Below are positions 1 through 64,000 of a DNA stretch of 64,000 nt, in pieces. The stretch is from contig NZ_JALKBC010000002.1 of assembly GCF_023015865.1 (NCBI RefSeq), forward strand, positions 310,001 to 374,000, read 5' to 3'. How positions within the stretch are numbered: the stretch's first letter is position 1; each line of letters begins with the position of its first letter. This DNA comes from Arenibacter sp. F26102. GTDB lineage: Bacteria > Bacteroidota > Bacteroidia > Flavobacteriales > Flavobacteriaceae. The translations under genes were made by a program, and so were the position numbers. Under the pieces are notes generated by a model, which was given only the letters and a program-made list of their open reading frames with translations, ran no database searches and was not told the DNA's origin.

Positions 1-228
1 TTCTATTTGATGCGTGGATTGACGGTTTCCGGTTATTATTCTTCCAAAGTGGGAGTGGCCGAACTCGGCTATAAGGGAAATTCACCTAACGTATGGGATG
101 GTGTTCCGGAGGACGTGTTAAATCAGCATGGTGTGGCCTACGATCCCGAATGGATCGCTAAATGTATAGATCATAGTACCAGAAACGAAATTGCTACCTG
201 GGACGATAAGGGTAACCTTCTGACCTAG
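1..228 (+). CDS. Gluconate 2-dehydrogenase subunit 3-like protein, C-terminal fragment
   Basis: The frame is open from the first base of the window, so only the last 75 residues are present and the true start lies upstream. The visible part contains LTVSGYYSSKVG, ELGYKGN and the tail YDPEWIAKC. This resembles the C-terminus of gluconate 2-dehydrogenase subunit 3 family proteins of Bacteroidota, which usually sit beside a GMC-type FAD oxidoreductase and help its export or assembly. The partner would lie outside the window, so the role is inferred from family knowledge. A clear hairpin terminator follows about 60 bases after the stop, so this is probably the last gene of its operon. Confidence 0.6.
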   Translation, partial: FYLMRGLTVSGYYSSKVGVAELGYKGNSPNVWDGVPEDVLNQHGVAYDPEWIAKCIDHSTRNEIATWDDKGNLLT

Positions 229-288
229 GTCCATTAGAATTGGGAGTAGGGAAGGATCAGTAGTTATTGTAAATCCTATTAAATATAT

Positions 289-316
289 AAAAAGCCCCTG
301 TTTCGGGGCTTTTTTG
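289..316 (+). terminator. Rho-independent terminator after the gluconate dehydrogenase-like gene
   Basis: An A-rich lead runs into a GCCCC/GGGGC stem (294-298 with 305-309) around a short TGTTTC loop, followed by a run of T from 310 to 316. This is a textbook intrinsic terminator. It separates the upstream operon from the dipeptidase gene at 383. Confidence 0.85.
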
Positions 317-382
317 TTTATTTGCTGTGGGGAGGCATATGTAACCTGGGAATAAAAAGAATTACAATTGGTACTGGAAAAT

Positions 383-1129
383 ATGAATTACAAGTGGACA
401 GCATTTACTGGAATGGCCATTTTGGCCATGGCGCTTATTTTGGGGTGTAAGGAAGTAGCGGTAGACAAGATTATTGAGAATGATGTTGAAACGGAATTGA
501 AGGTGGTGGATTCACTAATAATGGATATCAGGAAAAAAGAGGTAGTGCCAAAAATCAAACTAAAATCTTTGGAAGGACTAGCCGATACCCTGTTTGTTAG
601 GCTAGCCGATTACAGTGATGATTTTGTGTACGACCTTCGATATGCCACAGAAAATAATTTTTTAAAGGCCAAGGTCTATGATTGTGCGGAATGTTACACT
701 AGGGTTAAAACGGCCAGAGCACTGCTTTTGGCCAATAAGGAATTCATGGACAAAGGATTTAAAATAAAGTTTTTCGACTGTTATCGTCCCAATGATGTAC
801 AATATAAAATGTGGGCCATAGTTCCCAATCCGCAGTATGTAGCCAATCCTGTTAAGGGGTCCATACATAACAAGGGTGGCGCGGTGGATATTACTTTGGT
901 AACCTTGGACGGGAAGGAATTGGATATGGGGACCGATTTTGATTTTTTTGGTAAAAGGGCTTATCATGATAACTTGGACCTGCCGAAAATTATCTTAAAC
1001 AATAGGTTGATGTTGAAGGAAACTATGGAAAAATATGGTTTTTGGTCCATTAGAACGGAATGGTGGCATTACAATCTGGGTACCGCGTCAAATGATAAGG
1101 TGGCCAACTTTAAATGGGATTGCGATTGA
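383..1129 (+). CDS. D-alanyl-D-alanine dipeptidase, M15D (VanX/DdpX-like) lipoprotein
   Basis: Predicted zinc dipeptidase that hydrolyses D-Ala-D-Ala or related cell-wall dipeptides outside the cytoplasm. I place the start at the ATG at 383 rather than the TTG at 368, because this gives a compact lipoprotein signal ending in LILGC (lipid-modified Cys about residue 22). The M15 signatures are visible: SIHNKGGAVD (about 160-169), supplying the zinc His and Asp, and EWWHY (about 226-230), supplying the catalytic Glu and third ligand His. The length of 248 residues fits the family plus a lipoprotein leader. It stands alone between a terminator and a 520-base non-coding stretch. With no vanHA-like partners nearby, a role in peptidoglycan turnover is more likely than vancomycin resistance. 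Confidence 0.85.
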   Translation: MNYKWTAFTGMAILAMALILGCKEVAVDKIIENDVETELKVVDSLIMDIRKKEVVPKIKLKSLEGLADTLFVRLADYSDDFVYDLRYATENNFLKAKVYDCAECYTRVKTARALLLANKEFMDKGFKIKFFDCYRPNDVQYKMWAIVPNPQYVANPVKGSIHNKGGAVDITLVTLDGKELDMGTDFDFFGKRAYHDNLDLPKIILNNRLMLKETMEKYGFWSIRTEWWHYNLGTASNDKVANFKWDCD

Positions 1130-1269
1130 AGGTGTTTCAAAGATTTTGTGCATTTCATGTCCTTGGTATATGCGGGAGGTTTGAGGTGTGCATGCAAACC
1201 TTGTAATTTCGCTTAATACTTAATTAGGCTTCCGATTCCTTCCGTCTTTTCGGCTACTAGCTGAGTATC

Positions 1270-1295
1270 CACCTTCCCTTGGCCAAGGGAAGGTG
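1270..1295. repeat. 26-bp perfect palindrome
   Basis: CACCTTCCCTTGG (1270-1282) is followed directly by its exact reverse complement (1283-1295). There is no spacer and no T-run, so it is not a normal terminator. The CACCTT/AAGGTG ends recur in the next inverted repeat at 1330-1380, which suggests a family of related intergenic palindromes. Confidence 0.75.
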
Positions 1296-1329
1296 CTGAA
1301 AATTATTATTGAAGAAATACCAAAAATTG

Positions 1330-1380
1330 CACCTTCCCCTTATTAGGCCTGTCCCGCGTTTTCCGCGGGAGGACAAGGTG
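1330..1380. repeat. Nested inverted repeat sharing CACCTT ends
   Basis: An outer pair, CACCTT (1330-1335) with AAGGTG (1375-1380), encloses a GC-rich inner hairpin, TCCCGCG (1352-1358) with CGCGGGA (1364-1370). The GC-rich core stands out from the AT-rich surroundings. The outer arms match the ends of the palindrome at 1270-1295. Confidence 0.6.
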
Positions 1381-1650
1381 GCTTCGATAAAGGAGAAGTC
1401 GGAACAGGTTAGAAACGCAGGCCTTTCCATTGATCGGAATAGCTTCGTCGCAAAAGCTTCCGTTGATGTTGTTATTTCATATCCAAATTTGCATAATTTT
1501 TAAAAAATGTAGGTTTTGAAATGACTGGGGCAGTCACTCGGGCATAGTGAAGAATGAGCTCCCGATAACCTTCCCGAGAGAGTCGCACAAATATGGCTAG
1601 AGATATATTCGGTCAATTCACGGTTAATTTGAATGCAATGCGTAGGAACC

Positions 1651-2829
1651 CTATGCTTTGTGACAATGCACAACAATTTTTTCACCTTCGGAATTGGTGG
1701 TGAAAAACAGATAGGCTTCCCCGCCGTCCTTTATTTTGTACTTTTTTCGTATTTCGGCTACGCTCATTGGAAAATTACGCACCGTAATATTGGCTTTGTG
1801 TAAATTTAGTTTTTGGATTTCTTTTTTGTTGAAGGGGATGGTTTTTAATATTTTAAATGTCCGTCCAGGAAATGCCAATAGTTGGCTATTTGTGTATAAA
1901 TGTGAGTGATCGTGTAGCTTGTACAGATCAAATTTCCTTCCAACGGTTTTAAAAGCGCCTGACTTTAAGATGGCAGAATTGGGTTCGTATAAGTATTCTT
2001 GTGGGTCGGAGTAGTTGGAGGACGCTAATTTTTCATCATCAAGGGAAAAGCTGAACTTTTCCACTGCCGAGCCATTTAGGTTTGCCGTTTTTACCAAAAC
2101 TTCATTTTTATAGTCTCGTTCCAATATCCATAGTATTTCCTTTACTTCATTTTTAACCGCAACAATATGTATTTCTTTAACAGAGCCCAACTCCTTTAGA
2201 CCAGCCGATATATCTAATAGAGGGGAGGTTTTTATCATAATTTTTTTTGCCCTCCCAAGAATGGCCTCTAGGTTATTGGGTACATTTGGAAGGCAATCGG
2301 ATAATAGAAAAACCTTTCCCTTGGCATCATGTCGACGAGAGGGATCTATAAATATCCAATCGAAAGCAAGGTCTGAATTCTTTAAAAAATCTATTCCGTC
2401 CACCGCATGGGTATGGATGTTGGTCCGGCCCAAAACCTTAAAATTATATTCGGCTATTTCAGATAGGTCCCTGTTCATTTCACAATGATGCACCTGTTCC
2501 ATACAAAGGCTAAAAAAATAACTGTCCACCCCAAAGCCGCCTGTCATATCCAAAAGCGACCTGCCACTAAGCAAACCTGTTTTATATTGGGCGGTGGATT
2601 CGGAAGAGGTCTGTTCTATATTTAGTTTGTTGGGGTAATAAATATTTGGGGTGCCAAACCAAGTGGGTAGTTTATCCTTGCATTTAATCTTAGCTTCAAT
2701 TTGTTCTGCAATTTCCTTATTGGTCACACCCTTGAAATTCAAAGGTTTCAATAAAATGGATATAAGGTCCGTTCTTAAATTTTGACTTATAAAATCTTGA
2801 ATTTCAGATGTTGGAATATTTTGATTCAA
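1651..2829 (-). CDS. Class I SAM-dependent methyltransferase with THUMP-like C-terminal domain
   Basis: Predicted RNA methyltransferase, 392 residues. An N-terminal helical region is followed by a Rossmann methyltransferase core: SAM-binding motif LLDMTGGFGVD (about 92-102), an acidic CEMNRDL that would contact the SAM ribose, and a catalytic-type IDPSRR (161-166). The last roughly 70 residues match the THUMP-like module that usually follows this core in Bacteroidota. The family is widespread and is presumed to act on tRNA or rRNA, but I know of no defined target. It lies seven bases downstream of the AI-2E-type permease gene on the same strand, so the two are probably co-transcribed. Confidence 0.8.
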   Translation of the reverse strand: MNQNIPTSEIQDFISQNLRTDLISILLKPLNFKGVTNKEIAEQIEAKIKCKDKLPTWFGTPNIYYPNKLNIEQTSSESTAQYKTGLLSGRSLLDMTGGFGVDSYFFSLCMEQVHHCEMNRDLSEIAEYNFKVLGRTNIHTHAVDGIDFLKNSDLAFDWIFIDPSRRHDAKGKVFLLSDCLPNVPNNLEAILGRAKKIMIKTSPLLDISAGLKELGSVKEIHIVAVKNEVKEILWILERDYKNEVLVKTANLNGSAVEKFSFSLDDEKLASSNYSDPQEYLYEPNSAILKSGAFKTVGRKFDLYKLHDHSHLYTNSQLLAFPGRTFKILKTIPFNKKEIQKLNLHKANITVRNFPMSVAEIRKKYKIKDGGEAYLFFTTNSEGEKIVVHCHKA

Positions 2830-2836
2830 GGTGAAC

Positions 2837-3925
2837 TTATAAATTTTTTGTAATGGATTTTACAATTTTATTCTCGGCGAAAAATTCCTTTAAAATTACC
2901 TTTACAGCCGTATATCCTGGTACTGCAATGATCATACCTGTAACTCCTAGGAGCAATCCCCCAATAATAATGATCAGAAAAATTTCCAAAGGGTGCGACT
3001 TTACACTGCTTGAGAAAATAAAGGGTTGGGAAAAAAAATTGTCTACCAATTGGCCAACGATAAATCCTATCATTACATAGCCAGTTTTTGGTAAAATCAC
3101 CGTACTAAAATCTGCGCCTACATTGCTGGTCATGGTTAATACGGCCATCAATATTCCCCCAATTATAGGGCCTATATAAGGAATAAGGTTTAGAAGGGCG
3201 CAAAGGAAGGCGATCACTATGGCGTTTTCTATCCCAAAAACGAATAGTACTATGGAATAAATTACAAACAAGATCAGGATTTGAAACACAAGACCAACAA
3301 AATATCGGGAAAGCAAATTTTTGATTGTTTCCATAGAATGTTGAAATCTATTTTCTTTGTTATCAGGGATTAGGGTGAGTATGGATTCCTCAAAAAGCTT
3401 GCTGTCCTTTAAAAAGAAGAAGGCAATAAAGAGTACAGAAAACAGTCCTACGCTAAAACTCCCCAATATCCCGATTATGGAGTTCAGGAAATCTGGAAGT
3501 ATCCCAAAGTTAAGGTTAGAAAACAAATGAGAATCTTTAATTCCTTGTTCCAAATCTTCTGATCTAACACCAAAATATTCCAAAAGCTGTCGGTACAAAT
3601 CCTCTAAATTTAACTGTAAAGCATCTATGTTGAGCAAGGATAAGTTTTGTCCCTGTTGAATTAATAATGGGACAAATAAGGCAATGACCCCAGCAACAAT
3701 ACCAACAAGGAATACCATCGTAATAATAACAGCTATGGTGTTATTGAATTTTAACTTCTGACGAAAAAATAAAACAATGGGCCGTCCTATTAAGCTGGCC
3801 ACTGCCGCTATGGCAATGTATATTAATACAGCGCTAATTTTCTGCATGAAAATCAAAAGAATTAAAATCGCTACAACAATTCCAAGAGCCCTTAAAATAC
3901 CTTCGGCAATAGTCTTTGATGTCAT
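2837..3925 (-). CDS. AI-2E family transporter (UPF0118 permease)
   Basis: A 362-residue polytopic inner-membrane protein with two N-terminal transmembrane segments, a third near residue 60, a hydrophilic region (about 90-140) and a cluster of C-terminal segments. It carries the typical NLIPYIGPIIGG motif (about 246-257) and the C-terminal GVTGMIIAVPGYTA. Family members include the AI-2 exporter TqsA and Na+/H+ or metabolite exporters, so the substrate cannot be named. Gene order (DUF4159 gene, this gene, methyltransferase, all minus strand with gaps under 10 bases) points to one transcript. Confidence 0.85.
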   Translation of the reverse strand: MTSKTIAEGILRALGIVVAILILLIFMQKISAVLIYIAIAAVASLIGRPIVLFFRQKLKFNNTIAVIITMVFLVGIVAGVIALFVPLLIQQGQNLSLLNIDALQLNLEDLYRQLLEYFGVRSEDLEQGIKDSHLFSNLNFGILPDFLNSIIGILGSFSVGLFSVLFIAFFFLKDSKLFEESILTLIPDNKENRFQHSMETIKNLLSRYFVGLVFQILILFVIYSIVLFVFGIENAIVIAFLCALLNLIPYIGPIIGGILMAVLTMTSNVGADFSTVILPKTGYVMIGFIVGQLVDNFFSQPFIFSSSVKSHPLEIFLIIIIGGLLLGVTGMIIAVPGYTAVKVILKEFFAENKIVKSITKNL

Positions 3926-3928
3926 ATT

Positions 3929-4579
3929 TTAACTTTTAAAAACGTAGGAGATTATATTAGCTCCCATTTGCAAAGCCTTTAAACGTACCTCTTTAGGGTC
4001 GTTATGCACTTCGGGGTCTTCCCATCCGTCACCAAGATCGCTTTCAAATGTAAAAAGTAGAATGAGGCGGTTTTGATGGAAGATTCCAAACGCTTGGGGC
4101 CGTTTGCCATCGTGTTCATGTATCTTGGGCAATCCTTTGGGAAATTGGAATTGCTGCCCAAATATAGGGTGGTCGGCACCTAGTTCAGTAAGCTCCTTGT
4201 CTGGAAATACTTTGGCCAGTTCTTTGCGTAGGTAAGGTTCCATTCCATAGTTGTCATCTATATGCAAAAAACCTCCTGCTAATAAATAGGTTCTTAGGTT
4301 TTCTGCTTCCTCCTGAGAGAAAAATATGTTTCCATGTCCCGTCATATGTAAAAAGGGATATTGAAATATATTTGGGCTTCCTACTTCTACCGTTTGCGGT
4401 TTGGGATCAATAGTAGTCCTTAATTGTTGGTTACAGAATTTTATAAGATTGGGAAGTGCGGTAGGATTGGCATACCAATCACCGCCACCTCCGTATTTTA
4501 AAATAGCAATTTCTTGGGCATGTAAAGTTGTAGCCACATAAAAATTGAAAATAAAAAGGATTGAAACCAACTGCTTCAT
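3929..4579 (-). CDS. DUF4159 domain-containing secreted protein
   Basis: A 216-residue exported protein of unknown function. I chose the ATG at 4579, 30 codons inside the longest frame, because it begins a clean signal peptide, MKQLVSILFIFNFYVA, ending in HAQ. The mature part contains LKYGGGGDWYANP, MTGHGNIFFS and GGFLHIDDNYGME, typical of DUF4159. That family is thought to have a glutamine-amidotransferase-like fold without a known reaction. It sits three bases upstream of the permease gene and is probably the first gene of a three-gene operon running to 1651. Confidence 0.8.
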   Translation of the reverse strand: MKQLVSILFIFNFYVATTLHAQEIAILKYGGGGDWYANPTALPNLIKFCNQQLRTTIDPKPQTVEVGSPNIFQYPFLHMTGHGNIFFSQEEAENLRTYLLAGGFLHIDDNYGMEPYLRKELAKVFPDKELTELGADHPIFGQQFQFPKGLPKIHEHDGKRPQAFGIFHQNRLILLFTFESDLGDGWEDPEVHNDPKEVRLKALQMGANIISYVFKS

Positions 4580-4733
4580 GTAATCGCGGAAAATTATAGT
4601 AATCAAATTTAAGAATATTAACGAGTTAAAAAAGTATAAGGCTGGGTATGTCAAATTAGGTGTGCTCACAAATAGTATTATTGGACCCTTATAGATTTAA
4701 TATGTATTCTTAAAAAATAAGCTATAACGCATT

Positions 4734-5438
4734 TTACAAATTAATGATAGCCATGGCGGTGCAGGCTACAATGGCGGCGGTTTCTGTGCGCAACCTGGTG
4801 TTACCCAGGGCAACAGCCTGAAATCCGTTTTCTAGGGCCAATAGTATCTCTTCAGGAGAGAAATCCCCTTCTGGGCCAATTAAAATTGTGGTATTTTTTT
4901 TGGTGGCGGCAATATGGGATAATTCCTTTTTTTTATCTTCCTCGCAATGGGCTATGTAGAGCTCCCCATTTTTTGGTTGGGAAATGAACTCCTTTAAGGG
5001 GATGGCTGCATTTAATTTTGGCAGGTAAGCCTGTAAGGATTGTTTCATAGCCGATTGAATTACCTTTTCCATACGGTCCATTTTAATTATTTTTCTTTCG
5101 GAATGGTCGCAAATAACGGGTGTGATTTCATGAACACCTATCTCTGTGGCTTTTTCCAAAAACCATTCGAAACGATCGTTCAGTTTGGTAGGTGCCACCA
5201 CCATATGAAGTTGATATGGTTTTGGCAGTATTTGGGTTTTGGAAATAATTTTAGCAGTACATTTTTTATGGTCTGGGATCAGTATTTCTGCCTCAAAAAT
5301 AATGCCCTGACCATTTGTGATCCGTAAGATGTCACCGGATTTTTTTCGCAGTACCTTGGATATATGCCTGCTTTCGTCAGTTGGAAAAATAAATTGGTCC
5401 GTGTTGATTTCTAATTCGGGATGGTAGAAAAGTTGCAT
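4734..5438 (-). CDS. rsmE: 16S rRNA (uracil-1498-N3)-methyltransferase RsmE
   Basis: Methylates N3 of U1498 in 16S rRNA using S-adenosylmethionine. The 234-residue product has the N-terminal PUA-like region (ITNGQGIIFEAEI) and a SPOUT-fold catalytic half with the family signatures IGPEGDFSPEE (about 187-197) and LGNTRLRTETAA near the C-terminus, which forms the knotted SAM site. The length is normal for RsmE. The TfoX-like gene lies 16 bases upstream on the same strand. Confidence 0.93.
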   Translation of the reverse strand: MQLFYHPELEINTDQFIFPTDESRHISKVLRKKSGDILRITNGQGIIFEAEILIPDHKKCTAKIISKTQILPKPYQLHMVVAPTKLNDRFEWFLEKATEIGVHEITPVICDHSERKIIKMDRMEKVIQSAMKQSLQAYLPKLNAAIPLKEFISQPKNGELYIAHCEEDKKKELSHIAATKKNTTILIGPEGDFSPEEILLALENGFQAVALGNTRLRTETAAIVACTAMAIINL

Positions 5439-5454
5439 GCGCTAGTGGTGAAAT

Positions 5455-5802
5455 TTACAGTTCGTTTAATTTTTGTTTGGCGTGTTCCAGTCCTAATTCA
5501 ATATAATTTAATAACTGTTCCTCTGTGGTAATTCCCTCTTTTGAAACATAAATAAATTCTTTCATGGGGCGTTTTGTGAAATCCATGGGTCTCACGTGTT
5601 CGGATTTTAGAGTTCTCTCCATTTTGGGGGTAATAACCCTTACCATAAGGTCGTTCTTTACGATTCCTACGGTCATTTTTCCACTATATAAAAAGGCAAG
5701 ACCGCCAAACATTTTCATTTCGGAAATGTTCGATCGGACAGATATTGATTGGATTTCAAAATTAGCCCTAATCCGTTTAGCCAATTGTTCGTTGTATGCC
5801 AT
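5455..5802 (-). CDS. TfoX/Sxy family N-terminal domain protein
   Basis: A 115-residue protein that consists only of the TfoX N-terminal domain, with the characteristic MKMFGGLAFLYSGKM and VRPMDFTKRPMKEF segments. Full-length TfoX/Sxy regulates competence in gammaproteobacteria. Single-domain versions are common in Bacteroidota, and their function is not established. It is probably co-transcribed with rsmE. Confidence 0.8.
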   Translation of the reverse strand: MAYNEQLAKRIRANFEIQSISVRSNISEMKMFGGLAFLYSGKMTVGIVKNDLMVRVITPKMERTLKSEHVRPMDFTKRPMKEFIYVSKEGITTEEQLLNYIELGLEHAKQKLNEL

Positions 5803-5905
5803 AATATTTTAAAGTTACAAGATACGAAATCTAAAAAAATGATTGACGACCAATAAATGGGGAGCAAGTTTAAAGTAAGCCTTGAGCCTTGAACTTTTTA
5901 CCCTG

Positions 5906-6931
5906 TTAATTGATTACATATCTCGCCTTGGCGGTAACACTTTGATCCACAAAGTTTAATTCCTTGTATTTTAAATATCCAACTATACCGATCATGGCTG
6001 CATTATCCGTACAATATTCAAATTTGGGGATATAGGTTGTCCATCCCCATTTTTCCTCTCCTTTTTTTAGGGCCTGTCTTATGCCTGAATTAGCCGAAAC
6101 TCCGCCACCTATGGCTATTTGTTTTATACCTGTTTGCTTTACTGCCTTTTTTAATTTATCGATTAAAATATTGATAATGGTATATTGGATTGAGGCACAT
6201 ATGTCGTTCAGATTTTCGGAAATAAAGTTGGGATTATTTTTTGTTTCGCGCTGAATAAAGTAGAGTATACTAGTTTTTAATCCACTAAAACTAAAGTTGA
6301 GTCCGTCCACTTTAGGTTTGGGAAAGGGAAATGCCTTAGGATTGCCCAATTGTGCATATTTGTCCACCAATGGCCCCCCGGGATAGGGCAGTCCCAATAT
6401 TTTTGCACTTTTGTCATAAGCTTCCCCGACAGCATCATCTAATGATTCTCCCAAAATTTCCATATCAAAATGATCCTTCACCAGTACAATCTGCGTATGT
6501 CCTCCACTAATGGTCATTGCCAAAAAGGGGAAGGAAGGTATTTTATAATTTTCTTCTTCAATAAAGTGCGATAAAATATGGGCTTGCATATGGTTTACCT
6601 CTATTAACGGAATGTCCAATCCCAGTGACAGGGATTTGGCAAAGGAGGTTCCAACCAATAAAGAACCCATAAGTCCTGGTCCACGTGTAAAAGCTATGGC
6701 TGATAACTGTTTTTTATCGATATTTGCTTTGGCTAACGCTTGGTGTACGACAGGGACAATATTTTGTTGGTGTGCCCTTGAGGCAAGTTCGGGTACAACC
6801 CCGCCATATTCCTCATGTATTTTTTGCGTGGCCACAACATTGCTAAGCGTCTTATTGTTGCATAAAACCGCAGCAGAAGTGTCATCACAGGAGGACTCAA
6901 TGGCAAGAATATAAATAGTTTTATTTTCCAC
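5906..6931 (-). CDS. tsaD: tRNA N6-adenosine threonylcarbamoyltransferase TsaD
   Basis: Transfers the threonylcarbamoyl group to A37 of tRNAs that read ANN codons (t6A synthesis), working with TsaB and TsaE. The 341-residue product has the ASKHA-type N-terminus LAIESSCDDTSA, the metal-binding HMQAH (His114 and His118), SGGHTQIVLV, the nucleotide-site GGGVSANSGIRQAL and the C-terminal DNAAMIG. All key residues seem intact. It is divergent from the tamB gene, with 50-85 bases between the starts depending on where TamB begins. Confidence 0.97.
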   Translation of the reverse strand: MENKTIYILAIESSCDDTSAAVLCNNKTLSNVVATQKIHEEYGGVVPELASRAHQQNIVPVVHQALAKANIDKKQLSAIAFTRGPGLMGSLLVGTSFAKSLSLGLDIPLIEVNHMQAHILSHFIEEENYKIPSFPFLAMTISGGHTQIVLVKDHFDMEILGESLDDAVGEAYDKSAKILGLPYPGGPLVDKYAQLGNPKAFPFPKPKVDGLNFSFSGLKTSILYFIQRETKNNPNFISENLNDICASIQYTIINILIDKLKKAVKQTGIKQIAIGGGVSANSGIRQALKKGEEKWGWTTYIPKFEYCTDNAAMIGIVGYLKYKELNFVDQSVTAKARYVIN

Positions 6932-7015
6932 GTTGTTTGGAATAAAATTTGAATGTACAAAGGTAAAACATAAAGCCCTATCAAAAAATTAAGAAAAATT
7001 CTAGTCAGAGTATTT

Positions 7016-10000
7016 TTGGTGCTCATTCTTATTTGCGTTTTGGGTAGTGTAATACTTTCCTTGCCTTTTGTCCAGACCCGTTTTGCCAAGTTTGCCACTA
7101 CTGAGATCAATAAGGAATTTGGGACTAATATTAATATTGAGCGCTTAAGGATTTCCTTAATTTCATGGGATACCTCTTTGAAAGGGGTTTATATTGAAGA
7201 TTATAAACAGGATACGTTATTCTATATAGATAATTTAAGTACTTCGATCCTAAATGTTCGCAATTTGGTGAATGGTAAACTGGAGTTTGGCGATATTGCC
7301 ATAGAGCGACTCAATTTTAAGCTTAAAACCTATCAGGATAACAAAAACACCAATCTTGAGGTTTTTATTGACAAATTGGACAATAAAAAGCCTCGAAAAC
7401 CTGGCGCACCCCCATTTTATTTTTCTTCCGCAGATGTCGAAATTACGGATAGTAAATTTAAGCTCATTGACGAAAATCGAGAGACTACGGAAATGCTGAA
7501 TTTTGTCGATCTAAACATTTCAGCCTCTGAATTTACCATAAATGGCCCGGACGTAAATTCTAATATAGAGAAGATGTCCTTTAGGAGTTCTAGGGGTGTG
7601 GTGGTGGAAAAAATGGCTACCGAATTTAAGTATACAAAACAGCAAATGCGTTTTGATTCATTAAGTATTAAGACCACTCAGTCCCATTTATTGGGTAAAG
7701 TAGTATTCGATTATAATAGGGAAGACTTTAGAGATTTCTTGAACAAGGTGAAAATTGATGCAGAATTCGTTGAGTCTACCGTGGCCTTAAATGAAGTAAA
7801 CCTGCTTTATAATCAATTTGGGAGCGATAAAATTGTTTCATTCTCCACTATAGCAGATGGGGTATTGAACGATTTGAATACCAACGACCTGTTTTTAACC
7901 ATGGATAATACAGGTATCCGTGGGGACTTTAATTTTAAAAATTTGTTTGCGAAGGATGGTAGATTTGCCTTGACGGCAAATATGAAAAATATTACATCCA
8001 GCTATTATGAGCTCAGGGCATTGTTACCCAATATTTTGGATGTATTGCCGACCTCAATTCAGAAATTGGGACAGTTTACTGTACGTGGGGACGCCCTTAT
8101 TACAGAATCTTCCATTAATGCCAAGGCCAACATTAATACCCTTATTGGGAGCAGCTATGTAGATTTGGAGCTTACCGATATTGACCATATAGACGATGCC
8201 TCCTACAAAGGGTTTGTCTCTTTAATCGATTTTGATCTTGGAAATCTAATTGACAGAAAAGAAGTGGGCATTACGAATCTAGATTTTAATGTGGAGGGTA
8301 AGGGTGTTGTCATGGAATACTTAAATACCGAAGTAATAGGGCAGGTGTATTCCTTGAATTTTAATGGCTACGATTATAAGGATATCAGCGTATCCGGGAT
8401 TATAAAAGAACAGCTTTTTGATGGTTCCCTGCTGTGTAAGGACGAAAATATTAAGTTTAGTTTTAAAGGTTTGGCAGATTTTGCAGAGAATAGAAATAAT
8501 TTCAATTTTATCGCCTCGGTAGATTATGCGAATCTAAAAAATATAAACTTTATAAATGATAGTGTGTCCATATTTAAAGGGGATGTTAATATGGATATTA
8601 CCGGAAATACCTTGGATAATATTGTAGGGGATATAAAGTTTACCAAAACCAATTATCAGAACAAAAATGACACCTACTACTTTGAGGATTTTATAGTATC
8701 ATCCACCTTCGAAAATGACAGTACACGAATTATTGATATTAATTCCCCGGATATTATTACCGGATTTTTGAAAGGCAATTTTAAGGTTAAGGAACTCGGA
8801 AGGTTACTTCAAAACTCTTTGGGAAGTATTTACACCAATTATAGACCCTTCAATATTTCGGAAAATCAAAGACTGGCCTTTAATTTTAAGATCTATAACA
8901 AGATTGTGGATGTGTTTTTTCCAGAGGTGAAATTTGACCCAAATACTTTTATAAAAGGAAACATCATTGCCGATGAGGGAGATTTTAAACTGACATTCAA
9001 ATCGCCAAGTATAGTTGCGTATGGGAATGAATTGGATAGTATAGATGTAAAAATAGACAATAAGAACCCCTTGTTTAATACCTATGTTTCCATCGGAGAT
9101 CTCGCAACCCCTTACTATGATGTAAAAGATTTTAATTTAATCAATACAACCTTGAAGGATACCTTGTTCTTTAGAACGGAGTTTCGTGGGGGAAGCGAAT
9201 ATAACGATAGCTATAACCTGAACTTCTACCATACTTTTAATAAGGAGAACAAATCCGTTATTGGATTAAAAACTTCGGATATAAATTTCAAGGGGAACAA
9301 ATGGATACTGAACAAGGATGGAAATAATAAGAACAAGGTAATACTCAACAAAACCTTGGATAGTATTACTATTGAGGAAATAGTAATGAACAATAATGAA
9401 GAGGAGCAAATTCGTTTAAGAGGTCAATTGGCCGATTCTACATATAAGGATGTTGAGCTTCAGTTTAAAATTGTAACCTTGGGCAAGATAACGCCCGCCA
9501 TAGATAGTCTAAAGTTGCATGGGGAGGTGAATGGTACCTTGAACGTTTTGCAGAAAGACAATGTTTATCTGCCTTCCTCAAATTTGAACATTAAAAATTT
9601 TGGCGTCAACGATATTACTTTGGGAGATCTGTCCATTGGCATAGTTGGCAATAGGGATTTGACCGATTTTGTCGTGAATACCTCCTTAGTGGATAAGGGG
9701 TTTGAAAAACTTAGTGTTGTCGGCAATATCTCCAACCGGGAGGAGATTCCCCAAGCGAATCTTATTGTAGATTTCAACAAGTTTAATTTGGAGCCATTTA
9801 GTCCGTTGGGCGAAGGCGTTATCACCAATATCAGAGGTTTGTTACAAGGCAGTGCCATATTAAAGGGGCCAATAAATAATCCCAATATGAGTGGTGTGCT
9901 ATCCTTAAATGATGCCGGTATAGCAATTCCGTATTTAAATGTTGATTATAGTTTTGCACCCTTCTCCAAGGTGAGGTTGACCAATCAAACCTTTAATTTT

Positions 10001-11347
10001 CAGAAAATTAAACTTACCGATGTGGCCATGAACACCAAAGCAACCTTGGATGGGACCATTACACATAAGTTCTTTAGAAATTGGAGTTTGGATTTGGATG
10101 TTGACACCAATAATGACCGTTTCTTGATTCTGAATACACCCTTCAAGGAAGAAGTATTGTACTATGGCGCTGGTTATTTAAATGGCACCGGAAGAATATT
10201 TGGGCCAACCAATGCACTTACTATTAATGTGGACGGGGAAACGGCAAGGGGAACCTCATTAAAAATTCCAATTAGTGATGTAGTTAGTGTTGGCGATTTT
10301 TCATTTATCAATTTCGTTGGAAAAAAGCCGGAAAATACGGATACGGCGCAACGGGTTCTAAAAGAGGTGGAGGGACTTGAACTGGCCTTTAACCTGGATG
10401 TTACCCCTGATGCAGAGGTTGAAATTGTGGTGGATACCAAAACCGGCAGTTCCCTGAAGGGTACAGGTGCTGGGATTTTGTTTATTGAAATTAACACCAA
10501 TGGAAAGTTTAATATGTACGGAGATTTTGTTGTTGTAACTGGACAGTTTCGTTATAAGTTTGGTGGCATAGTGGATAAAACCTTTAAAGTTAAGCCAGGA
10601 GGTAACATTACATGGGAAAGGGAACCTTTAGCGGCACAGCTAAACATGGAAGCAGTCTATTCCTTGAATGCAAATCCGGCTCCATTGCTGGATAATCCTG
10701 GCTACACCAGGCGAATACCGACAGATGTGGTTGTAAGGCTTACGGGCGAATTGGAAAGTCCGATAATAGATTGGAGAATCGATTTTCCCGGGACCAATTC
10801 CATTGTTAAATCCGAATTGGAATATCGATTGCAGGATCCTACGATTGCCGAAAGAAACGCATTGTTTTTATTGGCGCAAGGCTCTTTTGTCAATGACCAG
10901 ACAGGTATCAATCAGCAAGCCGTTACAGGGAATCTTCTTCAATCTGCCTCGGGTATACTCAATTCCTTATTGGCAGGCGATAACGATAAACTGAATTTGG
11001 GGTTGTCCTATGAACAAGGTATTTTGGATAGGAGTACCGACATACAAACGGAAAATAGAGTGGGGGTAACCTTGTCCACCCAAATCAGTGATCGTGTCCT
11101 TCTTAACGGAAGGGTAGGGGTTCCGGTAGGTGGAGTAACGGAAACTGTTGTTGCCGGGGATGTGGAAGTTCAGATTTTATTAAACGAAGAAGGGACCTTA
11201 AGCGCAAAAATATTCAACAGGGAGAATGAAATTCAACAATTTCTTGCAGATCGTCAGGGCTATACCCAAGGTGTTGGACTCTCTTATCAGGTAGATTTCA
11301 ATAGTTTTAAGGAGCTATTGCTTAAAATTCTAAGAAAGAAAAAATAG
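7016..11347 (+). CDS. tamB: Translocation/assembly module TamB (DUF490 family)
   Basis: A giant (about 1,440 residues) inner-membrane-anchored periplasmic protein. It has one N-terminal transmembrane segment, a long beta-strand-rich AsmA/TamB-like middle, and the conserved C-terminal TamB domain (roughly the last 400 residues, including ALFLLAQGSF). The family works with an Omp85 partner in outer-membrane protein insertion and/or moves phospholipids between the membranes. The start is uncertain. The first usable codon in frame is the TTG at 7016, which would begin inside the membrane segment. The twelve preceding codons (6980-7015) encode the basic stretch KKLRKILVRVF expected of a native N-terminus, but no ATG, GTG or TTG precedes them before the stop at 6971. 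Confidence 0.88.
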   Translation: MVLILICVLGSVILSLPFVQTRFAKFATTEINKEFGTNINIERLRISLISWDTSLKGVYIEDYKQDTLFYIDNLSTSILNVRNLVNGKLEFGDIAIERLNFKLKTYQDNKNTNLEVFIDKLDNKKPRKPGAPPFYFSSADVEITDSKFKLIDENRETTEMLNFVDLNISASEFTINGPDVNSNIEKMSFRSSRGVVVEKMATEFKYTKQQMRFDSLSIKTTQSHLLGKVVFDYNREDFRDFLNKVKIDAEFVESTVALNEVNLLYNQFGSDKIVSFSTIADGVLNDLNTNDLFLTMDNTGIRGDFNFKNLFAKDGRFALTANMKNITSSYYELRALLPNILDVLPTSIQKLGQFTVRGDALITESSINAKANINTLIGSSYVDLELTDIDHIDDASYKGFVSLIDFDLGNLIDRKEVGITNLDFNVEGKGVVMEYLNTEVIGQVYSLNFNGYDYKDISVSGIIKEQLFDGSLLCKDENIKFSFKGLADFAENRNNFNFIASVDYANLKNINFINDSVSIFKGDVNMDITGNTLDNIVGDIKFTKTNYQNKNDTYYFEDFIVSSTFENDSTRIIDINSPDIITGFLKGNFKVKELGRLLQNSLGSIYTNYRPFNISENQRLAFNFKIYNKIVDVFFPEVKFDPNTFIKGNIIADEGDFKLTFKSPSIVAYGNELDSIDVKIDNKNPLFNTYVSIGDLATPYYDVKDFNLINTTLKDTLFFRTEFRGGSEYNDSYNLNFYHTFNKENKSVIGLKTSDINFKGNKWILNKDGNNKNKVILNKTLDSITIEEIVMNNNEEEQIRLRGQLADSTYKDVELQFKIVTLGKITPAIDSLKLHGEVNGTLNVLQKDNVYLPSSNLNIKNFGVNDITLGDLSIGIVGNRDLTDFVVNTSLVDKGFEKLSVVGNISNREEIPQANLIVDFNKFNLEPFSPLGEGVITNIRGLLQGSAILKGPINNPNMSGVLSLNDAGIAIPYLNVDYSFAPFSKVRLTNQTFNFQKIKLTDVAMNTKATLDGTITHKFFRNWSLDLDVDTNNDRFLILNTPFKEEVLYYGAGYLNGTGRIFGPTNALTINVDGETARGTSLKIPISDVVSVGDFSFINFVGKKPENTDTAQRVLKEVEGLELAFNLDVTPDAEVEIVVDTKTGSSLKGTGAGILFIEINTNGKFNMYGDFVVVTGQFRYKFGGIVDKTFKVKPGGNITWEREPLAAQLNMEAVYSLNANPAPLLDNPGYTRRIPTDVVVRLTGELESPIIDWRIDFPGTNSIVKSELEYRLQDPTIAERNALFLLAQGSFVNDQTGINQQAVTGNLLQSASGILNSLLAGDNDKLNLGLSYEQGILDRSTDIQTENRVGVTLSTQISDRVLLNGRVGVPVGGVTETVVAGDVEVQILLNEEGTLSAKIFNRENEIQQFLADRQGYTQGVGLSYQVDFNSFKELLLKILRKKK

Positions 11348-11508
11348 TTATTTGGACTCTGTTTTAGTTGTTTTGGGCAAATAGGGAAAAATCACTTTTT
11401 GCCAAAGATTGATTATGAATTTAACAATTCACAAGAAAATATTCAACTCAAACGTTTTAGTGCCGCACCTATTGTCAAATTAAAGCTAAAGTCGCGTATT
11501 TATTGAAA

Positions 11509-11525
11509 TAAGTTTGCTAGTTTTG
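11509..11525 (+). promoter_or_regulatory. Candidate -7 boxes upstream of pfkA
   Basis: Two Bacteroidota -7-like boxes (consensus TAnnTTTG) lie 16 to 32 bases before the pfkA ATG: TAAGTTTG at 11509-11516 and TAGTTTTG at 11518-11525. I see no TTG at the usual 17-23 base spacing for either, so the call rests on the -7 boxes and the position after a 190-base gap. Confidence 0.35.
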
Positions 11526-11540
11526 CCTTTTAAAATTTTT

Positions 11541-12527
11541 ATGGCTTCAGCAATAAAAAAGATTGGTGTATTTACATCAGGAGGAGACTCACCGGGAATG
11601 AACGCTGCTATTAGGGCAGTCGTGCGTACATGTGCTTATTTAAAAGTAGAATGCGTTGGTATCTATAGAGGATATGAAGGCATGATGGAAGGTGATTTTA
11701 AGGTAATGGACGCACGTAGCGTAAACAACATAATTAATAAGGGAGGGACTATTCTAAAGTCGGCACGTTGTATGCCTTTTAGGACCAAAGAGGGCCGGCA
11801 AATAGCATATGACCAACTAATAGCTGCAGGGATAGATGCTTTTGTAGTTATTGGTGGAGACGGTAGCTTTACCGGAGCACTGACCTTTAATAAGGAGTTT
11901 AATTTTCCAATAATTGGAATTCCGGGTACCATTGACAACGATATTTTTGGTACCACATATACCTTAGGATTTGATACCGCTTTAAATACGGCTGTTGAAT
12001 GTATAGATAAAATTAGGGATACGGCCAGTTCACATAATAGGCTTTTCTTCGTAGAGGTTATGGGAAGGGATGTTGGCCATATCGCATTAAATGCAGGTGT
12101 TGGTGCAGGAGCGGAAGAGATATTGATTCCAGAGGAAAACCTTGGTCTTGAAAGATTATTGGAATCTTTAAAACGCAGTAAGCAATCTGGAAAATCATCT
12201 AGTATAGTGGTGGTAGCCGAAGGGGATAAAACTGGTAAAAATGTTTTTGAACTTAAAGAATATGTAGAAGAGCACCTTCCAATCTATGATGTTCGTGTAT
12301 CCGTATTGGGGCATATGCAAAGAGGGGGGTCGCCATCTTGTTTCGACCGTGTTTTGGCCAGTAGAATGGGCGTAAAGGCAGTTGAAGCATTGTTGGAAGG
12401 AAAAACTAACCTAATGGTGGGTATTCAGGATAATACCATAACACTAACGCCTATTAGTAAGGCAATAAAAGGACATACCAAAATTGATAAGGAGCTTATG
12501 CGAGTTTCCGATATCATGACAACATAA
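11541..12527 (+). CDS. pfkA: ATP-dependent 6-phosphofructokinase
   Basis: Phosphorylates fructose 6-phosphate to fructose 1,6-bisphosphate, the committed step of glycolysis. The ATG at 11541 is preferred over the in-frame TTG at 11514 because MASAIKKIGVFTSGGDSPGMNAAIRA matches family N-termini in its core. Visible motifs are GGDSPGMNAAIR (phosphate binding), GGDGSFTG (the Gly after GGD indicates an ATP rather than a pyrophosphate donor), the catalytic PGTIDNDIFGT and the substrate-binding MGRDVGHIAL. The 328-residue length is normal. It is followed after 24 bases by gapA, so the two glycolytic genes form an operon. Confidence 0.96.
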   Translation: MASAIKKIGVFTSGGDSPGMNAAIRAVVRTCAYLKVECVGIYRGYEGMMEGDFKVMDARSVNNIINKGGTILKSARCMPFRTKEGRQIAYDQLIAAGIDAFVVIGGDGSFTGALTFNKEFNFPIIGIPGTIDNDIFGTTYTLGFDTALNTAVECIDKIRDTASSHNRLFFVEVMGRDVGHIALNAGVGAGAEEILIPEENLGLERLLESLKRSKQSGKSSSIVVVAEGDKTGKNVFELKEYVEEHLPIYDVRVSVLGHMQRGGSPSCFDRVLASRMGVKAVEALLEGKTNLMVGIQDNTITLTPISKAIKGHTKIDKELMRVSDIMTT

Positions 12528-12533
12528 TTTTAA

Positions 12534-13553
<1,020 letters not shown>

Positions 13554-13575
13554 TCTTATTGGGTAATAATTTAAT

Positions 13576-13622
13576 GAATCCTGAAAGTGAGCGATATTTT
13601 GCTTATTTTCAGGATTCTTTCT
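13576..13622 (+). terminator. Intrinsic terminator after gapA
   Basis: GAATCCTGAAAGTGAGC (13576-13592) pairs with the sequence ending TTTTCAGGATTC at 13615, forming a long stem with a few G-T or mismatched positions. A TTTCTT run follows (13617-13622). It lies between gapA and the sugar kinase gene. Confidence 0.8.
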
Positions 13623-13637
13623 TAATAAACTTGTTAT

Positions 13638-14489
13638 ATGATATTGATTGTAGATAGTGGCGCAACAAAATCTGATTGGATTGCTTTGGATGAGGAGGGT
13701 AACCAGTTATTCATGACCCAAACTTTGGGATTAAGTCCTGAGGTATTGACCCGTCCTGTGATCGAAGACCGTTTGGCCAATAATTTTGAACTTTCCAAGA
13801 ACAGGGAGAATGTCACTAAATTGTTTTTCTACGGGGCCGGTTGCGGTACTGATAGGATGAAAAAATTCTTGACCGAAATATTTAACGAATTTTTCCCAAA
13901 TGCAGAGGCGGAAGTAAAGGAAGATACCTATGCCGCAATATTTGCAACTACAAAATTAGGGCAGCACGGAATAGTTTGTATTTTAGGTACTGGATCCAAT
14001 TGTAGTTATTACGATGGTGAGCAATTACATCAGAAGGTTACCTCTTTGGGGTATATTCCTATGGATGATGGTAGTGGCAACTTTTTTGGACGTAAATTGA
14101 TCAGGGATTATTATTTTAATAAAATTCCAATGGATTTGGCGACCAAGTTTGCCAAGGAATACAATCTGGATGCCGATGTGATCAAGGAAAATTTATACAA
14201 GCAACCTAATCCCAATACGTATCTCGCCACTTTTGCCAGATTCATCGTTGAAAATAAGAATCATCCTTATTGCAGGGGGGTTATAGACAAAGGCTTTCAG
14301 CAGTTTGTAAATAACTACATAATGCAGTTTGAATTGGCCACAAAAGTTCCTGTTAGTTTTGTAGGCAGTATAGCCTATTACTTGCGTGAGGAACTAGCAA
14401 CAGTTGTTGAAAGAAACGATTTAATTCTAGGTGTCATAAGACAAAGACCCATAGAAGGTCTAGTGGAATTTCACAAAAGCACTATTTAA
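13638..14489 (+). CDS. BadF/BadG-type ATPase, probable N-acetylglucosamine (or N-acetylmuramic acid) kinase
   Basis: A 283-residue ASKHA-fold kinase, likely phosphorylating GlcNAc or MurNAc in the cytoplasm. Evidence: the N-terminal phosphate-1 loop LIVDSGATKSDWIAL, the GTGSNCSYYDG phosphate-2 region (about 117-127), MDDGSGNFFGRKLIRDYY, and the C-terminal adenosine region FVGSIAYYLREEL. These match the amino-sugar kinase branch of the BadF family found across Bacteroidota. A NamZ-like exo-muramidase is encoded at 17935-19182, so cell-wall sugar recycling is a plausible role. The exact sugar cannot be read from the sequence. Its last eight bases overlap the end of the convergent ridA. Confidence 0.75.
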   Translation: MILIVDSGATKSDWIALDEEGNQLFMTQTLGLSPEVLTRPVIEDRLANNFELSKNRENVTKLFFYGAGCGTDRMKKFLTEIFNEFFPNAEAEVKEDTYAAIFATTKLGQHGIVCILGTGSNCSYYDGEQLHQKVTSLGYIPMDDGSGNFFGRKLIRDYYFNKIPMDLATKFAKEYNLDADVIKENLYKQPNPNTYLATFARFIVENKNHPYCRGVIDKGFQQFVNNYIMQFELATKVPVSFVGSIAYYLREELATVVERNDLILGVIRQRPIEGLVEFHKSTI

Positions 14490-14862
14490 CGGCGATCATA
14501 GATATTTCCACGTTTACAAACTTGGGTAGATTTGCTACTTCAACAGTTTCCCTAGCTGGAGCAGTATCCGCATCAAAATAAGCAGCATATACCTCATTTA
14601 TTTGGGAAAACTGGTGCATATCCTTTACAAAAATCGATGATTTAACAACATTTTCAAAAGTCATTCCTGCTTCGGTAAGAATGGCTTTTAAATTTTGCAT
14701 GGATTGCTCAGTTTCCTTTTTTATATCCCCTGACACTAAATCCCCAGTTTTTGGGTCTATAGGAATTTGCCCTGAGATATACAAGGTGTTTCCTGTTAGT
14801 ACGGCTTGGTTGTAAGGTCCTATCGGAGCAGGTGCGTTTGTGGTGGTAATTATTTTTTTCAT
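14482..14862 (-). CDS. RidA family reactive intermediate deaminase
   Basis: Hydrolyses toxic enamine/imine intermediates released by PLP enzymes. I use the ATG at 14862, 31 codons inside the longest frame, because MKKIITTTNAPAPIGPYNQAV is the typical RidA N-terminus. That gives 126 residues, the usual size. Motifs include SGQIPIDPKTGDL and ADTAPARETVEV with the active-site Arg (about residue 107). The reading frame ends inside the last codons of the convergent sugar kinase, an eight-base tail-to-tail overlap. It lies 28 bases downstream of the metalloprotease gene. Confidence 0.9.
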   Translation of the reverse strand: MKKIITTTNAPAPIGPYNQAVLTGNTLYISGQIPIDPKTGDLVSGDIKKETEQSMQNLKAILTEAGMTFENVVKSSIFVKDMHQFSQINEVYAAYFDADTAPARETVEVANLPKFVNVEISMIAVK

Positions 14863-14890
14863 TTGTTTATAATAGGTTATCGTATTAGAA

Positions 14891-15670
14891 TTATTTGCCT
14901 CCATTGGCTTGAAGGTCTGCAATACATTCCACGCCAAAATTGGGGACCGCTCCACCTTTTGCAGTCAACATTTTGGCCATTCCACTGCCAAATTGTAATT
15001 CTGCCCGCATTAGGCAATTCTGTTCGTTACAATGGCTCTTGGCATCTGGGTCTTCGTGTTCGTTTACAGACGGTGTTCCTAGGTTTACCAATCCAAATAA
15101 ATGACCGGCCTCATGGTTTAAAGTGGCAGTTTCTACTGTGGAGTTACTTATTAAGGAACTCTTGGAGGCTAAATTTCTAATGGTGGCTTCGAATATCACC
15201 ATGGAGGTATTACGGTAAACGGCCCCAAGTGTTACCAGATCCTCTTCGGGCTTATCATCACTGGAAGACGCATCGGTAAAATAGATGTATAGCCCCAAGG
15301 TGTCTTCATTATTGTAAATTGTTCTATTTTCTTTTTCTAAATCATCTATTTCGCTCACAGTTAGGCTATCCTTTTGTGGGGATTCCAATTCCTTATATAT
15401 GATGCTAATATTATCCTTGTGGGTGCGTTCTTTTAGAAGTTCTAAAAAATTGGAAACAGCCGTTTCTGTAGGTGCAAAATTGGTTACATAGGCAATTTCG
15501 ATCATTAAGTTTTTAAACTTGGAGGCGGAAAGGAATTCATTTGCCGAATCGCCTGTTTCTTTTAAATTTGCTGTCTTGTCTACCGTTAGGGTATCGCTTT
15601 CATTAGAGTCCTTGGAACAGCCTAGAATAAGTGCAAAGGTCAAGAAAAACAAAATATATAGCTTCTTCAT
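14891..15670 (-). CDS. Zinc metalloprotease lipoprotein
   Basis: A 259-residue predicted secreted lipoprotein with signal peptide and lipobox LILGC (Cys18). The zinc site HEAGHLFGLVN (186-196) has the HExxH core and the following Gly of the metzincin-type HExxHxxG pattern. The third-ligand position (196) is Asn rather than His or Asp, so a ligand may come from the downstream EHEDPDAKSHC. The later CLM (about residue 225) looks like a Met-turn, as in archaemetzincin or pappalysin-like enzymes. Homologues are annotated as membrane metalloproteases in flavobacteria. Substrate unknown. Confidence 0.75.
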   Translation of the reverse strand: MKKLYILFFLTFALILGCSKDSNESDTLTVDKTANLKETGDSANEFLSASKFKNLMIEIAYVTNFAPTETAVSNFLELLKERTHKDNISIIYKELESPQKDSLTVSEIDDLEKENRTIYNNEDTLGLYIYFTDASSSDDKPEEDLVTLGAVYRNTSMVIFEATIRNLASKSSLISNSTVETATLNHEAGHLFGLVNLGTPSVNEHEDPDAKSHCNEQNCLMRAELQFGSGMAKMLTAKGGAVPNFGVECIADLQANGGK

Positions 15671-15731
15671 TTTCGATAAATTTGGAATAAGGGCATGTTA
15701 CTTTAAAGATAACGACAAATTTCTACAGGTA

Positions 15732-16445
15732 TTACCTTAATTGTATAAGTTTAGCTAGATAGTCGTAATGTTTTCCTTTGCTTACAAGTTCACAGGCCAA
15801 GTTATTGGCGTTTGCGGCCCGTTGTAGGGTGTTATAATCCAGATACAGCCAATCCAAGGGTTCACTTTTCTCACCTTTGTATTCCATTTCAAAGGTCACT
15901 TCCCCATAATAACTTTGGTCGTCGGGAATCCAGTATCCTCCATCTTCATCTTCATCATACATATAGATTATATCGCTGGAATCCAAAAGAATCTGCCCGT
16001 TAGGCTTTAAGAGCGATTTTAAATGTGTAAAAAAGGAGTCGATGTTTTTTAACTTTCCAACAATGCCTATTCCGTTCATAAGCATAAGAAGGGTGTCGTA
16101 TTTCTGAGGGCTAAAATCGTGGATGCCAGATAATACTGTTTGCTCCAATCCCCTTTGCTTACAGGTATCAATAGCTCCAGGTGAATTGTCCAAGGCCGTA
16201 ACCGAGAATCCTTTTTTTTGTAAATAAAGACTATGACTACCTGCCCCACAACCTATGTCCAGAACGCTGCCTTTGCAAAGTTTCAGGGCTTTTTGTTCCA
16301 AAGGGGGCATTTTTTTAAAGTCCCTAAATAAGTAGGGGACAGGAATAAGATCCTCTTCATCCAAGGAAGAATATGTCTTGATATCTTCAGTATAATTCCC
16401 TGATTGATAATCTAAGAGTGCATTGCCCAAAATGTCCTTAGCCAT
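15732..16445 (-). CDS. Class I SAM-dependent methyltransferase
   Basis: A 237-residue Rossmann-fold methyltransferase with SAM motif I SVLDIGCGAGSHSLYL (about 60-75), the acidic TALDNSP loop after strand 2, and LLKPNGQILLDSSD at strand 5. These are general features; the substrate is not evident. It is divergent from the YkgJ-family gene, whose predicted promoter lies inside the 5' end of this coding region. The metalloprotease gene begins 61 bases downstream on the same strand. Confidence 0.8.
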   Translation of the reverse strand: MAKDILGNALLDYQSGNYTEDIKTYSSLDEEDLIPVPYLFRDFKKMPPLEQKALKLCKGSVLDIGCGAGSHSLYLQKKGFSVTALDNSPGAIDTCKQRGLEQTVLSGIHDFSPQKYDTLLMLMNGIGIVGKLKNIDSFFTHLKSLLKPNGQILLDSSDIIYMYDEDEDGGYWIPDDQSYYGEVTFEMEYKGEKSEPLDWLYLDYNTLQRAANANNLACELVSKGKHYDYLAKLIQLR

Positions 16446-16454
16446 ATAAATTTG
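16423..16454 (+). promoter_or_regulatory. Flavobacterial-type promoter for the YkgJ-family gene
   Basis: A TTG (16423-16425) is followed after 21 bases by TAAATTTG (16447-16454), matching the Bacteroidota sigma pattern TTG...TAnnTTTG. Transcription would begin near 16461, about 48 bases before the ATG at 16509. The TTG lies within the start of the divergent methyltransferase gene. Confidence 0.55.
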
Positions 16455-16508
16455 TTATTTACATGCAAATGTGAGACTTTTAACCAACTTTTAAAAGTTT
16501 ATTCTACA

Positions 16509-17006
16509 ATGGATGAGGTAATTAAGCAACTTCCCAAACTTGCACAGGAGAAGCATAATGAGAATAAGAAATTCTTTGGGAAACTAAAGCGTAAACCACC
16601 TAAGGATTTTGATTATATTATGCAGGACTTGCACGATGCCGAGTTTAAAAAGACGGATTGTCTAAGCTGCGCCAATTGTTGTAAGACCACGGGGCCCCTA
16701 TTTACCAATGCGGATGTGGAACGCATATCCAAGCATTTTAGAATGAAGCCCCAAAAATTTATAGACCAATTTTTGAGGTTGGACGAGGATAATGATTATG
16801 TGTTGCAAGGGGTTCCCTGTACCTTTTTGGACGCGGAAAATTACTGCTCCATCTATGATGTAAGACCCAAGGCCTGTCGCGAATTTCCCCACACCGACAG
16901 AAAAAAGTTTCAGCAAATTAGTCATCTTACCCTAAAAAACGTGGCAATTTGCCCTGCGGCATATAATATTGTAGAAGAAATGAAAAAATTAATACATCTT
17001 AAATAG
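16509..17006 (+). CDS. YkgJ family cysteine-cluster protein
   Basis: A 165-residue cytoplasmic protein with a likely zinc or iron-sulfur cluster. The ATG at 16509 is chosen over the upstream frame start at 16452 because a promoter-like element ends at 16454. Cysteines occur as CLSCANCC (about 56-63), then CTFLDAENYC and the DVRPKACREFP segment, then CPAAYNI near the C-terminus. This is the YkgJ/UPF0153 pattern, whose biochemical function is not established. The high Cys count argues for metal binding. Confidence 0.8.
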   Translation: MDEVIKQLPKLAQEKHNENKKFFGKLKRKPPKDFDYIMQDLHDAEFKKTDCLSCANCCKTTGPLFTNADVERISKHFRMKPQKFIDQFLRLDEDNDYVLQGVPCTFLDAENYCSIYDVRPKACREFPHTDRKKFQQISHLTLKNVAICPAAYNIVEEMKKLIHLK

Positions 17007-17092
17007 ATGGGTTTATTAATACTGGTATTTGGTAATCATCCAAATCAATTTTTTGCATTTAATACCCGGTAACTATTTTGTAAATTTATAAG

Positions 17093-17938
17093 ATGGAGTC
17101 CATTTATACTTATTTTGAAACTATACCTACTGCACACCGAAGTATCATTTTGGTTTCCGGGATAGCCTTTTTTTGGATATTGGAGTACATTATTCCCTTG
17201 TTTCAATTAAAATACAGTAAGATAAGACATGCCTGGATTAATATTTTTTTTACAATTACTACCATCCTTGTAAATTTTCCATTGGCTTTTTTACTCTTAA
17301 AAACAAGTGATTGGACCATAGCCAATGATTTTGGCGTGCTGAATTGGTTGCCCATTATGCCCATATGGCTAAAGGTATTGGTGGGGGTAATGTTGTTGGA
17401 TTTACTAAGTGCATGGTTGGCCCATTGGGTAGAGCACAAGGTTAAAGTGCTATGGGGCTTTCATCTTATTCATCATACCGATCACGAGGTAGACACTACT
17501 ACTGCCAATAGGCACCACCCAGGAGAAAGCTTGGTCCGCTTTGCATTTACCTGCTTTGGGACTTTTGTGGTTGGGGCTCCAGTGGCCGTAATTATGATAT
17601 ATCAAGCACTTTCAGTTGTTTTGTCGCAATTTAACCATGCCAATATTTCACTGCCCAAAAGAGTGGATGATGTATTGAGTTGGGTAATTGTCTCACCGGA
17701 TATGCACAAAGTGCACCATCATTATAAATTACCCTACACGGATAGTAATTATGGCAATATTTTTTCAATTTGGGACCGTCTTTTTGGTACTTTCCTGAAA
17801 TTACCCAATCACCAAATAGTGTATGGAGTGGATACCTATCCCAATGAAAAGGAGAATTCTGATATAGGAGCTTTATTGAAAATTCCTTTTAAGCGCTATA
17901 AATCTCCGGAAAAAATTGATTTAGAATCCACGCCTTAA
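17093..17938 (+). CDS. Sterol desaturase/fatty acid hydroxylase superfamily protein
   Basis: A 281-residue integral membrane di-iron enzyme with about four transmembrane segments and the three His clusters of the family: HWVEH (about 116-120), HLIHHTDH (128-135) with NRHHPGE just after, and HKVHHHY (about 204-210). It may hydroxylate or desaturate a fatty acid, carotenoid or hopanoid-like lipid; the substrate is not deducible. The stop overlaps the stop of the convergent DUF1343 gene by four bases. Confidence 0.85.
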   Translation: MESIYTYFETIPTAHRSIILVSGIAFFWILEYIIPLFQLKYSKIRHAWINIFFTITTILVNFPLAFLLLKTSDWTIANDFGVLNWLPIMPIWLKVLVGVMLLDLLSAWLAHWVEHKVKVLWGFHLIHHTDHEVDTTTANRHHPGESLVRFAFTCFGTFVVGAPVAVIMIYQALSVVLSQFNHANISLPKRVDDVLSWVIVSPDMHKVHHHYKLPYTDSNYGNIFSIWDRLFGTFLKLPNHQIVYGVDTYPNEKENSDIGALLKIPFKRYKSPEKIDLESTP

Positions 17939-19182
17939 TTGTAAATCAGGTATTTAGCCCTTATTTTTTTGAAACGGCTAATGTCGTTTTGCCAAGTTTT
18001 CTTAATTTCCTTTTGGGAAAGTCCGGCTTCTATCTGCTTTTGTAAGTCTGCAGTCCCTGCATGTTTGGTAAAGCCATTAGTGTTAAAGAACAGGCTCTTA
18101 TCTTTGGTATTCCCATAGGCGTCCAGTATATAATCCAAATCCACGGTATCCTTTTTTGGAGTCTTTGACAGGTCTTTACCGAAACAAATTTCACCATTAT
18201 GTTTTGGGTCTTTAGATCCAAAATTTGGGGTAGGTGTATATTTAAAATTGTATTTGGTACTGTCCATAAAGGGAGCGCCATAGCGCTGAAATTGAAATTC
18301 GGTTCCACGGCCTGCATTAACATTGGTGCCTTCAAATAATCCCAAACTTGGGTAAAGATATATTGAGGTATTGTTGGGTAGGTTGGGAGATGGTCTAATA
18401 GGTAATATATAATCTTTGTGATGATCGTAGTGCTCCATAGGAATAACGGTTAGGTCTGCTACAACCTTGTTCTCCAGCCAACCTTCTTGATTGATCATAT
18501 TGGCATATTCACCAATGGTCATACCATATACCAAAGGAATATTGGTCATTCCCAAGAAACCTCTGTGTTCGGTTTCCATGGTAGGACCATCCACATAATG
18601 TGCGTTCGGATTTGGCCTATCCAAGACAATTACAGGAATGTTGTTTATAGCGCATGCCTCCATGACCAATTGCATGGTAGCTATATAGGTGTAAAATCGC
18701 ACCCCTACATCCTGAATGTCAAACAGCACAATATCAATATTTTTCAATTGTTCATTGGAGGGCTTGCGATTTTTTCCGTACAAGGAAATTATGGGGAGTC
18801 CTGTTTTTTCGTCTTTGCCGTCGCTTACCTTTTCACCTGCATCTGCCTCGCCCCGAAACCCGTGCTCTGGGGCAAATACTTGTTTAATGGCTATGTTATG
18901 CGCTAATAGCGAATCTACAATATGGGTAAAGGATAAGGGTTGGGTATCCTTAAAGATAACACTGGTCTGATTGGCTACAATACCCACTTTTTTTCCTTGT
19001 AGCAAGGGTAGATAAGTTTCGGTTCTGTTGGCGGCAATATTTATGGGTAAATCGGCGGCAATGGTATCTTGTGCAACTTTGGAATCAGGTGCCTTATTAT
19101 GTGCTTTGGAGGGGTTTCCACAAGAAGAAAGTATAAAAAACAATAATAAAACTGTATTTTTGAAAACGGAAAAAACTGCCAT
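17935..19182 (-). CDS. DUF1343 lipoprotein, NamZ-like exo-beta-N-acetylmuramidase (GH171)
   Basis: A predicted exported glycosidase that releases N-acetylmuramic acid from the non-reducing ends of peptidoglycan fragments. The 415-residue product starts with a lipoprotein signal (FFILSSCGN, Cys21). The DUF1343 signatures are GKKVGIVANQTSV, FAPEHGFRGEADAGE, VLFDIQDVGVRFYTYI, VLDRPNPN, SPNLPN and FEGTNVNAGRGTEFQFQ. The family was shown to be NamZ in other bacteria, and this copy keeps all the motifs I recognise. Its gene starts three bases from the divergent FtsX-type permease. The kinase at 13638 could act on the released sugar. Confidence 0.85.
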   Translation of the reverse strand: MAVFSVFKNTVLLLFFILSSCGNPSKAHNKAPDSKVAQDTIAADLPINIAANRTETYLPLLQGKKVGIVANQTSVIFKDTQPLSFTHIVDSLLAHNIAIKQVFAPEHGFRGEADAGEKVSDGKDEKTGLPIISLYGKNRKPSNEQLKNIDIVLFDIQDVGVRFYTYIATMQLVMEACAINNIPVIVLDRPNPNAHYVDGPTMETEHRGFLGMTNIPLVYGMTIGEYANMINQEGWLENKVVADLTVIPMEHYDHHKDYILPIRPSPNLPNNTSIYLYPSLGLFEGTNVNAGRGTEFQFQRYGAPFMDSTKYNFKYTPTPNFGSKDPKHNGEICFGKDLSKTPKKDTVDLDYILDAYGNTKDKSLFFNTNGFTKHAGTADLQKQIEAGLSQKEIKKTWQNDISRFKKIRAKYLIYN

Positions 19183-19185
19183 AAA

Positions 19186-20427
19186 TTGAATTTAGAATTT
19201 TTTATTGCCAAGCGCCTTGTTACAGGTAAGGAGCATAAAATTAGTATATCTGCACCAATAATAAAAATAGCTATTGCGGCAATTTCATTGGGTGTAATAA
19301 TGATGTTGGTGGCCATTTCGACCGGAGTTGGATTAAAACACAAGATTCGCGAAAAAATTGCGGCCTTTAATGGTCATATTCAAATATATAACTACGACAA
19401 CAACACATCCGATGTGTCTATGGTCCCTGTTTCCCTGGATCAAGATTTTTATCCAGAATTTAAATCGGTCAGTGGTATACAGCATATCCAGGCGGTGGCC
19501 ACCAAGGCTGGAATAATAAGAACGGAGGAAACTTTTGAAGGGGTTATAGCCAAAGGGGTTGGGACAGATTATAATTGGAAGGTTTTTGAAGAGTTTTTGG
19601 TGGATGGGACCTTGCCCAATTTTATGGGAGAGGTAAATGATGAGACTTTGATATCACGGGTTTTGGCCAACCGACTAAAACTGAAAACGGGGGATTCGTT
19701 CGTTGCAATTTTCTTTAAGGAAGATGATGAATCCAAACTCCCAAATCAAAGAAAATTTAAGATAACAGGTATCTACGACAGTGGTTTTGAAGAGCTTGAT
19801 GGTTCCTATATTTTTATCGATCTGCGCCATATACAGCATATGAATAAATGGGCGGATAATGAAGTGGGAAACTTTGAAATATTTGTCGATAATTTTGATG
19901 AAATAGACAATAAGGCCAACGAAATTTATGGGAAAACCTTGTCCAGTCTGGATACCCAGACCATAAAGGACAAGTACTATAGGATTTTTGAGTGGCTCGG
20001 TCTGTTCGATTTTAATATAGCACTGATCATAGGTATAATGATCATTGTGGGAGGTATTAACATGATTACTGCACTACTAGTTTTAATTTTGGAGCGGACC
20101 CAGATGATAGGGATTTTAAAAGCCTTGGGGTCGTCCAATTGGAGTATACGTAAGATATTCTTGTACAATGCTACTTATTTGATTGGCGTTGGGCTGTTGT
20201 TGGGTAATATCATTGGATTGGGTATCATTGGGTTGCAGTATAAATTTCGTATGTTTAAGTTTCCAAACCCAAAGGAATATTATATAGATTATATTCCTGT
20301 GCACATTGATGTTTTAACGGTATTGTTCCTTAATCTTGGTGTGTTGGTTTTATGTCTATTGATGTTGCTTTTACCGTCTTATATTATTACTAAAATTTCT
20401 CCGGTAAAAGCCATACAATTCGAATAG
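19186..20427 (+). CDS. ABC transporter permease, FtsX/LolC-LolE-like
   Basis: A 413-residue permease with the FtsX-family layout: one N-terminal transmembrane helix (about 25-48), a large periplasmic domain and three C-terminal helices (from about 275, 325 and 375). The conserved ALLVLILERTQMIGILKALG precedes the third helix. LolC/LolE-type permeases pull lipoproteins from the inner membrane; no ATPase gene is adjacent, so the partner is elsewhere. The start is a TTG at 19186 giving MNLEFFIAKRL, matching flavobacterial homologues. Only three bases separate this start from that of the divergent DUF1343 gene. Confidence 0.82.
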   Translation: MNLEFFIAKRLVTGKEHKISISAPIIKIAIAAISLGVIMMLVAISTGVGLKHKIREKIAAFNGHIQIYNYDNNTSDVSMVPVSLDQDFYPEFKSVSGIQHIQAVATKAGIIRTEETFEGVIAKGVGTDYNWKVFEEFLVDGTLPNFMGEVNDETLISRVLANRLKLKTGDSFVAIFFKEDDESKLPNQRKFKITGIYDSGFEELDGSYIFIDLRHIQHMNKWADNEVGNFEIFVDNFDEIDNKANEIYGKTLSSLDTQTIKDKYYRIFEWLGLFDFNIALIIGIMIIVGGINMITALLVLILERTQMIGILKALGSSNWSIRKIFLYNATYLIGVGLLLGNIIGLGIIGLQYKFRMFKFPNPKEYYIDYIPVHIDVLTVLFLNLGVLVLCLLMLLLPSYIITKISPVKAIQFE

Positions 20428-20498
20428 TAATTTTGGATATTGTTATAGGTCTTCCGAAGACTACAAATTGATGAATTTCAGATAAAAAGTAAAATTAC

Positions 20499-21278
20499 AT
20501 GGTGAATTTGGAACTACATAATCAAACAGTGAGAATCGATGCTGGTGAGTTGGTAGGCTATGAAGTGGGTGGTCATGAATATATTCACCAAAAGGGCAGC
20601 CCGGGATGGCGAAATTCGGATACCGAAATGTTTCCTGTAATAGGTCCTACCAACGAGGCAAATTTTAGAGTTACAACCCCAAAAGGAACTGCGGTACAAG
20701 ATCAACATGGCCTATTGCGGGAAATGGAATATGAACTTGTTTCCCAAACCAAAGGGAAAGTAGTCTTTAGTAAAAAATATGTTTCCGGGACCCAAATAAA
20801 AAACTCCAAATTTCCTGTGAAATCCACGGAAGAATATTTGTCATGGCCCTATAGTTTCGAATTCAAAAAATCCTACGAAATTTTAGAAAAGGGACTTAAA
20901 GTTCAATTTAGGATTACAGGTGAAGAGGGAATGCCTTTTATGTTGGGATACCATCCCGCCTTTAAGTTACATTCCGAAAATGTAACGATACAAACGGGAG
21001 AAAGAACAATATCTTTGCAAGAGGTCCTTGACGTTGGAAGTAGGGCACTGCCCATTTTGGAATGCAAATCCATTACCTTATTGGATAATGGGGAACTTAA
21101 CATAAAAACGGAAGGTTTTGGGAATTTTATGTTATGGACAGAGGTGTCCAATATGTTGTGCATAGAACCTATATCCTTTTACCCCTACGCGGTAAACCAG
21201 GAAGAACTGCATACCGGATTTCTAAAATTGGACAAGTTGGAAAAGATTTTTTCGGTAATGATACAACCTAATATTTGA
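20499..21278 (+). CDS. Aldose 1-epimerase family protein
   Basis: A 259-residue galactose-mutarotase-fold protein. It begins without a signal peptide, so it acts in the cytoplasm. GYHPAFKL (about 148-155) carries the catalytic His, and CIEPISFYPYA (about 224-234) carries the catalytic Glu. The family interconverts alpha and beta forms of hexoses or hexose 6-phosphates; the exact sugar is not clear. It is followed after ten bases by a Crp/Fnr regulator gene, so the two are probably co-transcribed. Confidence 0.82.
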   Translation: MVNLELHNQTVRIDAGELVGYEVGGHEYIHQKGSPGWRNSDTEMFPVIGPTNEANFRVTTPKGTAVQDQHGLLREMEYELVSQTKGKVVFSKKYVSGTQIKNSKFPVKSTEEYLSWPYSFEFKKSYEILEKGLKVQFRITGEEGMPFMLGYHPAFKLHSENVTIQTGERTISLQEVLDVGSRALPILECKSITLLDNGELNIKTEGFGNFMLWTEVSNMLCIEPISFYPYAVNQEELHTGFLKLDKLEKIFSVMIQPNI

Positions 21279-21288
21279 TAAGGTAAGA

Positions 21289-21921
21289 ATGACAGAAGCA
21301 TTGCAATTACATTATGGTTATCTTTTTGAACCAGAGTTGTTAGAGGAAATTAGGAGTGTTGGCAGCTATAGAAAAGTTAGTCAAGGCCAAACTCTAATGG
21401 AAATAGGTGATAACATTAAGTCCATGCCATTGTTGCTGAGCGGAGCTATCAAGGTTCTAAGGGAAGATGATGAGGGAAATGAACTGTTGTTGTACTTCGT
21501 TGAAAAAGGGGACACTTGTGCCATGACTTTTTCTTGTTGCATGGGAAACAAAAAAAGTGGAATAAGGGCAGTTGCGGAAACCGATACCGAATTGTTGATG
21601 ATTCCAGTGGGCTATATGGAAACTTGGATGGGTAAATATAAAACTTGGCAGCAGTTTATCCTTGAGAGCTACAATGCACGGATGATGGAGCTAATGGAGA
21701 CTATAGATACCCTTGCTTTTCTTAGAATGGACGAAAGATTACTGAAGCATTTACAGGATAAGGCCAAAGTTACCCATGACGACCTATTGTACGCCACACA
21801 TCAAGAAATTGCCTACGACCTTCACACCTCGCGAGTGGTGGTGTCACGACTATTGAAAAAAATGGAAAACGAAGGCAAAATAAAACTTTATAGAAATCAA
21901 ATAAGAGTGTTGGATTTATAG
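21289..21921 (+). CDS. Crp/Fnr family transcriptional regulator
   Basis: A 210-residue regulator with an N-terminal cyclic-nucleotide-binding-like beta barrel (about 20-125; LLLSGAIKVLREDDEGNE) and a C-terminal helix-turn-helix (THQEIAYDLHTSRVVVSRL, about 165-183). A CSCC-like FSCCMG occurs in the barrel (about 82-87), which could hint at redox or metal sensing, but there is no Fnr N-terminal Cys cluster. It lies 70 bases upstream of the di-haem peroxidase gene, a possible target. Confidence 0.85.
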   Translation: MTEALQLHYGYLFEPELLEEIRSVGSYRKVSQGQTLMEIGDNIKSMPLLLSGAIKVLREDDEGNELLLYFVEKGDTCAMTFSCCMGNKKSGIRAVAETDTELLMIPVGYMETWMGKYKTWQQFILESYNARMMELMETIDTLAFLRMDERLLKHLQDKAKVTHDDLLYATHQEIAYDLHTSRVVVSRLLKKMENEGKIKLYRNQIRVLDL

Positions 21922-21990
21922 ATTTTATGAATTTAGTGTTTGTTATTGAGGATATTAAGCGCAGAACTTGACTAGTTAATATAAAGACTT

Positions 21991-23169
21991 ATGAGGATTT
22001 ATTTTTGTAAGTACGTCATATTCCTGTCCATATTACTGGCGGGTTGTGGCAATTCTACAATAGATAAGCCTAGGGATATTGCAAAACCTAAGGAAATGGC
22101 CAAGGTTGCCGCCTTGCCAAAGAGTATTAAAACACCCATTGACAATCTAAGTTCCAAGGAGAAGGAACTTTTGGGGAAACTATTGTTTTATGACCCCATT
22201 CTTTCAGGAGGCAAGGATATTGCCTGTTCAAGTTGCCACCATCCCGCTACTGGATATGCCGAGTTCTTAGATCTTTCCATTGGCAGTAATGGTAAGGGGT
22301 TGGGTAGTAAAAGGGTTTTTAGGCAGCCCAATAACATTCCCTTAATGAAACGTAATTCTCCTACTATTTTAAACACCGCATTTAATGGGATTCATGGAAA
22401 GGATGATTATAATCCGGAAAATGCTCCCATGTTTTGGGACGACCGGGTAAAGAGTTTGGAAAAGCAGGCCTTGGAACCCATTAAGACCATGGAGGAAATG
22501 AGAGGTCTACATTTTTCCAAGTCACAAATTTTGACGGAAGTGGCAATGAGGCTTCAATCTATTCCTGAATATAAAAATCTTTTCGCAGATGCTTTTGGCC
22601 CGGGCACACCAATAGATAGTGTTCAAATAGGAAAGGCGATTGCGGCTTTTGAAAGGACTTTGGTCGCCAACAATTCCCGTTTTGACCAATACATGGCCGG
22701 TGATGTAAACGCCATCTCCCATTCTGAAAAAGAAGGTTTTGAACTTTTTAAATCCGTGGGTTGTATAAATTGCCATAATGGACCTATGTTTTCGGACTAT
22801 AAATTGCATGTATTGGGAGTGCCGGAAAATAATAAAGTGCCAGAACCCGATAGTGGATTTGAGGAAAGTTTCGCATTTAGAACGGCCTCACTCAGAAATT
22901 TGCGTTTTACAGCTCCCTATATGCACAATGGAGCTTTCCAAAATTTAAAACAGGTATTGGAATTTTATGAGGATATCTCCTTTGGGAAAACAAGAAATCC
23001 CTCAGTATCAAAGGAAATGTTCGATCCCTTTGTTAGGGAACTTCAACTCAGCGTTAAGGATATGTCCTTAATTACATCCTTTTTAAACACCCTTAACGAC
23101 GACAATTTTGACAAGGAAATTCCAGAAAGGGTTCCCAGTGGGTTGCCAGTTGGGGGAGACATTCAATAG
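21991..23169 (+). CDS. Di-haem cytochrome c peroxidase/MauG family lipoprotein
   Basis: A 392-residue periplasmic or outer-membrane lipoprotein (LSILLAGCG, Cys19) with two c-type haem motifs, CSSCH (79-83) and CINCH (258-262), spaced as in bacterial di-haem peroxidases. Other family segments are LGKLLFYDPILSGG, NSPTILNTAFN, MFWDDRV, FERTL and FRTASLRNL...PYMHNGAF. It probably reduces hydrogen peroxide or oxidises a partner substrate outside the cytoplasm. MauG-like substrate modification cannot be excluded. It lies downstream of a Crp/Fnr regulator. Confidence 0.87.
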   Translation: MRIYFCKYVIFLSILLAGCGNSTIDKPRDIAKPKEMAKVAALPKSIKTPIDNLSSKEKELLGKLLFYDPILSGGKDIACSSCHHPATGYAEFLDLSIGSNGKGLGSKRVFRQPNNIPLMKRNSPTILNTAFNGIHGKDDYNPENAPMFWDDRVKSLEKQALEPIKTMEEMRGLHFSKSQILTEVAMRLQSIPEYKNLFADAFGPGTPIDSVQIGKAIAAFERTLVANNSRFDQYMAGDVNAISHSEKEGFELFKSVGCINCHNGPMFSDYKLHVLGVPENNKVPEPDSGFEESFAFRTASLRNLRFTAPYMHNGAFQNLKQVLEFYEDISFGKTRNPSVSKEMFDPFVRELQLSVKDMSLITSFLNTLNDDNFDKEIPERVPSGLPVGGDIQ

Positions 23170-23187
23170 CTTAATTTAACAGTGAAA

Positions 23188-24066
23188 TTAGTTGTACTTG
23201 CAATCCTCGGGGTCCGATTTAACGTAGTACTTTCGGTAATTTGTGGCTTTGGGATCCATACATCCCTTTAGGTTTTTTATTTCCACTTTTCTAAAATCTA
23301 TTGGCTGTCCTTCCGCCTGCAAGGCGATAAAACCTTCCTTTAACAATTTGCCATCAATTTTAATTTCCGGGTCGTAGCGATTGGCTACACCCCCTCCAAT
23401 TTGCGGTTTTGTGTATTGTAACACTTGGTCGCCATTAATAATGTGGGTTACTATGGAATCTCCTAAAACAATGGCCTCGGCACGTACCCATTGATCTCCA
23501 TAATAAGTTTCGGAAGAAGAATTGATACAATGTCTAGGATCAATTTTACCTTCGTAAACCACATCCGTACCCGGGGAACACATATTTCCTGTGGGCCTTG
23601 ATTTTCCTTCTTCCAATCCTGCCAATAACTGTAATTCCACTGAAATAGGCCAGTCTTGCTCCTTGGGCATGGTCCTTGGGTCTTGGGAATGGAACATTAC
23701 ACCGCTATTCTTTATGGTGTAGCTGGGTGCGCCTGGGTGCAATTCTCCCACAAAACGATATTCCACTACAAAATGGTAGTAAGAATAAGGGGTGTTATAG
23801 TAAAGGTGCCCATACCTCTCGTTAAAATCTCCCTCATATTTGTCATAACGTACTTTAACGATACTATCCTCCACTCTAAAGGTATCTCCGTAATTATCCC
23901 CAACCTCATAATGGTGTATTTTAGTGGTCCAATCATTAATATCCTTACCATTGAACATGGAAATCCAACCGTCATTATTTTCTTGGGAAACAGATTTTAC
24001 GGTACTGCACTGAGAAAGTAGAATTGCTAAGATGAGGCAACCGAAGACAGCAGGGAGTTTTTGCAT
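23188..24066 (-). CDS. DUF1080 (3-keto-disaccharide hydrolase fold) lipoprotein with Cys-containing tail
   Basis: A 292-residue lipoprotein (ILAILLSQC, Cys20) with the DUF1080 jelly-roll domain: WISMFNGKDINDWTTK at the start, GVMFHSQDPRTMP in the middle and GFIALQAEGQPIDFRKVEIK at the end. DUF1080 proteins are linked to 3-keto-glycoside hydrolysis in some bacteria and are common in Bacteroidota sugar loci. Unusually, about 25 residues follow the domain, GCMDPKATNY...DPEDCKYN, resembling the GCxDPxAxNYxxxAxxDxxxC repeats of secreted flavobacterial proteins. It converges on the peroxidase gene with an 18-base gap. Confidence 0.82.
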   Translation of the reverse strand: MQKLPAVFGCLILAILLSQCSTVKSVSQENNDGWISMFNGKDINDWTTKIHHYEVGDNYGDTFRVEDSIVKVRYDKYEGDFNERYGHLYYNTPYSYYHFVVEYRFVGELHPGAPSYTIKNSGVMFHSQDPRTMPKEQDWPISVELQLLAGLEEGKSRPTGNMCSPGTDVVYEGKIDPRHCINSSSETYYGDQWVRAEAIVLGDSIVTHIINGDQVLQYTKPQIGGGVANRYDPEIKIDGKLLKEGFIALQAEGQPIDFRKVEIKNLKGCMDPKATNYRKYYVKSDPEDCKYN

Positions 24067-24214
24067 ATTATATGGATTTAAGTGATTTTAAGGCACAAGA
24101 TAAATTATTTAAATTTTATTAATATCCAATATTTATGAAGGAATAGATTTTTTCAGTTTATTTTCTGTAACCATCGTTACACACAAATTAGGTATTTAAC
24201 ATTAAATTTGGTGA

Positions 24215-25939
24215 ATGAGGAGATATTTACCTTTTTTGGATTGGTTTCCAAAATACAACAAAAACTTTTTTGGAAAAGATTTGGTGGCCGGGATAACCGT
24301 GGGTATAATTTTAATTCCCCAAGGTATGGCCTATGCCATGATTGCCGGACTACCTCCGGTTTACGGCCTATATGCTTCCTTGTTTCCTATTTTGGCATAT
24401 GCTTTTTTGGGCACTTCAAGGCAAATCGCTGTTGGCCCAGTTGCAATGGATTCGCTTTTGGTCGCTGCCGGATTGGGAACCCTGGCTATTTCGGGTGTTG
24501 AGAACTACATTACAATGGCGTTGTTCCTAGCATTTATGATAGGGGCTTTTCAGATGTTGTTAGGGTTTTTTCGTATGGGTTTTTTGGTGAATTTTATGTC
24601 CAGACCGGTAATTAGTGGATTTACCTCGGCCGCAGCAGTAATCATTATTTTTAGTCAGTTAAAACATTTATTGGGCGCAGATATTGTCAGTAGCAATCAA
24701 TTTCATCGATTGGTAATAAACGCTTTTCAACATATTATGGAAACCAATGTTTATGATTTTGGAATCGGGATTATTGGTATACTAATTATTGTCTCTTTTA
24801 GGACATGGTTTAAAAAATTTCCGGCAATCCTACTGGTAGTGGTATTGAGCAGTCTGGCCGTTTACTTTTTTAACTTGGAAGCCTATGATGTTCAGGTAGT
24901 GGGAGAAGTACCTGCGGGCTTGCCATCATTTAAGATCCATAATTTTAGTTTTGAAAAAATCAAGGATATTTGGCCCATAGCGCTTACACTGGCTTTAGTA
25001 GGGTATTTGGAGGCTATCTCCATTGGTAGGGCTTTTGAGGAGAAAAATAAGGTAGAAACTATAGAACCCAATCAAGAGTTGATAGCATTGGGAGCTTCAA
25101 ATATGTTGGGGTCATTTTTCCAGTCGTACTCTGTTACAGCCAGTTTTTCCAGATCGGCCATCAATTACGAAGCCGGTGCCAAGACCACTATAGCTTCAAT
25201 AATAAGCGTTATTATGGTGGCTCTTACCCTTTTATTTCTAACCCCATTATTTTACAATTTACCCAAGGCTGCATTGGCTTCAATTATTATGGTTTCCGTA
25301 TTTGGATTAATAGATATTTCTTACCCAAAAAAATTATGGGAACAGAGCAAGGATGAGTTCATGGTGCTCTTGATCACTTTCTTGATTACACTGTCCATTG
25401 GTATAGTGGAAGGAATATTGATTGGAGTATTATTGTCTTTGTTATTGATGGTATACAGAACTTCCAAGCCACATTTCGCGGTGTTGGGAAATATAAAAGG
25501 TTCCGACTATTACAAAAATATTGAACGTTTCGGGCCAGAAGTTGAGGTTAGACCTGATCTCTTAATTGTCCGGTTCGATTCCCAATTGTATTTCGGGAAT
25601 TCGGCCTATTTCAAAAGTCAACTCTTTAAATATATTAAAGCCAAGGGTCCAGGTCTAAGAGCAGTAATATTAAATGCCGAAGCAATCAATTATATAGATT
25701 CTACCGCTTCCACAATGTTAATGAGCGTTATAGACGAGATTCACGAAATGAATCTTCAGTTCTACATAGCGGGAGCTATAGGCCCTACAAGAGACATTAT
25801 ATTTGAAAGCGGAATCGTTAATTGCCTAGACAAAAAGTATCTTTTTGTAAAAATAAAGGAAGCTGTGGCTTATTATGACGATCCCAATACCACAACAAGT
25901 TTAAGGGAAAAAATAGCGCATCAGAACCTAAGTAACTAA
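24215..25939 (+). CDS. SulP family inorganic anion transporter with STAS domain
   Basis: A 574-residue SLC26/SulP transporter. The N-terminal membrane domain shows the signatures DLVAGITVGIILIPQGMAYAMIAGLPPVYGLYASL (read at about 22-56) and GSFFQSYSVTASFSRSAIN, followed by a C-terminal STAS domain (about 440-560) with ILNAEAINYIDSTA. Likely substrates are sulfate or bicarbonate. The ATG at 24215 gives the natural MRRYLPFLDWFPKY start. It is followed after 105 bases by a persulfide dioxygenase gene, so sulfur-anion transport is attractive but unproven. Confidence 0.9.
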   Translation: MRRYLPFLDWFPKYNKNFFGKDLVAGITVGIILIPQGMAYAMIAGLPPVYGLYASLFPILAYAFLGTSRQIAVGPVAMDSLLVAAGLGTLAISGVENYITMALFLAFMIGAFQMLLGFFRMGFLVNFMSRPVISGFTSAAAVIIIFSQLKHLLGADIVSSNQFHRLVINAFQHIMETNVYDFGIGIIGILIIVSFRTWFKKFPAILLVVVLSSLAVYFFNLEAYDVQVVGEVPAGLPSFKIHNFSFEKIKDIWPIALTLALVGYLEAISIGRAFEEKNKVETIEPNQELIALGASNMLGSFFQSYSVTASFSRSAINYEAGAKTTIASIISVIMVALTLLFLTPLFYNLPKAALASIIMVSVFGLIDISYPKKLWEQSKDEFMVLLITFLITLSIGIVEGILIGVLLSLLLMVYRTSKPHFAVLGNIKGSDYYKNIERFGPEVEVRPDLLIVRFDSQLYFGNSAYFKSQLFKYIKAKGPGLRAVILNAEAINYIDSTASTMLMSVIDEIHEMNLQFYIAGAIGPTRDIIFESGIVNCLDKKYLFVKIKEAVAYYDDPNTTTSLREKIAHQNLSN

Positions 25940-26044
25940 TGTTGCAGACGCACAGGAATGGATTATTTACCTTTCTAAAAGTGATTTTCCAATTAAAAAT
26001 ATTTTGATTATTTTATTGTAATCAGATCACAAAAAATTAAGAAT

Positions 26045-27454
26045 ATGAAAATAGAACAGATATATACAGGATGTTTAGCACAGGGGGCATATTACATAGA
26101 AAGTAATGGAGAAGTAGCTATAATTGATCCTTTACGTGAGGTAGAACCTTATTTAAAAAGGGCCAAGGCAGATAATGCCTCCATAAAATATATTTTCGAA
26201 ACCCATTTTCACGCAGATTTTGTCAGTGGTCACGTTACTTTGTCAAAGGAAACGGGGGCCCCAATAGTTTACGGCCCCTCGGCCAATCCTTCTTTTGAAG
26301 CTATTATAGCTAAGGATGGTCAGGAGTTTAAGCTTGGCTATATCACCATTAAAGCATTGCATACTCCCGGGCATACTATGGAAAGTACTACCTATTTATT
26401 AAGGGATGAAAAAGGTAAGGATTATGCCATATTTTCAGGGGACACTTTGTTTTTGGGGGATGTAGGTAGACCGGATCTGGCACAAAAAGCAGCCAATATG
26501 ACCCAAGAGGATTTGGCGGGTTTATTGTTTGATAGTCTTAGAAATAAAATTATGCCTTTGTCGGATGATGTGGTGGTTTATCCAGCCCACGGAGCTGGTT
26601 CTGCCTGTGGTAAGAACATGATGAAGGAAACTGTGGACACCTTGGGAAATCAAAAGAAAATGAATTACGCCCTTCGTGCCAATATGACCAAGGAGGAATT
26701 TGTTAAGGAGGTTACGGAAGGTCTTTTGCCCCCTCCAAAATATTTTCCACTTAATGTAAAGATGAACAAAGAAGGGTACGAAGATATTGGGGAAATTTTG
26801 GAAAGAGGAACAACGGCTTTGTCTCCCGATGACTTTGAAGAGGCCGCCAATGCAACAGATGCCATAATCTTGGATGTAAGGCATCAGGACGATTTTGTTG
26901 AGGGTTATGTTCCGAGATCGATCTTCATTGGTTTGGATGGTAGTTTTGCCCCTTGGGTAGGTGCTCTTATCGCCGATACCAAGCAACCTATATTATTGGT
27001 AACACCCGAAGGTAGGGAGGAAGAAGCCATAATAAGGTTATCCAGGGTAGGCTTTGATGCAACTGTAGGTTATTTAAAAGGGAGTTTTAAGGCCTGGAAA
27101 GCATCAGGAAAAGAATACGATACGATTACTTCCATTGCAGCAAAGGATTTGAAGGACACCTTAAATAATAAAGAAATTCCGGTTTTTGACGTTCGTAAGG
27201 AATCCGAATATCTTTCCGAACACATGGAAAATGCAAATAATACGCCATTGGATTTCTTAAATGACCATATGGCGGAGTTCCCCAAAGAGGATACCTTTTA
27301 CGTGCATTGTGCAGGAGGGTATAGGTCCGTAATAGCGGCTTCTATCTTAAAAAGTAGGGGTATACACAATTTGGTGGATATTGCCGGTGGATTTGCTGAA
27401 ATGAAGGATTCTGGTTTCGAGCTAACGGACTATGTATGTCCTACAACGCTTTAA
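26045..27454 (+). CDS. CstB-like persulfide dioxygenase with pseudo-rhodanese and rhodanese domains
   Basis: A 469-residue fusion. Residues 1-240 are a metallo-beta-lactamase-fold persulfide dioxygenase: ETHFHADFVSGH (His54, His56, Asp58), HTPGH (His110) and SGDTLFLGDVGRPDL (Asp133). Residues about 260-360 form a rhodanese-like domain without the active-site Cys (LLVTPEGREEEA). Residues about 370-469 form a second rhodanese with the loop VHCAGGYRS, which holds the catalytic Cys. This is the three-domain plan of CstB, which oxidises persulfides to thiosulfate or sulfite during sulfide detoxification. It follows a SulP anion transporter on the same strand. Confidence 0.88.
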   Translation: MKIEQIYTGCLAQGAYYIESNGEVAIIDPLREVEPYLKRAKADNASIKYIFETHFHADFVSGHVTLSKETGAPIVYGPSANPSFEAIIAKDGQEFKLGYITIKALHTPGHTMESTTYLLRDEKGKDYAIFSGDTLFLGDVGRPDLAQKAANMTQEDLAGLLFDSLRNKIMPLSDDVVVYPAHGAGSACGKNMMKETVDTLGNQKKMNYALRANMTKEEFVKEVTEGLLPPPKYFPLNVKMNKEGYEDIGEILERGTTALSPDDFEEAANATDAIILDVRHQDDFVEGYVPRSIFIGLDGSFAPWVGALIADTKQPILLVTPEGREEEAIIRLSRVGFDATVGYLKGSFKAWKASGKEYDTITSIAAKDLKDTLNNKEIPVFDVRKESEYLSEHMENANNTPLDFLNDHMAEFPKEDTFYVHCAGGYRSVIAASILKSRGIHNLVDIAGGFAEMKDSGFELTDYVCPTTL

Positions 27455-27526
27455 AAAGTGACATTTATCATATTTTAAAATTTCGTTTGTGTATATTTTA
27501 GCCTACTCAATCTAAAATACATACCT

Positions 27527-27655
27527 ATGATTTTACAATACTTACCTTTAGTGAATTGGAGCAACGGGATCATAATGATCTCTGTTTTTGGCGCCGTTTG
27601 TGTTGGTTTGGTTACTGCAGTATTGATGTTAATGAACAGTGGAAAGAAAAAATAG
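27527..27655 (+). CDS. Small single-pass membrane protein, 42 residues
   Basis: The ATG at 27527 opens a 42-codon frame ending at TAG 27653-27655. It encodes a short polar N-terminus (MILQYLPLVNWSNG), one hydrophobic segment of about 20 residues (residues 15-36) and a basic KKK tail, an Nout-Cin plan under the positive-inside rule. It sits 70 bases after the persulfide dioxygenase gene and directly before a bidirectional terminator, which supports it being a real transcribed gene. Function unknown. It may be a small accessory of the upstream sulfur genes, but this is only neighbourhood evidence. The opposite-strand frame at 27475-27669 runs across the terminator and looks spurious. Confidence 0.6.
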   Translation: MILQYLPLVNWSNGIIMISVFGAVCVGLVTAVLMLMNSGKKK

Positions 27656-27656
27656 T

Positions 27657-27698
27657 CCGGGAATATCATTCATTTGATAATTCCCGGCTCCTTTTTAT
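27657..27698. terminator. Bidirectional terminator between convergent genes
   Basis: CCGGGAATATC (27657-27667) pairs with GATAATTCCCGG (27676-27687) around an eight-base loop. T-rich DNA follows on the plus strand (CTCCTTTTTA). It lies exactly between the small membrane protein and the end of the convergent exonuclease gene. Confidence 0.75.
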
Positions 27699-29077
27699 TG
27701 TATTGAAATAGGGGATAAATGAATTGCTTTGTTTGGGTATTTTCTTAAATACCAAGAAAGGATTCGTTTAGTGTCCATGTTTTCCTTTTGGAGTTCCAAA
27801 AAGTTTTCCAAGTCGCCTACGTTATTTACCTGTTCATTTTTTGGTATAAATCCGTAGCCCTTATATTGGTTGTTGATAACCAAAATAAAACCTTCTTCCT
27901 TTTTATATCTTCCCTTTTCCTTGATTACGATATTTTGGTTCTTGGCCTCTAATTCATCAATAGCCGTTTTTACTTTGGAATTATAGTCGGTAGGGGATTC
28001 CGTTCCCCTGCATATACCGCTACAACTGGTTATGCTGTAATGGGAGCAACTAGATATATTCCCCTGTAAATGGCAGAATTTTGGACATAGCCCATAGGCT
28101 TTGCAAAGTTCTTCCATAAATAACCTGCATTCCGTAATGGTGTTAAATGTGGATAATGGCCTGGGTGTCAATTTTAATTTGTTGTAGGCTAAGTGTAGTA
28201 CACCGTTTCTATCTTCATAAGAAAAAATGGCATACTCTTGTGGAGTACGCTTTTGACTTTGATTATACAATGGGAAATGATGTTTGATTGCGGCAGATTC
28301 CATTAGTAGTGCAATTAGCTCACTGCCCGATAATTCAAAATCTATATCATGTGTTGCCTTGCACATAAGGATCTCTTTGGTGGCCTTGTCATAAAAATGG
28401 CCCAATACCCTCTTTTTTATATCAATGGCCTTGCCAACATAGATAATGGTTCCTTTTTTATCTTTAAAATAATATACCCCAGGAGAATTTGGTAATTTTT
28501 CAAATATTTCCTTCGGTAATGATGGTGGTAGTGTGGCTTCTTGGGAGCGGGCATTTAGAAAAGATTTAAAAACCTTTTCGGCACCATTGGTCCTTAGCAA
28601 TTTTTGAAATAAAAGTACTGTTGCCTGGGCATCCCCTTTTGCCCTATGGCGATCGGTCAACGGAATATTTAGGGAGGTGCATAATTTGCCCAAACTATAG
28701 GAATTTAAACCTGGAATCAATTTTCTGGACAAACGTACCGTACATAATTTTTTACGGGAAAAACTAATACCAATATTCTGAAATTCATGCTTGATTATGT
28801 TGTAATCAAAATTTACGCTATGTGCCACAAATATGGTGTCTTGGGTCATTTCCAAGACGTTTGATGCAATTTCTTCCCAAGTTGGGGCATTGCGTACCAT
28901 ATTGTTATCAATTCCGGTTAGACCGGTTATAAAGTATGGAATTTCACATTCCGGATTCACCAAGGAGGTGTACTCATCTATCACCTCATAACCATCAAAT
29001 TTGAATATGGAAATCTCCGTAATCTTATTACCTTTTATTCCGTTTCCGGTAGTCTCTATATCTATGATGGTATACAT
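27695..29077 (-). CDS. DEDD exonuclease/GIY-YIG nuclease fusion (epsilon-UvrC-N-like)
   Basis: A 460-residue two-nuclease protein. Residues 1-165 are a DnaQ-like 3'-5' exonuclease with the acidic motifs IDIETTGNG (Asp6, Glu8), HSVNFDYNIIKHEF and HRAKGDAQAT. Residues about 195-285 are a GIY-YIG domain, NSPGVYYFKDKKGTIIYVGKAIDIKKRVLGH, like the N-terminal half of UvrC. A Cys/His-containing region follows (GLCPKFCHLQ, SCSHYSITSCSGICRG). The layout matches the Cho-like exonuclease fusions found in Bacteroidota and Actinobacteria, thought to act in DNA repair. Full-length UvrC features are absent. Confidence 0.87.
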   Translation of the reverse strand: MYTIIDIETTGNGIKGNKITEISIFKFDGYEVIDEYTSLVNPECEIPYFITGLTGIDNNMVRNAPTWEEIASNVLEMTQDTIFVAHSVNFDYNIIKHEFQNIGISFSRKKLCTVRLSRKLIPGLNSYSLGKLCTSLNIPLTDRHRAKGDAQATVLLFQKLLRTNGAEKVFKSFLNARSQEATLPPSLPKEIFEKLPNSPGVYYFKDKKGTIIYVGKAIDIKKRVLGHFYDKATKEILMCKATHDIDFELSGSELIALLMESAAIKHHFPLYNQSQKRTPQEYAIFSYEDRNGVLHLAYNKLKLTPRPLSTFNTITECRLFMEELCKAYGLCPKFCHLQGNISSCSHYSITSCSGICRGTESPTDYNSKVKTAIDELEAKNQNIVIKEKGRYKKEEGFILVINNQYKGYGFIPKNEQVNNVGDLENFLELQKENMDTKRILSWYLRKYPNKAIHLSPISIQ

Positions 29078-29259
29078 AAAAAATGGCGCTGGGCATAACA
29101 GAACCTTAAAGTTACGGGAAATTGATCAAAAATTGGATCTATAGGGTATTGAAAAGAAATAATTTCGAAATTCAAGCTTACATCCCACCATCCATGGACT
29201 TCTGAAAGAAAATGTTGTAAGAAACATTGCAGGTCCGCTACAAATAACTTTGTTTCCGG

Positions 29260-30825
29260 TTATTTTAAGTCTTGTATAACTTCCGTTAAAGCCTTGTAAA
29301 TGATGGGCCCGGTTTCTGGTCCCAAAGAATTTTCTTCCCCATAGGTGTCCCCTTCATCATTGTAGAGATATGGCTTTCCCGTATCCCATTCACTTTTGGG
29401 TATAATGTACCCTATTTCATCATTGGAAAGTCCTAAATAGAATTTGTACTTGTCGGTAATTAAGTCCTGAAGTGGAGGTATCTCCATGGGCTGGATGTCA
29501 AATTCGCGCCCTTCCGGAGCTTCAATTCCGCCATAAACAATTTCTGGATATATTTCTCCAGGAATGCTTAAAAAGAAGGCAGGGCCTATCCGAATGGCGC
29601 CCACTTCCGTTCTCGATTTAAAATATTCTGGCATACCCATTTTAATCAAACCAATACCACTGGCAATTTTAAAGGTAGTATTGTCCAAAGGGGCCATTAT
29701 GGTTTTTGCCCTTAAAGAAATATTGGAATTGGCTAGAGTGTCCCCTTTTTGTTTTAGGGCAGCTAAGGACATTAGTGCAATTTGATCTCCAAGCGCTTTG
29801 GTTTTTTTAAAAGTGGGTTCAAAATATTCTTCTCCAGTAAAGGGATCTGGAATACCCAGAGAAGGGTGGGGGGCCATAAGGCCACCAATGGCTCCTGAAA
29901 AATAAATGGCGATACCTCCAAGTCCTTCATGTACCAATTCTTTTCCATTGTATACCCCATTTTCCATTGCTTCACGTATATAATGCGGAAAATCGGAACT
30001 GATCAATAGATTTTGGGACCATAGCGTTTCTGGGTGATTGGCCCAATTTATGATAGTCCCCAAGGTAGTATCGTTTTCAGCATCCAAGACCTGCATTAAA
30101 TGTATTCCAGTCGCTTTTACGATTGGTTTTCGGGTGTCTTTGATAAGTTTTCCGTCTTCACCGGATAGATCTTCGGCGAACACCAGTTTTGCCGGGCGTA
30201 AATTATTAACGGCTTCCGTAATGGCAGCAACAGTTTGGGATTTCACATATTCCATCATTTCAGGATTTACTCCAGAATTGAAAATATTTTCTCCCCATAT
30301 GCCTACAAGATCATTGCTCTCGTGGGTATGGGTAGAGGATAATAAGGTGTAATCTATTCCCAGCTCGGCAGGGATACGCTTTCTTATATCGATCACATCG
30401 CCATGTAAAAAACCAATGGCATCCATAGAAATCATAGCGATCCTGCTTTTGCCATCGTCGATGACCATGACACGGGACCACACATCATCATGGACCCCCT
30501 GTGCCGGCTTGGCATTGCTCATTCCGGCTATCCAGTAGGCATCGAATTTTCCATTGTTGTTGTTGTCATTGTAGGTGTCACCTTCATCTTTACTGTATTT
30601 GTTGTTTCCATTAGCATCGTTCCAAGTATCCACTATAGTGGGTGTAATAGGTTTTTTGGCAAATCCGGCCTTTATGGGTTGAGGAGTTTTATTTTCTATT
30701 TTTAGATCTATTGTATAATTTGGATGGCGGTCACGCCAATTGTATATCACTATGGATGTTCCGATCAACAGGAGTAAAATGACCAATATCCCGATTATTT
30801 TTAACCCCTTTTTTAAAGTTTTCAT
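29260..30825 (-). CDS. Neutral/alkaline ceramidase-fold hydrolase, membrane-anchored (paralogue 1)
   Basis: A 521-residue protein with one N-terminal membrane anchor (about 8-28), then a neutral-ceramidase N-terminal domain. Zinc-site motifs are recognisable: STHTHES (His166/168), NWANHPETL, PGEIYPE and NDEIGYIIPKSEW. The segment aligned with the nucleophile motif NxGDxSP reads GAIGGLMAP, so the catalytic Ser appears to be Met. An Asp/Asn-rich insertion (about 69-95, DANGNNKYSKDEGD...) looks like a calcium-binding loop. Last gene of the six-gene operon that begins at 36519. True ceramidase activity is doubtful; a metal-dependent amidase or esterase on another substrate is possible. Confidence 0.7.
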   Translation of the reverse strand: MKTLKKGLKIIGILVILLLLIGTSIVIYNWRDRHPNYTIDLKIENKTPQPIKAGFAKKPITPTIVDTWNDANGNNKYSKDEGDTYNDNNNNGKFDAYWIAGMSNAKPAQGVHDDVWSRVMVIDDGKSRIAMISMDAIGFLHGDVIDIRKRIPAELGIDYTLLSSTHTHESNDLVGIWGENIFNSGVNPEMMEYVKSQTVAAITEAVNNLRPAKLVFAEDLSGEDGKLIKDTRKPIVKATGIHLMQVLDAENDTTLGTIINWANHPETLWSQNLLISSDFPHYIREAMENGVYNGKELVHEGLGGIAIYFSGAIGGLMAPHPSLGIPDPFTGEEYFEPTFKKTKALGDQIALMSLAALKQKGDTLANSNISLRAKTIMAPLDNTTFKIASGIGLIKMGMPEYFKSRTEVGAIRIGPAFFLSIPGEIYPEIVYGGIEAPEGREFDIQPMEIPPLQDLITDKYKFYLGLSNDEIGYIIPKSEWDTGKPYLYNDEGDTYGEENSLGPETGPIIYKALTEVIQDLK

Positions 30826-30836
30826 TGCATGTAGTT

Positions 30837-32237
30837 TTATAGCTTGGTTTGCGTTAGTGCATTAGCCATTTTAAAATTTAGTTCCATTAGGTAATCGCCC
30901 ATACTGGGCCCATACCATCCCATTAAACGGGCTTCGTAAGTATCATAATAGTAATATTTTTGCGGTACTATATAACCCAGATACTGGCCGTTGAAACTAC
31001 TGAGCACGGAATTATATCCCTGCAGTTCCAAGGCGTTTTTTAAATCCAAGCCATACTCCCCGCTAAGTTCGTATGGCAGTGCAAGCCAAACGAGCTTGTT
31101 TAATTTAAGGCCCTGTACATGAACCGGATTCATTTTGGGGATCAGCTTCCTTCCTAAATAGGGAGAAAGTCGTAAACGGTCAGAGATATATAGGAACTGT
31201 AATTTTGGAATTTCAATCTCTGTGGATATCGCCATTAAATCCATATTCCCAGAATGTTCCATTTTGTTCATGGCCACTTGGGCCGAATCGGCAAGGGTTT
31301 CCCCTATGTATTTCGCTTTGTCAAACTTCTTTCCTATACCTTTATTGGAATGACTGCCCACCGTTCCAGCAAAGAACAGAGCAAGGTCAACGCCATTTTT
31401 TTCCAAATGACGTTGAAAGTATCCCGGATAATCTCCGGTGTATTGTTCATTATCAGTACCTATTACAGTAGCGTGGGCGGAAAAAACACCAATACTGGCC
31501 CTTCTGCCGTTTTCCTGAATAAAGGATAAAAGATCTAGTTTATCATTGAGTCGCCCAGATTCTCCAATTATCCTGTTTCGGACCAAATGGGGAACCTTAA
31601 TATAACCCGACGAAAACTGGGCCGGTTGTTTGTCTGCCAAAGCCTTTAAAATAAGATCGGAAAAATTTTGGGCAAGCCATGCAACCACTTCTGGTTGATA
31701 TTCACCTCCAAAACTTTTGCCTACATAGCCAGGCATGCAATTGCCAATACTGGAATGGGTGTGGGTGGCGCCAAAAAAAAGTTGTTTCCTTGTTATTTTT
31801 CCTCTTAAAATTTCGGTGACTTTTGTTACAACATCTTCGGGTATGGCTACGAGATCCGCGTTGATCAGAACGATGGACTCATTGTTGACATCTATGGCGA
31901 TAGCTTTTGCAAAAAGGGAATCGTGAACACCCGTTGCAATCTTACCATCACCATAACCGGCCATTTTAATGGTATTGAATTCGCCTTTTTTCGGGTCCGG
32001 AATTCCACTTACAATTTTAGGGGTAATGTTTATCCTTGAAAATCCAGCAAGTAAGGATCCCTTGGCTTCTGTTTTATTTTTAACTGCCTCTTCTATATTT
32101 TCAATGGTATTTCTGTAATATTGTGTTTCAAAATATGGAGAGGTATCTATAGTGCTGGTCGCTAAAAAGAAAAGTAGAATTAGGAGCAGGATAAGTGCTC
32201 CAAAAATTTTAACCAAGGTCCTTAACCATTTTCCCAT
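30837..32237 (-). CDS. Neutral/alkaline ceramidase-fold hydrolase, membrane-anchored (paralogue 2)
   Basis: A 466-residue protein with an N-terminal membrane segment (about 8-27). Family motifs are GATHTHSSIGN (zinc His pair), SAHATVIG (second zinc His), FFAGTVGSHSNKG at the nucleophile position, LPYELSGEY (zinc Glu) and GQYLGYIVPQKYY (zinc Tyr). Here the Ser of VGSHSN falls where the catalytic serine of NxGDVSP lies, unlike its two paralogues, so this is the copy most likely to use a serine mechanism. It lacks the Asp-rich insertion of paralogue 1. Gaps of 11 and 5 bases to its neighbours indicate one transcript. Confidence 0.7.
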   Translation of the reverse strand: MGKWLRTLVKIFGALILLLILLFFLATSTIDTSPYFETQYYRNTIENIEEAVKNKTEAKGSLLAGFSRINITPKIVSGIPDPKKGEFNTIKMAGYGDGKIATGVHDSLFAKAIAIDVNNESIVLINADLVAIPEDVVTKVTEILRGKITRKQLFFGATHTHSSIGNCMPGYVGKSFGGEYQPEVVAWLAQNFSDLILKALADKQPAQFSSGYIKVPHLVRNRIIGESGRLNDKLDLLSFIQENGRRASIGVFSAHATVIGTDNEQYTGDYPGYFQRHLEKNGVDLALFFAGTVGSHSNKGIGKKFDKAKYIGETLADSAQVAMNKMEHSGNMDLMAISTEIEIPKLQFLYISDRLRLSPYLGRKLIPKMNPVHVQGLKLNKLVWLALPYELSGEYGLDLKNALELQGYNSVLSSFNGQYLGYIVPQKYYYYDTYEARLMGWYGPSMGDYLMELNFKMANALTQTKL

Positions 32238-32242
32238 CGTTG

Positions 32243-33325
32243 TTAGTATTTAAGTTTTTGTGGATCTATAACGATATATTTTACTGTTTTTCGGTTCCAG
32301 GTATAAACAATGTGCACCTTCCCGTCCGGAGCCTGTATCATAGTGGGGTATGAATATTCTTCTCCTTCCTTATCCGTGTTTTCCCTTAACGGTTCCAAGT
32401 CCAACACCCTTTTCCAATTTTTACCGTCATTGGACAAGGCCAAACTTAAAGGCACCCGATCACCCCAATTTTTACCTGTGGGATTGTATACCAATAATTG
32501 TCGTCCGTCCTTTAAGCTTACCCCATCAATGCCAGAATTGGGATTGGGTAATGAAGTGGCTGTCATTTTACTCCAAGTACTGCCATAATCCGTAGACCAA
32601 TTTTCTGTGACTACCTCATTTTCAGTTCTGCTCAATAGCTGTAATTTTCCATTTCCATAATTAAGGATCACGGGTTGAATGGCTCCAAATTCTTTGCCAT
32701 CATTAAGGGCTTGTGTTTTGGACCATGTTTTTCCGTTATCCTTACTAAGTTCGAGATGTATCTTCCAACCTTCCTTATTATCTTCTGTGCTGGATGGCGA
32801 GAGTATTTCACCGCTTGCCAATTGTATAGGTTGATTTTTTATAGGTCCAAGCATGCCATCTGGAAGTTTTATAGGGTTGGACCAGGTTTTTCCATCATCC
32901 TCAGAGGTCATATATAGTCCCCACCACTCAGTAGGACTAGGTCCTACCTTGTAAAATAGAATTAACGGTTGGCCTTTTGGTTTAAAGAGTACTGGGTTCC
33001 AACAAGGATATCTGGTACCATCTTCCTGTACGCCGTTAACAACTTCGATAGGGGTAGACCATGAGCCGCCTGTTTTTCGCGATACCCATATTCCAACATC
33101 GTCGTTCTTTTCTTCCGTCCCACCAAACCAAGAGGAGACAACGGTTCCATTGCTCACTTCAACGGTAGAGGCATGGCATTCTGGCGTAAGTGCATTTTCT
33201 ATTTCGTAAACAAATTCCTGTTCCAAGATAGCTGGATGATCTAATGGAACTACTTCAGGTAATTTATCCATTTTTCCTTTACAAGATAGTATAATCAGGG
33301 AACATAAAATTAATGGCAGTTTCAT
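32243..33325 (-). CDS. BNR/Asp-box exo-sialidase-like lipoprotein
   Basis: A 360-residue six-bladed beta-propeller protein with a short lipoprotein leader (LIILSCKGK). At least four Asp boxes are readable: SEDDGKTW, SKDNGKTW, STDYGSTW and SNDGKNW. An active-site-like SSWFGGTEEKNDDVGIW occurs near the N-terminus. The GH33 sialidase FRIP arginine motif is not evident, so it belongs to the broad sialidase-like (BNR_2) group and may cleave another acidic or deoxy sugar. It sits between two enzyme classes, a ceramidase-fold protein and an alpha/beta hydrolase, in the same operon. Likely periplasmic or surface-exposed. Confidence 0.7.
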   Translation of the reverse strand: MKLPLILCSLIILSCKGKMDKLPEVVPLDHPAILEQEFVYEIENALTPECHASTVEVSNGTVVSSWFGGTEEKNDDVGIWVSRKTGGSWSTPIEVVNGVQEDGTRYPCWNPVLFKPKGQPLILFYKVGPSPTEWWGLYMTSEDDGKTWSNPIKLPDGMLGPIKNQPIQLASGEILSPSSTEDNKEGWKIHLELSKDNGKTWSKTQALNDGKEFGAIQPVILNYGNGKLQLLSRTENEVVTENWSTDYGSTWSKMTATSLPNPNSGIDGVSLKDGRQLLVYNPTGKNWGDRVPLSLALSNDGKNWKRVLDLEPLRENTDKEGEEYSYPTMIQAPDGKVHIVYTWNRKTVKYIVIDPQKLKY

Positions 33326-33345
33326 ATGATTTGTATTTTTGGTTT

Positions 33346-34320
33346 CTATTTATTTGTTAATGAATTCACTAATGGGACATATTTTTCGAAAAAATCATCC
33401 ATATAATACTGGCAATATTCATTTACTTTAACGGCTATGTCCATAGTATGGGGCCATCCTTTTAATTTGTGATAATAGGATGGAACGCCAACTTCCTGTA
33501 ATTTTTTATGCAAACGATCGGATTGGGCCACTGGTACCAGTTCGTCCAAGGTACCGTGGAAAGTAAGTGTTGGAGGAGCATCTTTCGATACTAGGAATAA
33601 TGGTGAGGCCCGTCTGTACAACTCAGGGGCCTCTTCGAAGGTCTTTCCGAACAGGAATTTTACGGAACCCTCATTTTTGGCTTTTTCCGTAGTAAGGTCG
33701 GATGGGCCGTAAATATTTACCAAGGCTTGTACCTTGGGAGAATTCTCGCTCTTGGTTTCGCTTGCACCGGTATTGGTGAAGGCTGTCATCATAGACAAAT
33801 GAGCTCCTGCAGAGCCTCCAATAAGTGCAATTTGTTTATTGTTGATATGGTAATCATTGGCATGTTGCTTTAACCAAATAATGGCGTCTTCCACGTCGTT
33901 CAATTGTGCAGGATATTTGGCGACACCACTTAAACGATATTGAACAGTAGCAGTAACGTAACCTTTTTTGGCATAACTGATTAAATAATGCCAATAATCT
34001 TCTTTTTTACCTTTTTTCCAGGCTCCACCATGTACAAAAATCAATAAGGGGGCATTTTCCTTAATGTCCTTGTAATGGTAGACATCCAATTTTAACGAAA
34101 GTGTATCCGCGGTTTTATACACCACGTCTTTATATTCTTTAATAGATTCTGGAAGGGGATAACTGGTCTCTATGAGTTTTAAGGCACCGGTGGCATAAGC
34201 TATTTTAAGGGTTGTATTGCTAGAATAGCCTTTGGGAGGTTGGGATATATCGTACTGTTTAGCTTTGCACCCAACAATTATTAAGAATATCGATAAAATA
34301 TGTACTATTCTTTTGTCCAT
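33346..34320 (-). CDS. Alpha/beta hydrolase lipoprotein (BD-FAE/acetylesterase-like)
   Basis: A 324-residue exported esterase with lipobox IIVGCKA (about Cys18). The oxyanion motif HGGAWKKGKKEDYW, nucleophile motif IGGSAGAHLSM, acid in TLDELVPVAQS and terminal His in GWPHTMD form a complete hormone-sensitive-lipase/BD-FAE-like catalytic set. It probably removes acyl groups (acetyl or feruloyl type) from a carbohydrate. It lies 11 bases after the MFS gene and 20 bases before the sialidase-like gene, so it is part of the six-gene operon. Confidence 0.8.
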   Translation of the reverse strand: MDKRIVHILSIFLIIVGCKAKQYDISQPPKGYSSNTTLKIAYATGALKLIETSYPLPESIKEYKDVVYKTADTLSLKLDVYHYKDIKENAPLLIFVHGGAWKKGKKEDYWHYLISYAKKGYVTATVQYRLSGVAKYPAQLNDVEDAIIWLKQHANDYHINNKQIALIGGSAGAHLSMMTAFTNTGASETKSENSPKVQALVNIYGPSDLTTEKAKNEGSVKFLFGKTFEEAPELYRRASPLFLVSKDAPPTLTFHGTLDELVPVAQSDRLHKKLQEVGVPSYYHKLKGWPHTMDIAVKVNEYCQYYMDDFFEKYVPLVNSLTNK

Positions 34321-34331
34321 AATTAATTTAC

Positions 34332-35612
34332 CTAAGGTTCCGATATTTTTCCAGAGCCAAAAAGCTCTTTAAGACTTATTGTTTTGTTGTTTACCAGCGG
34401 TTTGGCCCAAAATCCAATACTAAAAATAAAACCTAAAGTCAGGTATAAAAAGATCATACCGCCTTTTAACCCAACTAAGTCACCTATTGCCCCAACAATA
34501 AGTGGTACTATGGCCCCGCCCACTATTCCGGAACAGAGAATGCCAGAGAGGGCTCCGTGGTTATCTTTTACAGAGTTCAATGCCAAGGAGAAAATAATGG
34601 ACCACATAACCGAAGCAAAAAAACCTACTAAGGGAAACGCCACAACGGCAATTTGTGCAGAGCCGAAAAGTGCAGCGGTCAAACTTAAGATGGCCGCCCC
34701 TGAAAATAATTTCAGAACCAATTTGCTGTCCATAAATTTTAAAAGTAGTAGCCCTAAAATACAGCCTACTGTTAATAGACCCCAAAACAAGGAAATGGCG
34801 CCGGCCCCTTCTACCCTTGGGTCCAAACCATGGTATTCGGATAGGAATTGCGACATCCAATTGGCCACACCCTGTTCGGTACCAACATAGGCGAACAAGC
34901 CCATAAAAAATAAGAGCACTTTTTTGTTTTTAAATAACTCCTTGTTCGTGGCCCAAGTACCGGCTTTTTCGTCTTCATTCCTCTCTACCTTGGGTAATTT
35001 AATAGGATATATGAAAATGAGCATGAACAGTGAGATAATGCCAAATATCCAGTACAGGGAAACCCATGGCAAATTTTCTGGCACAATGTTGTGAAACGTA
35101 TTGATTATAAAATTGGAATTGTCCGGACCAGAATAGTTTTCCAGATTGAGTACCAGATATGAGAAAAGGAAAGGACTAATAAAAGAGGCCAGTCCAAATG
35201 CGAGTTGTCCCATTACAGAATTAAAGGCAAAATGTTCTTCACCCCCAGCAACGCGCAGCAATGGATTTATAGCCACTTGTAACATTGCCATTCCCGATCC
35301 TATTAAAAAAAGTGATACCAGGGCTATCGGGAAATTGGGAAACATAGAAAATAGAATAGCACCAAAAAAGGAGACCAAAAATGCAGCCAACATTACCTGT
35401 TTTTCCCCATAACTTTCTACCGCTACACCCGAGGGAATGGAAAACACGCCATAAGCAACAAAAAAAGCAAATGGCAATAAAGCGGCCATCGTTAAACTAA
35501 CCTTGAAATCCGTGATAATATCAGGTATTAATGGCCCTAAAATATTGGTAAGGAAGGAAATGACAAAAAAGATGAATAAAATAAGGACTACAATGAATTG
35601 ATTTTTTCTCAT
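34332..35612 (-). CDS. Sugar MFS transporter, FucP/NagP-like
   Basis: A 426-residue inner-membrane permease with about 12 transmembrane segments. Segments such as FFVAYGVFSIPSGVAVESYGEKQVM, LFLIGSGMAMLQVAINPLLR, FAYVGTEQGVANWMSQFL and GILCSGIVGGAIVPLIVGAIGD match the fucose/glucose/N-acetylglucosamine:H+ symporter branch common in Bacteroidota sugar loci. The substrate cannot be named; its operon mates suggest a sugar or sugar acid released by the hydrolases. Gaps to neighbours are 11 and 16 bases. Confidence 0.85.
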   Translation of the reverse strand: MRKNQFIVVLILFIFFVISFLTNILGPLIPDIITDFKVSLTMAALLPFAFFVAYGVFSIPSGVAVESYGEKQVMLAAFLVSFFGAILFSMFPNFPIALVSLFLIGSGMAMLQVAINPLLRVAGGEEHFAFNSVMGQLAFGLASFISPFLFSYLVLNLENYSGPDNSNFIINTFHNIVPENLPWVSLYWIFGIISLFMLIFIYPIKLPKVERNEDEKAGTWATNKELFKNKKVLLFFMGLFAYVGTEQGVANWMSQFLSEYHGLDPRVEGAGAISLFWGLLTVGCILGLLLLKFMDSKLVLKLFSGAAILSLTAALFGSAQIAVVAFPLVGFFASVMWSIIFSLALNSVKDNHGALSGILCSGIVGGAIVPLIVGAIGDLVGLKGGMIFLYLTLGFIFSIGFWAKPLVNNKTISLKELFGSGKISEP

Positions 35613-35628
35613 CTTATGGGTGCGAAGA

Positions 35629-36519
35629 TTAATTGAGGGTGTCTTTTTTCAAACTTAATTCATCCTTTACACCAAGAGGTTTTCTGATAAAAATAATTAC
35701 GGTGGCCGTGATGAACATTAACAAACCATAAATGGCCGGTACAATGGAGTATTCTGCATTGTTCAGGGCTATTGTTGCCAAGGTTATCGCCAAAGTCCCG
35801 TTTTGGATTCCTGTTTCAATGGAAATACTGATGGCCTGTGGTCTTGTTAGTTTAAACAGGACTGCCATTAAAAACCCTATGGTCATGGTACTTACATTTA
35901 GCAGTATAGCTGGTAGACCTGCCTCACTTAAATAGCTCATAAAAACGTCCTTGACGCTGATTGTTACCCCAATGATTACCAAAATAAAAATTATGGCAGA
36001 GGCTATCTTAACAGGTTTCTCCATTTTGTTGGCAAATGCTTCAAATTTACTTTTTATAAGCATCCCGATTCCCACGGGGATGATCACTATTACCAATAAC
36101 TGTTTTACCATGGTTATGGCATCAACAGTGACGGCCATGCTTTTGTTGGAGAATTCTTCCAAGGCAAATTGCACAATTAAGGGAATGGTTAAAATGGACA
36201 AAATACTCGACACGGCAGTCAGGGAAACTGATAAGGCCAAATCTCCCTTGGCCAAATAAGACAGCATGTTGGATGTTGGTCCTCCTGGACAGGCTGCCAA
36301 TAGCATAATGCCTATGGCTGTTGTTGGGGACAAGCTTAGGGAAATAGCAATAAAATAACCAATTAAAGGCAGTAACAACATCTGACAGAGGAGACCTATG
36401 ATCATGGCCTTGGGATAGCTTACCACTCTCTTAAAATCGGATACGGTCAAGGATAGGCCCATTCCGAACATTATAATGATCAAGGAAACGGCAAGGATTA
36501 TTCCAGAGGTAGAATTCAT
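35629..36519 (-). CDS. Bile acid:Na+ symporter (BASS/ASBT) family transporter
   Basis: A 296-residue inner-membrane transporter with about 9-10 helices. The start is the ATG at 36519; the longer frame begins with TTG two codons earlier. Family segments are MFGMGLSLTVSDFKRV, LLAACPGGPTSNMLSYLAKGD (the conserved crossover region), and ISIETGIQNGTLAITLA near the C-terminus. Bacterial members carry organic acids such as pantoate, pyruvate-like acids or sulfonates with Na+. It is the first gene of the six-gene operon, which suggests that uptake of an acid is part of the pathway. Confidence 0.85.
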   Translation of the reverse strand: MNSTSGIILAVSLIIIMFGMGLSLTVSDFKRVVSYPKAMIIGLLCQMLLLPLIGYFIAISLSLSPTTAIGIMLLAACPGGPTSNMLSYLAKGDLALSVSLTAVSSILSILTIPLIVQFALEEFSNKSMAVTVDAITMVKQLLVIVIIPVGIGMLIKSKFEAFANKMEKPVKIASAIIFILVIIGVTISVKDVFMSYLSEAGLPAILLNVSTMTIGFLMAVLFKLTRPQAISISIETGIQNGTLAITLATIALNNAEYSIVPAIYGLLMFITATVIIFIRKPLGVKDELSLKKDTLN

Positions 36520-37073
36520 GATCAATAGGTTTTATTGAAAATCATTATCATTTATGCAAAATTGGGTTACACACAAATAAAACTTTTTAAAAGTTATTTT
36601 CCCTATTAAATTTTATTTGATTTACATTATATTTTAGCAAAAAAGTGATTATATGATTACATTTTTCTTAAAAGTGTTAGAATATTTGAAATTTGAAGCA
36701 CCTTTTTAGCTTGTTGTCCTAAAAAGACAGGAAAGGATACACTGTTAGTTCCACCTTTGCATTAATATAGTGTAGTTATAGTGCCATAAATATTAATCCT
36801 GTAATGGTCTTGCTTTTATGTCATGGACTGGGGTAGAGGTAAAAGTCATGTGGCTAAGCCTTAATGCCTAGGTGTAGTTGGAGGTGTTCATATGGGTTAT
36901 TTCTCTTTTACCCATTTATTGAGTTTTGCTTTCTAGACCTTACATATGCCACGGGTATATCCAAGTTAATTTATTATTAACCTATTAGTCCTATAGATTT
37001 TATTTTGTAGTTTTGCGCTTGGTTATTAGGGCCCCAAGAAAGGCTTGAAGTAGAATTTTAAACAACTATCAAA
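36520..37073. other. Intergenic region between divergent transporter and FadL genes
   Basis: About 550 bases without a convincing gene, AT-rich at both ends with a more mixed middle (36770-36960). It should hold the promoter of the minus-strand operon (not identified) and of the FadL gene (see 37008). A small hairpin, ATGGGT (36892-36897) with ACCCAT (36910-36915), is followed by T-rich DNA, so a short RNA is possible but not shown. Confidence 0.5.
37008..37015 (+). promoter_or_regulatory. Candidate -7 box upstream of the FadL-like gene
   Basis: TAGTTTTG matches the flavobacterial -7 consensus TAnnTTTG, 58 bases before the ATG at 37074. A TTAG at 36985-36988 lies about where the TTG element is expected but is not an exact match. 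Confidence 0.45.
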
Positions 37074-38462
37074 ATGCATAAATTAACAAGTAACATTTGG
37101 AGCTTTTCTGGAATTTTAAGGAGACTCTTTCTAATATTTTTTTTACTGATATTCGGCTCAGAAACGCAGGCGCAGGTAGGCCATGTGCTCCAAGGGGTTG
37201 GAAGTGTTAATACCTCCATGGGTGGTGCTGCCACAGCTCAACCGTTGGATATTAGTGGTGCTTTATTGTGGAATCCCGCCTCACTCTCATCTTTTGACGG
37301 ACAGATACTGTCAGTTAATGGAGGTTTGTTTTTTTCGGACCCTTCCATTTCATCTACCGTTCCAACAGAAAATGGGCCTTTCAGCGGTTCTACGGGCGAT
37401 GACCGCGGTGTCTCTGTATTGCCTTCCCTAGCCTATGTATGGGGAAAGGCCGAAAGCAAACATACCTATGGAATCTCTGCTTTTGGTGTTTCCGGTTTTG
37501 GTGTTACTTTCCCAGAAAGTCAGAACAACCCTATAACCATGCCACAGAGCTCAGGCGGGTTTGGCCGTATAGAATCGGATTATGCTTTACTTCAGGTGAG
37601 TTTTGCCTATACTTATCAGCTAACAGACAAGATTTCTTTGGGGATACAACCCAATTTTAATTATGCTACTTTGGAAATTGGCCCAAACCCACTGGCTGCA
37701 CCTAGTCAGTCCCTAGGTTATCCCAATAGTGATAAAGCCAACGCCATTGGCATAGGGGCACAGCTGGGCCTTTTTTACGATTCTGGAAGTGGATTGAAGT
37801 TGGGTGCTTCTTATAAATCCAAACAAGTTTTCAATGACTTTAGTTTTAGCAATACCTATTTGGACGGAACCGAGGCTCCTGGAGTAGATTTTAATATGGA
37901 CTATCCGGCAATTTATTCCTTAGGACTGGGCTATTCTAAAGGGGATTTTGATTATGCCCTGGATTACAGGTTTATAGACTATGAAAATACGGATGGCTTT
38001 AGAAAGTCGGGTTGGCAATTGGCAGAAAGTGGGGATTTCGCAGGATTTCCTACAGGGGCTGTACAAGGGTTCGGATGGCAGAGTATCTCTGTCATCTCTA
38101 CGGGTCTTCAATATAAGGGTATCCAAAGATTGCCATTGCGTATAGGGTATACCTATAGTGAAAACCCTATTCAGGAAGAATTTGTTTTCATGTCCTCACC
38201 CGCCACCGCGGTCATTAAAAATGCATTTCAGTTTGGCCTCAGCTACCAGATATCTGAGCGTTTGAGCCTAGACCTTGCTTATCACCATGGAACTAGTAGT
38301 GGCTCAACAACTGGCCCTTTGTTAAATCCAACGCCTGATAGCGCTGGAGGTCCATGGAACGCGGACACCAACCCTACCGGGGCTATCCCAGGAAGCGAAG
38401 TGGGATATGACATGACCACTGATCTTGTAATAGTAGGGTTTAATTATTCCTTTGGCCAGTAG
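37074..38462 (+). CDS. OmpP1/FadL/TodX family outer-membrane transport protein
   Basis: A 462-residue outer-membrane beta barrel with a signal peptide ending near TQAQ. The FadL N-terminal plug is recognisable: GSVNTSMGGAATAQPLDISGALLWNPA. Strands with alternating aromatic residues follow, and the protein ends in an aromatic-rich VIVGFNYSFGQ. FadL proteins take up long-chain fatty acids or other hydrophobic molecules. It stands alone on the plus strand between two minus-strand hydrolase operons that contain ceramidase-fold enzymes, which invites the idea that it imports a released acyl chain or hydrophobic moiety. Confidence 0.87.
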   Translation: MHKLTSNIWSFSGILRRLFLIFFLLIFGSETQAQVGHVLQGVGSVNTSMGGAATAQPLDISGALLWNPASLSSFDGQILSVNGGLFFSDPSISSTVPTENGPFSGSTGDDRGVSVLPSLAYVWGKAESKHTYGISAFGVSGFGVTFPESQNNPITMPQSSGGFGRIESDYALLQVSFAYTYQLTDKISLGIQPNFNYATLEIGPNPLAAPSQSLGYPNSDKANAIGIGAQLGLFYDSGSGLKLGASYKSKQVFNDFSFSNTYLDGTEAPGVDFNMDYPAIYSLGLGYSKGDFDYALDYRFIDYENTDGFRKSGWQLAESGDFAGFPTGAVQGFGWQSISVISTGLQYKGIQRLPLRIGYTYSENPIQEEFVFMSSPATAVIKNAFQFGLSYQISERLSLDLAYHHGTSSGSTTGPLLNPTPDSAGGPWNADTNPTGAIPGSEVGYDMTTDLVIVGFNYSFGQ

Positions 38463-38499
38463 AGATCGCATTCTTGGGAATTATTGCGAATTCTTGGTT

Positions 38500-38528
38500 G
38501 TCCACTATTGTGTGTAACGATAGTGGAC
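38500..38528. terminator. Hairpin between convergent FadL and deacetylase genes
   Basis: GTCCACTAT (38500-38508) pairs perfectly with ATAGTGGAC (38520-38528) across an 11-base loop. There is no T-run on either side, so termination strength is uncertain, but the position between convergent genes fits a bidirectional terminator. Confidence 0.5.
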
Positions 38529-38586
38529 TTGAACAGCCAGAGTATCTTTGAATGTTCGGGTTATGAGTATATAATTAGTGCTCGAT

Positions 38587-39615
38587 TCAATTCATGGAAT
38601 TGAATCGACTCATGATTTCTTTCCAATTGGTAAAAATAATTCCTTCCTCCTTGAAAAAATTGATTAATTCGGGGTCTGCAAAAATCTCCGTTTCCCAAAC
38701 CCTTTGTTGCCATGATCCGGTAATACTTCTTAGGTTATCGGTATCAACGGAGGGGTGGAAAATGATTTCTGTAAGACCTGGTTTCAAGGATTTTATCAAT
38801 TCTTTAAAGCTTTCCAGTTTTTCTTCATAAGTAGCTGCCTTTGGTGCACTCGTAAAATAATCCAGTTTGGGCAATGTGTATTCTGCAGACATTTTAACGA
38901 CCGAATCATCCATTGGATAGCCTTTGGCCCTAAATTCGGCCAAAACAGACGGTACCGATATATCAATGATGTTTGCCGGGATACCGTATTCTTGAGCCAC
39001 CTTAATGTAAGCTTTTACATAACTGGGATGGCCGAATAAGGTACCCATGTGGGTGTCTATGTGGTCTGGTCTATAACCCCATGCTATGGATTGCTCAATT
39101 TGGGCCCGTATTTCTTTTTCAACCTCCTCGGCAGTGGCGTGTTGTACTACTTCTGGTACACTCCGCCATAGTTTATCTTCTGGGTCCAATAATCCAGGGA
39201 CTTCGGCGTCCGGGGTAATAGGGCCCCAACGATGCTTTTTCCATTCACTGGTCAGGGTAAGATGAAGGCCAATATCCATTGCTGGGTTTTCCTTTGCCCA
39301 ATTGATAAATTCTTCGGCATTTGGACAAGGTATCATAACGGCAGCGGATTGTATTTGCCCCTTGCTTAATTGTTCCTTGGCGGCTATGTTTGCTTCTGGA
39401 CACATCCCAATATCATCTGCGTGCAGCATGATTACCTTTTTTCCGGCCGGCCATCCCAATTTTTCGGCCCAAGTGTTGGCCACAGCCAATGTCTTTTGTT
39501 CCGTGGTTTCTGAATTAATGGCTGCATCTGCATTTTTTTTCTTTTCCCCACAATTAATTAACAAGAGAGCCATACATAGGCTCATGAATAGGGAGATTGG
39601 ATATGACTTTTTCAT
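38587..39615 (-). CDS. ChbG/YdjC-family carbohydrate deacetylase lipoprotein
   Basis: A predicted metal-dependent deacetylase acting on an N- or O-acetylated sugar. The ATG at 39615, ten codons inside the longest frame, starts a lipoprotein signal ending in LLLINCG. Motifs are LHADDIGMCPEAN (two metal-binding/catalytic Asp), MDIGLHLTLTSEW, RPDHIDTHMGTLFGHP (metal His residues) and TEIIFHPSV. Length is 342 residues. YdjC/ChbG enzymes deacetylate chito-oligosaccharides, but lipoprotein versions like this are exported and may act on other polymers. It is the last gene of the four-gene minus-strand operon starting at 43253. Confidence 0.8.
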   Translation of the reverse strand: MKKSYPISLFMSLCMALLLINCGEKKKNADAAINSETTEQKTLAVANTWAEKLGWPAGKKVIMLHADDIGMCPEANIAAKEQLSKGQIQSAAVMIPCPNAEEFINWAKENPAMDIGLHLTLTSEWKKHRWGPITPDAEVPGLLDPEDKLWRSVPEVVQHATAEEVEKEIRAQIEQSIAWGYRPDHIDTHMGTLFGHPSYVKAYIKVAQEYGIPANIIDISVPSVLAEFRAKGYPMDDSVVKMSAEYTLPKLDYFTSAPKAATYEEKLESFKELIKSLKPGLTEIIFHPSVDTDNLRSITGSWQQRVWETEIFADPELINFFKEEGIIFTNWKEIMSRFNSMN

Positions 39616-39641
39616 TTTATTATTTTTTTTGATGTATGCGT

Positions 39642-40559
39642 TCATAAATATTTTTTAAACCAATTGAGCCCGTCCCCAAAAATTATATCCAACGGGGCAT
39701 CCCTATGCTTGGCATCATACCATATAATTTCCTTGGGTTCATTGGCGGCATTAAAAAGTAAGGTACTCATTAATGGGGGTACTATTTCGTCATTTTTTGC
39801 ATTTAGCATTAGGAAGGGACGGGGAGTAATTTCTTTCACAAAGTTTAAAGGCTCAATGATGCTGACAAAATCTTTCGCCTTTTTGGAAAGGGCCTCTTTT
39901 TCGTACAATAAATTCAATTGTCCACCGGCCAAAGCTACTATGGGAACTTTTATACGTTTGTCCACACCACAAAAAATGGTACCGGTAATTCCACCTAAAC
40001 TTATGCCGTAATATCCAATTCTTTGGGCATCCAATCCTTCACGGGTTTCAATAAAATCTACAGCCCTTCTTAAATCGAATACGGTCTGACTGATAATGTC
40101 CCTACTCCAGTTTTTATAAGTCCCGGTCAGATTAAAATCATAAACGTCATTTTTTCGTTCCCCGTGCTGACTGAAATCGATCCTTAGCACCGTATAACCG
40201 TTTTTAAGGAAAAGATCGTTGCCATAGGCCACATAATCCACACTTTTGTTGTCTCCCAGGCCGTGCATTAAAATTATTACGGGTAGGGGAGAGGTGCCAA
40301 TTTTGGGTACACTTAACAGACCGGTCACGTTTTTATCGTGCACACTATTATAGGAAACATGATAAAGGGTGTAATTTGTTGTATCCTTTAAAAGCGTAAT
40401 GGTATCCTTCAGGGGTATCGCCCTATCATAATCGTAGTACTCACTCACGGGGAAATTTTCGCTGGTATCACTGGCGTAAATGATGGTAAAAGCCAGTAAC
40501 AAAAGAATGGCGAAAATCCCTGAAAACCAATATATCCGTTTTTTGCTAAAGGATTTCAT
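39642..40559 (-). CDS. Membrane-anchored alpha/beta hydrolase (acetyl xylan esterase/DLH-like)
   Basis: A 305-residue hydrolase with one N-terminal membrane anchor (about 8-28). Catalytic elements are visible: MHGLGDNKSVD (oxyanion side), GYYGISLGG (nucleophile Ser), NAKNDEIVPP (Asp) and DAKHRDAP (His). It may remove ester groups from a glycan in the periplasm. Its start overlaps the end of the upstream PqaA-like gene by 14 bases, implying translational coupling. Confidence 0.78.
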   Translation of the reverse strand: MKSFSKKRIYWFSGIFAILLLLAFTIIYASDTSENFPVSEYYDYDRAIPLKDTITLLKDTTNYTLYHVSYNSVHDKNVTGLLSVPKIGTSPLPVIILMHGLGDNKSVDYVAYGNDLFLKNGYTVLRIDFSQHGERKNDVYDFNLTGTYKNWSRDIISQTVFDLRRAVDFIETREGLDAQRIGYYGISLGGITGTIFCGVDKRIKVPIVALAGGQLNLLYEKEALSKKAKDFVSIIEPLNFVKEITPRPFLMLNAKNDEIVPPLMSTLLFNAANEPKEIIWYDAKHRDAPLDIIFGDGLNWFKKYL

Positions 40560-41931
40560 CGTCGTCCGCTACATACATTCTAGTGCTCTTGGTGTATTTT
40601 CCTCCATTGGGATCGGCATATTCCAGATCGATATAAAAAGCCTTGAAACCACCTTTAGGGAACTTTACCTGCTGTAGAATATGGTCATGGTCTTTGGAAT
40701 CTATTTTTTCTGAGGTCCATTCCTCGTCCCTAAAGTCCCTATCTGAAGAATCTGCAGACCATATGTAGGCATTTTCAAGTTCATCTGAGGTAGTTTTGAC
40801 CGTTAGGGTAGCCGATTTTTTGTCGGTTGTTAGCTCGTAGGCCAAGGTAGCCTGAGGAGTCTTGTTTAGCGATTTCCCCCAAAAGGCACTTAGAGCCCTC
40901 ACGGCCTGTTCACCGCCACCTAGGTCATGACCGGCATTGGGTACGTAATGAATGTAGTTTTCACCAGGAATATCATTAATATAATTCTTTATAGCATCTA
41001 CGGGCCAGTATTCATCGTTAGTGCCGATAAATATTAATTTTGGCATTGTTAAATTGGCTCTGTAAGAATAGGGGTCTACCATTTGCGTTAGGGCCTCACC
41101 GTCCTCTGATCTTACTGTTTGTGGGATTTCCAAATTAATGTAATCATTGATCTGTACGCTGTATTCGTTCCAAGCCGTAATTTGGTAATCCAAACTAACG
41201 GGCATATTTAAAACGTCTATTACCATTGGGGCTATGGTCTCTACCCTCTTATCGTTTGCCCCGGTCAACCAGGTGGTCCATCCCCTTTTGGAAGCTCCCG
41301 TTACCGTAAAGCGTGTAACCTCCTTTTGCAGCTTATTACTCGAGAATTCCTGTACGGCATCCATAGCCCTAGTGGCACTTTTTACCATTGGGAATAGTAA
41401 AGGCCATGTTAGGTCCTTATCATTTTTGTAATTGTGCAGGGTAAAGGAAATAAGTTCATCTTCCGTTAGGCCGTCATAAAGCGGTTGATTGGGAACCTGC
41501 CTTACAATAGCAACTATAGCCTTGTTCTTTGCCGCTACCTGGGCAAAACTAATCGATTTCTTGTCTTCTTCATTGGAAGACCAATTGGGTATGCCCTCTT
41601 TTGTACTTCCGCCTGTTATCATAAGAAGGGCGCCGTCATAGGCAACCTCCTTGGGTACCAAAATGGTCAGTTCATGGGTCCAGACATGTTCCCTCCATTT
41701 TTGGGAGGTCAATAATAGCTCATAGGCTGTTATATCCCCTATGGGATAATTCTCTTTTAGTTCCCATTTATAGGTCTGGTCATTATTGTTTAAGTAACTC
41801 TGTAATGCAGTTGTAGGAGTTACTTTCTCGACAGTTGGGGCAATGTTTTCCACCAACTTTTTTGAATTGTCCTTGCAGGAGGATATAAATAATAAGGACA
41901 TTCCTAAGAAAAAAGAAAGCAATTTATTCAT
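40546..41931 (-). CDS. PhoPQ-activated protein PqaA-type hydrolase lipoprotein
   Basis: A 461-residue lipoprotein (FISSCKD, about Cys19) of the PhoPQ-activated pathogenicity-related (PqaA/AprA) family. These are alpha/beta-hydrolase-fold proteins with family blocks WREHVWTHELTILVP, SATRAMDAVQEF, VTGASKRGWTTWLTGANDKRV and HYVPNAGHDLGGG. The GASKRG block has the geometry of a nucleophile elbow and resembles the GxSRxGK motif of glucuronoyl esterases. The name comes from a Salmonella gene and does not imply virulence here; no reaction is established. Middle gene of the four-gene operon. Confidence 0.78.
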   Translation of the reverse strand: MNKLLSFFLGMSLLFISSCKDNSKKLVENIAPTVEKVTPTTALQSYLNNNDQTYKWELKENYPIGDITAYELLLTSQKWREHVWTHELTILVPKEVAYDGALLMITGGSTKEGIPNWSSNEEDKKSISFAQVAAKNKAIVAIVRQVPNQPLYDGLTEDELISFTLHNYKNDKDLTWPLLFPMVKSATRAMDAVQEFSSNKLQKEVTRFTVTGASKRGWTTWLTGANDKRVETIAPMVIDVLNMPVSLDYQITAWNEYSVQINDYINLEIPQTVRSEDGEALTQMVDPYSYRANLTMPKLIFIGTNDEYWPVDAIKNYINDIPGENYIHYVPNAGHDLGGGEQAVRALSAFWGKSLNKTPQATLAYELTTDKKSATLTVKTTSDELENAYIWSADSSDRDFRDEEWTSEKIDSKDHDHILQQVKFPKGGFKAFYIDLEYADPNGGKYTKSTRMYVADDDEIL

Positions 41932-41960
41932 GAAGATATTTTGTTAAGTTAGCAATTATT

Positions 41961-43253
41961 TTACTTTTTAGGTTTTGGACTGTTTTTGATTAGGGTCAAT
42001 AGGTTATCGATGAGGATTTCTCCTGTTTCTTCCCCTAGGCTTGTTCTACTTACATACTGGTACTTTTTAAAACTATTAAAATCTTCCTTTGTCAATATAT
42101 AACCAAAGGCATCGTTGGTCAATCCAAAAAGGAAGGGATGTTCCGTGAGCATATTTCTTTTTAAATAGTAACCTATATTGGGTAGGGCTTCTCCAGGAAT
42201 CGTAAGTATTTGGGCCGATCCAATATTCAAAAGGTTCAGGGTTGTACTCAGGGCACTGTCCGAGTCACCCATTTTTAAAGGGGAATTATTAATAATATAA
42301 CGCATCATTTCCGAATCTATAGGGAATTCGGCCTGTTTGGAGGCACAATATAGTTCAGGATTCTCTTGGATGACAGCAGTGGAAATGATTCTTAGGGCTT
42401 CATCTGCCAAAAGGTTTCCAATGCGCTTACATTCTTCCCAATCATTGGCTTCAGCCTTGTTGTCCAACCTATTGTCCGCGGTAACCATTCCTCCTTGGGC
42501 ACCATTCATAAAAAGTGCCATCCCGCCAGATTTGGTCTCAATTCGATCATATAATGGTCCAATAAGATCTGGACTTAAAATTCCTCGATCGCTGCCTATT
42601 ACCTCTGGGTGTATTGCATAGTTTACCAATGTAACAATGGGCAGGTCCTTATTTTTTCCTTTGGTTCCCAAGGCTTGTATTACTCCGCATCTTGGATCGT
42701 ACAATTCCGGGGCGTAATAATTGTAGGCTATTTTTCCTTTGGCTTCGCCCACCGCAATTTTTAGTTTTGCCGGTTCTAATTTTTTTGAAGCTTCATTCAC
42801 CGCATCCGCAATTTGGTTTACACACCAATCCAGGTATTTTAAATCGGCTGCAAAATTTCCTTTTTCGTCAGGAAAGGCATAGGCATCTGGAGCACTGTGG
42901 GTGTGTGTTGCTCCTATTAATATATTGTTGAACGGAATGTCCTTGATTAGTTTTCTGGCTCTATTACCAAGCGCTGCCGGCCATCCGAGGTTATCTATGT
43001 TAACAATGGCTATTTTTTCTTCACCCTTTTTCAACACCATGGCCCTAACATATAGTTCTCCTTTTTTTTCCGTAGCGGTCTTTGGAGTCCCTACACCACC
43101 AGAAACCGAAATAAGAGGGTTGGGCGTAATTATTCGTTTGGCCGCACCAACCATTAGTTGTTGGGATTGGAGATTAAGGGAAAATAGAATGAAAAATGGA
43201 ATGAGTAAAAAAACCCGACTGGCCTTACATACGTCGTAAGAATTATTTTTCAT
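41961..43253 (-). CDS. Neutral/alkaline ceramidase-fold hydrolase, secreted (paralogue 3)
   Basis: A 430-residue protein with a signal peptide (hydrophobic stretch about 12-28, ending near LQSQ). Ceramidase-family motifs: GATHTHSAPD (zinc His pair), NYAIHPEVIG (second zinc His), FMNGAQGGMVTAD at the nucleophile region, IPGEALPNIG (zinc Glu) and NDAFGYILTKEDF (zinc Tyr). At the aligned catalytic Ser position I read Val, so a serine mechanism looks lost while the metal site is kept. First gene of the four-gene operon, divergent from the PKD/SusC/SusD set with 300 bases between. Confidence 0.7.
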   Translation of the reverse strand: MKNNSYDVCKASRVFLLIPFFILFSLNLQSQQLMVGAAKRIITPNPLISVSGGVGTPKTATEKKGELYVRAMVLKKGEEKIAIVNIDNLGWPAALGNRARKLIKDIPFNNILIGATHTHSAPDAYAFPDEKGNFAADLKYLDWCVNQIADAVNEASKKLEPAKLKIAVGEAKGKIAYNYYAPELYDPRCGVIQALGTKGKNKDLPIVTLVNYAIHPEVIGSDRGILSPDLIGPLYDRIETKSGGMALFMNGAQGGMVTADNRLDNKAEANDWEECKRIGNLLADEALRIISTAVIQENPELYCASKQAEFPIDSEMMRYIINNSPLKMGDSDSALSTTLNLLNIGSAQILTIPGEALPNIGYYLKRNMLTEHPFLFGLTNDAFGYILTKEDFNSFKKYQYVSRTSLGEETGEILIDNLLTLIKNSPKPKK

Positions 43254-43287
43254 AAATCTTCACATTTAAATGTTAAAAATGCTCCTA

Positions 43288-43301
43288 TTATGCATGCATA
43301 A
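43288..43301. promoter_or_regulatory. 14-bp palindrome, candidate operator
   Basis: TTATGCATGCATAA is a perfect inverted repeat lying 35 bases upstream of the start of the minus-strand operon, just downstream of its candidate -7 box. A binding site for a dimeric regulator is plausible. A related ATGCAT occurs near 43370. Confidence 0.4.
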
Positions 43302-43329
43302 AACTTGATAAGAATATTGACTTATTTCA

Positions 43330-43337
43330 CAAAAATA
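43330..43337 (-). promoter_or_regulatory. Candidate minus-strand -7 box for the 43253-38587 operon
   Basis: CAAAAATA on the plus strand reads TATTTTTG on the minus strand, matching TAnnTTTG. Transcription would start near 43323, leaving a leader of about 70 bases that includes the 43288 palindrome. No TTG lies at the preferred spacing, so this is tentative. Confidence 0.35.
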
Positions 43338-43395
43338 TATTTAATTTATCAAATCGAGGGTTAATATATAATGCATATTTAATAATATATCTGAA

Positions 43396-43424
43396 TTGTA
43401 TTGAATAATTTAAATATATTTTTG
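43396..43424 (+). promoter_or_regulatory. Flavobacterial-type promoter for the PKD-SusC-SusD operon
   Basis: TTG (43396-43398), an 18-base spacer, then TATTTTTG (43417-43424) fit the TTG/TAnnTTTG pattern. The transcript would start near 43431 and carry a leader of about 125 bases before the PKD gene. Confidence 0.55.
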
Positions 43425-43554
43425 GTAATAGTGCAATCTAATGGTCGCAATATTAACAAATCGTTAACTAAGGGTTATCAAGTAGGAACAAGTAAGTGGT
43501 AATTCTTAATATTGGATCTTTGGGTACATATAAACTAACTTAAAACCATTATTT

Positions 43555-44502
43555 ATGACTAAAAAAAATCTAATACTTCTGTATGGAGTTTTATTTTCAA
43601 TGATGTTATCTCTGTCTTCGTGTAGCTCTGATGATAGTAGTAGTTCGGATATTCCTTTTACCGCTGATATTTTTCAGAGTACAGTCGGAAAGAAAGTAGC
43701 CTTCCAAGGGCTGACCAATAACGCAACATCTTGGACTTGGGATTTTGGTGATGGAGCTACCAGCAGTGAGAAAAACCCAGTACATGTTTATTCCGATGGT
43801 GGATACTACACTGCCAAGTTAACAGCAACCTCTGCAGATGGAAGTTCAATTACCAAGGAAGTGAATTTGGCCTTGGATATTACACCTTATGTATTGTTGA
43901 CGGGAGGTGCCACTGCGGAAAGTGGTAAAACCTGGAGGATTTCTTCCGGAAGTTCAGCTAATGATTACTTTGCCTTTGCCAATGCTGAGCTCACTCCTTT
44001 TCCAGGTGCTCCAAACCCCTTGCCAGCCGGTATTTTTGGATCTGGGTTGGGTATGGGAGAGATTTATGAGGACGAGTTTACCTTTTATTTTGATGGCGGC
44101 TACGCACACGATGTAAAAGCGGATGGTGCGGCTTTTAGCGGGTATCTTTATCAATATGTAACTACAGGGGGTGCCGGTATCGTAAATGGTGGTGGGGTTG
44201 ATTTTGGACTCTGTACGGGTGTTTTTGTACCCGAATCAGGTTCTACTTTCACATATGTAGAGAGTGATAATTTTGAAACTTCTTCAGCGATAGAGCCAAG
44301 TGGGAAAGTGTCCTTTAATGGAGTGAGTACGCTCAGTTTTTCTGGGTCCGAATTTATCGGCCTATTGGATTTTGAACGCAGAGTCATCATTCAGAATATC
44401 ACCGATAAATCCATGCGGCTGATCATGTTTTTGGCGGCCTCACAGGATGCAATTGGTATAAATACCAATGCCGTTATATTGACCTTTGAAGCTGTTGAAT
44501 AA
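43555..44502 (+). CDS. PKD-domain lipoprotein, putative surface glycan-binding protein
   Basis: A 315-residue lipoprotein (LSLSSCSSDD, Cys23, followed by an acidic/Ser-rich linker that may direct surface export). A PKD domain occupies about 40-110 with the hallmark TWDFGDGATSSEKNPVHVY. The remaining roughly 200 residues are a beta-rich region (AESGKTWRISSGSSAND... to the C-terminus) of the kind seen in SusE/SGBP-like proteins. It lies 44 bases before susC. It may bind the target polymer at the cell surface, though its position upstream of SusC is less usual than downstream of SusD. Confidence 0.72.
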   Translation: MTKKNLILLYGVLFSMMLSLSSCSSDDSSSSDIPFTADIFQSTVGKKVAFQGLTNNATSWTWDFGDGATSSEKNPVHVYSDGGYYTAKLTATSADGSSITKEVNLALDITPYVLLTGGATAESGKTWRISSGSSANDYFAFANAELTPFPGAPNPLPAGIFGSGLGMGEIYEDEFTFYFDGGYAHDVKADGAAFSGYLYQYVTTGGAGIVNGGGVDFGLCTGVFVPESGSTFTYVESDNFETSSAIEPSGKVSFNGVSTLSFSGSEFIGLLDFERRVIIQNITDKSMRLIMFLAASQDAIGINTNAVILTFEAVE

Positions 44503-44546
44503 TTATTAATAGATTACAAATAGATAACCAATTATATATATTAAAT

Positions 44547-47500
44547 ATGGAGATACACTATTCTATAAAAGACCCTGTGAGGAAATTTATGTGTTCCTTA
44601 CTTTATTTGACCTTGCTAATGGCTGGTCATGCCGTATCGGCCCAGAATACCTTTCTGAAGGTTTCGGGTACGGTAACCTCTTCAGAAGATGGTATACCCT
44701 TGCCAGGGGTAAGTATTATTTTAAAGGGAACCAATACAGGTAAGATAACCGATTTTGATGGTACTTACAGTTTGGATGTGCCCAATGGTACCGGTACTCT
44801 TGTTTTTTCCTATTTGGGATTCGAGACCAAGGAGATTGGTGTTAATGGCCAAGCAATAATCAATGTTGTCATGAATCCCAGCACACAAGAGCTTGATGAG
44901 GTGGTCGTTACTGCCTTGGGAATAAAGCGAGAGGATAAGTCGTTGGGGTATTCCGTGGAAAAGGTAGTTGGTCAAGAGTTGACCCGTGTTGCGAATCCTA
45001 ACGTAGTGAATTCCTTGTCAGGTAAAGTGTCAGGGGTCACCATTAACAGTACAGGAGGCACAGGGTCTTCAGTAAGTATGGTAATTAGGGGTGCAATTTC
45101 CCTAAGTTCCGACAACCAGCCATTGTTTGTAATCGATGGTGTTCCTATAGAGAATTCCCTCAATAATATTGGAGGCTTTGGCGACAGAAACCCGGTTGAT
45201 TACGGAAATGCCATTTCCGATCTTGACCCGGAGAGCGTAGCAAACGTTACTATATTAAAAGGAGCCAGTGCTGCGGCACTTTATGGTACTCGTGCGGGGA
45301 ACGGTGTTGTGCTGATTACCACAAAAAGAGCCAAAGCAGGTGAAAAAATGAAGATTGAATTCACATCTAATACGGTTTTTGACATTCCTTACAAATTTAT
45401 TGATACACAATCCCGTTTTGCAACTGGTTATTTGTCTTATTCACCTGAATCTGAAGGTGGGAGTATGATAATGCCCGATGCCATTCCTGCTGGTGGAAAC
45501 GGTGGACCGGAATTGGATAAGGGTTATTTTGCGGTACAATGGAATTCTCCATTGGACGCCAATGGCGTTGCAATCCCTACGGAACTCAAATCTTATCCAA
45601 ATAATATTCAGAATTTTGTCAACACAGGGATCACAACTACCAATAGTCTGGCAATTACTAATAGTTCCCAATGGTTAAACCTTAGGTTTGGGGTATCTAC
45701 TATGGACAATACAGGGATTATTCCTAATTCCGATATGCAGCGGAATAGTTATAATTTATCCGCAACTTCCAATTTAAATAATAAACTTACGTTTAGTACC
45801 AATTTGAATTTTGTACACAGTTATGCTAAAAATAGACCAGCTTCCAATAGGGGCACCAATCCGCTAGAGAATGCTTATTATGTGCCGCCCAGTATTGATA
45901 TTATGGCGATAAAGGACTACAAACTTCCAGGTAATGAAGTTTACAATTTTTCCGATGATTACCCTAATCCATGGTTTATGGCCAATGAGATTAACAATGG
46001 ATATTCTAGGTACAGACTCTACGGAAATATGGCAATGGAATGGAACGTATCACCGGAATTTACCATTAAGAGTAGCTATAATATTAACAATTTCAATCAG
46101 ACCCAGGATACAAAAATGGCTCCGGGTTATAGTAGGGAACCAAACAATGGAACCTATGGTATCGCCAAATCCGATGGTTTGGAGACGAACGTAGATTTGT
46201 TGGCAACCTATGCCAAAAAATTTGAAGGCTTTGATTTGTCTGTCTCGGGAGGAGGAAACCTAATGTATCAGAAACAAACTGGTATCAGTAATTCATCAGC
46301 TAACCAGGCGGGACTTATAGTGCCTAACTTATTCACTATAGATAACATTGCCCCAACATCTTTACGATATTCCAGCTATTCTCACGAGCGGGGTATAAAC
46401 AGTATTTATGGATTGGCCAATTTTGGGTTTTGGGATATGTTGTATTTGGATATTACGGCTAGGAATGATTGGTCCAGTACGCTACCGGTAGAAAATAGAT
46501 CTTATTTTTACCCCTCTGGATCCTTGAGTTTTTTGCTCAGCGAGTTGATAGATATTCCAAAAGTCGATCTTTTGAAATTTAGGGGCGGTTATGCCGAGGT
46601 TGGGAACGATACCGATCCTTATCAATTGGATACTTATTATAACAATGGCGGTTATTGGGGAGATGCTATAATGTACGGGGCAGGTTCCCTGAATACTCCG
46701 AACCTTGAGCCGGAAAGAGCCCGTTCCTGGGAATTGGGTATGGATATGGCTATGTTTAAAAATAGGGTGCGCTTTTCTGGTACCTATTACATTGTTGAAA
46801 ATAAGAACCAGATCATTCGTGTTCCTATATCGCCTTCTTCCGGAAGTTCTAGTGTGGGCATCAATGCAGGTACCTTGGAAAGCAAGGGATATGAACTTTC
46901 CCTTGGCCTGACCCCTATAAGAACTGACGATTGGAATTTGGATCTCAACTTCAATTTCACTACTAATGAATCCAAAATTACTGCTTTAGCGGATGGAGTC
47001 GATTATATTCAATTTTGGGATGAGAATAAGAGTGTTTCCAGAGGGTATGTGGCCGACCCGGCAACCGGTGAGGATGGATTGGTCGGTAATATCTATTCCC
47101 CTATGATCAGAAGGGTGACCGATGTAAATTCTCCTTATTATAATTATCCAATTCTCGGAAGTGGGGAAGATGCTGAGTGGACGGCCTCAGAAGATAGGGT
47201 GAAAGTGGGCAACTACAACCCAGATTTTATCATGGGGTTGCAAACAACACTATCCTATAAGAATTTTACACTTAACATGACCTTCGATTGGCGTTCGGGA
47301 GGACAGTATATGTCACAAACCTCTAGGTATTTAGGAGATGATGGCTATATTAATAGGACTCTGAACAGTTTGGTGAATCCCGGGATTTCAGAACCTGGAC
47401 CCGAACTAAAACAGTGGGTCCTAGATCATGCGGATGAATTAATTTTTGGTGAAAATTTTCTATCTGTAGGAGGAACTCCAGGGAATGGTGGATTCGCGGA

Positions 47501-47951
47501 AAATTTGAGTGGACGCACCGTTTATGATGGTATTTTTAGTCCTGGTGTTCAAGGGACTTACGATGCTCAAGGCAACTTTATATTGGAAAATGAAAACCTT
47601 GGGGATGTGGGCACCTCGTTTATACCATTCTCCGTTCAGAATCCATGGGATTTGGGGACACCAAATATGTTCGATGCGGATTATATAAAACTTCGTGAGG
47701 TTTCATTGAGCTACAATCTACCCAGGGAATTTGTAGATAGAATTGGGGTAAGTAACGTAATCTTTTCGTTGTACAGCAGAAATATAATGCTCTGGACCAA
47801 GGATTCTAATTTTGGGATAGACCCGGAAAGAGCATTTCAGGCAGAAACGGGTAAGGACAGTAGAGGTACTCAGTTTAAACAGGGTATAGAGCGTTACAAC
47901 GTGGAGCCTTGGTTAGCTCCTATTGGAATCAAGATTGGAGTGACATTTTAA
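44547..47951 (+). CDS. SusC/RagA-type TonB-linked outer-membrane transporter
   Basis: A 1,134-residue TonB-dependent transporter. Signal peptide to about 32 (AVSAQ), then a carboxypeptidase-regulatory-like domain (about 38-115; GTVTSSEDGIPLPGVSIILKG), the TonB-box-like LDEVVVTALGIKRE (115-128), a plug domain (about 130-240; LFVIDGVPI, ILKGASAAALYGTRAGNGVVLITTK) and a long beta barrel ending in an aromatic residue (GVTF). With SusD it forms the active importer for oligomers bound at the surface. The SusD gene starts 23 bases downstream. Length and domains are typical. Confidence 0.95.
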   Translation: MEIHYSIKDPVRKFMCSLLYLTLLMAGHAVSAQNTFLKVSGTVTSSEDGIPLPGVSIILKGTNTGKITDFDGTYSLDVPNGTGTLVFSYLGFETKEIGVNGQAIINVVMNPSTQELDEVVVTALGIKREDKSLGYSVEKVVGQELTRVANPNVVNSLSGKVSGVTINSTGGTGSSVSMVIRGAISLSSDNQPLFVIDGVPIENSLNNIGGFGDRNPVDYGNAISDLDPESVANVTILKGASAAALYGTRAGNGVVLITTKRAKAGEKMKIEFTSNTVFDIPYKFIDTQSRFATGYLSYSPESEGGSMIMPDAIPAGGNGGPELDKGYFAVQWNSPLDANGVAIPTELKSYPNNIQNFVNTGITTTNSLAITNSSQWLNLRFGVSTMDNTGIIPNSDMQRNSYNLSATSNLNNKLTFSTNLNFVHSYAKNRPASNRGTNPLENAYYVPPSIDIMAIKDYKLPGNEVYNFSDDYPNPWFMANEINNGYSRYRLYGNMAMEWNVSPEFTIKSSYNINNFNQTQDTKMAPGYSREPNNGTYGIAKSDGLETNVDLLATYAKKFEGFDLSVSGGGNLMYQKQTGISNSSANQAGLIVPNLFTIDNIAPTSLRYSSYSHERGINSIYGLANFGFWDMLYLDITARNDWSSTLPVENRSYFYPSGSLSFLLSELIDIPKVDLLKFRGGYAEVGNDTDPYQLDTYYNNGGYWGDAIMYGAGSLNTPNLEPERARSWELGMDMAMFKNRVRFSGTYYIVENKNQIIRVPISPSSGSSSVGINAGTLESKGYELSLGLTPIRTDDWNLDLNFNFTTNESKITALADGVDYIQFWDENKSVSRGYVADPATGEDGLVGNIYSPMIRRVTDVNSPYYNYPILGSGEDAEWTASEDRVKVGNYNPDFIMGLQTTLSYKNFTLNMTFDWRSGGQYMSQTSRYLGDDGYINRTLNSLVNPGISEPGPELKQWVLDHADELIFGENFLSVGGTPGNGGFAENLSGRTVYDGIFSPGVQGTYDAQGNFILENENLGDVGTSFIPFSVQNPWDLGTPNMFDADYIKLREVSLSYNLPREFVDRIGVSNVIFSLYSRNIMLWTKDSNFGIDPERAFQAETGKDSRGTQFKQGIERYNVEPWLAPIGIKIGVTF

Positions 47952-47974
47952 TAAAAATTTAAACAGAAATTGAG

Positions 47975-49633
47975 ATGTATCAAATAAAAAGCAAACTTAC
48001 AATACTGATATTGGGTGTTATATTAACCGTATCATGCCATGGTCTGGAAGATTTGAATGTAAACCCGGACAAGATTGGCGGGGACAATGTGGATCCTAAT
48101 CTTTTGGTTCCTACTGTAATTAATGGGGTAGGAAAGACTGTTGTTAATTTAGGATTTGGGGATTTGGCAGGAGTAATGCAGCACACCCAAAAGGATGGTT
48201 GGTCTAGTGGCCATAATGCTTATGATTGGAATAATCGTTCCCAGAGTTGGGCAGGATATTACCAGATTATGTATAATGGCAAAACACTGATCCAAAAGGC
48301 AGAGGACAGTGACTTGGACTTTCATCGTGCAGTGGGGCTAATAATGAAATCCTACATGTTCGGGCTTATTACCGACCTATGGGGAGATGCCCCATATACG
48401 GAAGCACTGCGTGGAGACGAAGGACCTGAGTACTTTGATTCTGAGTTTGATGATCAGCAAACAATTTATGAGGGTATTCAATCCGACTTAAAAACTGCAA
48501 ACACCTTGTTATCTGGAAGTCAAGGTTCCTATGCCGGTATAGACGAAAGCCAGGATATACTGTTTGGTGGAAATGTTGCTAAATGGCGAAAATTTGCCAA
48601 TTCCATCTCCCTGCGCTATTATATGCGTCTTTCGGCTAAAGATCCTTCCTGGGCTGAGCAAGGGGTCAAGGGAATAATTAACAATCCTCAGCAATTTCCA
48701 TTGATATTGCAGGCCTCGGATGATGCCAATATGGCCTATATAGGTAATACCAGTGCTGATGCATGGCCATCGAACGTTAATTTTGATGCAAGTCCGCAAG
48801 GAAGCTATTTTAGGTTAAAAATGGGAAAGCCTTTAGTAGATAAACTGCAGGAGTTAAATGACCCAAGATTGGATGTTTGGGCAGCTGAAATTGCTGTTCC
48901 TATCGTATTGGTACCCGATGCCCCGAATGGAACCGACAATACCGTGGATGGAATAAGATATGTTTCTCAAGATATTGTGGATACATATGAGTCTCCCGAA
49001 GGGGTAGGTTATCCGGTAGATTATGACATGGAATACGTAGGTTACCCTCCAGGAATGACTTTTGGTATGGCTTATAATTTAAGTAAAAACACCAATCAAG
49101 GTGCTACCAACTTGCACGCTTCCCAATTAAACGAAATTTATAAGGAAGCAAGTGGCCCATTACTTCAGTCCAGATTGATTTCGGCTGCTGAAGTCAACCT
49201 TATCCTTGCTGAAGCCGCATTTAAAGGTTGGATAGGAGGAACAGCAATGCAGTATTACAATGAAGGTGTCAAACAATCCCTTGCTGCCTGGGGAGTGGAA
49301 GGTGATTATACTTCATATATTTCAGGTCCTGCTGCCTATACCGGTTATGCCGATATTATAGATCAAAAATGGATTGCCAGTTGGACTGCTGCCTCTGAGT
49401 CTTGGTTCGATTATAGAAGAACAGGTCTTCCCGACCTACAATCAGGGCCTGCATCCAAACGACAAGCTTTGCCGTTGCGTTTTTATTATAATATAGATGA
49501 GATAGATAACAATCCAAACGTTGAGACCGCTATAGATAAATTGGAACCCACGTCATTTAAGGGAGACGATGCCAGTAATAATAGTGCCTGGTCTAAAATG
49601 TGGTTGTTACAGGGCACTGGAAAACCGTATTAA
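47975..49633 (+). CDS. SusD/RagB-type nutrient-binding outer-membrane lipoprotein (SusD-like group 2)
   Basis: A 552-residue substrate-binding lid of the SusC/SusD pair. Lipoprotein signal with lipobox ILTVSC (Cys21), then LEDLNVNPDKIGGDNVDPNLLVPTVI, typical of the SusD-like_2 group rather than the classical BT3701-type group. Later family blocks are GLITDLWGDAPYTEAL, KWRKFANSISLRYYMRL, SAAEVNLILAEAAFKGW and SWFDYRRTGLPDL. A strong terminator follows at 49665, so PKD-SusC-SusD is a three-gene unit. Confidence 0.93.
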   Translation: MYQIKSKLTILILGVILTVSCHGLEDLNVNPDKIGGDNVDPNLLVPTVINGVGKTVVNLGFGDLAGVMQHTQKDGWSSGHNAYDWNNRSQSWAGYYQIMYNGKTLIQKAEDSDLDFHRAVGLIMKSYMFGLITDLWGDAPYTEALRGDEGPEYFDSEFDDQQTIYEGIQSDLKTANTLLSGSQGSYAGIDESQDILFGGNVAKWRKFANSISLRYYMRLSAKDPSWAEQGVKGIINNPQQFPLILQASDDANMAYIGNTSADAWPSNVNFDASPQGSYFRLKMGKPLVDKLQELNDPRLDVWAAEIAVPIVLVPDAPNGTDNTVDGIRYVSQDIVDTYESPEGVGYPVDYDMEYVGYPPGMTFGMAYNLSKNTNQGATNLHASQLNEIYKEASGPLLQSRLISAAEVNLILAEAAFKGWIGGTAMQYYNEGVKQSLAAWGVEGDYTSYISGPAAYTGYADIIDQKWIASWTAASESWFDYRRTGLPDLQSGPASKRQALPLRFYYNIDEIDNNPNVETAIDKLEPTSFKGDDASNNSAWSKMWLLQGTGKPY

Positions 49634-50016
49634 TTTGTTATTTGAATTAGTTTAGCAACTGTGTAAAAGGAGGCATTCCGTAAGGGCTGCCTCTTTTTAT
49701 TCTAGGAGGGTAAATACCCCGAGACTTGTCTCGTTAGTAAATGGCTAAAGTTTGAAAACGTGTTCCTTTAAAATGCTCCGTGGGCTTTCCCCGGAGAAAT
49801 TTATTCGACAGACCCGTATTTTAAAAAAGCCGAAGGTTAATTGCAATGTGAAAGTTAAACCAATACCGTCTTTTTTGGCTGGGTTTGCGCTAAACAACCT
49901 CTACCCTTTGGTAGGTTCCTTATAGGGACCAGGACTTGCTCTTGGGCTTAGCACCAGTTATTAATAATTTTTTTCTAATGTCGGATTATTTGTTCCGAAC
50001 CATAAATTTTAAAATC
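49634..50016. other. Intergenic region with terminator and repeat-like hairpins
   Basis: About 380 bases without a gene. It starts with the susD terminator (49665-49698). Several inverted repeats follow: CGAGAC/GTCTCG (49720-49733), CTCCG-GGG/CCC-CGGAG (49776-49796) and an imperfect AACC-TACC/GGTA-GGTT (49896-49917). These GC-richer modules resemble dispersed intergenic repeats rather than promoters. Confidence 0.6.
49665..49698 (+). terminator. Intrinsic terminator after susD
   Basis: AAAAGGAGGCA (49665-49675) pairs with TGCCTCTTTTT (49688-49698) across a 12-base loop and ends in a T-run. It is a classical terminator 32 bases after the SusD stop. Confidence 0.85.
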
Positions 50017-51138
50017 ATGCAAAAAGTGTTGTTCTTATTCCTCTTATTTATCAGTGTAATTAGTGTTGCACAAGAAAAGGATAAAATAGCCTTTGGGCCC
50101 TATATTCAGCAAATGGGTACCAAGGATGCCACCATATGCTGGTCAACTTTGGAGAGTGAGCCAACAATTACAGATAAGGATGGCAACGTTAAAACAATAG
50201 CGGAGTATAGACACCATAAAATACATTTGGGAGAATTGGAACCAAATACCGAATATCAATATGATGTGCTAAATGATGGGTCTGATGAAGGTAAGGGGAC
50301 ATTGACCACCTATCCCGATGAAATAATGCCCTTTAATTTTGCGGTTACCGGCGATTCCAGGAATAGGCACGATGTGCATGCAAAAATAGTGGCCAAAATT
50401 ATGGAGACTAATCCAAGGTTTATCATCAATTCAGGAGATTTGGTGGCCAATGGGCGGTCTATTAGCGATTGGGAAGCCTTCTTTGGAGTTAACAAGGAGC
50501 TAATGAAAAATACACCTTACTATCCCGTTTTGGGCAACCACGAAAAGGATTCGCCCTACTATTACGATTTGTTCGATTTGCCCAACAATGAAAAATACTA
50601 CTATTTCACGGTAGGCGATGCCCTATTTATTGTTTTGGATAGTGAGGGCAAGCAAATTTCCGAACCGGATTTTATCTCCGAAAAGAATAGTGACGCTTTC
50701 TGGCAAAGTGCCTTTTCAGAGTATTTTAATACCCATAAAGAATGGTTGGAAAACGTTTTAGAATTAAATAAGGAAGCGGGTTTTGTATTTATTTTCCAGC
50801 ATAAGCCATTGTATAGCGCCATGAAAAACAGAAAGGCAGAAGCCGAACAGACCCGTAAGTTTTGGGGCGATATTTTTGAAAGACACAATGTTCAGGTGTT
50901 CTTGAACGGTCATGATCATCATTACCATCGTGCATTTAAGAATGGGGTGCATTATATTACTTCTGCCGGAGCCGGAGCTCCTTTGTACGACATAGATTTT
51001 GATCTTCCGGAAACAAAAAAATCCAGCAAAATAGAACATTTTGTGAATGTGCAGATCAATAAGAAAAACGCCTTTTTGTATGTGACGGACATAAACGGCG
51101 ATGAAATTGAAACTGTGGAAATAAAAAGAAGAAAATAA
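50017..51138 (+). CDS. Secreted calcineurin-like (purple acid phosphatase-type) metallophosphoesterase
   Basis: A 373-residue exported phosphatase. The ATG at 50017 begins a clear signal peptide (MQKVLFLFLLFISVISVAQ); the longer frame from 49936 has none. An N-terminal fibronectin-III-like domain (about 20-105; FGPYIQQMGTKDATICWST) precedes the catalytic domain with all metal motifs: GDSRNRHD, NSGDLVANG, VLGNHEKD, FIFQHKPLY and NGHDHHYHRA. This is the bacterial purple-acid-phosphatase/PhoD-like plan, and it likely removes phosphate from an extracellular organic phosphate. A multi-spanning membrane protein gene follows after 14 bases. Confidence 0.85.
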   Translation: MQKVLFLFLLFISVISVAQEKDKIAFGPYIQQMGTKDATICWSTLESEPTITDKDGNVKTIAEYRHHKIHLGELEPNTEYQYDVLNDGSDEGKGTLTTYPDEIMPFNFAVTGDSRNRHDVHAKIVAKIMETNPRFIINSGDLVANGRSISDWEAFFGVNKELMKNTPYYPVLGNHEKDSPYYYDLFDLPNNEKYYYFTVGDALFIVLDSEGKQISEPDFISEKNSDAFWQSAFSEYFNTHKEWLENVLELNKEAGFVFIFQHKPLYSAMKNRKAEAEQTRKFWGDIFERHNVQVFLNGHDHHYHRAFKNGVHYITSAGAGAPLYDIDFDLPETKKSSKIEHFVNVQINKKNAFLYVTDINGDEIETVEIKRRK

Positions 51139-51152
51139 TCTTGGATAAAGTC

Positions 51153-52424
51153 ATGGAAACAAAAAAAATAGGAATACCAATATTGATCGTTGCGATGGCA
51201 CTCGCCACAGCCTGGGCTATACGTGGTCAGTTTGGACACGAACAAGGCGCTGCCTGGGCAGGGGCAATTGGTGGCCTTGCCTTAGTACTTGTTTCGGGGC
51301 GAAAGGATTGGTATAACAAAATGATGTTAATTGCTTTTGCATCGGCAGTGGGTTGGGGAGCAGGCGGTATGATCAGTTATGGAGTGGTAGTTGGTTATGG
51401 TTTTGCAGACAACTTTATTAACGCCTATTACGGACTTGGAATGCTCTTTGTTATTGGCGGACTTTTTGGGTTATTGGGAGGTGGGCTAGTAGGTTTAACT
51501 TTGGATTCCACAGAAGGTAAAAGGGTTAAGTGGGGGCAGTTGCTTTCCCTGATGATCGCTGGCGGACTTGTAGGTTATTATTTTTTGGTGGAGCAGATCG
51601 GCTTCAAAATGACACCTCCGCGATCAGAGGCTTGGGCCCTGTGTTTTGGCGCCGGGCTGGCCATGTTGTGGTATATGGCCAAGGAAAATAGAAATTCGGC
51701 CATTAGAGTGGCCTTATTCTCTATGTTGGGTGGAGGTATTGGTTTTAGCTTTGGTAATTTTTTACAGGTACTGGGAAATACATGGGAAATACCGTTTAAT
51801 ATGTGGAACGTTATGGAATACAGTATTGGATTTTTCGGTGGATCTGGAATGGCTTATGGCGTATTTAGTTCCAAATGGCCCAAAGAAATTCCTAGACCTA
51901 AAAAATGGGAAAATTGGTCGGCATTGTTGATTGTGGTACTCTTTATTCCATTAATCGTTTACAGGGAATCATTGACTTATGGCCATATTGCTAGACGTTT
52001 GGAGAGTTTGCCCAATATAGAGTCCATTGCTTCTACAAGTACCTTAATGGTGTTATTAGCGTTGCTTGCAATGTTGGTTATCATCTTTTGGAAATTCAAA
52101 AAAGAAGAATTCACGCAAAAGGATGTTTTGGTTACGTTTTTTACCATGCTTATTGCATATGCCTTTATGAGTTATGCCGTGACAGGAATTTTTGGGGGAG
52201 AAATGCACCTTAACCATCATCTTTATGTGATGAACATAATATTTATTTTCGCTTTGCTCAGATTCAGGAGTTTGCAATTTTCATTTGGAGAAATTGATAA
52301 GATAGACCTTAAAAAATGGCTTGTTTATTTGATCGTTGTACTTTTGGCAATCGCCATTTTGGCATTGATTGCTATAAATGTACATGGTGATCTGGGTGAC
52401 AGGGATAGATTTCCCATGAATTAA
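51153..52424 (+). CDS. Polytopic membrane protein of unknown function (about 13 helices)
   Basis: I do not recognise this 423-residue protein as a defined transporter family. The ATG at 51153 is preferred to the TTG at 51141. Hydrophobicity by eye gives about 13 transmembrane segments. A charged, probably functional motif RGQFGHEQGAAWAG follows the first segment, and Gly-rich helices (FGLLGGGLVGL, GGGIGFSFGN, GGSGMAYGVF) suggest tight packing or a transport path. A HLNHHLYV stretch precedes the last two helices. It sits 14 bases after the phosphatase and 17 bases before a second membrane protein, so it is probably co-transcribed with both. A transporter or membrane-bound transferase for a product of the locus are both possible. 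Confidence 0.65.
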   Translation: METKKIGIPILIVAMALATAWAIRGQFGHEQGAAWAGAIGGLALVLVSGRKDWYNKMMLIAFASAVGWGAGGMISYGVVVGYGFADNFINAYYGLGMLFVIGGLFGLLGGGLVGLTLDSTEGKRVKWGQLLSLMIAGGLVGYYFLVEQIGFKMTPPRSEAWALCFGAGLAMLWYMAKENRNSAIRVALFSMLGGGIGFSFGNFLQVLGNTWEIPFNMWNVMEYSIGFFGGSGMAYGVFSSKWPKEIPRPKKWENWSALLIVVLFIPLIVYRESLTYGHIARRLESLPNIESIASTSTLMVLLALLAMLVIIFWKFKKEEFTQKDVLVTFFTMLIAYAFMSYAVTGIFGGEMHLNHHLYVMNIIFIFALLRFRSLQFSFGEIDKIDLKKWLVYLIVVLLAIAILALIAINVHGDLGDRDRFPMN

Positions 52425-52441
52425 ATTGAGATTTGGTTTTT

Positions 52442-53107
52442 ATGATTAAGAGTGAACAAAGAAAATACATAAAGATAATATGGACCATTTTTGGTATTTC
52501 CATGGGTTATGCGGTCTTAAGGTATAATGTGGTGGGTACGGTTGCATGGAAAGATTTACCAATATTTATATTGAACAAGGGAGTGTCATTGGCAGCAATC
52601 GTATTGCTTGCCTTTAGTTTTTCGATCAGGCCCCTAACCAATTTAGGAATGCCTTACTTAAATTTAGGATTGGAAAGCAGAAAGGTATTAGGTATTTCGG
52701 GCCTGCTTTTAACCATATTTCATGTTCTCCTTAGTTTTTTGATTTTCAATCCCCAATATTATCCAAAGTTTTTTGCAGGAGATGATAGTTTGTCCATAAT
52801 AGGGAATTTTAGTTTGCTCTCCGGAATGGCCAGTTTTATGATATTGGGGATTTACCACTGGTGTTTTAATAACCGTTCCAGGGGCAAGGAGATGCTTATA
52901 GAGATTATCACCTCAAAAAAATTCTTATTAGGGTTACTATTTCTATTGGGGATACATCTTTTTTTTATGGGTTATTCCACTTGGTCTACACCTGCTAAAT
53001 GGCAAGGAGGCTTGCCACCTATAAGTTTGATCTCCTTTGTGGTAGTTCTCTTCGGATTTGTTGTAAATGTATTGGGCAGGGCTTCTGTTAGGAAAGGAGT
53101 TAATTGA
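52442..53107 (+). CDS. Ferric-reductase-like membrane protein (candidate haem-binding)
   Basis: A 221-residue protein with about six transmembrane helices, starting at the ATG at 52442. The helical arrangement and His residues, ESRKVLGISGLLLTIFHVLLSF (about 80-101), GIYHWCF (about 138-144) and GIHLFFMGYSTW (about 173-184), resemble the ferric-reductase/MsrQ-like transmembrane domain that binds haem. No flavin or NAD domain is present, so a partner would be needed. It is the third gene after the phosphatase and the 13-helix protein. The assignment is by resemblance only. Confidence 0.5.
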   Translation: MIKSEQRKYIKIIWTIFGISMGYAVLRYNVVGTVAWKDLPIFILNKGVSLAAIVLLAFSFSIRPLTNLGMPYLNLGLESRKVLGISGLLLTIFHVLLSFLIFNPQYYPKFFAGDDSLSIIGNFSLLSGMASFMILGIYHWCFNNRSRGKEMLIEIITSKKFLLGLLFLLGIHLFFMGYSTWSTPAKWQGGLPPISLISFVVVLFGFVVNVLGRASVRKGVN

Positions 53108-53225
53108 TTATTTTGGCGAATCATTAATAAATGATAAAATAAATTTGTGCCCGCCATTGTATGGTTTGGCACGCATGGGAATAGATATAAACCCCTAATT
53201 AAACTTAAAGGAGTTCATTATTAAA

Positions 53226-54074
53226 TTACCTAAATGTTTTTCTGTAATCCGACGGTGTTTTGCCCATAATATGCTTAAAGTAGTGGTTAAAATTAGCTAG
53301 ATTGTTATACCCGCTTTCAAAGCAAATCTGTGTTATCTGCTTATCGGTTTCTGCCAGTAATTTTGCGGCAATACCCACCCTAACGCTTTTTACGTACTCC
53401 ATAAAGGTGAGATTGGTTTTCTTCTTAAAATATCTGCAAAATGAACTGGGTGCCATATTTAGAACAGAAGCGGCCTCTTCCAGTTTTACACCTTCCTGAA
53501 TATTTTGAAAGACATATTCGTAGACCTTATTTATTTTATCCAGATTTTTGGAGAAAACGGCTGAGCTATTATTTGGATTGGATAGATTTTCCCTTTCATC
53601 TATTTGCAGCAGAAAATTAAATATTTTAAGCATTTCAATATAGTATTCCAATCCTTGTAATTGGGTCATTTTCTCTAGGCTGTGTCTAATGTGGCTATCA
53701 TTTTCCAGCTTAAAACGCAGTCCGGTACTCGATTGTTTTAACAAATCTACCACCTGTTCCAATTCTGGCATCCTAAAAAAATCGGAGTTTATAATGTCCT
53801 CGGAAAAATGTGTAACTATACAAAAAGGGTCATTGTCCCTTTCAAAATCCAAGGCTTCCCAGCAGTGGGGAAGATTAGGACCTAATAGAACCAGGTCACC
53901 TTTTTCAAATCCAGAGATGTTGTCGCCAACAATTCTTCTGCCCGATCCCGCGGTGATAAAATTTAATTCAAAATTTTTGTGGGAATGTATTTTCGCATTT
54001 GATGCCAAAGGTAATTTTCTTGATATAAATGAATGTTTGTTTGGTACAAATATTTTTTCAAAGATAAATTCCAT
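53226..54074 (-). CDS. AraC family transcriptional regulator with cupin-type sensor domain
   Basis: A 282-residue regulator. The ATG at 54074 is used; the longer frame starts with TTG. The N-terminal cupin (about 15-95) shows HSHKNFELNFITAGSG and GDLVLLGPNLPHCWEA. The C-terminal AraC domain (about 185-282) has two helix-turn-helix motifs, including LEEAASVLNMAPSSFCRYFKK and ITQICFESGYNNLANFNHYFK with the family ending GKTPSDYRK. It is divergent from the aldolase gene and sits in the middle of the locus, so it is a good candidate for the local sensor-regulator. Confidence 0.9.
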   Translation of the reverse strand: MEFIFEKIFVPNKHSFISRKLPLASNAKIHSHKNFELNFITAGSGRRIVGDNISGFEKGDLVLLGPNLPHCWEALDFERDNDPFCIVTHFSEDIINSDFFRMPELEQVVDLLKQSSTGLRFKLENDSHIRHSLEKMTQLQGLEYYIEMLKIFNFLLQIDERENLSNPNNSSAVFSKNLDKINKVYEYVFQNIQEGVKLEEAASVLNMAPSSFCRYFKKKTNLTFMEYVKSVRVGIAAKLLAETDKQITQICFESGYNNLANFNHYFKHIMGKTPSDYRKTFR

Positions 54075-54374
54075 AAGTTGGTATATTGACAATATTGGAC
54101 TAATATAATTAAATTATTCAGAAATAAGGTTAAAATATAATGCAATTAAAACAATATTGTAGTGGCGGGGGATATTAAATTGGATTTAATTTGTTAGAAC
54201 AACAATTCATGTCTCATAATATTGGAATCAGATGGTCCAGTGGTCAAACTATAGGATTAATTGCTTGCAAAATAGATTCATGAAAACCTAAAAAACCAAC
54301 CACTATGAATACAGGAACTACGATAGTTTGTCAGTCGGATAGGTATTACCATTATTTAATCCATTAAATATAAA
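54075..54374. other. AT-rich intergenic region between AraC regulator and aldolase genes
   Basis: Three hundred AT-rich bases between divergent genes. It should contain promoters for both, but I see no exact TAnnTTTG box on either strand and no strong inverted repeat. No gene or RNA is evident. Confidence 0.5.
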
Positions 54375-55301
54375 ATGATGAAATTACCTGTAAAAGGAAT
54401 AATACCTCCTATGATTACTCCCTTACTAGAGAATAAGGAACTGGATTTGTCCGGACTAAATAAATTGGTAAACCACCTTGTAGATGGTGGTGTTCACGGA
54501 ATATTTATTTTGGGGACTACAGGGGAGGGGCCTAGTTTAAGTTATGAGGTTAGGAAACAACTTATATCGGAAACCTGTAGAATTGTCAATAAAAAGGTTC
54601 CAGTTTTGGTAGGGATTACGGATACGTCTTTTGATGGTACAATGGAAATCGCCAAGCACGCCAAAGAAGTAGGGGCAGATGCCTTGGTTGTAGCACCACC
54701 ATACTATTTTCCAATTTCTCAAGAAGAAATGGGCGATTACCTTGAAAGTTTATTGCCTGAATTGCCATTGCCTTTTATGTTATATAACATGCCTAGCTGT
54801 ACCAAGCTTCATTTATCCATTGAAGTTGTAAGAAGGGCAAAGGAGTTAGGGGCAATTGGTATTAAGGATAGTTCTGGAGATCTTACTTATTTGTATATGT
54901 TGATCGAAGAATTTAAAGCTGATCCACTATTTTCGGTAATTGCTGGAACCGAATTATTTTTACCGGAAACAATTATGAATGGTGGACATGGTGCGGTAGC
55001 CGGTGGAGCCAATTTTTTCCCGAAATTGTTTGTGGATTTGTACAATGCAGCGGAGGATAGAGATTTGGACAAAATAAGGTCTTTACGTGAACAAGTGCTA
55101 AAGATTCATAAAACAATATATGAGGTTGGGGAATATTCTTCCAGGCATATCAAAGGAACCAAGGCGGCTTTGTTGGCCATGAAAATTTGTCAAGATCATA
55201 GCGCTGAGCCACTCCAGAGATTTACAGAAGCACAACGAAGTCTAATCGAAGAATATATATCTCAATTCAATTATAAAAATGAATATAATTCTATTCATTG
55301 A
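54375..55301 (+). CDS. DapA/NanA-superfamily class I aldolase (dihydrodipicolinate synthase family)
   Basis: A 308-residue cytoplasmic Schiff-base aldolase. The motifs are complete: GTTGEGPSLS (47-56, pyruvate carboxylate binding), LYNMPSCTK (Tyr137) and GIKDSSGD with the Schiff-base Lys164. Family members include N-acetylneuraminate lyase, 2-keto-3-deoxy sugar acid aldolases and DapA. It is catabolic rather than lysine-biosynthetic by context, since it sits between an AraC regulator and glycosidase genes and no dap genes are near. It would split a 2-keto-3-deoxy sugar acid, such as a sialic acid, into pyruvate plus an aldehyde or amino sugar. The true substrate is open. Confidence 0.82.
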   Translation: MMKLPVKGIIPPMITPLLENKELDLSGLNKLVNHLVDGGVHGIFILGTTGEGPSLSYEVRKQLISETCRIVNKKVPVLVGITDTSFDGTMEIAKHAKEVGADALVVAPPYYFPISQEEMGDYLESLLPELPLPFMLYNMPSCTKLHLSIEVVRRAKELGAIGIKDSSGDLTYLYMLIEEFKADPLFSVIAGTELFLPETIMNGGHGAVAGGANFFPKLFVDLYNAAEDRDLDKIRSLREQVLKIHKTIYEVGEYSSRHIKGTKAALLAMKICQDHSAEPLQRFTEAQRSLIEEYISQFNYKNEYNSIH

Positions 55302-55404
55302 AAGCGGTACTCGGGAATATTGACCATGCTTTCAGGAACAAGTTTTTGTTATGATATGGAAAAGTGGACTATATTGAAGCCTGTTGGTAATTGATATTAA
55401 TAAA

Positions 55405-56838
55405 ATGTTGAAAAAGTCGTTTGGCGCAGTTCCGTTATTCATTATTGCTGTTCTGGCACTTTTTTTTCATTTGGATATACTTATTATCGATGCGCTTACT
55501 TTGGAATCCTTACCAAGTTATGGTATCCACATTCAGATTTGGCGAATTCTTTTTGAACCTATTTTAGGATTATTACTATATTTCAATCGCTCCATTTACC
55601 CCTTACAGGAATTGCCTATAACTTTATTGTGGATAATGGTTTTTTATATAGGCCTGAGTCTAATTAAAGTTTTTAAAGTTCCTGTTGGTGCCATTAGGAG
55701 GCAAAGAGTGCTAAGATTTTTGGGAAACCTACCCTTGATTATCGGTGTTTGCTTTTCTGTTTTTATAGTTATTCTTTTCCTGCCGCTACCAAATAATACT
55801 ATTGTCAATAATACTTCGGATGAGATATTGGTTACAACCCATGCCCATACGGAGTTTAGTCATGACGGATTAATTTCGCAGGACAAAATGTGGCAATGGC
55901 ACAAAAGAAATGGGTTCGATGCCTTTTTTATAACCGATCATGCCAATCATAAAAAAACAATGGACTTCTCCTCCAGGCAAAAGGAAGGCCAATTTCCTTT
56001 GGAGCCATTGATAATGGTGGGTCAAGAACATTCGGGTTCCAATCATATGAGTTTATTGGGACTGAACGGGAAATTTGAAATCAAGGGGAAATCGGACTCC
56101 CTAATAGTGGATTTGGTGCATAAGTATGGAGGTGCTGTGATAATTAATCATTGGTTTGATGGGAAGGGGAATGACAAGGAGTTTTATAAGGACCTTGGGG
56201 CTGACGGCTTTGAAATTGAAAATGTCGGCAAGGAATTATATTATGATCGAACCAAATTTATGGATCTAAAAAAGTTCTGTGAAGAAAACAAGCTCCTTAT
56301 GATTGGTGGACTGGATTTTCATGGTTACGGGAGGGCCTGTGGTTTATGGAATGCGTTTCAAATTCCCAATTGGCATCAAATGAATCCGGATGACAAGGAA
56401 AAATCTATTTTGGAAATATTAAGAAATAGGGATCAAAGTAGGGTAAAGGTACTCATGTACAAAGATCGACCTTTCTATAGTGAAGATAATTTGTTGTTCC
56501 AACCCTTTGTTACCTTGGTTAATTATTTTAGGACGCTTAATTTCTATCAGGTTTTATCCTGGGCCATTTGGTTGGTTTTGTTCCAATTGTTATGGAATTA
56601 TAGAAGGCAACATTTTATTCCAATGCACAAAAGAATGGCCTTGACTGGATTGGTCAGTGCCTTGTTTTTAGTAGCCATGGGCTTATATTATATGTTTCGG
56701 GGCAATGCGGTTAAGGGCTATAGTAAAGTGTTTGCCGAATACAGTTCATTGCTGTTGACCATTGGCTCTGTCTTTATGATCTATTCACTTTTGACCATAT
56801 ATTTTAGATTCTTCAGAAAATTAAAAATTAAAACTTGA
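55405..56838 (+). CDS. Membrane-embedded PHP-domain phosphoesterase-like protein
   Basis: A 477-residue protein with an unusual layout: about four N-terminal helices (to about residue 130), a PHP-type metal-dependent domain (about 135-370), then three C-terminal helices. PHP motifs are THAHTEFSHDG (about 145-155), ITDHANH (about 176-182), GQEHSG, NHWFDG and GGLDFHG, giving the His/Asp set needed for a trinuclear metal site. The start is the ATG at 55405, inside a longer TTG frame. It may hydrolyse a phosphate ester outside the cytoplasm. Its stop overlaps the GH31 start (TTGA), so the two are translationally coupled. Confidence 0.72.
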   Translation: MLKKSFGAVPLFIIAVLALFFHLDILIIDALTLESLPSYGIHIQIWRILFEPILGLLLYFNRSIYPLQELPITLLWIMVFYIGLSLIKVFKVPVGAIRRQRVLRFLGNLPLIIGVCFSVFIVILFLPLPNNTIVNNTSDEILVTTHAHTEFSHDGLISQDKMWQWHKRNGFDAFFITDHANHKKTMDFSSRQKEGQFPLEPLIMVGQEHSGSNHMSLLGLNGKFEIKGKSDSLIVDLVHKYGGAVIINHWFDGKGNDKEFYKDLGADGFEIENVGKELYYDRTKFMDLKKFCEENKLLMIGGLDFHGYGRACGLWNAFQIPNWHQMNPDDKEKSILEILRNRDQSRVKVLMYKDRPFYSEDNLLFQPFVTLVNYFRTLNFYQVLSWAIWLVLFQLLWNYRRQHFIPMHKRMALTGLVSALFLVAMGLYYMFRGNAVKGYSKVFAEYSSLLLTIGSVFMIYSLLTIYFRFFRKLKIKT

Positions 56839-58610
56839 AAAGGAAAGTACTGAAAATAGGTGTTTTAGGATTTCTTCTTTTAGGTTTGGTCTCCTATTTT
56901 TATTGGGTTTTACCTGTGTGGGGAATACCTTTCAACGGGCAGCGTCATGGAAATCCACCTCTGACCCCAGCATGGGCTTTGGAATGTTGGCTTTGGGAAG
57001 ACGATGTAAATACTTCAGATTATGTGGATGAGCTATTAAGGGGGTATAAGGAAAACGATATCCCAGTGAGAACCATTATTTTGGATAGTCCGTGGTCTGT
57101 GCGTTACAACGACTTTGAAATAGACACGATCCTTTATGAAAAACCCAATCAATGGTTTAAAAAGCTTCAGGACAATAATTATAGGGTGGTCTTATGGATG
57201 ACCTCTATGGTAAATAGTTTTAGTAAAGACACCCAAATTAAAGATTCCAAGGATTGGTATGGCGGGGCTATGGATAATGGCTTCCTGGTCAAATCCAAGA
57301 ACCCCAATAAATGGTGGAAGGGTGAAGGCGGTTTTATAGATTATACCAATGCAGATGCCATGCACTGGTGGCGGGGATTGCAACAGAATGTTTTTGATTT
57401 GGGTATTGATGGATGGAAGCTGGATGGCACTGCAACCTTATTCTGGAGCCAATTGGGTCCAATACCCATATTCTACAAGCGCACATCTAAAGGGTTTATG
57501 ACCACTAGAACCTATATGGACCATTATTACAGGGATGAATACCGGCATGGGCTTACCCAAAACCCTGAGTTCGTTACCCTGACCAGATCTATAGACCGTG
57601 GGTTTCATCCTGAAGGATTTTCACCAATTGACGCCTCTCCCGTAAACTGGGTAGGTGATCAAAAGCACGAATGGGTAACGGATCAAATGATATTGGAAAG
57701 TGGGGACGAAAAAGTAGATATAGCGTTGGAAGGAATTCAGGGTTATGAGTCGGCCATAAAAAGCATACTTAAAAGCGCCGAGCTGGGATATAATATTGTG
57801 GGGTCCGATGTGGCCGGATTTTCTGGAAAAACAATTCCGCCAAGACTTTATATACGTTGGACGCAATTCTCCACCTTTTGTGGTCTGTTCATGAATGGTG
57901 GTCATGGCGAAAGGCGACTTTGGAAAAGAACGGAAGAGGAACTGCAGGTGATACGAAAGTTCTCTTGGTTGCATACGGAATTGGTGCCCTATATGTACCA
58001 TTATGTTATTACTGCCCATGATGGGGGCAAAAGATTGCAGACACCCTTAAAACGGGGAAAATATCACTATATGTTCGGGGAAGATTTTTTGGTTGCTCCA
58101 ATATATAAGGATTCGAAAAGAAGAAACATTAGGTTGCCTAAGGGCAAGTGGAGGTATTTTTTTAATGATAAAGATCTTCATGAAGGAGGGACGGATATTG
58201 AACGGGAATTTTCAATGGATGAATTTCCTGTTTATATAAAGGAGGGTGCCATAGTCCCTATGGATGTTAAGCGTGACTATACTGGTTTGGGTGACTTGGA
58301 TTCAGAAGGGTTTACCACCATTTTGGTATATCCCAAAGGCGATAATAGTTTTGTATTTTATCATACGGATACTGTAGGGGAAACCAAGATTTCGTATTCA
58401 ACTTTAGGTAAAAAATTGAAACTTTCACTGGATGGAACTAAAATATCCCATATCTTAAGAGTCCATTCCAATAGTGTTCCGGAATCCATCACTTTGGATG
58501 GACGTCCCATTGAAAAAGGCGTTTTCTGGAATTATGACGACTTAAACCATAAGCTTATTATCAAAAGTGGAGTGGAATATGGGAAAGGGGAATATGAAAT
58601 CATTTTCTGA
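56835..58610 (+). CDS. Membrane-anchored GH31 family glycoside hydrolase
   Basis: A 591-residue GH31 enzyme with an N-terminal membrane anchor (about 7-27). The TIM barrel has the nucleophile motif GWKLDGTATLFW (Asp197), a likely acid/base in NWVGDQKHEW (Asp275) and the downstream GSDVAGFSG. A C-terminal beta-sandwich follows (PKGKWRYFFNDKD onwards). The N-terminal beta domain is shorter than in classic alpha-glucosidases. GH31 members cleave alpha-glucosides, alpha-xylosides, sulfoquinovosides or alpha-galactosides; I cannot choose between them. The start is a TTG overlapping the stop of the PHP gene. The anchor suggests a periplasmic role at the inner membrane. Confidence 0.85.
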   Translation: MKRKVLKIGVLGFLLLGLVSYFYWVLPVWGIPFNGQRHGNPPLTPAWALECWLWEDDVNTSDYVDELLRGYKENDIPVRTIILDSPWSVRYNDFEIDTILYEKPNQWFKKLQDNNYRVVLWMTSMVNSFSKDTQIKDSKDWYGGAMDNGFLVKSKNPNKWWKGEGGFIDYTNADAMHWWRGLQQNVFDLGIDGWKLDGTATLFWSQLGPIPIFYKRTSKGFMTTRTYMDHYYRDEYRHGLTQNPEFVTLTRSIDRGFHPEGFSPIDASPVNWVGDQKHEWVTDQMILESGDEKVDIALEGIQGYESAIKSILKSAELGYNIVGSDVAGFSGKTIPPRLYIRWTQFSTFCGLFMNGGHGERRLWKRTEEELQVIRKFSWLHTELVPYMYHYVITAHDGGKRLQTPLKRGKYHYMFGEDFLVAPIYKDSKRRNIRLPKGKWRYFFNDKDLHEGGTDIEREFSMDEFPVYIKEGAIVPMDVKRDYTGLGDLDSEGFTTILVYPKGDNSFVFYHTDTVGETKISYSTLGKKLKLSLDGTKISHILRVHSNSVPESITLDGRPIEKGVFWNYDDLNHKLIIKSGVEYGKGEYEIIF

Positions 58611-58650
58611 TTATATCTTTCCCACGTCCAAATTGGTAATGCAGTAAGGG

Positions 58651-59526
58651 TTATCGGTGTAGGTTTCTCTTCCTAAGATAGTTCAGAAGTTCTTCGGGTA
58701 GATCGGTTTGAATTACGTTGACGTATTTTCGGGTCAATAGCGCATCAAAACCTGAATCTTTCATTTGTCGCTCCATCTCATCATACTTTCCCAAAGCATT
58801 GATCCATACCCTATATCCGGCTTTAATAGTCCGGCGCATGGTTCCTTTTTTGTAATAGCTTTCATCAATATGAATAATGGAAATATCCTCCAATTTCCTT
58901 ATAGCCCTAATATCCTTTTTGGAATATGCCCTGGGCATTATTTTTATGTCTTTGTTCAATTTTTGGTATTGTGTAGTTTCGGGGTAATCATAAAGGAAAA
59001 ATAATATCTGGTCTTCCATTCCGTATTTTTCTATCAACTCAAAAGTTTGTTTTACGGCGGCTTCTCCTTCCAGCTTAAAATCTACATCCAATAGCATCTT
59101 GCCCTTGGTTAATTGTAGTACCTCTTCAAAAGTAGGCATCTGCTCATTTGTAATGTCATTTCCCAACTTAAGTTTAAACTCCTTGAGTTCTGCAAGGGTA
59201 AAATCCTCCACTTTCCCTGTCCCATTGGTCGTTCTATCAATAGTTTTATCGTGCATTATTACCAATTCGCCGTCCTTACTTTTTCTAATATCAATTTCCA
59301 CGATATCAACCCCTATACGAATACTTTCGGCTATGGCGGCCAAAGAGTTTTCCGGGTAGTTGGGATTGGTGGCTCTGTGGGCTGCTACCAGGACCTGTTC
59401 CGGGTTATTGTGATAATCGTAAAGAATACTACCTAGTTTGGTTTCTTGAGCCAGGGAGCTTAGGCTTAAGAAAAGTAGAAGAATAAAAATGGTTTTGGTC
59501 CACATAGTGTAAAAGCTGCTATTCAT
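58651..59526 (-). CDS. Secreted glycerophosphodiester phosphodiesterase
   Basis: A 291-residue GDPD with a signal peptide (IFILLLFLSLSSLAQ). Catalytic elements: AAHRATNPNYPENS (His-Arg), GVDIVEIDIRKSKDGELVIMHD (Glu-x-Asp and second His) and MLLDVDFKLEG. It would hydrolyse glycerophosphodiesters to glycerol 3-phosphate and an alcohol in the periplasm. An ATG at 59505 is an alternative start and still gives the signal peptide. It converges on the GH31 gene and may belong to the phosphate-ester side of the locus, or be independent. Confidence 0.87.
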   Translation of the reverse strand: MNSSFYTMWTKTIFILLLFLSLSSLAQETKLGSILYDYHNNPEQVLVAAHRATNPNYPENSLAAIAESIRIGVDIVEIDIRKSKDGELVIMHDKTIDRTTNGTGKVEDFTLAELKEFKLKLGNDITNEQMPTFEEVLQLTKGKMLLDVDFKLEGEAAVKQTFELIEKYGMEDQILFFLYDYPETTQYQKLNKDIKIMPRAYSKKDIRAIRKLEDISIIHIDESYYKKGTMRRTIKAGYRVWINALGKYDEMERQMKDSGFDALLTRKYVNVIQTDLPEELLNYLRKRNLHR

Positions 59527-59744
59527 GTTTAATTATGGGTTAGGTTGAAATTCCCTTCATTATCATGCTGCAATATAATAAGACTTTTTGTTTACACGTT
59601 TAAGCTAATGTTAATCTCTGCTTTTGACCTTCTTTTTTTGATAAATTAATTTGTGGTTGCTGTTCTATTACTTGACCAGTCCATCTTAATTCCTTAAAAC
59701 CCTTCAGGGAAAAGTGTTATTTGAAGCGTCCGTTTAAACAATAG

Positions 59745-60989
59745 CTAATTGGTAATGGAACGGGAATTTGCAGAGCCCACTCCAATAATGCTGTCGTACA
59801 TATCACCAAAATTGCGATAATATACCAGGATCAGGTAGCTATTTTCGGTAAAATGAAAATTTCCAGAGATAGTGTTCATGTCAATAACACCTTTAGCGTT
59901 TTTCATTACATATTTGTAATTGTAAAACCCTTGTTTCATTTTAATAACCGCTTCCATATTGCCGGTATCCTCATTATATGTCATTTTGTTTTCCTCGTCC
60001 AATGCGTAATTGTTGTATTTTCCGAAAACAAACACGTCGTTCAGGCCAATTTTATCAGTATAGGGAAGGGTAAAGTGTATATAGCTGTATTCGGCTTCCC
60101 TAGAGCTGTCGTCTCCCTGAAGCGTTCTGATCACAAAATCCCCGTTTACGTCGGGGTAATAGGTGTAGGGACGGTCATACCTATAGTAATCGGTAAATAG
60201 ATAATGGCTGTAGAGCTCTGCCAGCTCTATACGGGAGATAGAGGAACTGGGGGCCCTTAAGTCCTTTGTGTCAAAATTAAAATACTCATTGCCGCCAAAA
60301 AAACTGGTTTCCTTATCATATTTATATACCAATTCTGTGCCCATGTTGAATTGAGGGCTTAGATTGGTGATGGCCGTCGGCCATTGATAGTTTTGTATTA
60401 TGGCTACTTTGACTTCCTTGTTGGGGTTTACCAATTTTATCTGGTTGGTGTTAATGGTAAATTGCACTACCTGTTTTTCATTGAGATATGTGAAATCCCT
60501 TGAACGTTTTACAACTCCTCCCACATTTACCAAATCTTCATATACAATAAATCTACGGGAAAATTGCAGCTCATTATATCTGTTGTAAATTTCCAGTAAG
60601 TAATTACCGCTAACTTTTAAGCGGGTATAATCATTAGGTATGGTAAGCTTGTAATTGGAATATGGCTGTAGCGTAGAGTAACTATTTTCATAATCCACAA
60701 TGCGCTCGTTGTCCAATCCGTTTAGAAATTGGGATTTTAATAGGGAGGACGGTGTCCAATCGTAATCACAGTGTACTATTTTATAATAGTAATCCTGTTC
60801 ATTGGCCAAAAGGTCATCAAATTCCAGATAAATGGGGTCGCCCAAGTTTACCACAGGAAATTGATCATCGGTAGAACCTTTAAATATGATAGATTTAATA
60901 TTGGTAGGAGGGTTGATTTCCGACTGCACCTGGGCATATGCTAAATGGGCAGAAAGGAGTAGTAAAAGCGCATAAAGATTCAATCGCAT
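59745..60989 (-). CDS. Type IX secretion system plug protein (DUF5103)
   Basis: A 414-residue periplasmic protein with a signal peptide (ALLLLLSAHLAYAQ); the ATG at 60989 is chosen over a frame start ten codons upstream. Family blocks include IKSIIFKGSTDDQFPVVNLGDPIYL, YYKIVHCDYDWTPSSL, SNYKLTIPNDYTRLKVSGNY and the C-terminal VYYRNFGDMYDSIIGVG. DUF5103 proteins were identified as the Plug that closes the SprA translocon pore of the type IX secretion system. This places the organism among T9SS-bearing Bacteroidota. The gene is divergent from nqrA. Confidence 0.87.
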   Translation of the reverse strand: MRLNLYALLLLLSAHLAYAQVQSEINPPTNIKSIIFKGSTDDQFPVVNLGDPIYLEFDDLLANEQDYYYKIVHCDYDWTPSSLLKSQFLNGLDNERIVDYENSYSTLQPYSNYKLTIPNDYTRLKVSGNYLLEIYNRYNELQFSRRFIVYEDLVNVGGVVKRSRDFTYLNEKQVVQFTINTNQIKLVNPNKEVKVAIIQNYQWPTAITNLSPQFNMGTELVYKYDKETSFFGGNEYFNFDTKDLRAPSSSISRIELAELYSHYLFTDYYRYDRPYTYYPDVNGDFVIRTLQGDDSSREAEYSYIHFTLPYTDKIGLNDVFVFGKYNNYALDEENKMTYNEDTGNMEAVIKMKQGFYNYKYVMKNAKGVIDMNTISGNFHFTENSYLILVYYRNFGDMYDSIIGVGSANSRSITN

Positions 60990-61108
60990 TTGGTAAAATT
61001 TTCTCGTAAAGGTAAGCAAAAAGCAAGCCTAAATGGGTTAGCGCGGTTTAATCTCTAAATTTATAAGTAATAATTAAGTAATAATTATGAAAACTTTCTA
61101 TTATGTGG

Positions 61109-61116
61109 TAAATTTG
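61109..61116 (+). promoter_or_regulatory. Candidate -7 box upstream of nqrA
   Basis: TAAATTTG, an exact TAnnTTTG match 33 bases before the nqrA ATG. No TTG is seen at the expected distance upstream, so the call depends on the -7 match and position. Confidence 0.45.
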
Positions 61117-61149
61117 CTCGAAATTTTGATAACCTAAGGTCTACTAAAT

Positions 61150-62502
61150 ATGTCTAAAGACATCCGAATTAAAAAAGGCTTGAACATTAATCTTATTGGT
61201 GAGGCGGAAAAGACTACTTCCAAAGCTGTATTGAGTAATGTTTATGCGATTAATCTTCAGGATTTTCACGGAATTACCCCTAAATTATTAGTTAAGCAAG
61301 GCGCCGAAGTAAAGGCGGGAGAACCACTTTTTTATAATAAAAATGTGGAAGATATGCTTTTTGTTTCCCCGGTTAGTGGGGAATTGGTAGAGGTGGTAAG
61401 AGGTGCCAGAAGAAAAATTTTAACCTTGAAAATTTTGGCGGACAAAAGCCAAGAGTTTGTTTCACATACGCCTTTGTCTCCCAAAAGTGCCAAAGCCGAA
61501 GATGCTAAAGCCCTGCTTTTAAAATCTGGGTGTTGGCCTTTTATTAAGCGAAGACCTTATGACATAATTGCCAGCCCAAAGGTAACACCAAAGGCGATAT
61601 TTGTCTCTGCCTATGTTACGAGCCCTATGGCAGCGGACCTGGATTATGCACTAAAGGGCAAGGAAAAAGAAATACAGGCTGCAATTACTGTGCTGGGGAA
61701 ATTAACTCCCGGTAAGGTGCATGTTTCGGTTGGTAAAGGTGGACAGTCCATTTTTACTAAAATGGAAGATGTTGAAATCCATAATGTAAGTGGTCCCCAT
61801 CCAGCTGGTCTGGTAGGAACACAGATCAATAAAATAGATCCAATTAATAAAGGTGAAGTGGTATGGACCATTACTCCGCAGGATTTAGTTATTATTGGAG
61901 AGTTGATACTAACGGGAAGATATAATCCTGAAAGGGTAGTAGCCTTGGTTGGGTCCAGTGTTAAGGCGCCAAAATATTATACTACGAAAATAGGATCTGA
62001 AGTATCTACATTTCTTTACGCCAGCGGCGTTAATACGGAGAATTTTAGGGTAATCAATGGAGATGTACTAACTGGTAGCAAAACAAAACCTGACGGATAT
62101 TTGGGTTATTATAACAATACGGTGAGTGTTATCCCAGAAGGTGATGATTATGAGCTTTTCGGTTGGAACAAGCCAGTTTTCAATAAAGTTTCTACTACTA
62201 GGGCAATGACCTTTTCATGGTTGCAGCCTAAAAAGAAATACGATTTGGACACCAATACCAACGGTGAACACAGGGCATTTGTGGTTACTGGGTTGTATGA
62301 GGAGGTTTTTCCAATGGACATTTATCCTTTACAGTTGCTAAAAGCGTGTATGGTGAAGGACTTGGATGAAATGGAACAACTTGGTCTATACGAGGTGGCT
62401 CCGGAGGATTTTTCACTTACAGAATTTATTTGCATCTCTAAACAACCCCATCAGCAGATTATTAGGGAAGGGTTGGATTTATTATATAAAGAAATAGGAT
62501 AA
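61150..62502 (+). CDS. nqrA: Na+-translocating NADH:quinone reductase subunit A
   Basis: Cytoplasmic-face subunit of the Na+-pumping NADH:ubiquinone/menaquinone oxidoreductase. The 450-residue product has the typical IRIKKGLNINLIGEAE start, KPKLLVKQGAEVKAGEPLFY-like lipoyl-type region (here about 37-55), the SGPHPAGLVGTQI motif and VRP-like GRYNPERVVALVG. First gene of the nqr operon; nqrB starts three bases after its stop. Confidence 0.95.
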   Translation: MSKDIRIKKGLNINLIGEAEKTTSKAVLSNVYAINLQDFHGITPKLLVKQGAEVKAGEPLFYNKNVEDMLFVSPVSGELVEVVRGARRKILTLKILADKSQEFVSHTPLSPKSAKAEDAKALLLKSGCWPFIKRRPYDIIASPKVTPKAIFVSAYVTSPMAADLDYALKGKEKEIQAAITVLGKLTPGKVHVSVGKGGQSIFTKMEDVEIHNVSGPHPAGLVGTQINKIDPINKGEVVWTITPQDLVIIGELILTGRYNPERVVALVGSSVKAPKYYTTKIGSEVSTFLYASGVNTENFRVINGDVLTGSKTKPDGYLGYYNNTVSVIPEGDDYELFGWNKPVFNKVSTTRAMTFSWLQPKKKYDLDTNTNGEHRAFVVTGLYEEVFPMDIYPLQLLKACMVKDLDEMEQLGLYEVAPEDFSLTEFICISKQPHQQIIREGLDLLYKEIG

Positions 62503-62505
62503 AAG

Positions 62506-63774
62506 ATGAGCTTAAAAAGTAATTTACATAACCTAAAGGAGAGATATAAGGGCAAGAAGATGGCACCGGCATTCAATGCTATCCATACTTTCTTGTATGC
62601 TCCCAATGAAACTACACATTCTGGTTCCCATGTACGCGTTGTGGATGATCTAAAACGGACCATGAACACGGTAATCATGGCTTTGGTGCCAGTACTTCTT
62701 TTCGGAATATTCAATGCGGGATATCAACACAATGCTGCGGTAGATGCCGCTAATGGTGTTATTAGACAAGCTTCGATTTTTGGAAACTTCCTAACTTGGG
62801 AGAACTTCATTATGGGGGCATGGACTGTCTTGCCCTTGGTAATCGTTTCATACGCCGTAGGACTTGCAGTTGAATTTTTATTCGCTGTAATAAAAGGTCA
62901 TGAGGTAGAGGAAGGGTATTTGGTAACAGGGATGTTGGTGCCTTTGATCGTACCTATTGATACACCTTTATGGATGTTGGCCGTAGCCGTAGTATTTGGA
63001 GTGGTCATAGGAAAGGAAGTTTTTGGTGGTACCGGGATGAATATTTTGAACCCGGCACTTACCATTAGGGCATTTTTATTCTTTGCTTATCCTACTTGGA
63101 TGAGTGGGGATAAGGTTTGGGTGCACCAAGCGGTTGATTTGGCCGGTGGTCCGGATGCTATTTCGGGAGAAACCATTTTGGGTTATTTGGCCCAAGGAAA
63201 AGGTGCTGAAATGAGTTACTCCGTTGCCGATATGTTTTTTGGATTTATTCCTGGATCTGTTGGGGAAACTTCTACGATACTAATATTGTTAGGGGGTCTT
63301 TTCTTGATCTTTAGTAAAATAGCAAGTTGGAGAATCATGGTGAGTGCGGTTGCAGGAGCTTTGGTGATGGGGCTTATCTTTAATGGTGTGGTTGATGCCG
63401 GTTGGATAACAGAAACCAGTAAATTCTACGGATTAATGAGTTTTGCCTTCTGGCAACATTTAATAGTTGGTGGTTTGGCCTTTGGTATTGTGTATATGGC
63501 AACCGATCCGGTTACTGGTGCCCAAACCAATAGGGGTAAATGGGTCTATGGATTCTTTATAGGTTTTATTTCAGTATTGATAAGGGTGTTCAACCCTGCT
63601 TATCCAGAAGGCGTATTCTTGGCTATTTTGTTGATGAACGTTTTTGCTCCAACAATTGATCACTATGTGGTTAGGGGGAATATAAATAAAAGATTGAAGC
63701 GTGCTAAGAACGCTACTATTTTACCTAGGGACGTTGAAGGAAAAGCACAGGAATTAAAAGCAGAAACAGTATAA
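62506..63774 (+). CDS. nqrB: Na+-translocating NADH:quinone reductase subunit B
   Basis: A membrane subunit of Na+-NQR, 422 residues, with about ten helices. The conserved GKEVFGGTGMNILNPAL motif (about 169-185) and PGSVGETST (about 249-257), where the covalently bound FMN attaches to a Thr, are present, as is MATDPVTGAQT near the C-terminus. It carries electrons toward quinone while Na+ is pumped out. nqrC starts two bases after the stop. Confidence 0.95.
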   Translation: MSLKSNLHNLKERYKGKKMAPAFNAIHTFLYAPNETTHSGSHVRVVDDLKRTMNTVIMALVPVLLFGIFNAGYQHNAAVDAANGVIRQASIFGNFLTWENFIMGAWTVLPLVIVSYAVGLAVEFLFAVIKGHEVEEGYLVTGMLVPLIVPIDTPLWMLAVAVVFGVVIGKEVFGGTGMNILNPALTIRAFLFFAYPTWMSGDKVWVHQAVDLAGGPDAISGETILGYLAQGKGAEMSYSVADMFFGFIPGSVGETSTILILLGGLFLIFSKIASWRIMVSAVAGALVMGLIFNGVVDAGWITETSKFYGLMSFAFWQHLIVGGLAFGIVYMATDPVTGAQTNRGKWVYGFFIGFISVLIRVFNPAYPEGVFLAILLMNVFAPTIDHYVVRGNINKRLKRAKNATILPRDVEGKAQELKAETV

Positions 63775-63776
63775 TC

Positions 63777-64000
63777 ATGGCAGTTAATACAGATAAAAAT
63801 AGTTACACCGTTATTTTCGCCGCCGTTATGGTGGTTATAGTAGGGTCTCTTTTGGCATTTTTTGCGTCTTCACTCAGTGAAAAGATCCAGGAGAACGAAA
63901 GACTGGAAAAACAACAGAATATTCTTTATGCCATGGGCGTAAACGAAAATGAGGATGAGGGGAGTGTTAATTTCGTTTCTACCGATAAGGTTGCTGGTGA
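63777..64000 (+). CDS. nqrC: Na+-translocating NADH:quinone reductase subunit C, N-terminal part
   Basis: The ATG at 63777 opens a frame that runs off the window end after 74 codons. The start MAVNTDKNSYTVIFAAVMVV, the single transmembrane helix (about 10-30), the following LSEKIQENERLEKQQNILYAMG and the position after nqrB identify NqrC, a periplasmic FMN-bearing subunit. The FMN-binding SGAT region lies beyond the window. Confidence 0.9.
   Translation, partial: MAVNTDKNSYTVIFAAVMVVIVGSLLAFFASSLSEKIQENERLEKQQNILYAMGVNENEDEGSVNFVSTDKVAG

Follow-up and report, generated by a model that had tools for sequence, protein, structure and literature searches.

PULs of Bacteroidota combine SusC and SusD proteins with a neighboring lipoprotein, a regulator, permeases, a glycoside hydrolase, esterase-like proteins and a deacetylase, encoded in co-directional operons. 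A locus of the marine flavobacterium Arenibacter sp. F26102 has all of these features, and its adjacent SusC and SusD genes (44547-49633), together with co-localized GH31, YdjC and AraC genes, mark it as PUL-type. Unlike other PULs, however, it has no universal glycoside hydrolase (three of the 14 Arenibacter loci lack GH31, which the other 11 have), and ceramidase-fold, PF10142, YdjC, BNR_2 and DHDPS-type proteins make up its constant set of enzymes. The neutral/alkaline ceramidases (PF04734; PDB 2zws, 4wgk) share with its ceramidase-fold proteins, CER1 to CER3, the fold of the CER1 model, invariant histidine and glutamate positions and near-invariant tyrosine positions, but the CER proteins are shorter, and lack both the GDVSPN-type motif and a match to the C-terminal domain. 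Bacteroidota Nan clusters resemble the locus in having an Asp-box propeller, a NanA-superfamily protein and an SSF or MFS permease, but here the propeller is without the RIP motif, and the genome is without a NanE or AGE epimerase match. We found no description of such a locus in the literature among the matches listed, in agreement with an earlier note on this DNA that knew of no described PUL with three ceramidase-fold paralogues.

On balance, we favor the view that this is a single PUL-type locus for acylated glycoconjugate uptake, occurring in scattered Bacteroidota and probably co-regulated through its AraC protein, in which the CER proteins would be metal-dependent hydrolases of the ceramidase superfamily.

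Gene content and layout

The window (the whole analyzed stretch of 64,000 nucleotides from contig NZ_JALKBC010000002.1) includes the locus as a block of ~20 genes, the named ORFs of which are all open at the positions given below. Profile searches with Pfam and NCBIfam models returned BNR_2, BD-FAE, AXE1-like, PhoPQ_related, SBF, Toluene_X/FadL, YdjC, PKD, SusC, SusD-like_2, metallophosphoesterase, AraC, DHDPS, PHP, GH31 and MFS matches for the genes so named. By both ORF positions and family matches, the gene list of the earlier note is real and correctly placed. Gaps within operons are -14 to 44 bp, except for the 82 bp between the DHDPS and PHP genes.

One minus-strand operon encodes CER1 (29260-30825; with an acidic DxNxNG insert), CER2 (30837-32237), a BNR_2 Asp-box propeller (32243-33325), an esterase-like alpha/beta hydrolase of BD-FAE type (33346-34320), an accessory FucP/GluP-like MFS permease (34332-35612) and a BASS/SBF permease (35629-36525). 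A plus-strand gene for a FadL/Toluene_X outer-membrane protein (37074-38462) separates it from a second minus-strand operon, which encodes a YdjC/ChbG-type carbohydrate deacetylase (38587-39645), an AXE1-like alpha/beta hydrolase (39642-40559), the PhoPQ_related (PF10142) alpha/beta hydrolase PqaA (40546-41931) and CER3 (41961-43253). On the plus strand follow a PKD-domain lipoprotein, which is a candidate surface glycan-binding protein (43555-44502), the SusC-type TonB-dependent transporter (44547-47951), the SusD-like_2 lipoprotein (47975-49633), a metallophosphoesterase that is a variable member of the locus (49936-51138), and the membrane proteins MEM1 (51141-52424) and MEM2 (52433-53107), the latter without a Pfam match. 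The AraC-family regulator with its cupin-type domain (53226-54092, minus strand) lies beside the DHDPS-superfamily aldolase/dehydratase (54375-55301, plus strand), as it does in other loci, and a membrane protein with a PHP (phosphoesterase) domain (55384-56838) and a GH31 alpha-glycosidase (56835-58610) complete the plus-strand genes. As judged by eye, CER1 (at its N terminus), CER2, the AXE1-like hydrolase and GH31 have membrane anchors, and the BNR, BD-FAE, YdjC and PqaA proteins are lipoprotein-like. A GDPD gene (58651-59526, minus strand) is a possible outer member; GDPD genes are found near some loci, and homologues of 30-43% adjoin distant versions of the locus.

PqaA has no significant solved relative (best PDB match E 0.041), and the MEM1 model (pLDDT 74) has no PDB match at E < 0.001. 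MEM1, a conserved multi-helix protein for which no family was found, is perhaps a transporter of products. The permease described earlier as FucP-like is indeed an MFS protein, with gluP and fucP as its best models, but it scores under the cut-offs of both.

Ceramidase-fold proteins and the acyl and phosphate question

CER1 and CER2 match PF04734 at 33.4 and 51.0 bits (cut-off 32.1), and CER3 falls below at 26.7 bits; the matches cover only 114 to 218 of the 509 profile positions. Partial matches of short proteins to PF04734 are frequent, according to a passage in PMC4443539. Profile comparison shows CER1, CER2 and CER3 to be mutually homologous. CER1, the only one of the three that was modeled, gave an AlphaFold2 model (best of five) with pLDDT 90.8, for which neutral ceramidases are the sole PDB matches at E < 0.001, at 14-15% identity; the match to 2zws (E 1.1e-21) shows the overall neutral ceramidase fold, which CER2 and CER3 are assigned by their profile homology to CER1. 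Thus, the proposal of three neutral-ceramidase-fold paralogues in one locus is borne out by Pfam, profile homology and the CER1 model. The genome encodes five PF04734 proteins, three of them in this locus. In an alignment of 31 sequences, the HTH, NHPE and PGE positions are invariant and GY nearly so, and the CER proteins are predicted from these residues to bind metal.

We searched for the amidase motif with the pattern G[DN][VLI]SPN, which includes its permitted variants, and found it in none of the 60 CER sequences. A GDVSPN-type motif is given for human ceramidase in PMC6952831. Against the neutral-ceramidase equivalog NF041649 (cut-off 1200 bits), CER1 and CER2 score 22.4 bits each and CER3 gives no match; no C-terminal ceramidase domain was matched, PF04734 being the sole Pfam match of each CER protein. 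The 14-15% identity of the CER1 model to ceramidases compares with 33.5% between a putative flavobacterial ceramidase and the Pseudomonas enzyme, as reported in a section of PMC5561996. SrfJ, the "ceramidase" of inositol clusters, was considered as a parallel and rejected, since the portion of PMC9430895 that treats it compares it with human glycosylceramidases.

These results bear on whether the locus might instead serve a glycolipid, sphingolipid or phospho-glycoconjugate, with CER proteins cleaving N-acyl lipid amides, FadL importing the fatty acid and phosphoesterases stripping phosphate. Such a substrate would suit the ceramidase fold of the CER1 model and the presence, within the locus in the window or next to it, of genes for FadL, GDPD, PHP and metallophosphoesterase proteins, but FadL occurs in only four of 14 Arenibacter loci and none of 11 others, and is accessory and probably outside the core. 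With the amidase motif absent, the ceramidase cut-off missed and FadL rare, we demoted the sphingolipid reading. Phosphatase-type genes are more persistent: metallophosphoesterase homologues (62-65%) lie beyond CER1 in 3/11 non-Arenibacter loci, in addition to the gene in 11/14 Arenibacter loci; PHP is found in 14/14 Arenibacter loci; and a HAD protein, of which one member was tested, is in the CER1 flank of 8/11 non-Arenibacter loci. Because these genes recur we have given a lipid or phosphate substrate slightly more weight, and the two-module reading discussed below correspondingly less, and still regard such a substrate as unlikely. Of the acyl and phosphate parts proposed earlier for the substrate, the lipid part is thus weakened, and the evidence for the phosphate part is mixed.

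Conservation and regulation of the locus

We mapped 14 Arenibacter loci, chosen for having CER1 and CER2. All have an SBF gene and adjacent SusC and SusD genes, the metallophosphoesterase and BD-FAE hydrolase are each present in 11, the MFS permease is in eight, and one locus is missing CER3 and ABH; a PF04734 match is lacking altogether in two of 17 genomes from this genus. For comparison across genera, we took 11 loci from outside Arenibacter whose flanks were complete and counted the genes lying no more than 10 kb from CER1. BNR, YdjC and PqaA are present in all of these loci, followed by CER2 (10/11), PKD (9/11), CER3 (8/11), SBF (7/11) and SusC (6/11); none of the window's neighbors beyond CER1, in the right-hand flank, is found in any of them. 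CER1 is therefore the right-hand end of the locus, and the block is retained next to differing right-hand flanks. In Bacteroidales and Algoriphagus the genes are found in rearranged form; for instance, locus L145 has the order BDFAE-YdjC-GH31-ABH-PqaA-CER3 facing SusC-SusD, and L146 has YdjC-GH31-CER3-CER2-PqaA-BNR-SSF-DHDPS facing AraC. GH92 was seen in a relative. Thus, the minus-strand operons and SusC/SusD occur together across genera and beyond the family, and the single-locus idea, which would have failed had they never done so, survives.

Could two independent modules, CER1 (often beside PHP) and CER3-PqaA-SusCD, have come to be neighbors by chance? PHP-CER1 pairs exist in L105, L109, L112, L119 and L120; CER1 and CER3 are on separate contigs in Algoriphagus, Membranihabitans and genome G366 and ~350 kb apart in Kriegella aquimaris, from which we conclude that CER1 also works away from CER3. 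In a wider scan, 10 of 60 loci, those with CER1 at 35% or less, have no other locus genes, and 18 (CER1 48-71%) have few within 10 kb. CER3 gives a strong match (E of at most 1e-30) in 15/26 genomes chosen for CER1, and among 395 Bacteroidia, the source genome included, six have full CER1 (>600 bits), five CER3 and three both. Chance proximity nevertheless seems to us improbable, given that CER1 and CER3 are joined in the 8/11 non-Arenibacter loci despite their different right-hand flanks, and are joined also in Prolixibacteraceae (L108) and a Lewinella bin (L103). CER1 and CER3 distances correlate at 0.82 over nine taxa, a value in which the relatedness of the species is not factored in.

A shared DNA element lies between CER3 and PKD (43357-43375, plus strand), with a second copy between AraC and DHDPS (54126-54144, plus strand). 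Its nine-letter core precedes three transcription units in 5/7, 6/7 and 5/7 genomes of other genera (shuffled means 0.20, 0.10 and 0.24, largest 2; reversed 0, 0 and 1), a test that is not fully independent because we chose the core from the window sequence once the top matches in the seven genomes had been seen. The core has seven matches in the window, two of them at the element sites. With two mismatches the element has 21 matches genome-wide, similar to 19 for the backwards control, and with three it has six in the window against 2.96 expected (6/100 shuffles reach six), which is not clear enrichment. Pairwise 19-mer tests of the regulatory regions within single genomes mostly gave no significant result: 0/200 shuffles reached the score in the window and 1/200 in G002, where the top 19-mer is in both cases another AT-rich match and not the element; the counts were 9/200 in G003, 21/200 in Pareuzebyella and at least 59/200 in every other comparison. 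The presence of the element in three regulatory regions suggests co-regulation; the locus is probably controlled by its own AraC protein, the predicted binder of the element.

Sialic acid and the proposed pathway

A sialoglycan locus would have BNR as sialidase, the DHDPS-family protein as N-acetylneuraminate lyase, SSF/MFS permeases as sialic acid carriers and GFO as a NanOx-like oxidoreductase. The BNR protein does match NanC and NanB in the PDB (E 3e-7 to 4e-6), all 13 BNR proteins have three or four Asp-boxes, BNR-SSF-DHDPS-AraC are contiguous in L146, and in other genera SSF (5/5) and GFO (4/5) accompany DHDPS. GH33-type sialidases carry an (F/Y)RIP motif, but RIP is in 0/13 BNR proteins. 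The DHDPS-family protein scores 87.9 bits with the nanA model (cut-off 382), so the NanA name suggested earlier is not sustained, and 174 bits with the 4-hydroxy-tetrahydrodipicolinate synthase equivalog of NCBIfam (below 206.15). In 4-hydroxy-tetrahydrodipicolinate synthase an arginine follows YNxPS; this protein reads YNMPSC, without it. NanE and the AGE/NanE-II family have no matches in the genome, and the sialic acid routes covered in PMC10017367 need NanE or an AGE-type epimerase. The RIP, NanE and AGE results lead us to reject sialic acid as the main reading, weaken the earlier sialidase/NanA hint and make a sialoglycan locus doubtful in our view.

We return to the single locus for an acylated glycoconjugate, for which we infer enzyme activities, metal, localization and substrate. 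The PKD lipoprotein and SusC/SusD would bind and import the glycoconjugate, and the anchored or exported CER1-3, three alpha/beta hydrolases, YdjC, BNR propeller and GH31 would act at the surface or in the periplasm, stripping off acyl groups and sugars. The CER proteins may hydrolyze amide or ester bonds of the glycoconjugate and would not be ceramidases. Products might be carried inwards by SBF and MFS permeases, by SSF in other genera, and perhaps by MEM1, and the DHDPS-family enzyme could split or dehydrate a 2-keto-3-deoxy sugar acid.

More tentatively, and at somewhat less than even confidence, CER1-3 may be glycan-active deacylases (or glycosidases) of a new class, one that defines a new PUL type. 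The target would be a widespread, unrecognized marine glycoconjugate whose 2-keto-3-deoxy or uronic acid sugar bears groups attached through amide or ester bonds, and MEM1 would be a new family of carbohydrate transporter. Short proteins with partial PF04734 matches are given ceramidase names. A conserved SusC/SusD locus with three motif-less CER proteins offers a concrete route to the real activity of such proteins, and to a substrate to which several lineages of marine Bacteroidota devote machinery of their own.

Gene content and conservation within Arenibacter

An ORF check and profile searches of the window confirmed the gene list of the earlier note, both in coordinates and in family assignments. 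Two minus-strand operons, CER1-CER2-BNR-BDFAE-MFS-SBF and YdjC-ABH-PqaA-CER3, hold three ceramidase-fold (PF04734) paralogues, CER1 (29260-30825), CER2 (30837-32237) and CER3 (41961-43253), together with a BNR_2 Asp-box propeller (BNR), BD-FAE-type (BDFAE) and AXE1-like (ABH) alpha/beta hydrolases, a PhoPQ_related hydrolase (PqaA) and the permeases MFS and SBF. Opposite both lies the plus-strand unit PKD-SusC-SusD, led by a PKD-domain lipoprotein, and then a metallophosphoesterase (MPE) and two membrane proteins (MEM1, MEM2); downstream follow a minus-strand AraC gene and DHDPS-PHP-GH31. Gaps within these operons range from -14 to 44 bp, except for DHDPS/PHP (82 bp). The genome containing the window (G000; 5.44 Mb, 84 contigs) belongs to Arenibacter or a very close relative: its CER1 shares 97% identity with the A. 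hampyeongensis protein. A NamZ-type exo-beta-N-acetylmuramidase is encoded outside the locus, at 17935-19182.

PF04734 is present in 20 of the 100 genomes examined, own genome counted, and in 15 of 17 same-genus genomes, with none in the other two. We mapped 40 kb for 14 of these 15, excluding G001, in which the pair is located at a contig edge. CER1, CER2, BNR, SBF, YdjC, PqaA, PKD, SusC, SusD, MEM1, AraC, DHDPS and PHP occur in all 14 loci, CER3 and likewise ABH in 13, and GH31, BDFAE and MPE in 11 each; MFS was found in eight (not counting a 142-aa remnant in G007) and FadL in four. A 788-aa ORF between BNR and BDFAE, GH92 in the one member tested, is present in eight. Five loci (L054:5178-10380 and four others) carry an extra SusC/SusD pair and a ~1135-aa protein ahead of AraC; in G002, the sole member tested, this protein is FG-GAP/ASPIC-UnbV.

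Range in other genera and beyond the family

Scanning genome contigs for CER1 yielded 60 loci, which by our own grouping comprise 14 from Arenibacter, 11 others at 72-84% with full flanks, five such with short flanks, two from Algoriphagus, 18 at 48-71% and 10 at 35% or less. The 11 full-flank loci presumably belong to Flavobacteriaceae, except one labelled simply Bacteroidetes bacterium. Window genes were counted in the 10-kb flanks of CER1, at 45% identity and 30% coverage; flanks of this size cut off CER1-distant genes. BNR, YdjC and PqaA were found at all 11, CER2 at 10, ABH and PKD at nine each, CER3 at eight, SBF at seven, SusC at six, BDFAE and MPE at three each, and MEM1 and MEM2 at one each; FadL, MFS, SusD, AraC, DHDPS, PHP and GH31 were found at none within this truncating flank. 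The neighbours beyond CER1 (DnaQ, MBL-rhodanese, SulP, KDH, MauG), each present in at least 13 of the 14 Arenibacter loci, were likewise at none of the 11 within 10 kb. At 21991-24066 lie genes for a MauG-like di-haem peroxidase and a 3-keto-disaccharide hydrolase, which among the 60 loci adjoin CER1 in Arenibacter only.

The SusCD side was examined in five of the 11 (Ulvibacterium, Kriegella, Maribacter, Pareuzebyella, Aurantibacter), all of which have CER3, PKD, SusC, SusD, MEM1, AraC and an AraC-facing DHDPS followed by the permease SSF. An additional DHDPS adjoining SusD, PHP and the oxidoreductase GFO each occur in four, and GH31 in three. SSF, GFO and the second DHDPS are therefore members of the locus outside Arenibacter.

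At the 18 loci with CER1 at 48-71%, the same flank holds BDFAE, PqaA and SusD three times each, CER3, PKD and SusC twice, CER2, YdjC, ABH, MEM1, AraC and DHDPS once, and BNR never. The surroundings of CER3, examined in these and further genomes, reveal additional arrangements: BDFAE-YdjC-GH31-ABH-PqaA-CER3 opposite SusC-SusD in a Bacteroidales bin (L145), with a weak PKD match (31%) further out; YdjC-GH31-CER3-CER2-PqaA-BNR-SSF-DHDPS opposite AraC in a Draconibacterium bin (L146); SusC-SusD-CER2, GH31, GDPD and CER3 in Algoriphagus (L143, L144); and SusC-SusD-CER3-PqaA in L137 and L141. The 10 loci at 35% or less, eight of them labelled as Acidobacteriota bins, have none of the other locus genes. 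Strong CER3 is present in 15 of 26 CER1-bearing genomes, and the 11 without it are nine labelled as metagenome bins and two isolates (Confluentibacter sediminis, Sediminicola luteus). Algoriphagus, Membranihabitans and G366 each have CER1 and CER3 on separate contigs, and in Kriegella aquimaris ~350 kb separates the two genes. Of 395 Bacteroidia genomes, six have full-length CER1 (>600 bits), five CER3 and three both, own counted. The locus is rare, yet its range extends beyond the order.

In five Bacteroidota bins (L105, L109, L112, L119, L120) a PHP-domain protein gene precedes CER1. Nearby are SIS and PfkB-HAD fusion genes in L109, L119 and L120 (one member tested per cluster), ROK also in L109 and L119, SIS alone in L112, and neither SIS nor PfkB-HAD in L105.

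A shared DNA element

Comparison of the two divergent intergenic regions of the window revealed a near-identical element at 43357-43375 and 54126-54144. An 18-letter pattern built from both sites matches perfectly only at these sites genome-wide; at up to two mismatches it has 21 matches, similar to the 19 of a backwards control. The core GGTTAA[ATG]AT, searched in seven genomes of other genera, occurs between CER3 and PKD in five (shuffled mean 0.20, reversed control 0), between AraC and DHDPS in six (0.10 and 0) and ahead of the unit after SusD in five (0.24 and 1), the largest shuffled count across the three region kinds being two. Each of the 16 positive regions has a match in the same orientation; its distance to the region end is 86 bp in five of six AraC-DHDPS regions and 87-89 bp in four of five regions ahead of the post-SusD unit. 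In five 20-kb stretches 12 of 17 core matches fall inside the three regulatory regions, as do two of seven in the window; pairwise tests of regulatory regions within single genomes were mostly not significant. We read the element as a shared site, which would most simply be bound by the AraC protein of the locus.

Predicted functions of the proteins

By profile comparison the three CER proteins are homologous (CER1-CER3 E 4e-45, CER1-CER2 E 2e-30). The CER1 structure model (pLDDT 90.8, pTM 0.92) matches only neutral ceramidases in the PDB below E 0.001, and the CER1 profile aligns over ~200 residues with human and Pseudomonas ceramidases (E 4.5e-11 and 1.1e-9). Its invariant HTH (166-168) and NHPE histidine (264) align with ceramidase histidines that we take to bind zinc. 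None of the 60 aligned CER sequences contains the amidase motif; in human neutral ceramidase it is NLGDVSPN, with pocket residues His196, Arg257, Tyr579 and Tyr591, according to PMC6952831. The CER proteins have therefore kept the ceramidase fold and probably the metal site, but not the ceramidase signature. PF04734 genes also occur in two other clusters. At G000:C13:4319-13717 (L070), another ceramidase-fold cluster of the genome that contains the window, two PF04734 proteins are encoded beside a GH20-like protein, a GDSL hydrolase, an AraC-type regulator and a protein resembling glucuronoyl/acetyl-xylan esterases. In Arenibacter G004 (L071:8389-16794), PF04734-type genes are grouped with genes for a beta-helix protein and for a protein with DUF7133, HEAT and cytochrome c parts.

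YdjC retains HADD and further metal-type residues in 8/8 sequences. GH31 is 56-70% identical across seven aligned relatives and keeps KLDG and GSD, presumably nucleophile and acid. MEM1, with FGHE and MTPPRSE stretches invariant in 7/7, gave no family match in the profile search and no fold match in the structure search. Judged by eye, BNR, BDFAE, YdjC, PqaA, PKD and SusD have lipoprotein-like N-termini, and CER1, CER2, ABH and GH31 membrane-anchor-like ones.

The earlier note had proposed a substrate with acyl and phosphate parts and listed a BNR sialidase-like protein and a DapA/NanA aldolase. The lipid reading is weakened by the missing amidase motif and by the sparse occurrence of FadL. 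For the phosphate part the evidence is mixed: PHP is constant in Arenibacter and MPE variable, with MPE homologues (62-65% identity) beyond CER1 at three of the 11 full-flank loci and a HAD protein within the flank at eight. The sialic acid reading loses ground because none of the 13 BNR proteins, although all have Asp-boxes, carries the RIP motif, the DHDPS protein scores under the nanA cut-off, and the genome has no NanE or AGE family match. The DHDPS protein also scores under the dapA cut-off; its nearest PDB entry is 4xky, a dihydrodipicolinate synthase by entry name and presumably from Bacteroides thetaiotaomicron, followed by YagE, titled a probable 2-keto-3-deoxy-galactonate aldolase. 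G000 has 13 BNR_2 and eight DHDPS-family matches on several contigs, including a DHDPS pair near 71-73 kb of contig C84.

Among the matches listed for open-licence PMC literature, PF04734 proteins in such a locus were not found described. The locus is real and conserved and probably co-regulated, and most likely serves glycoconjugate uptake and a deacylation-led dismantling that yields a 2-keto-3-deoxy sugar acid.
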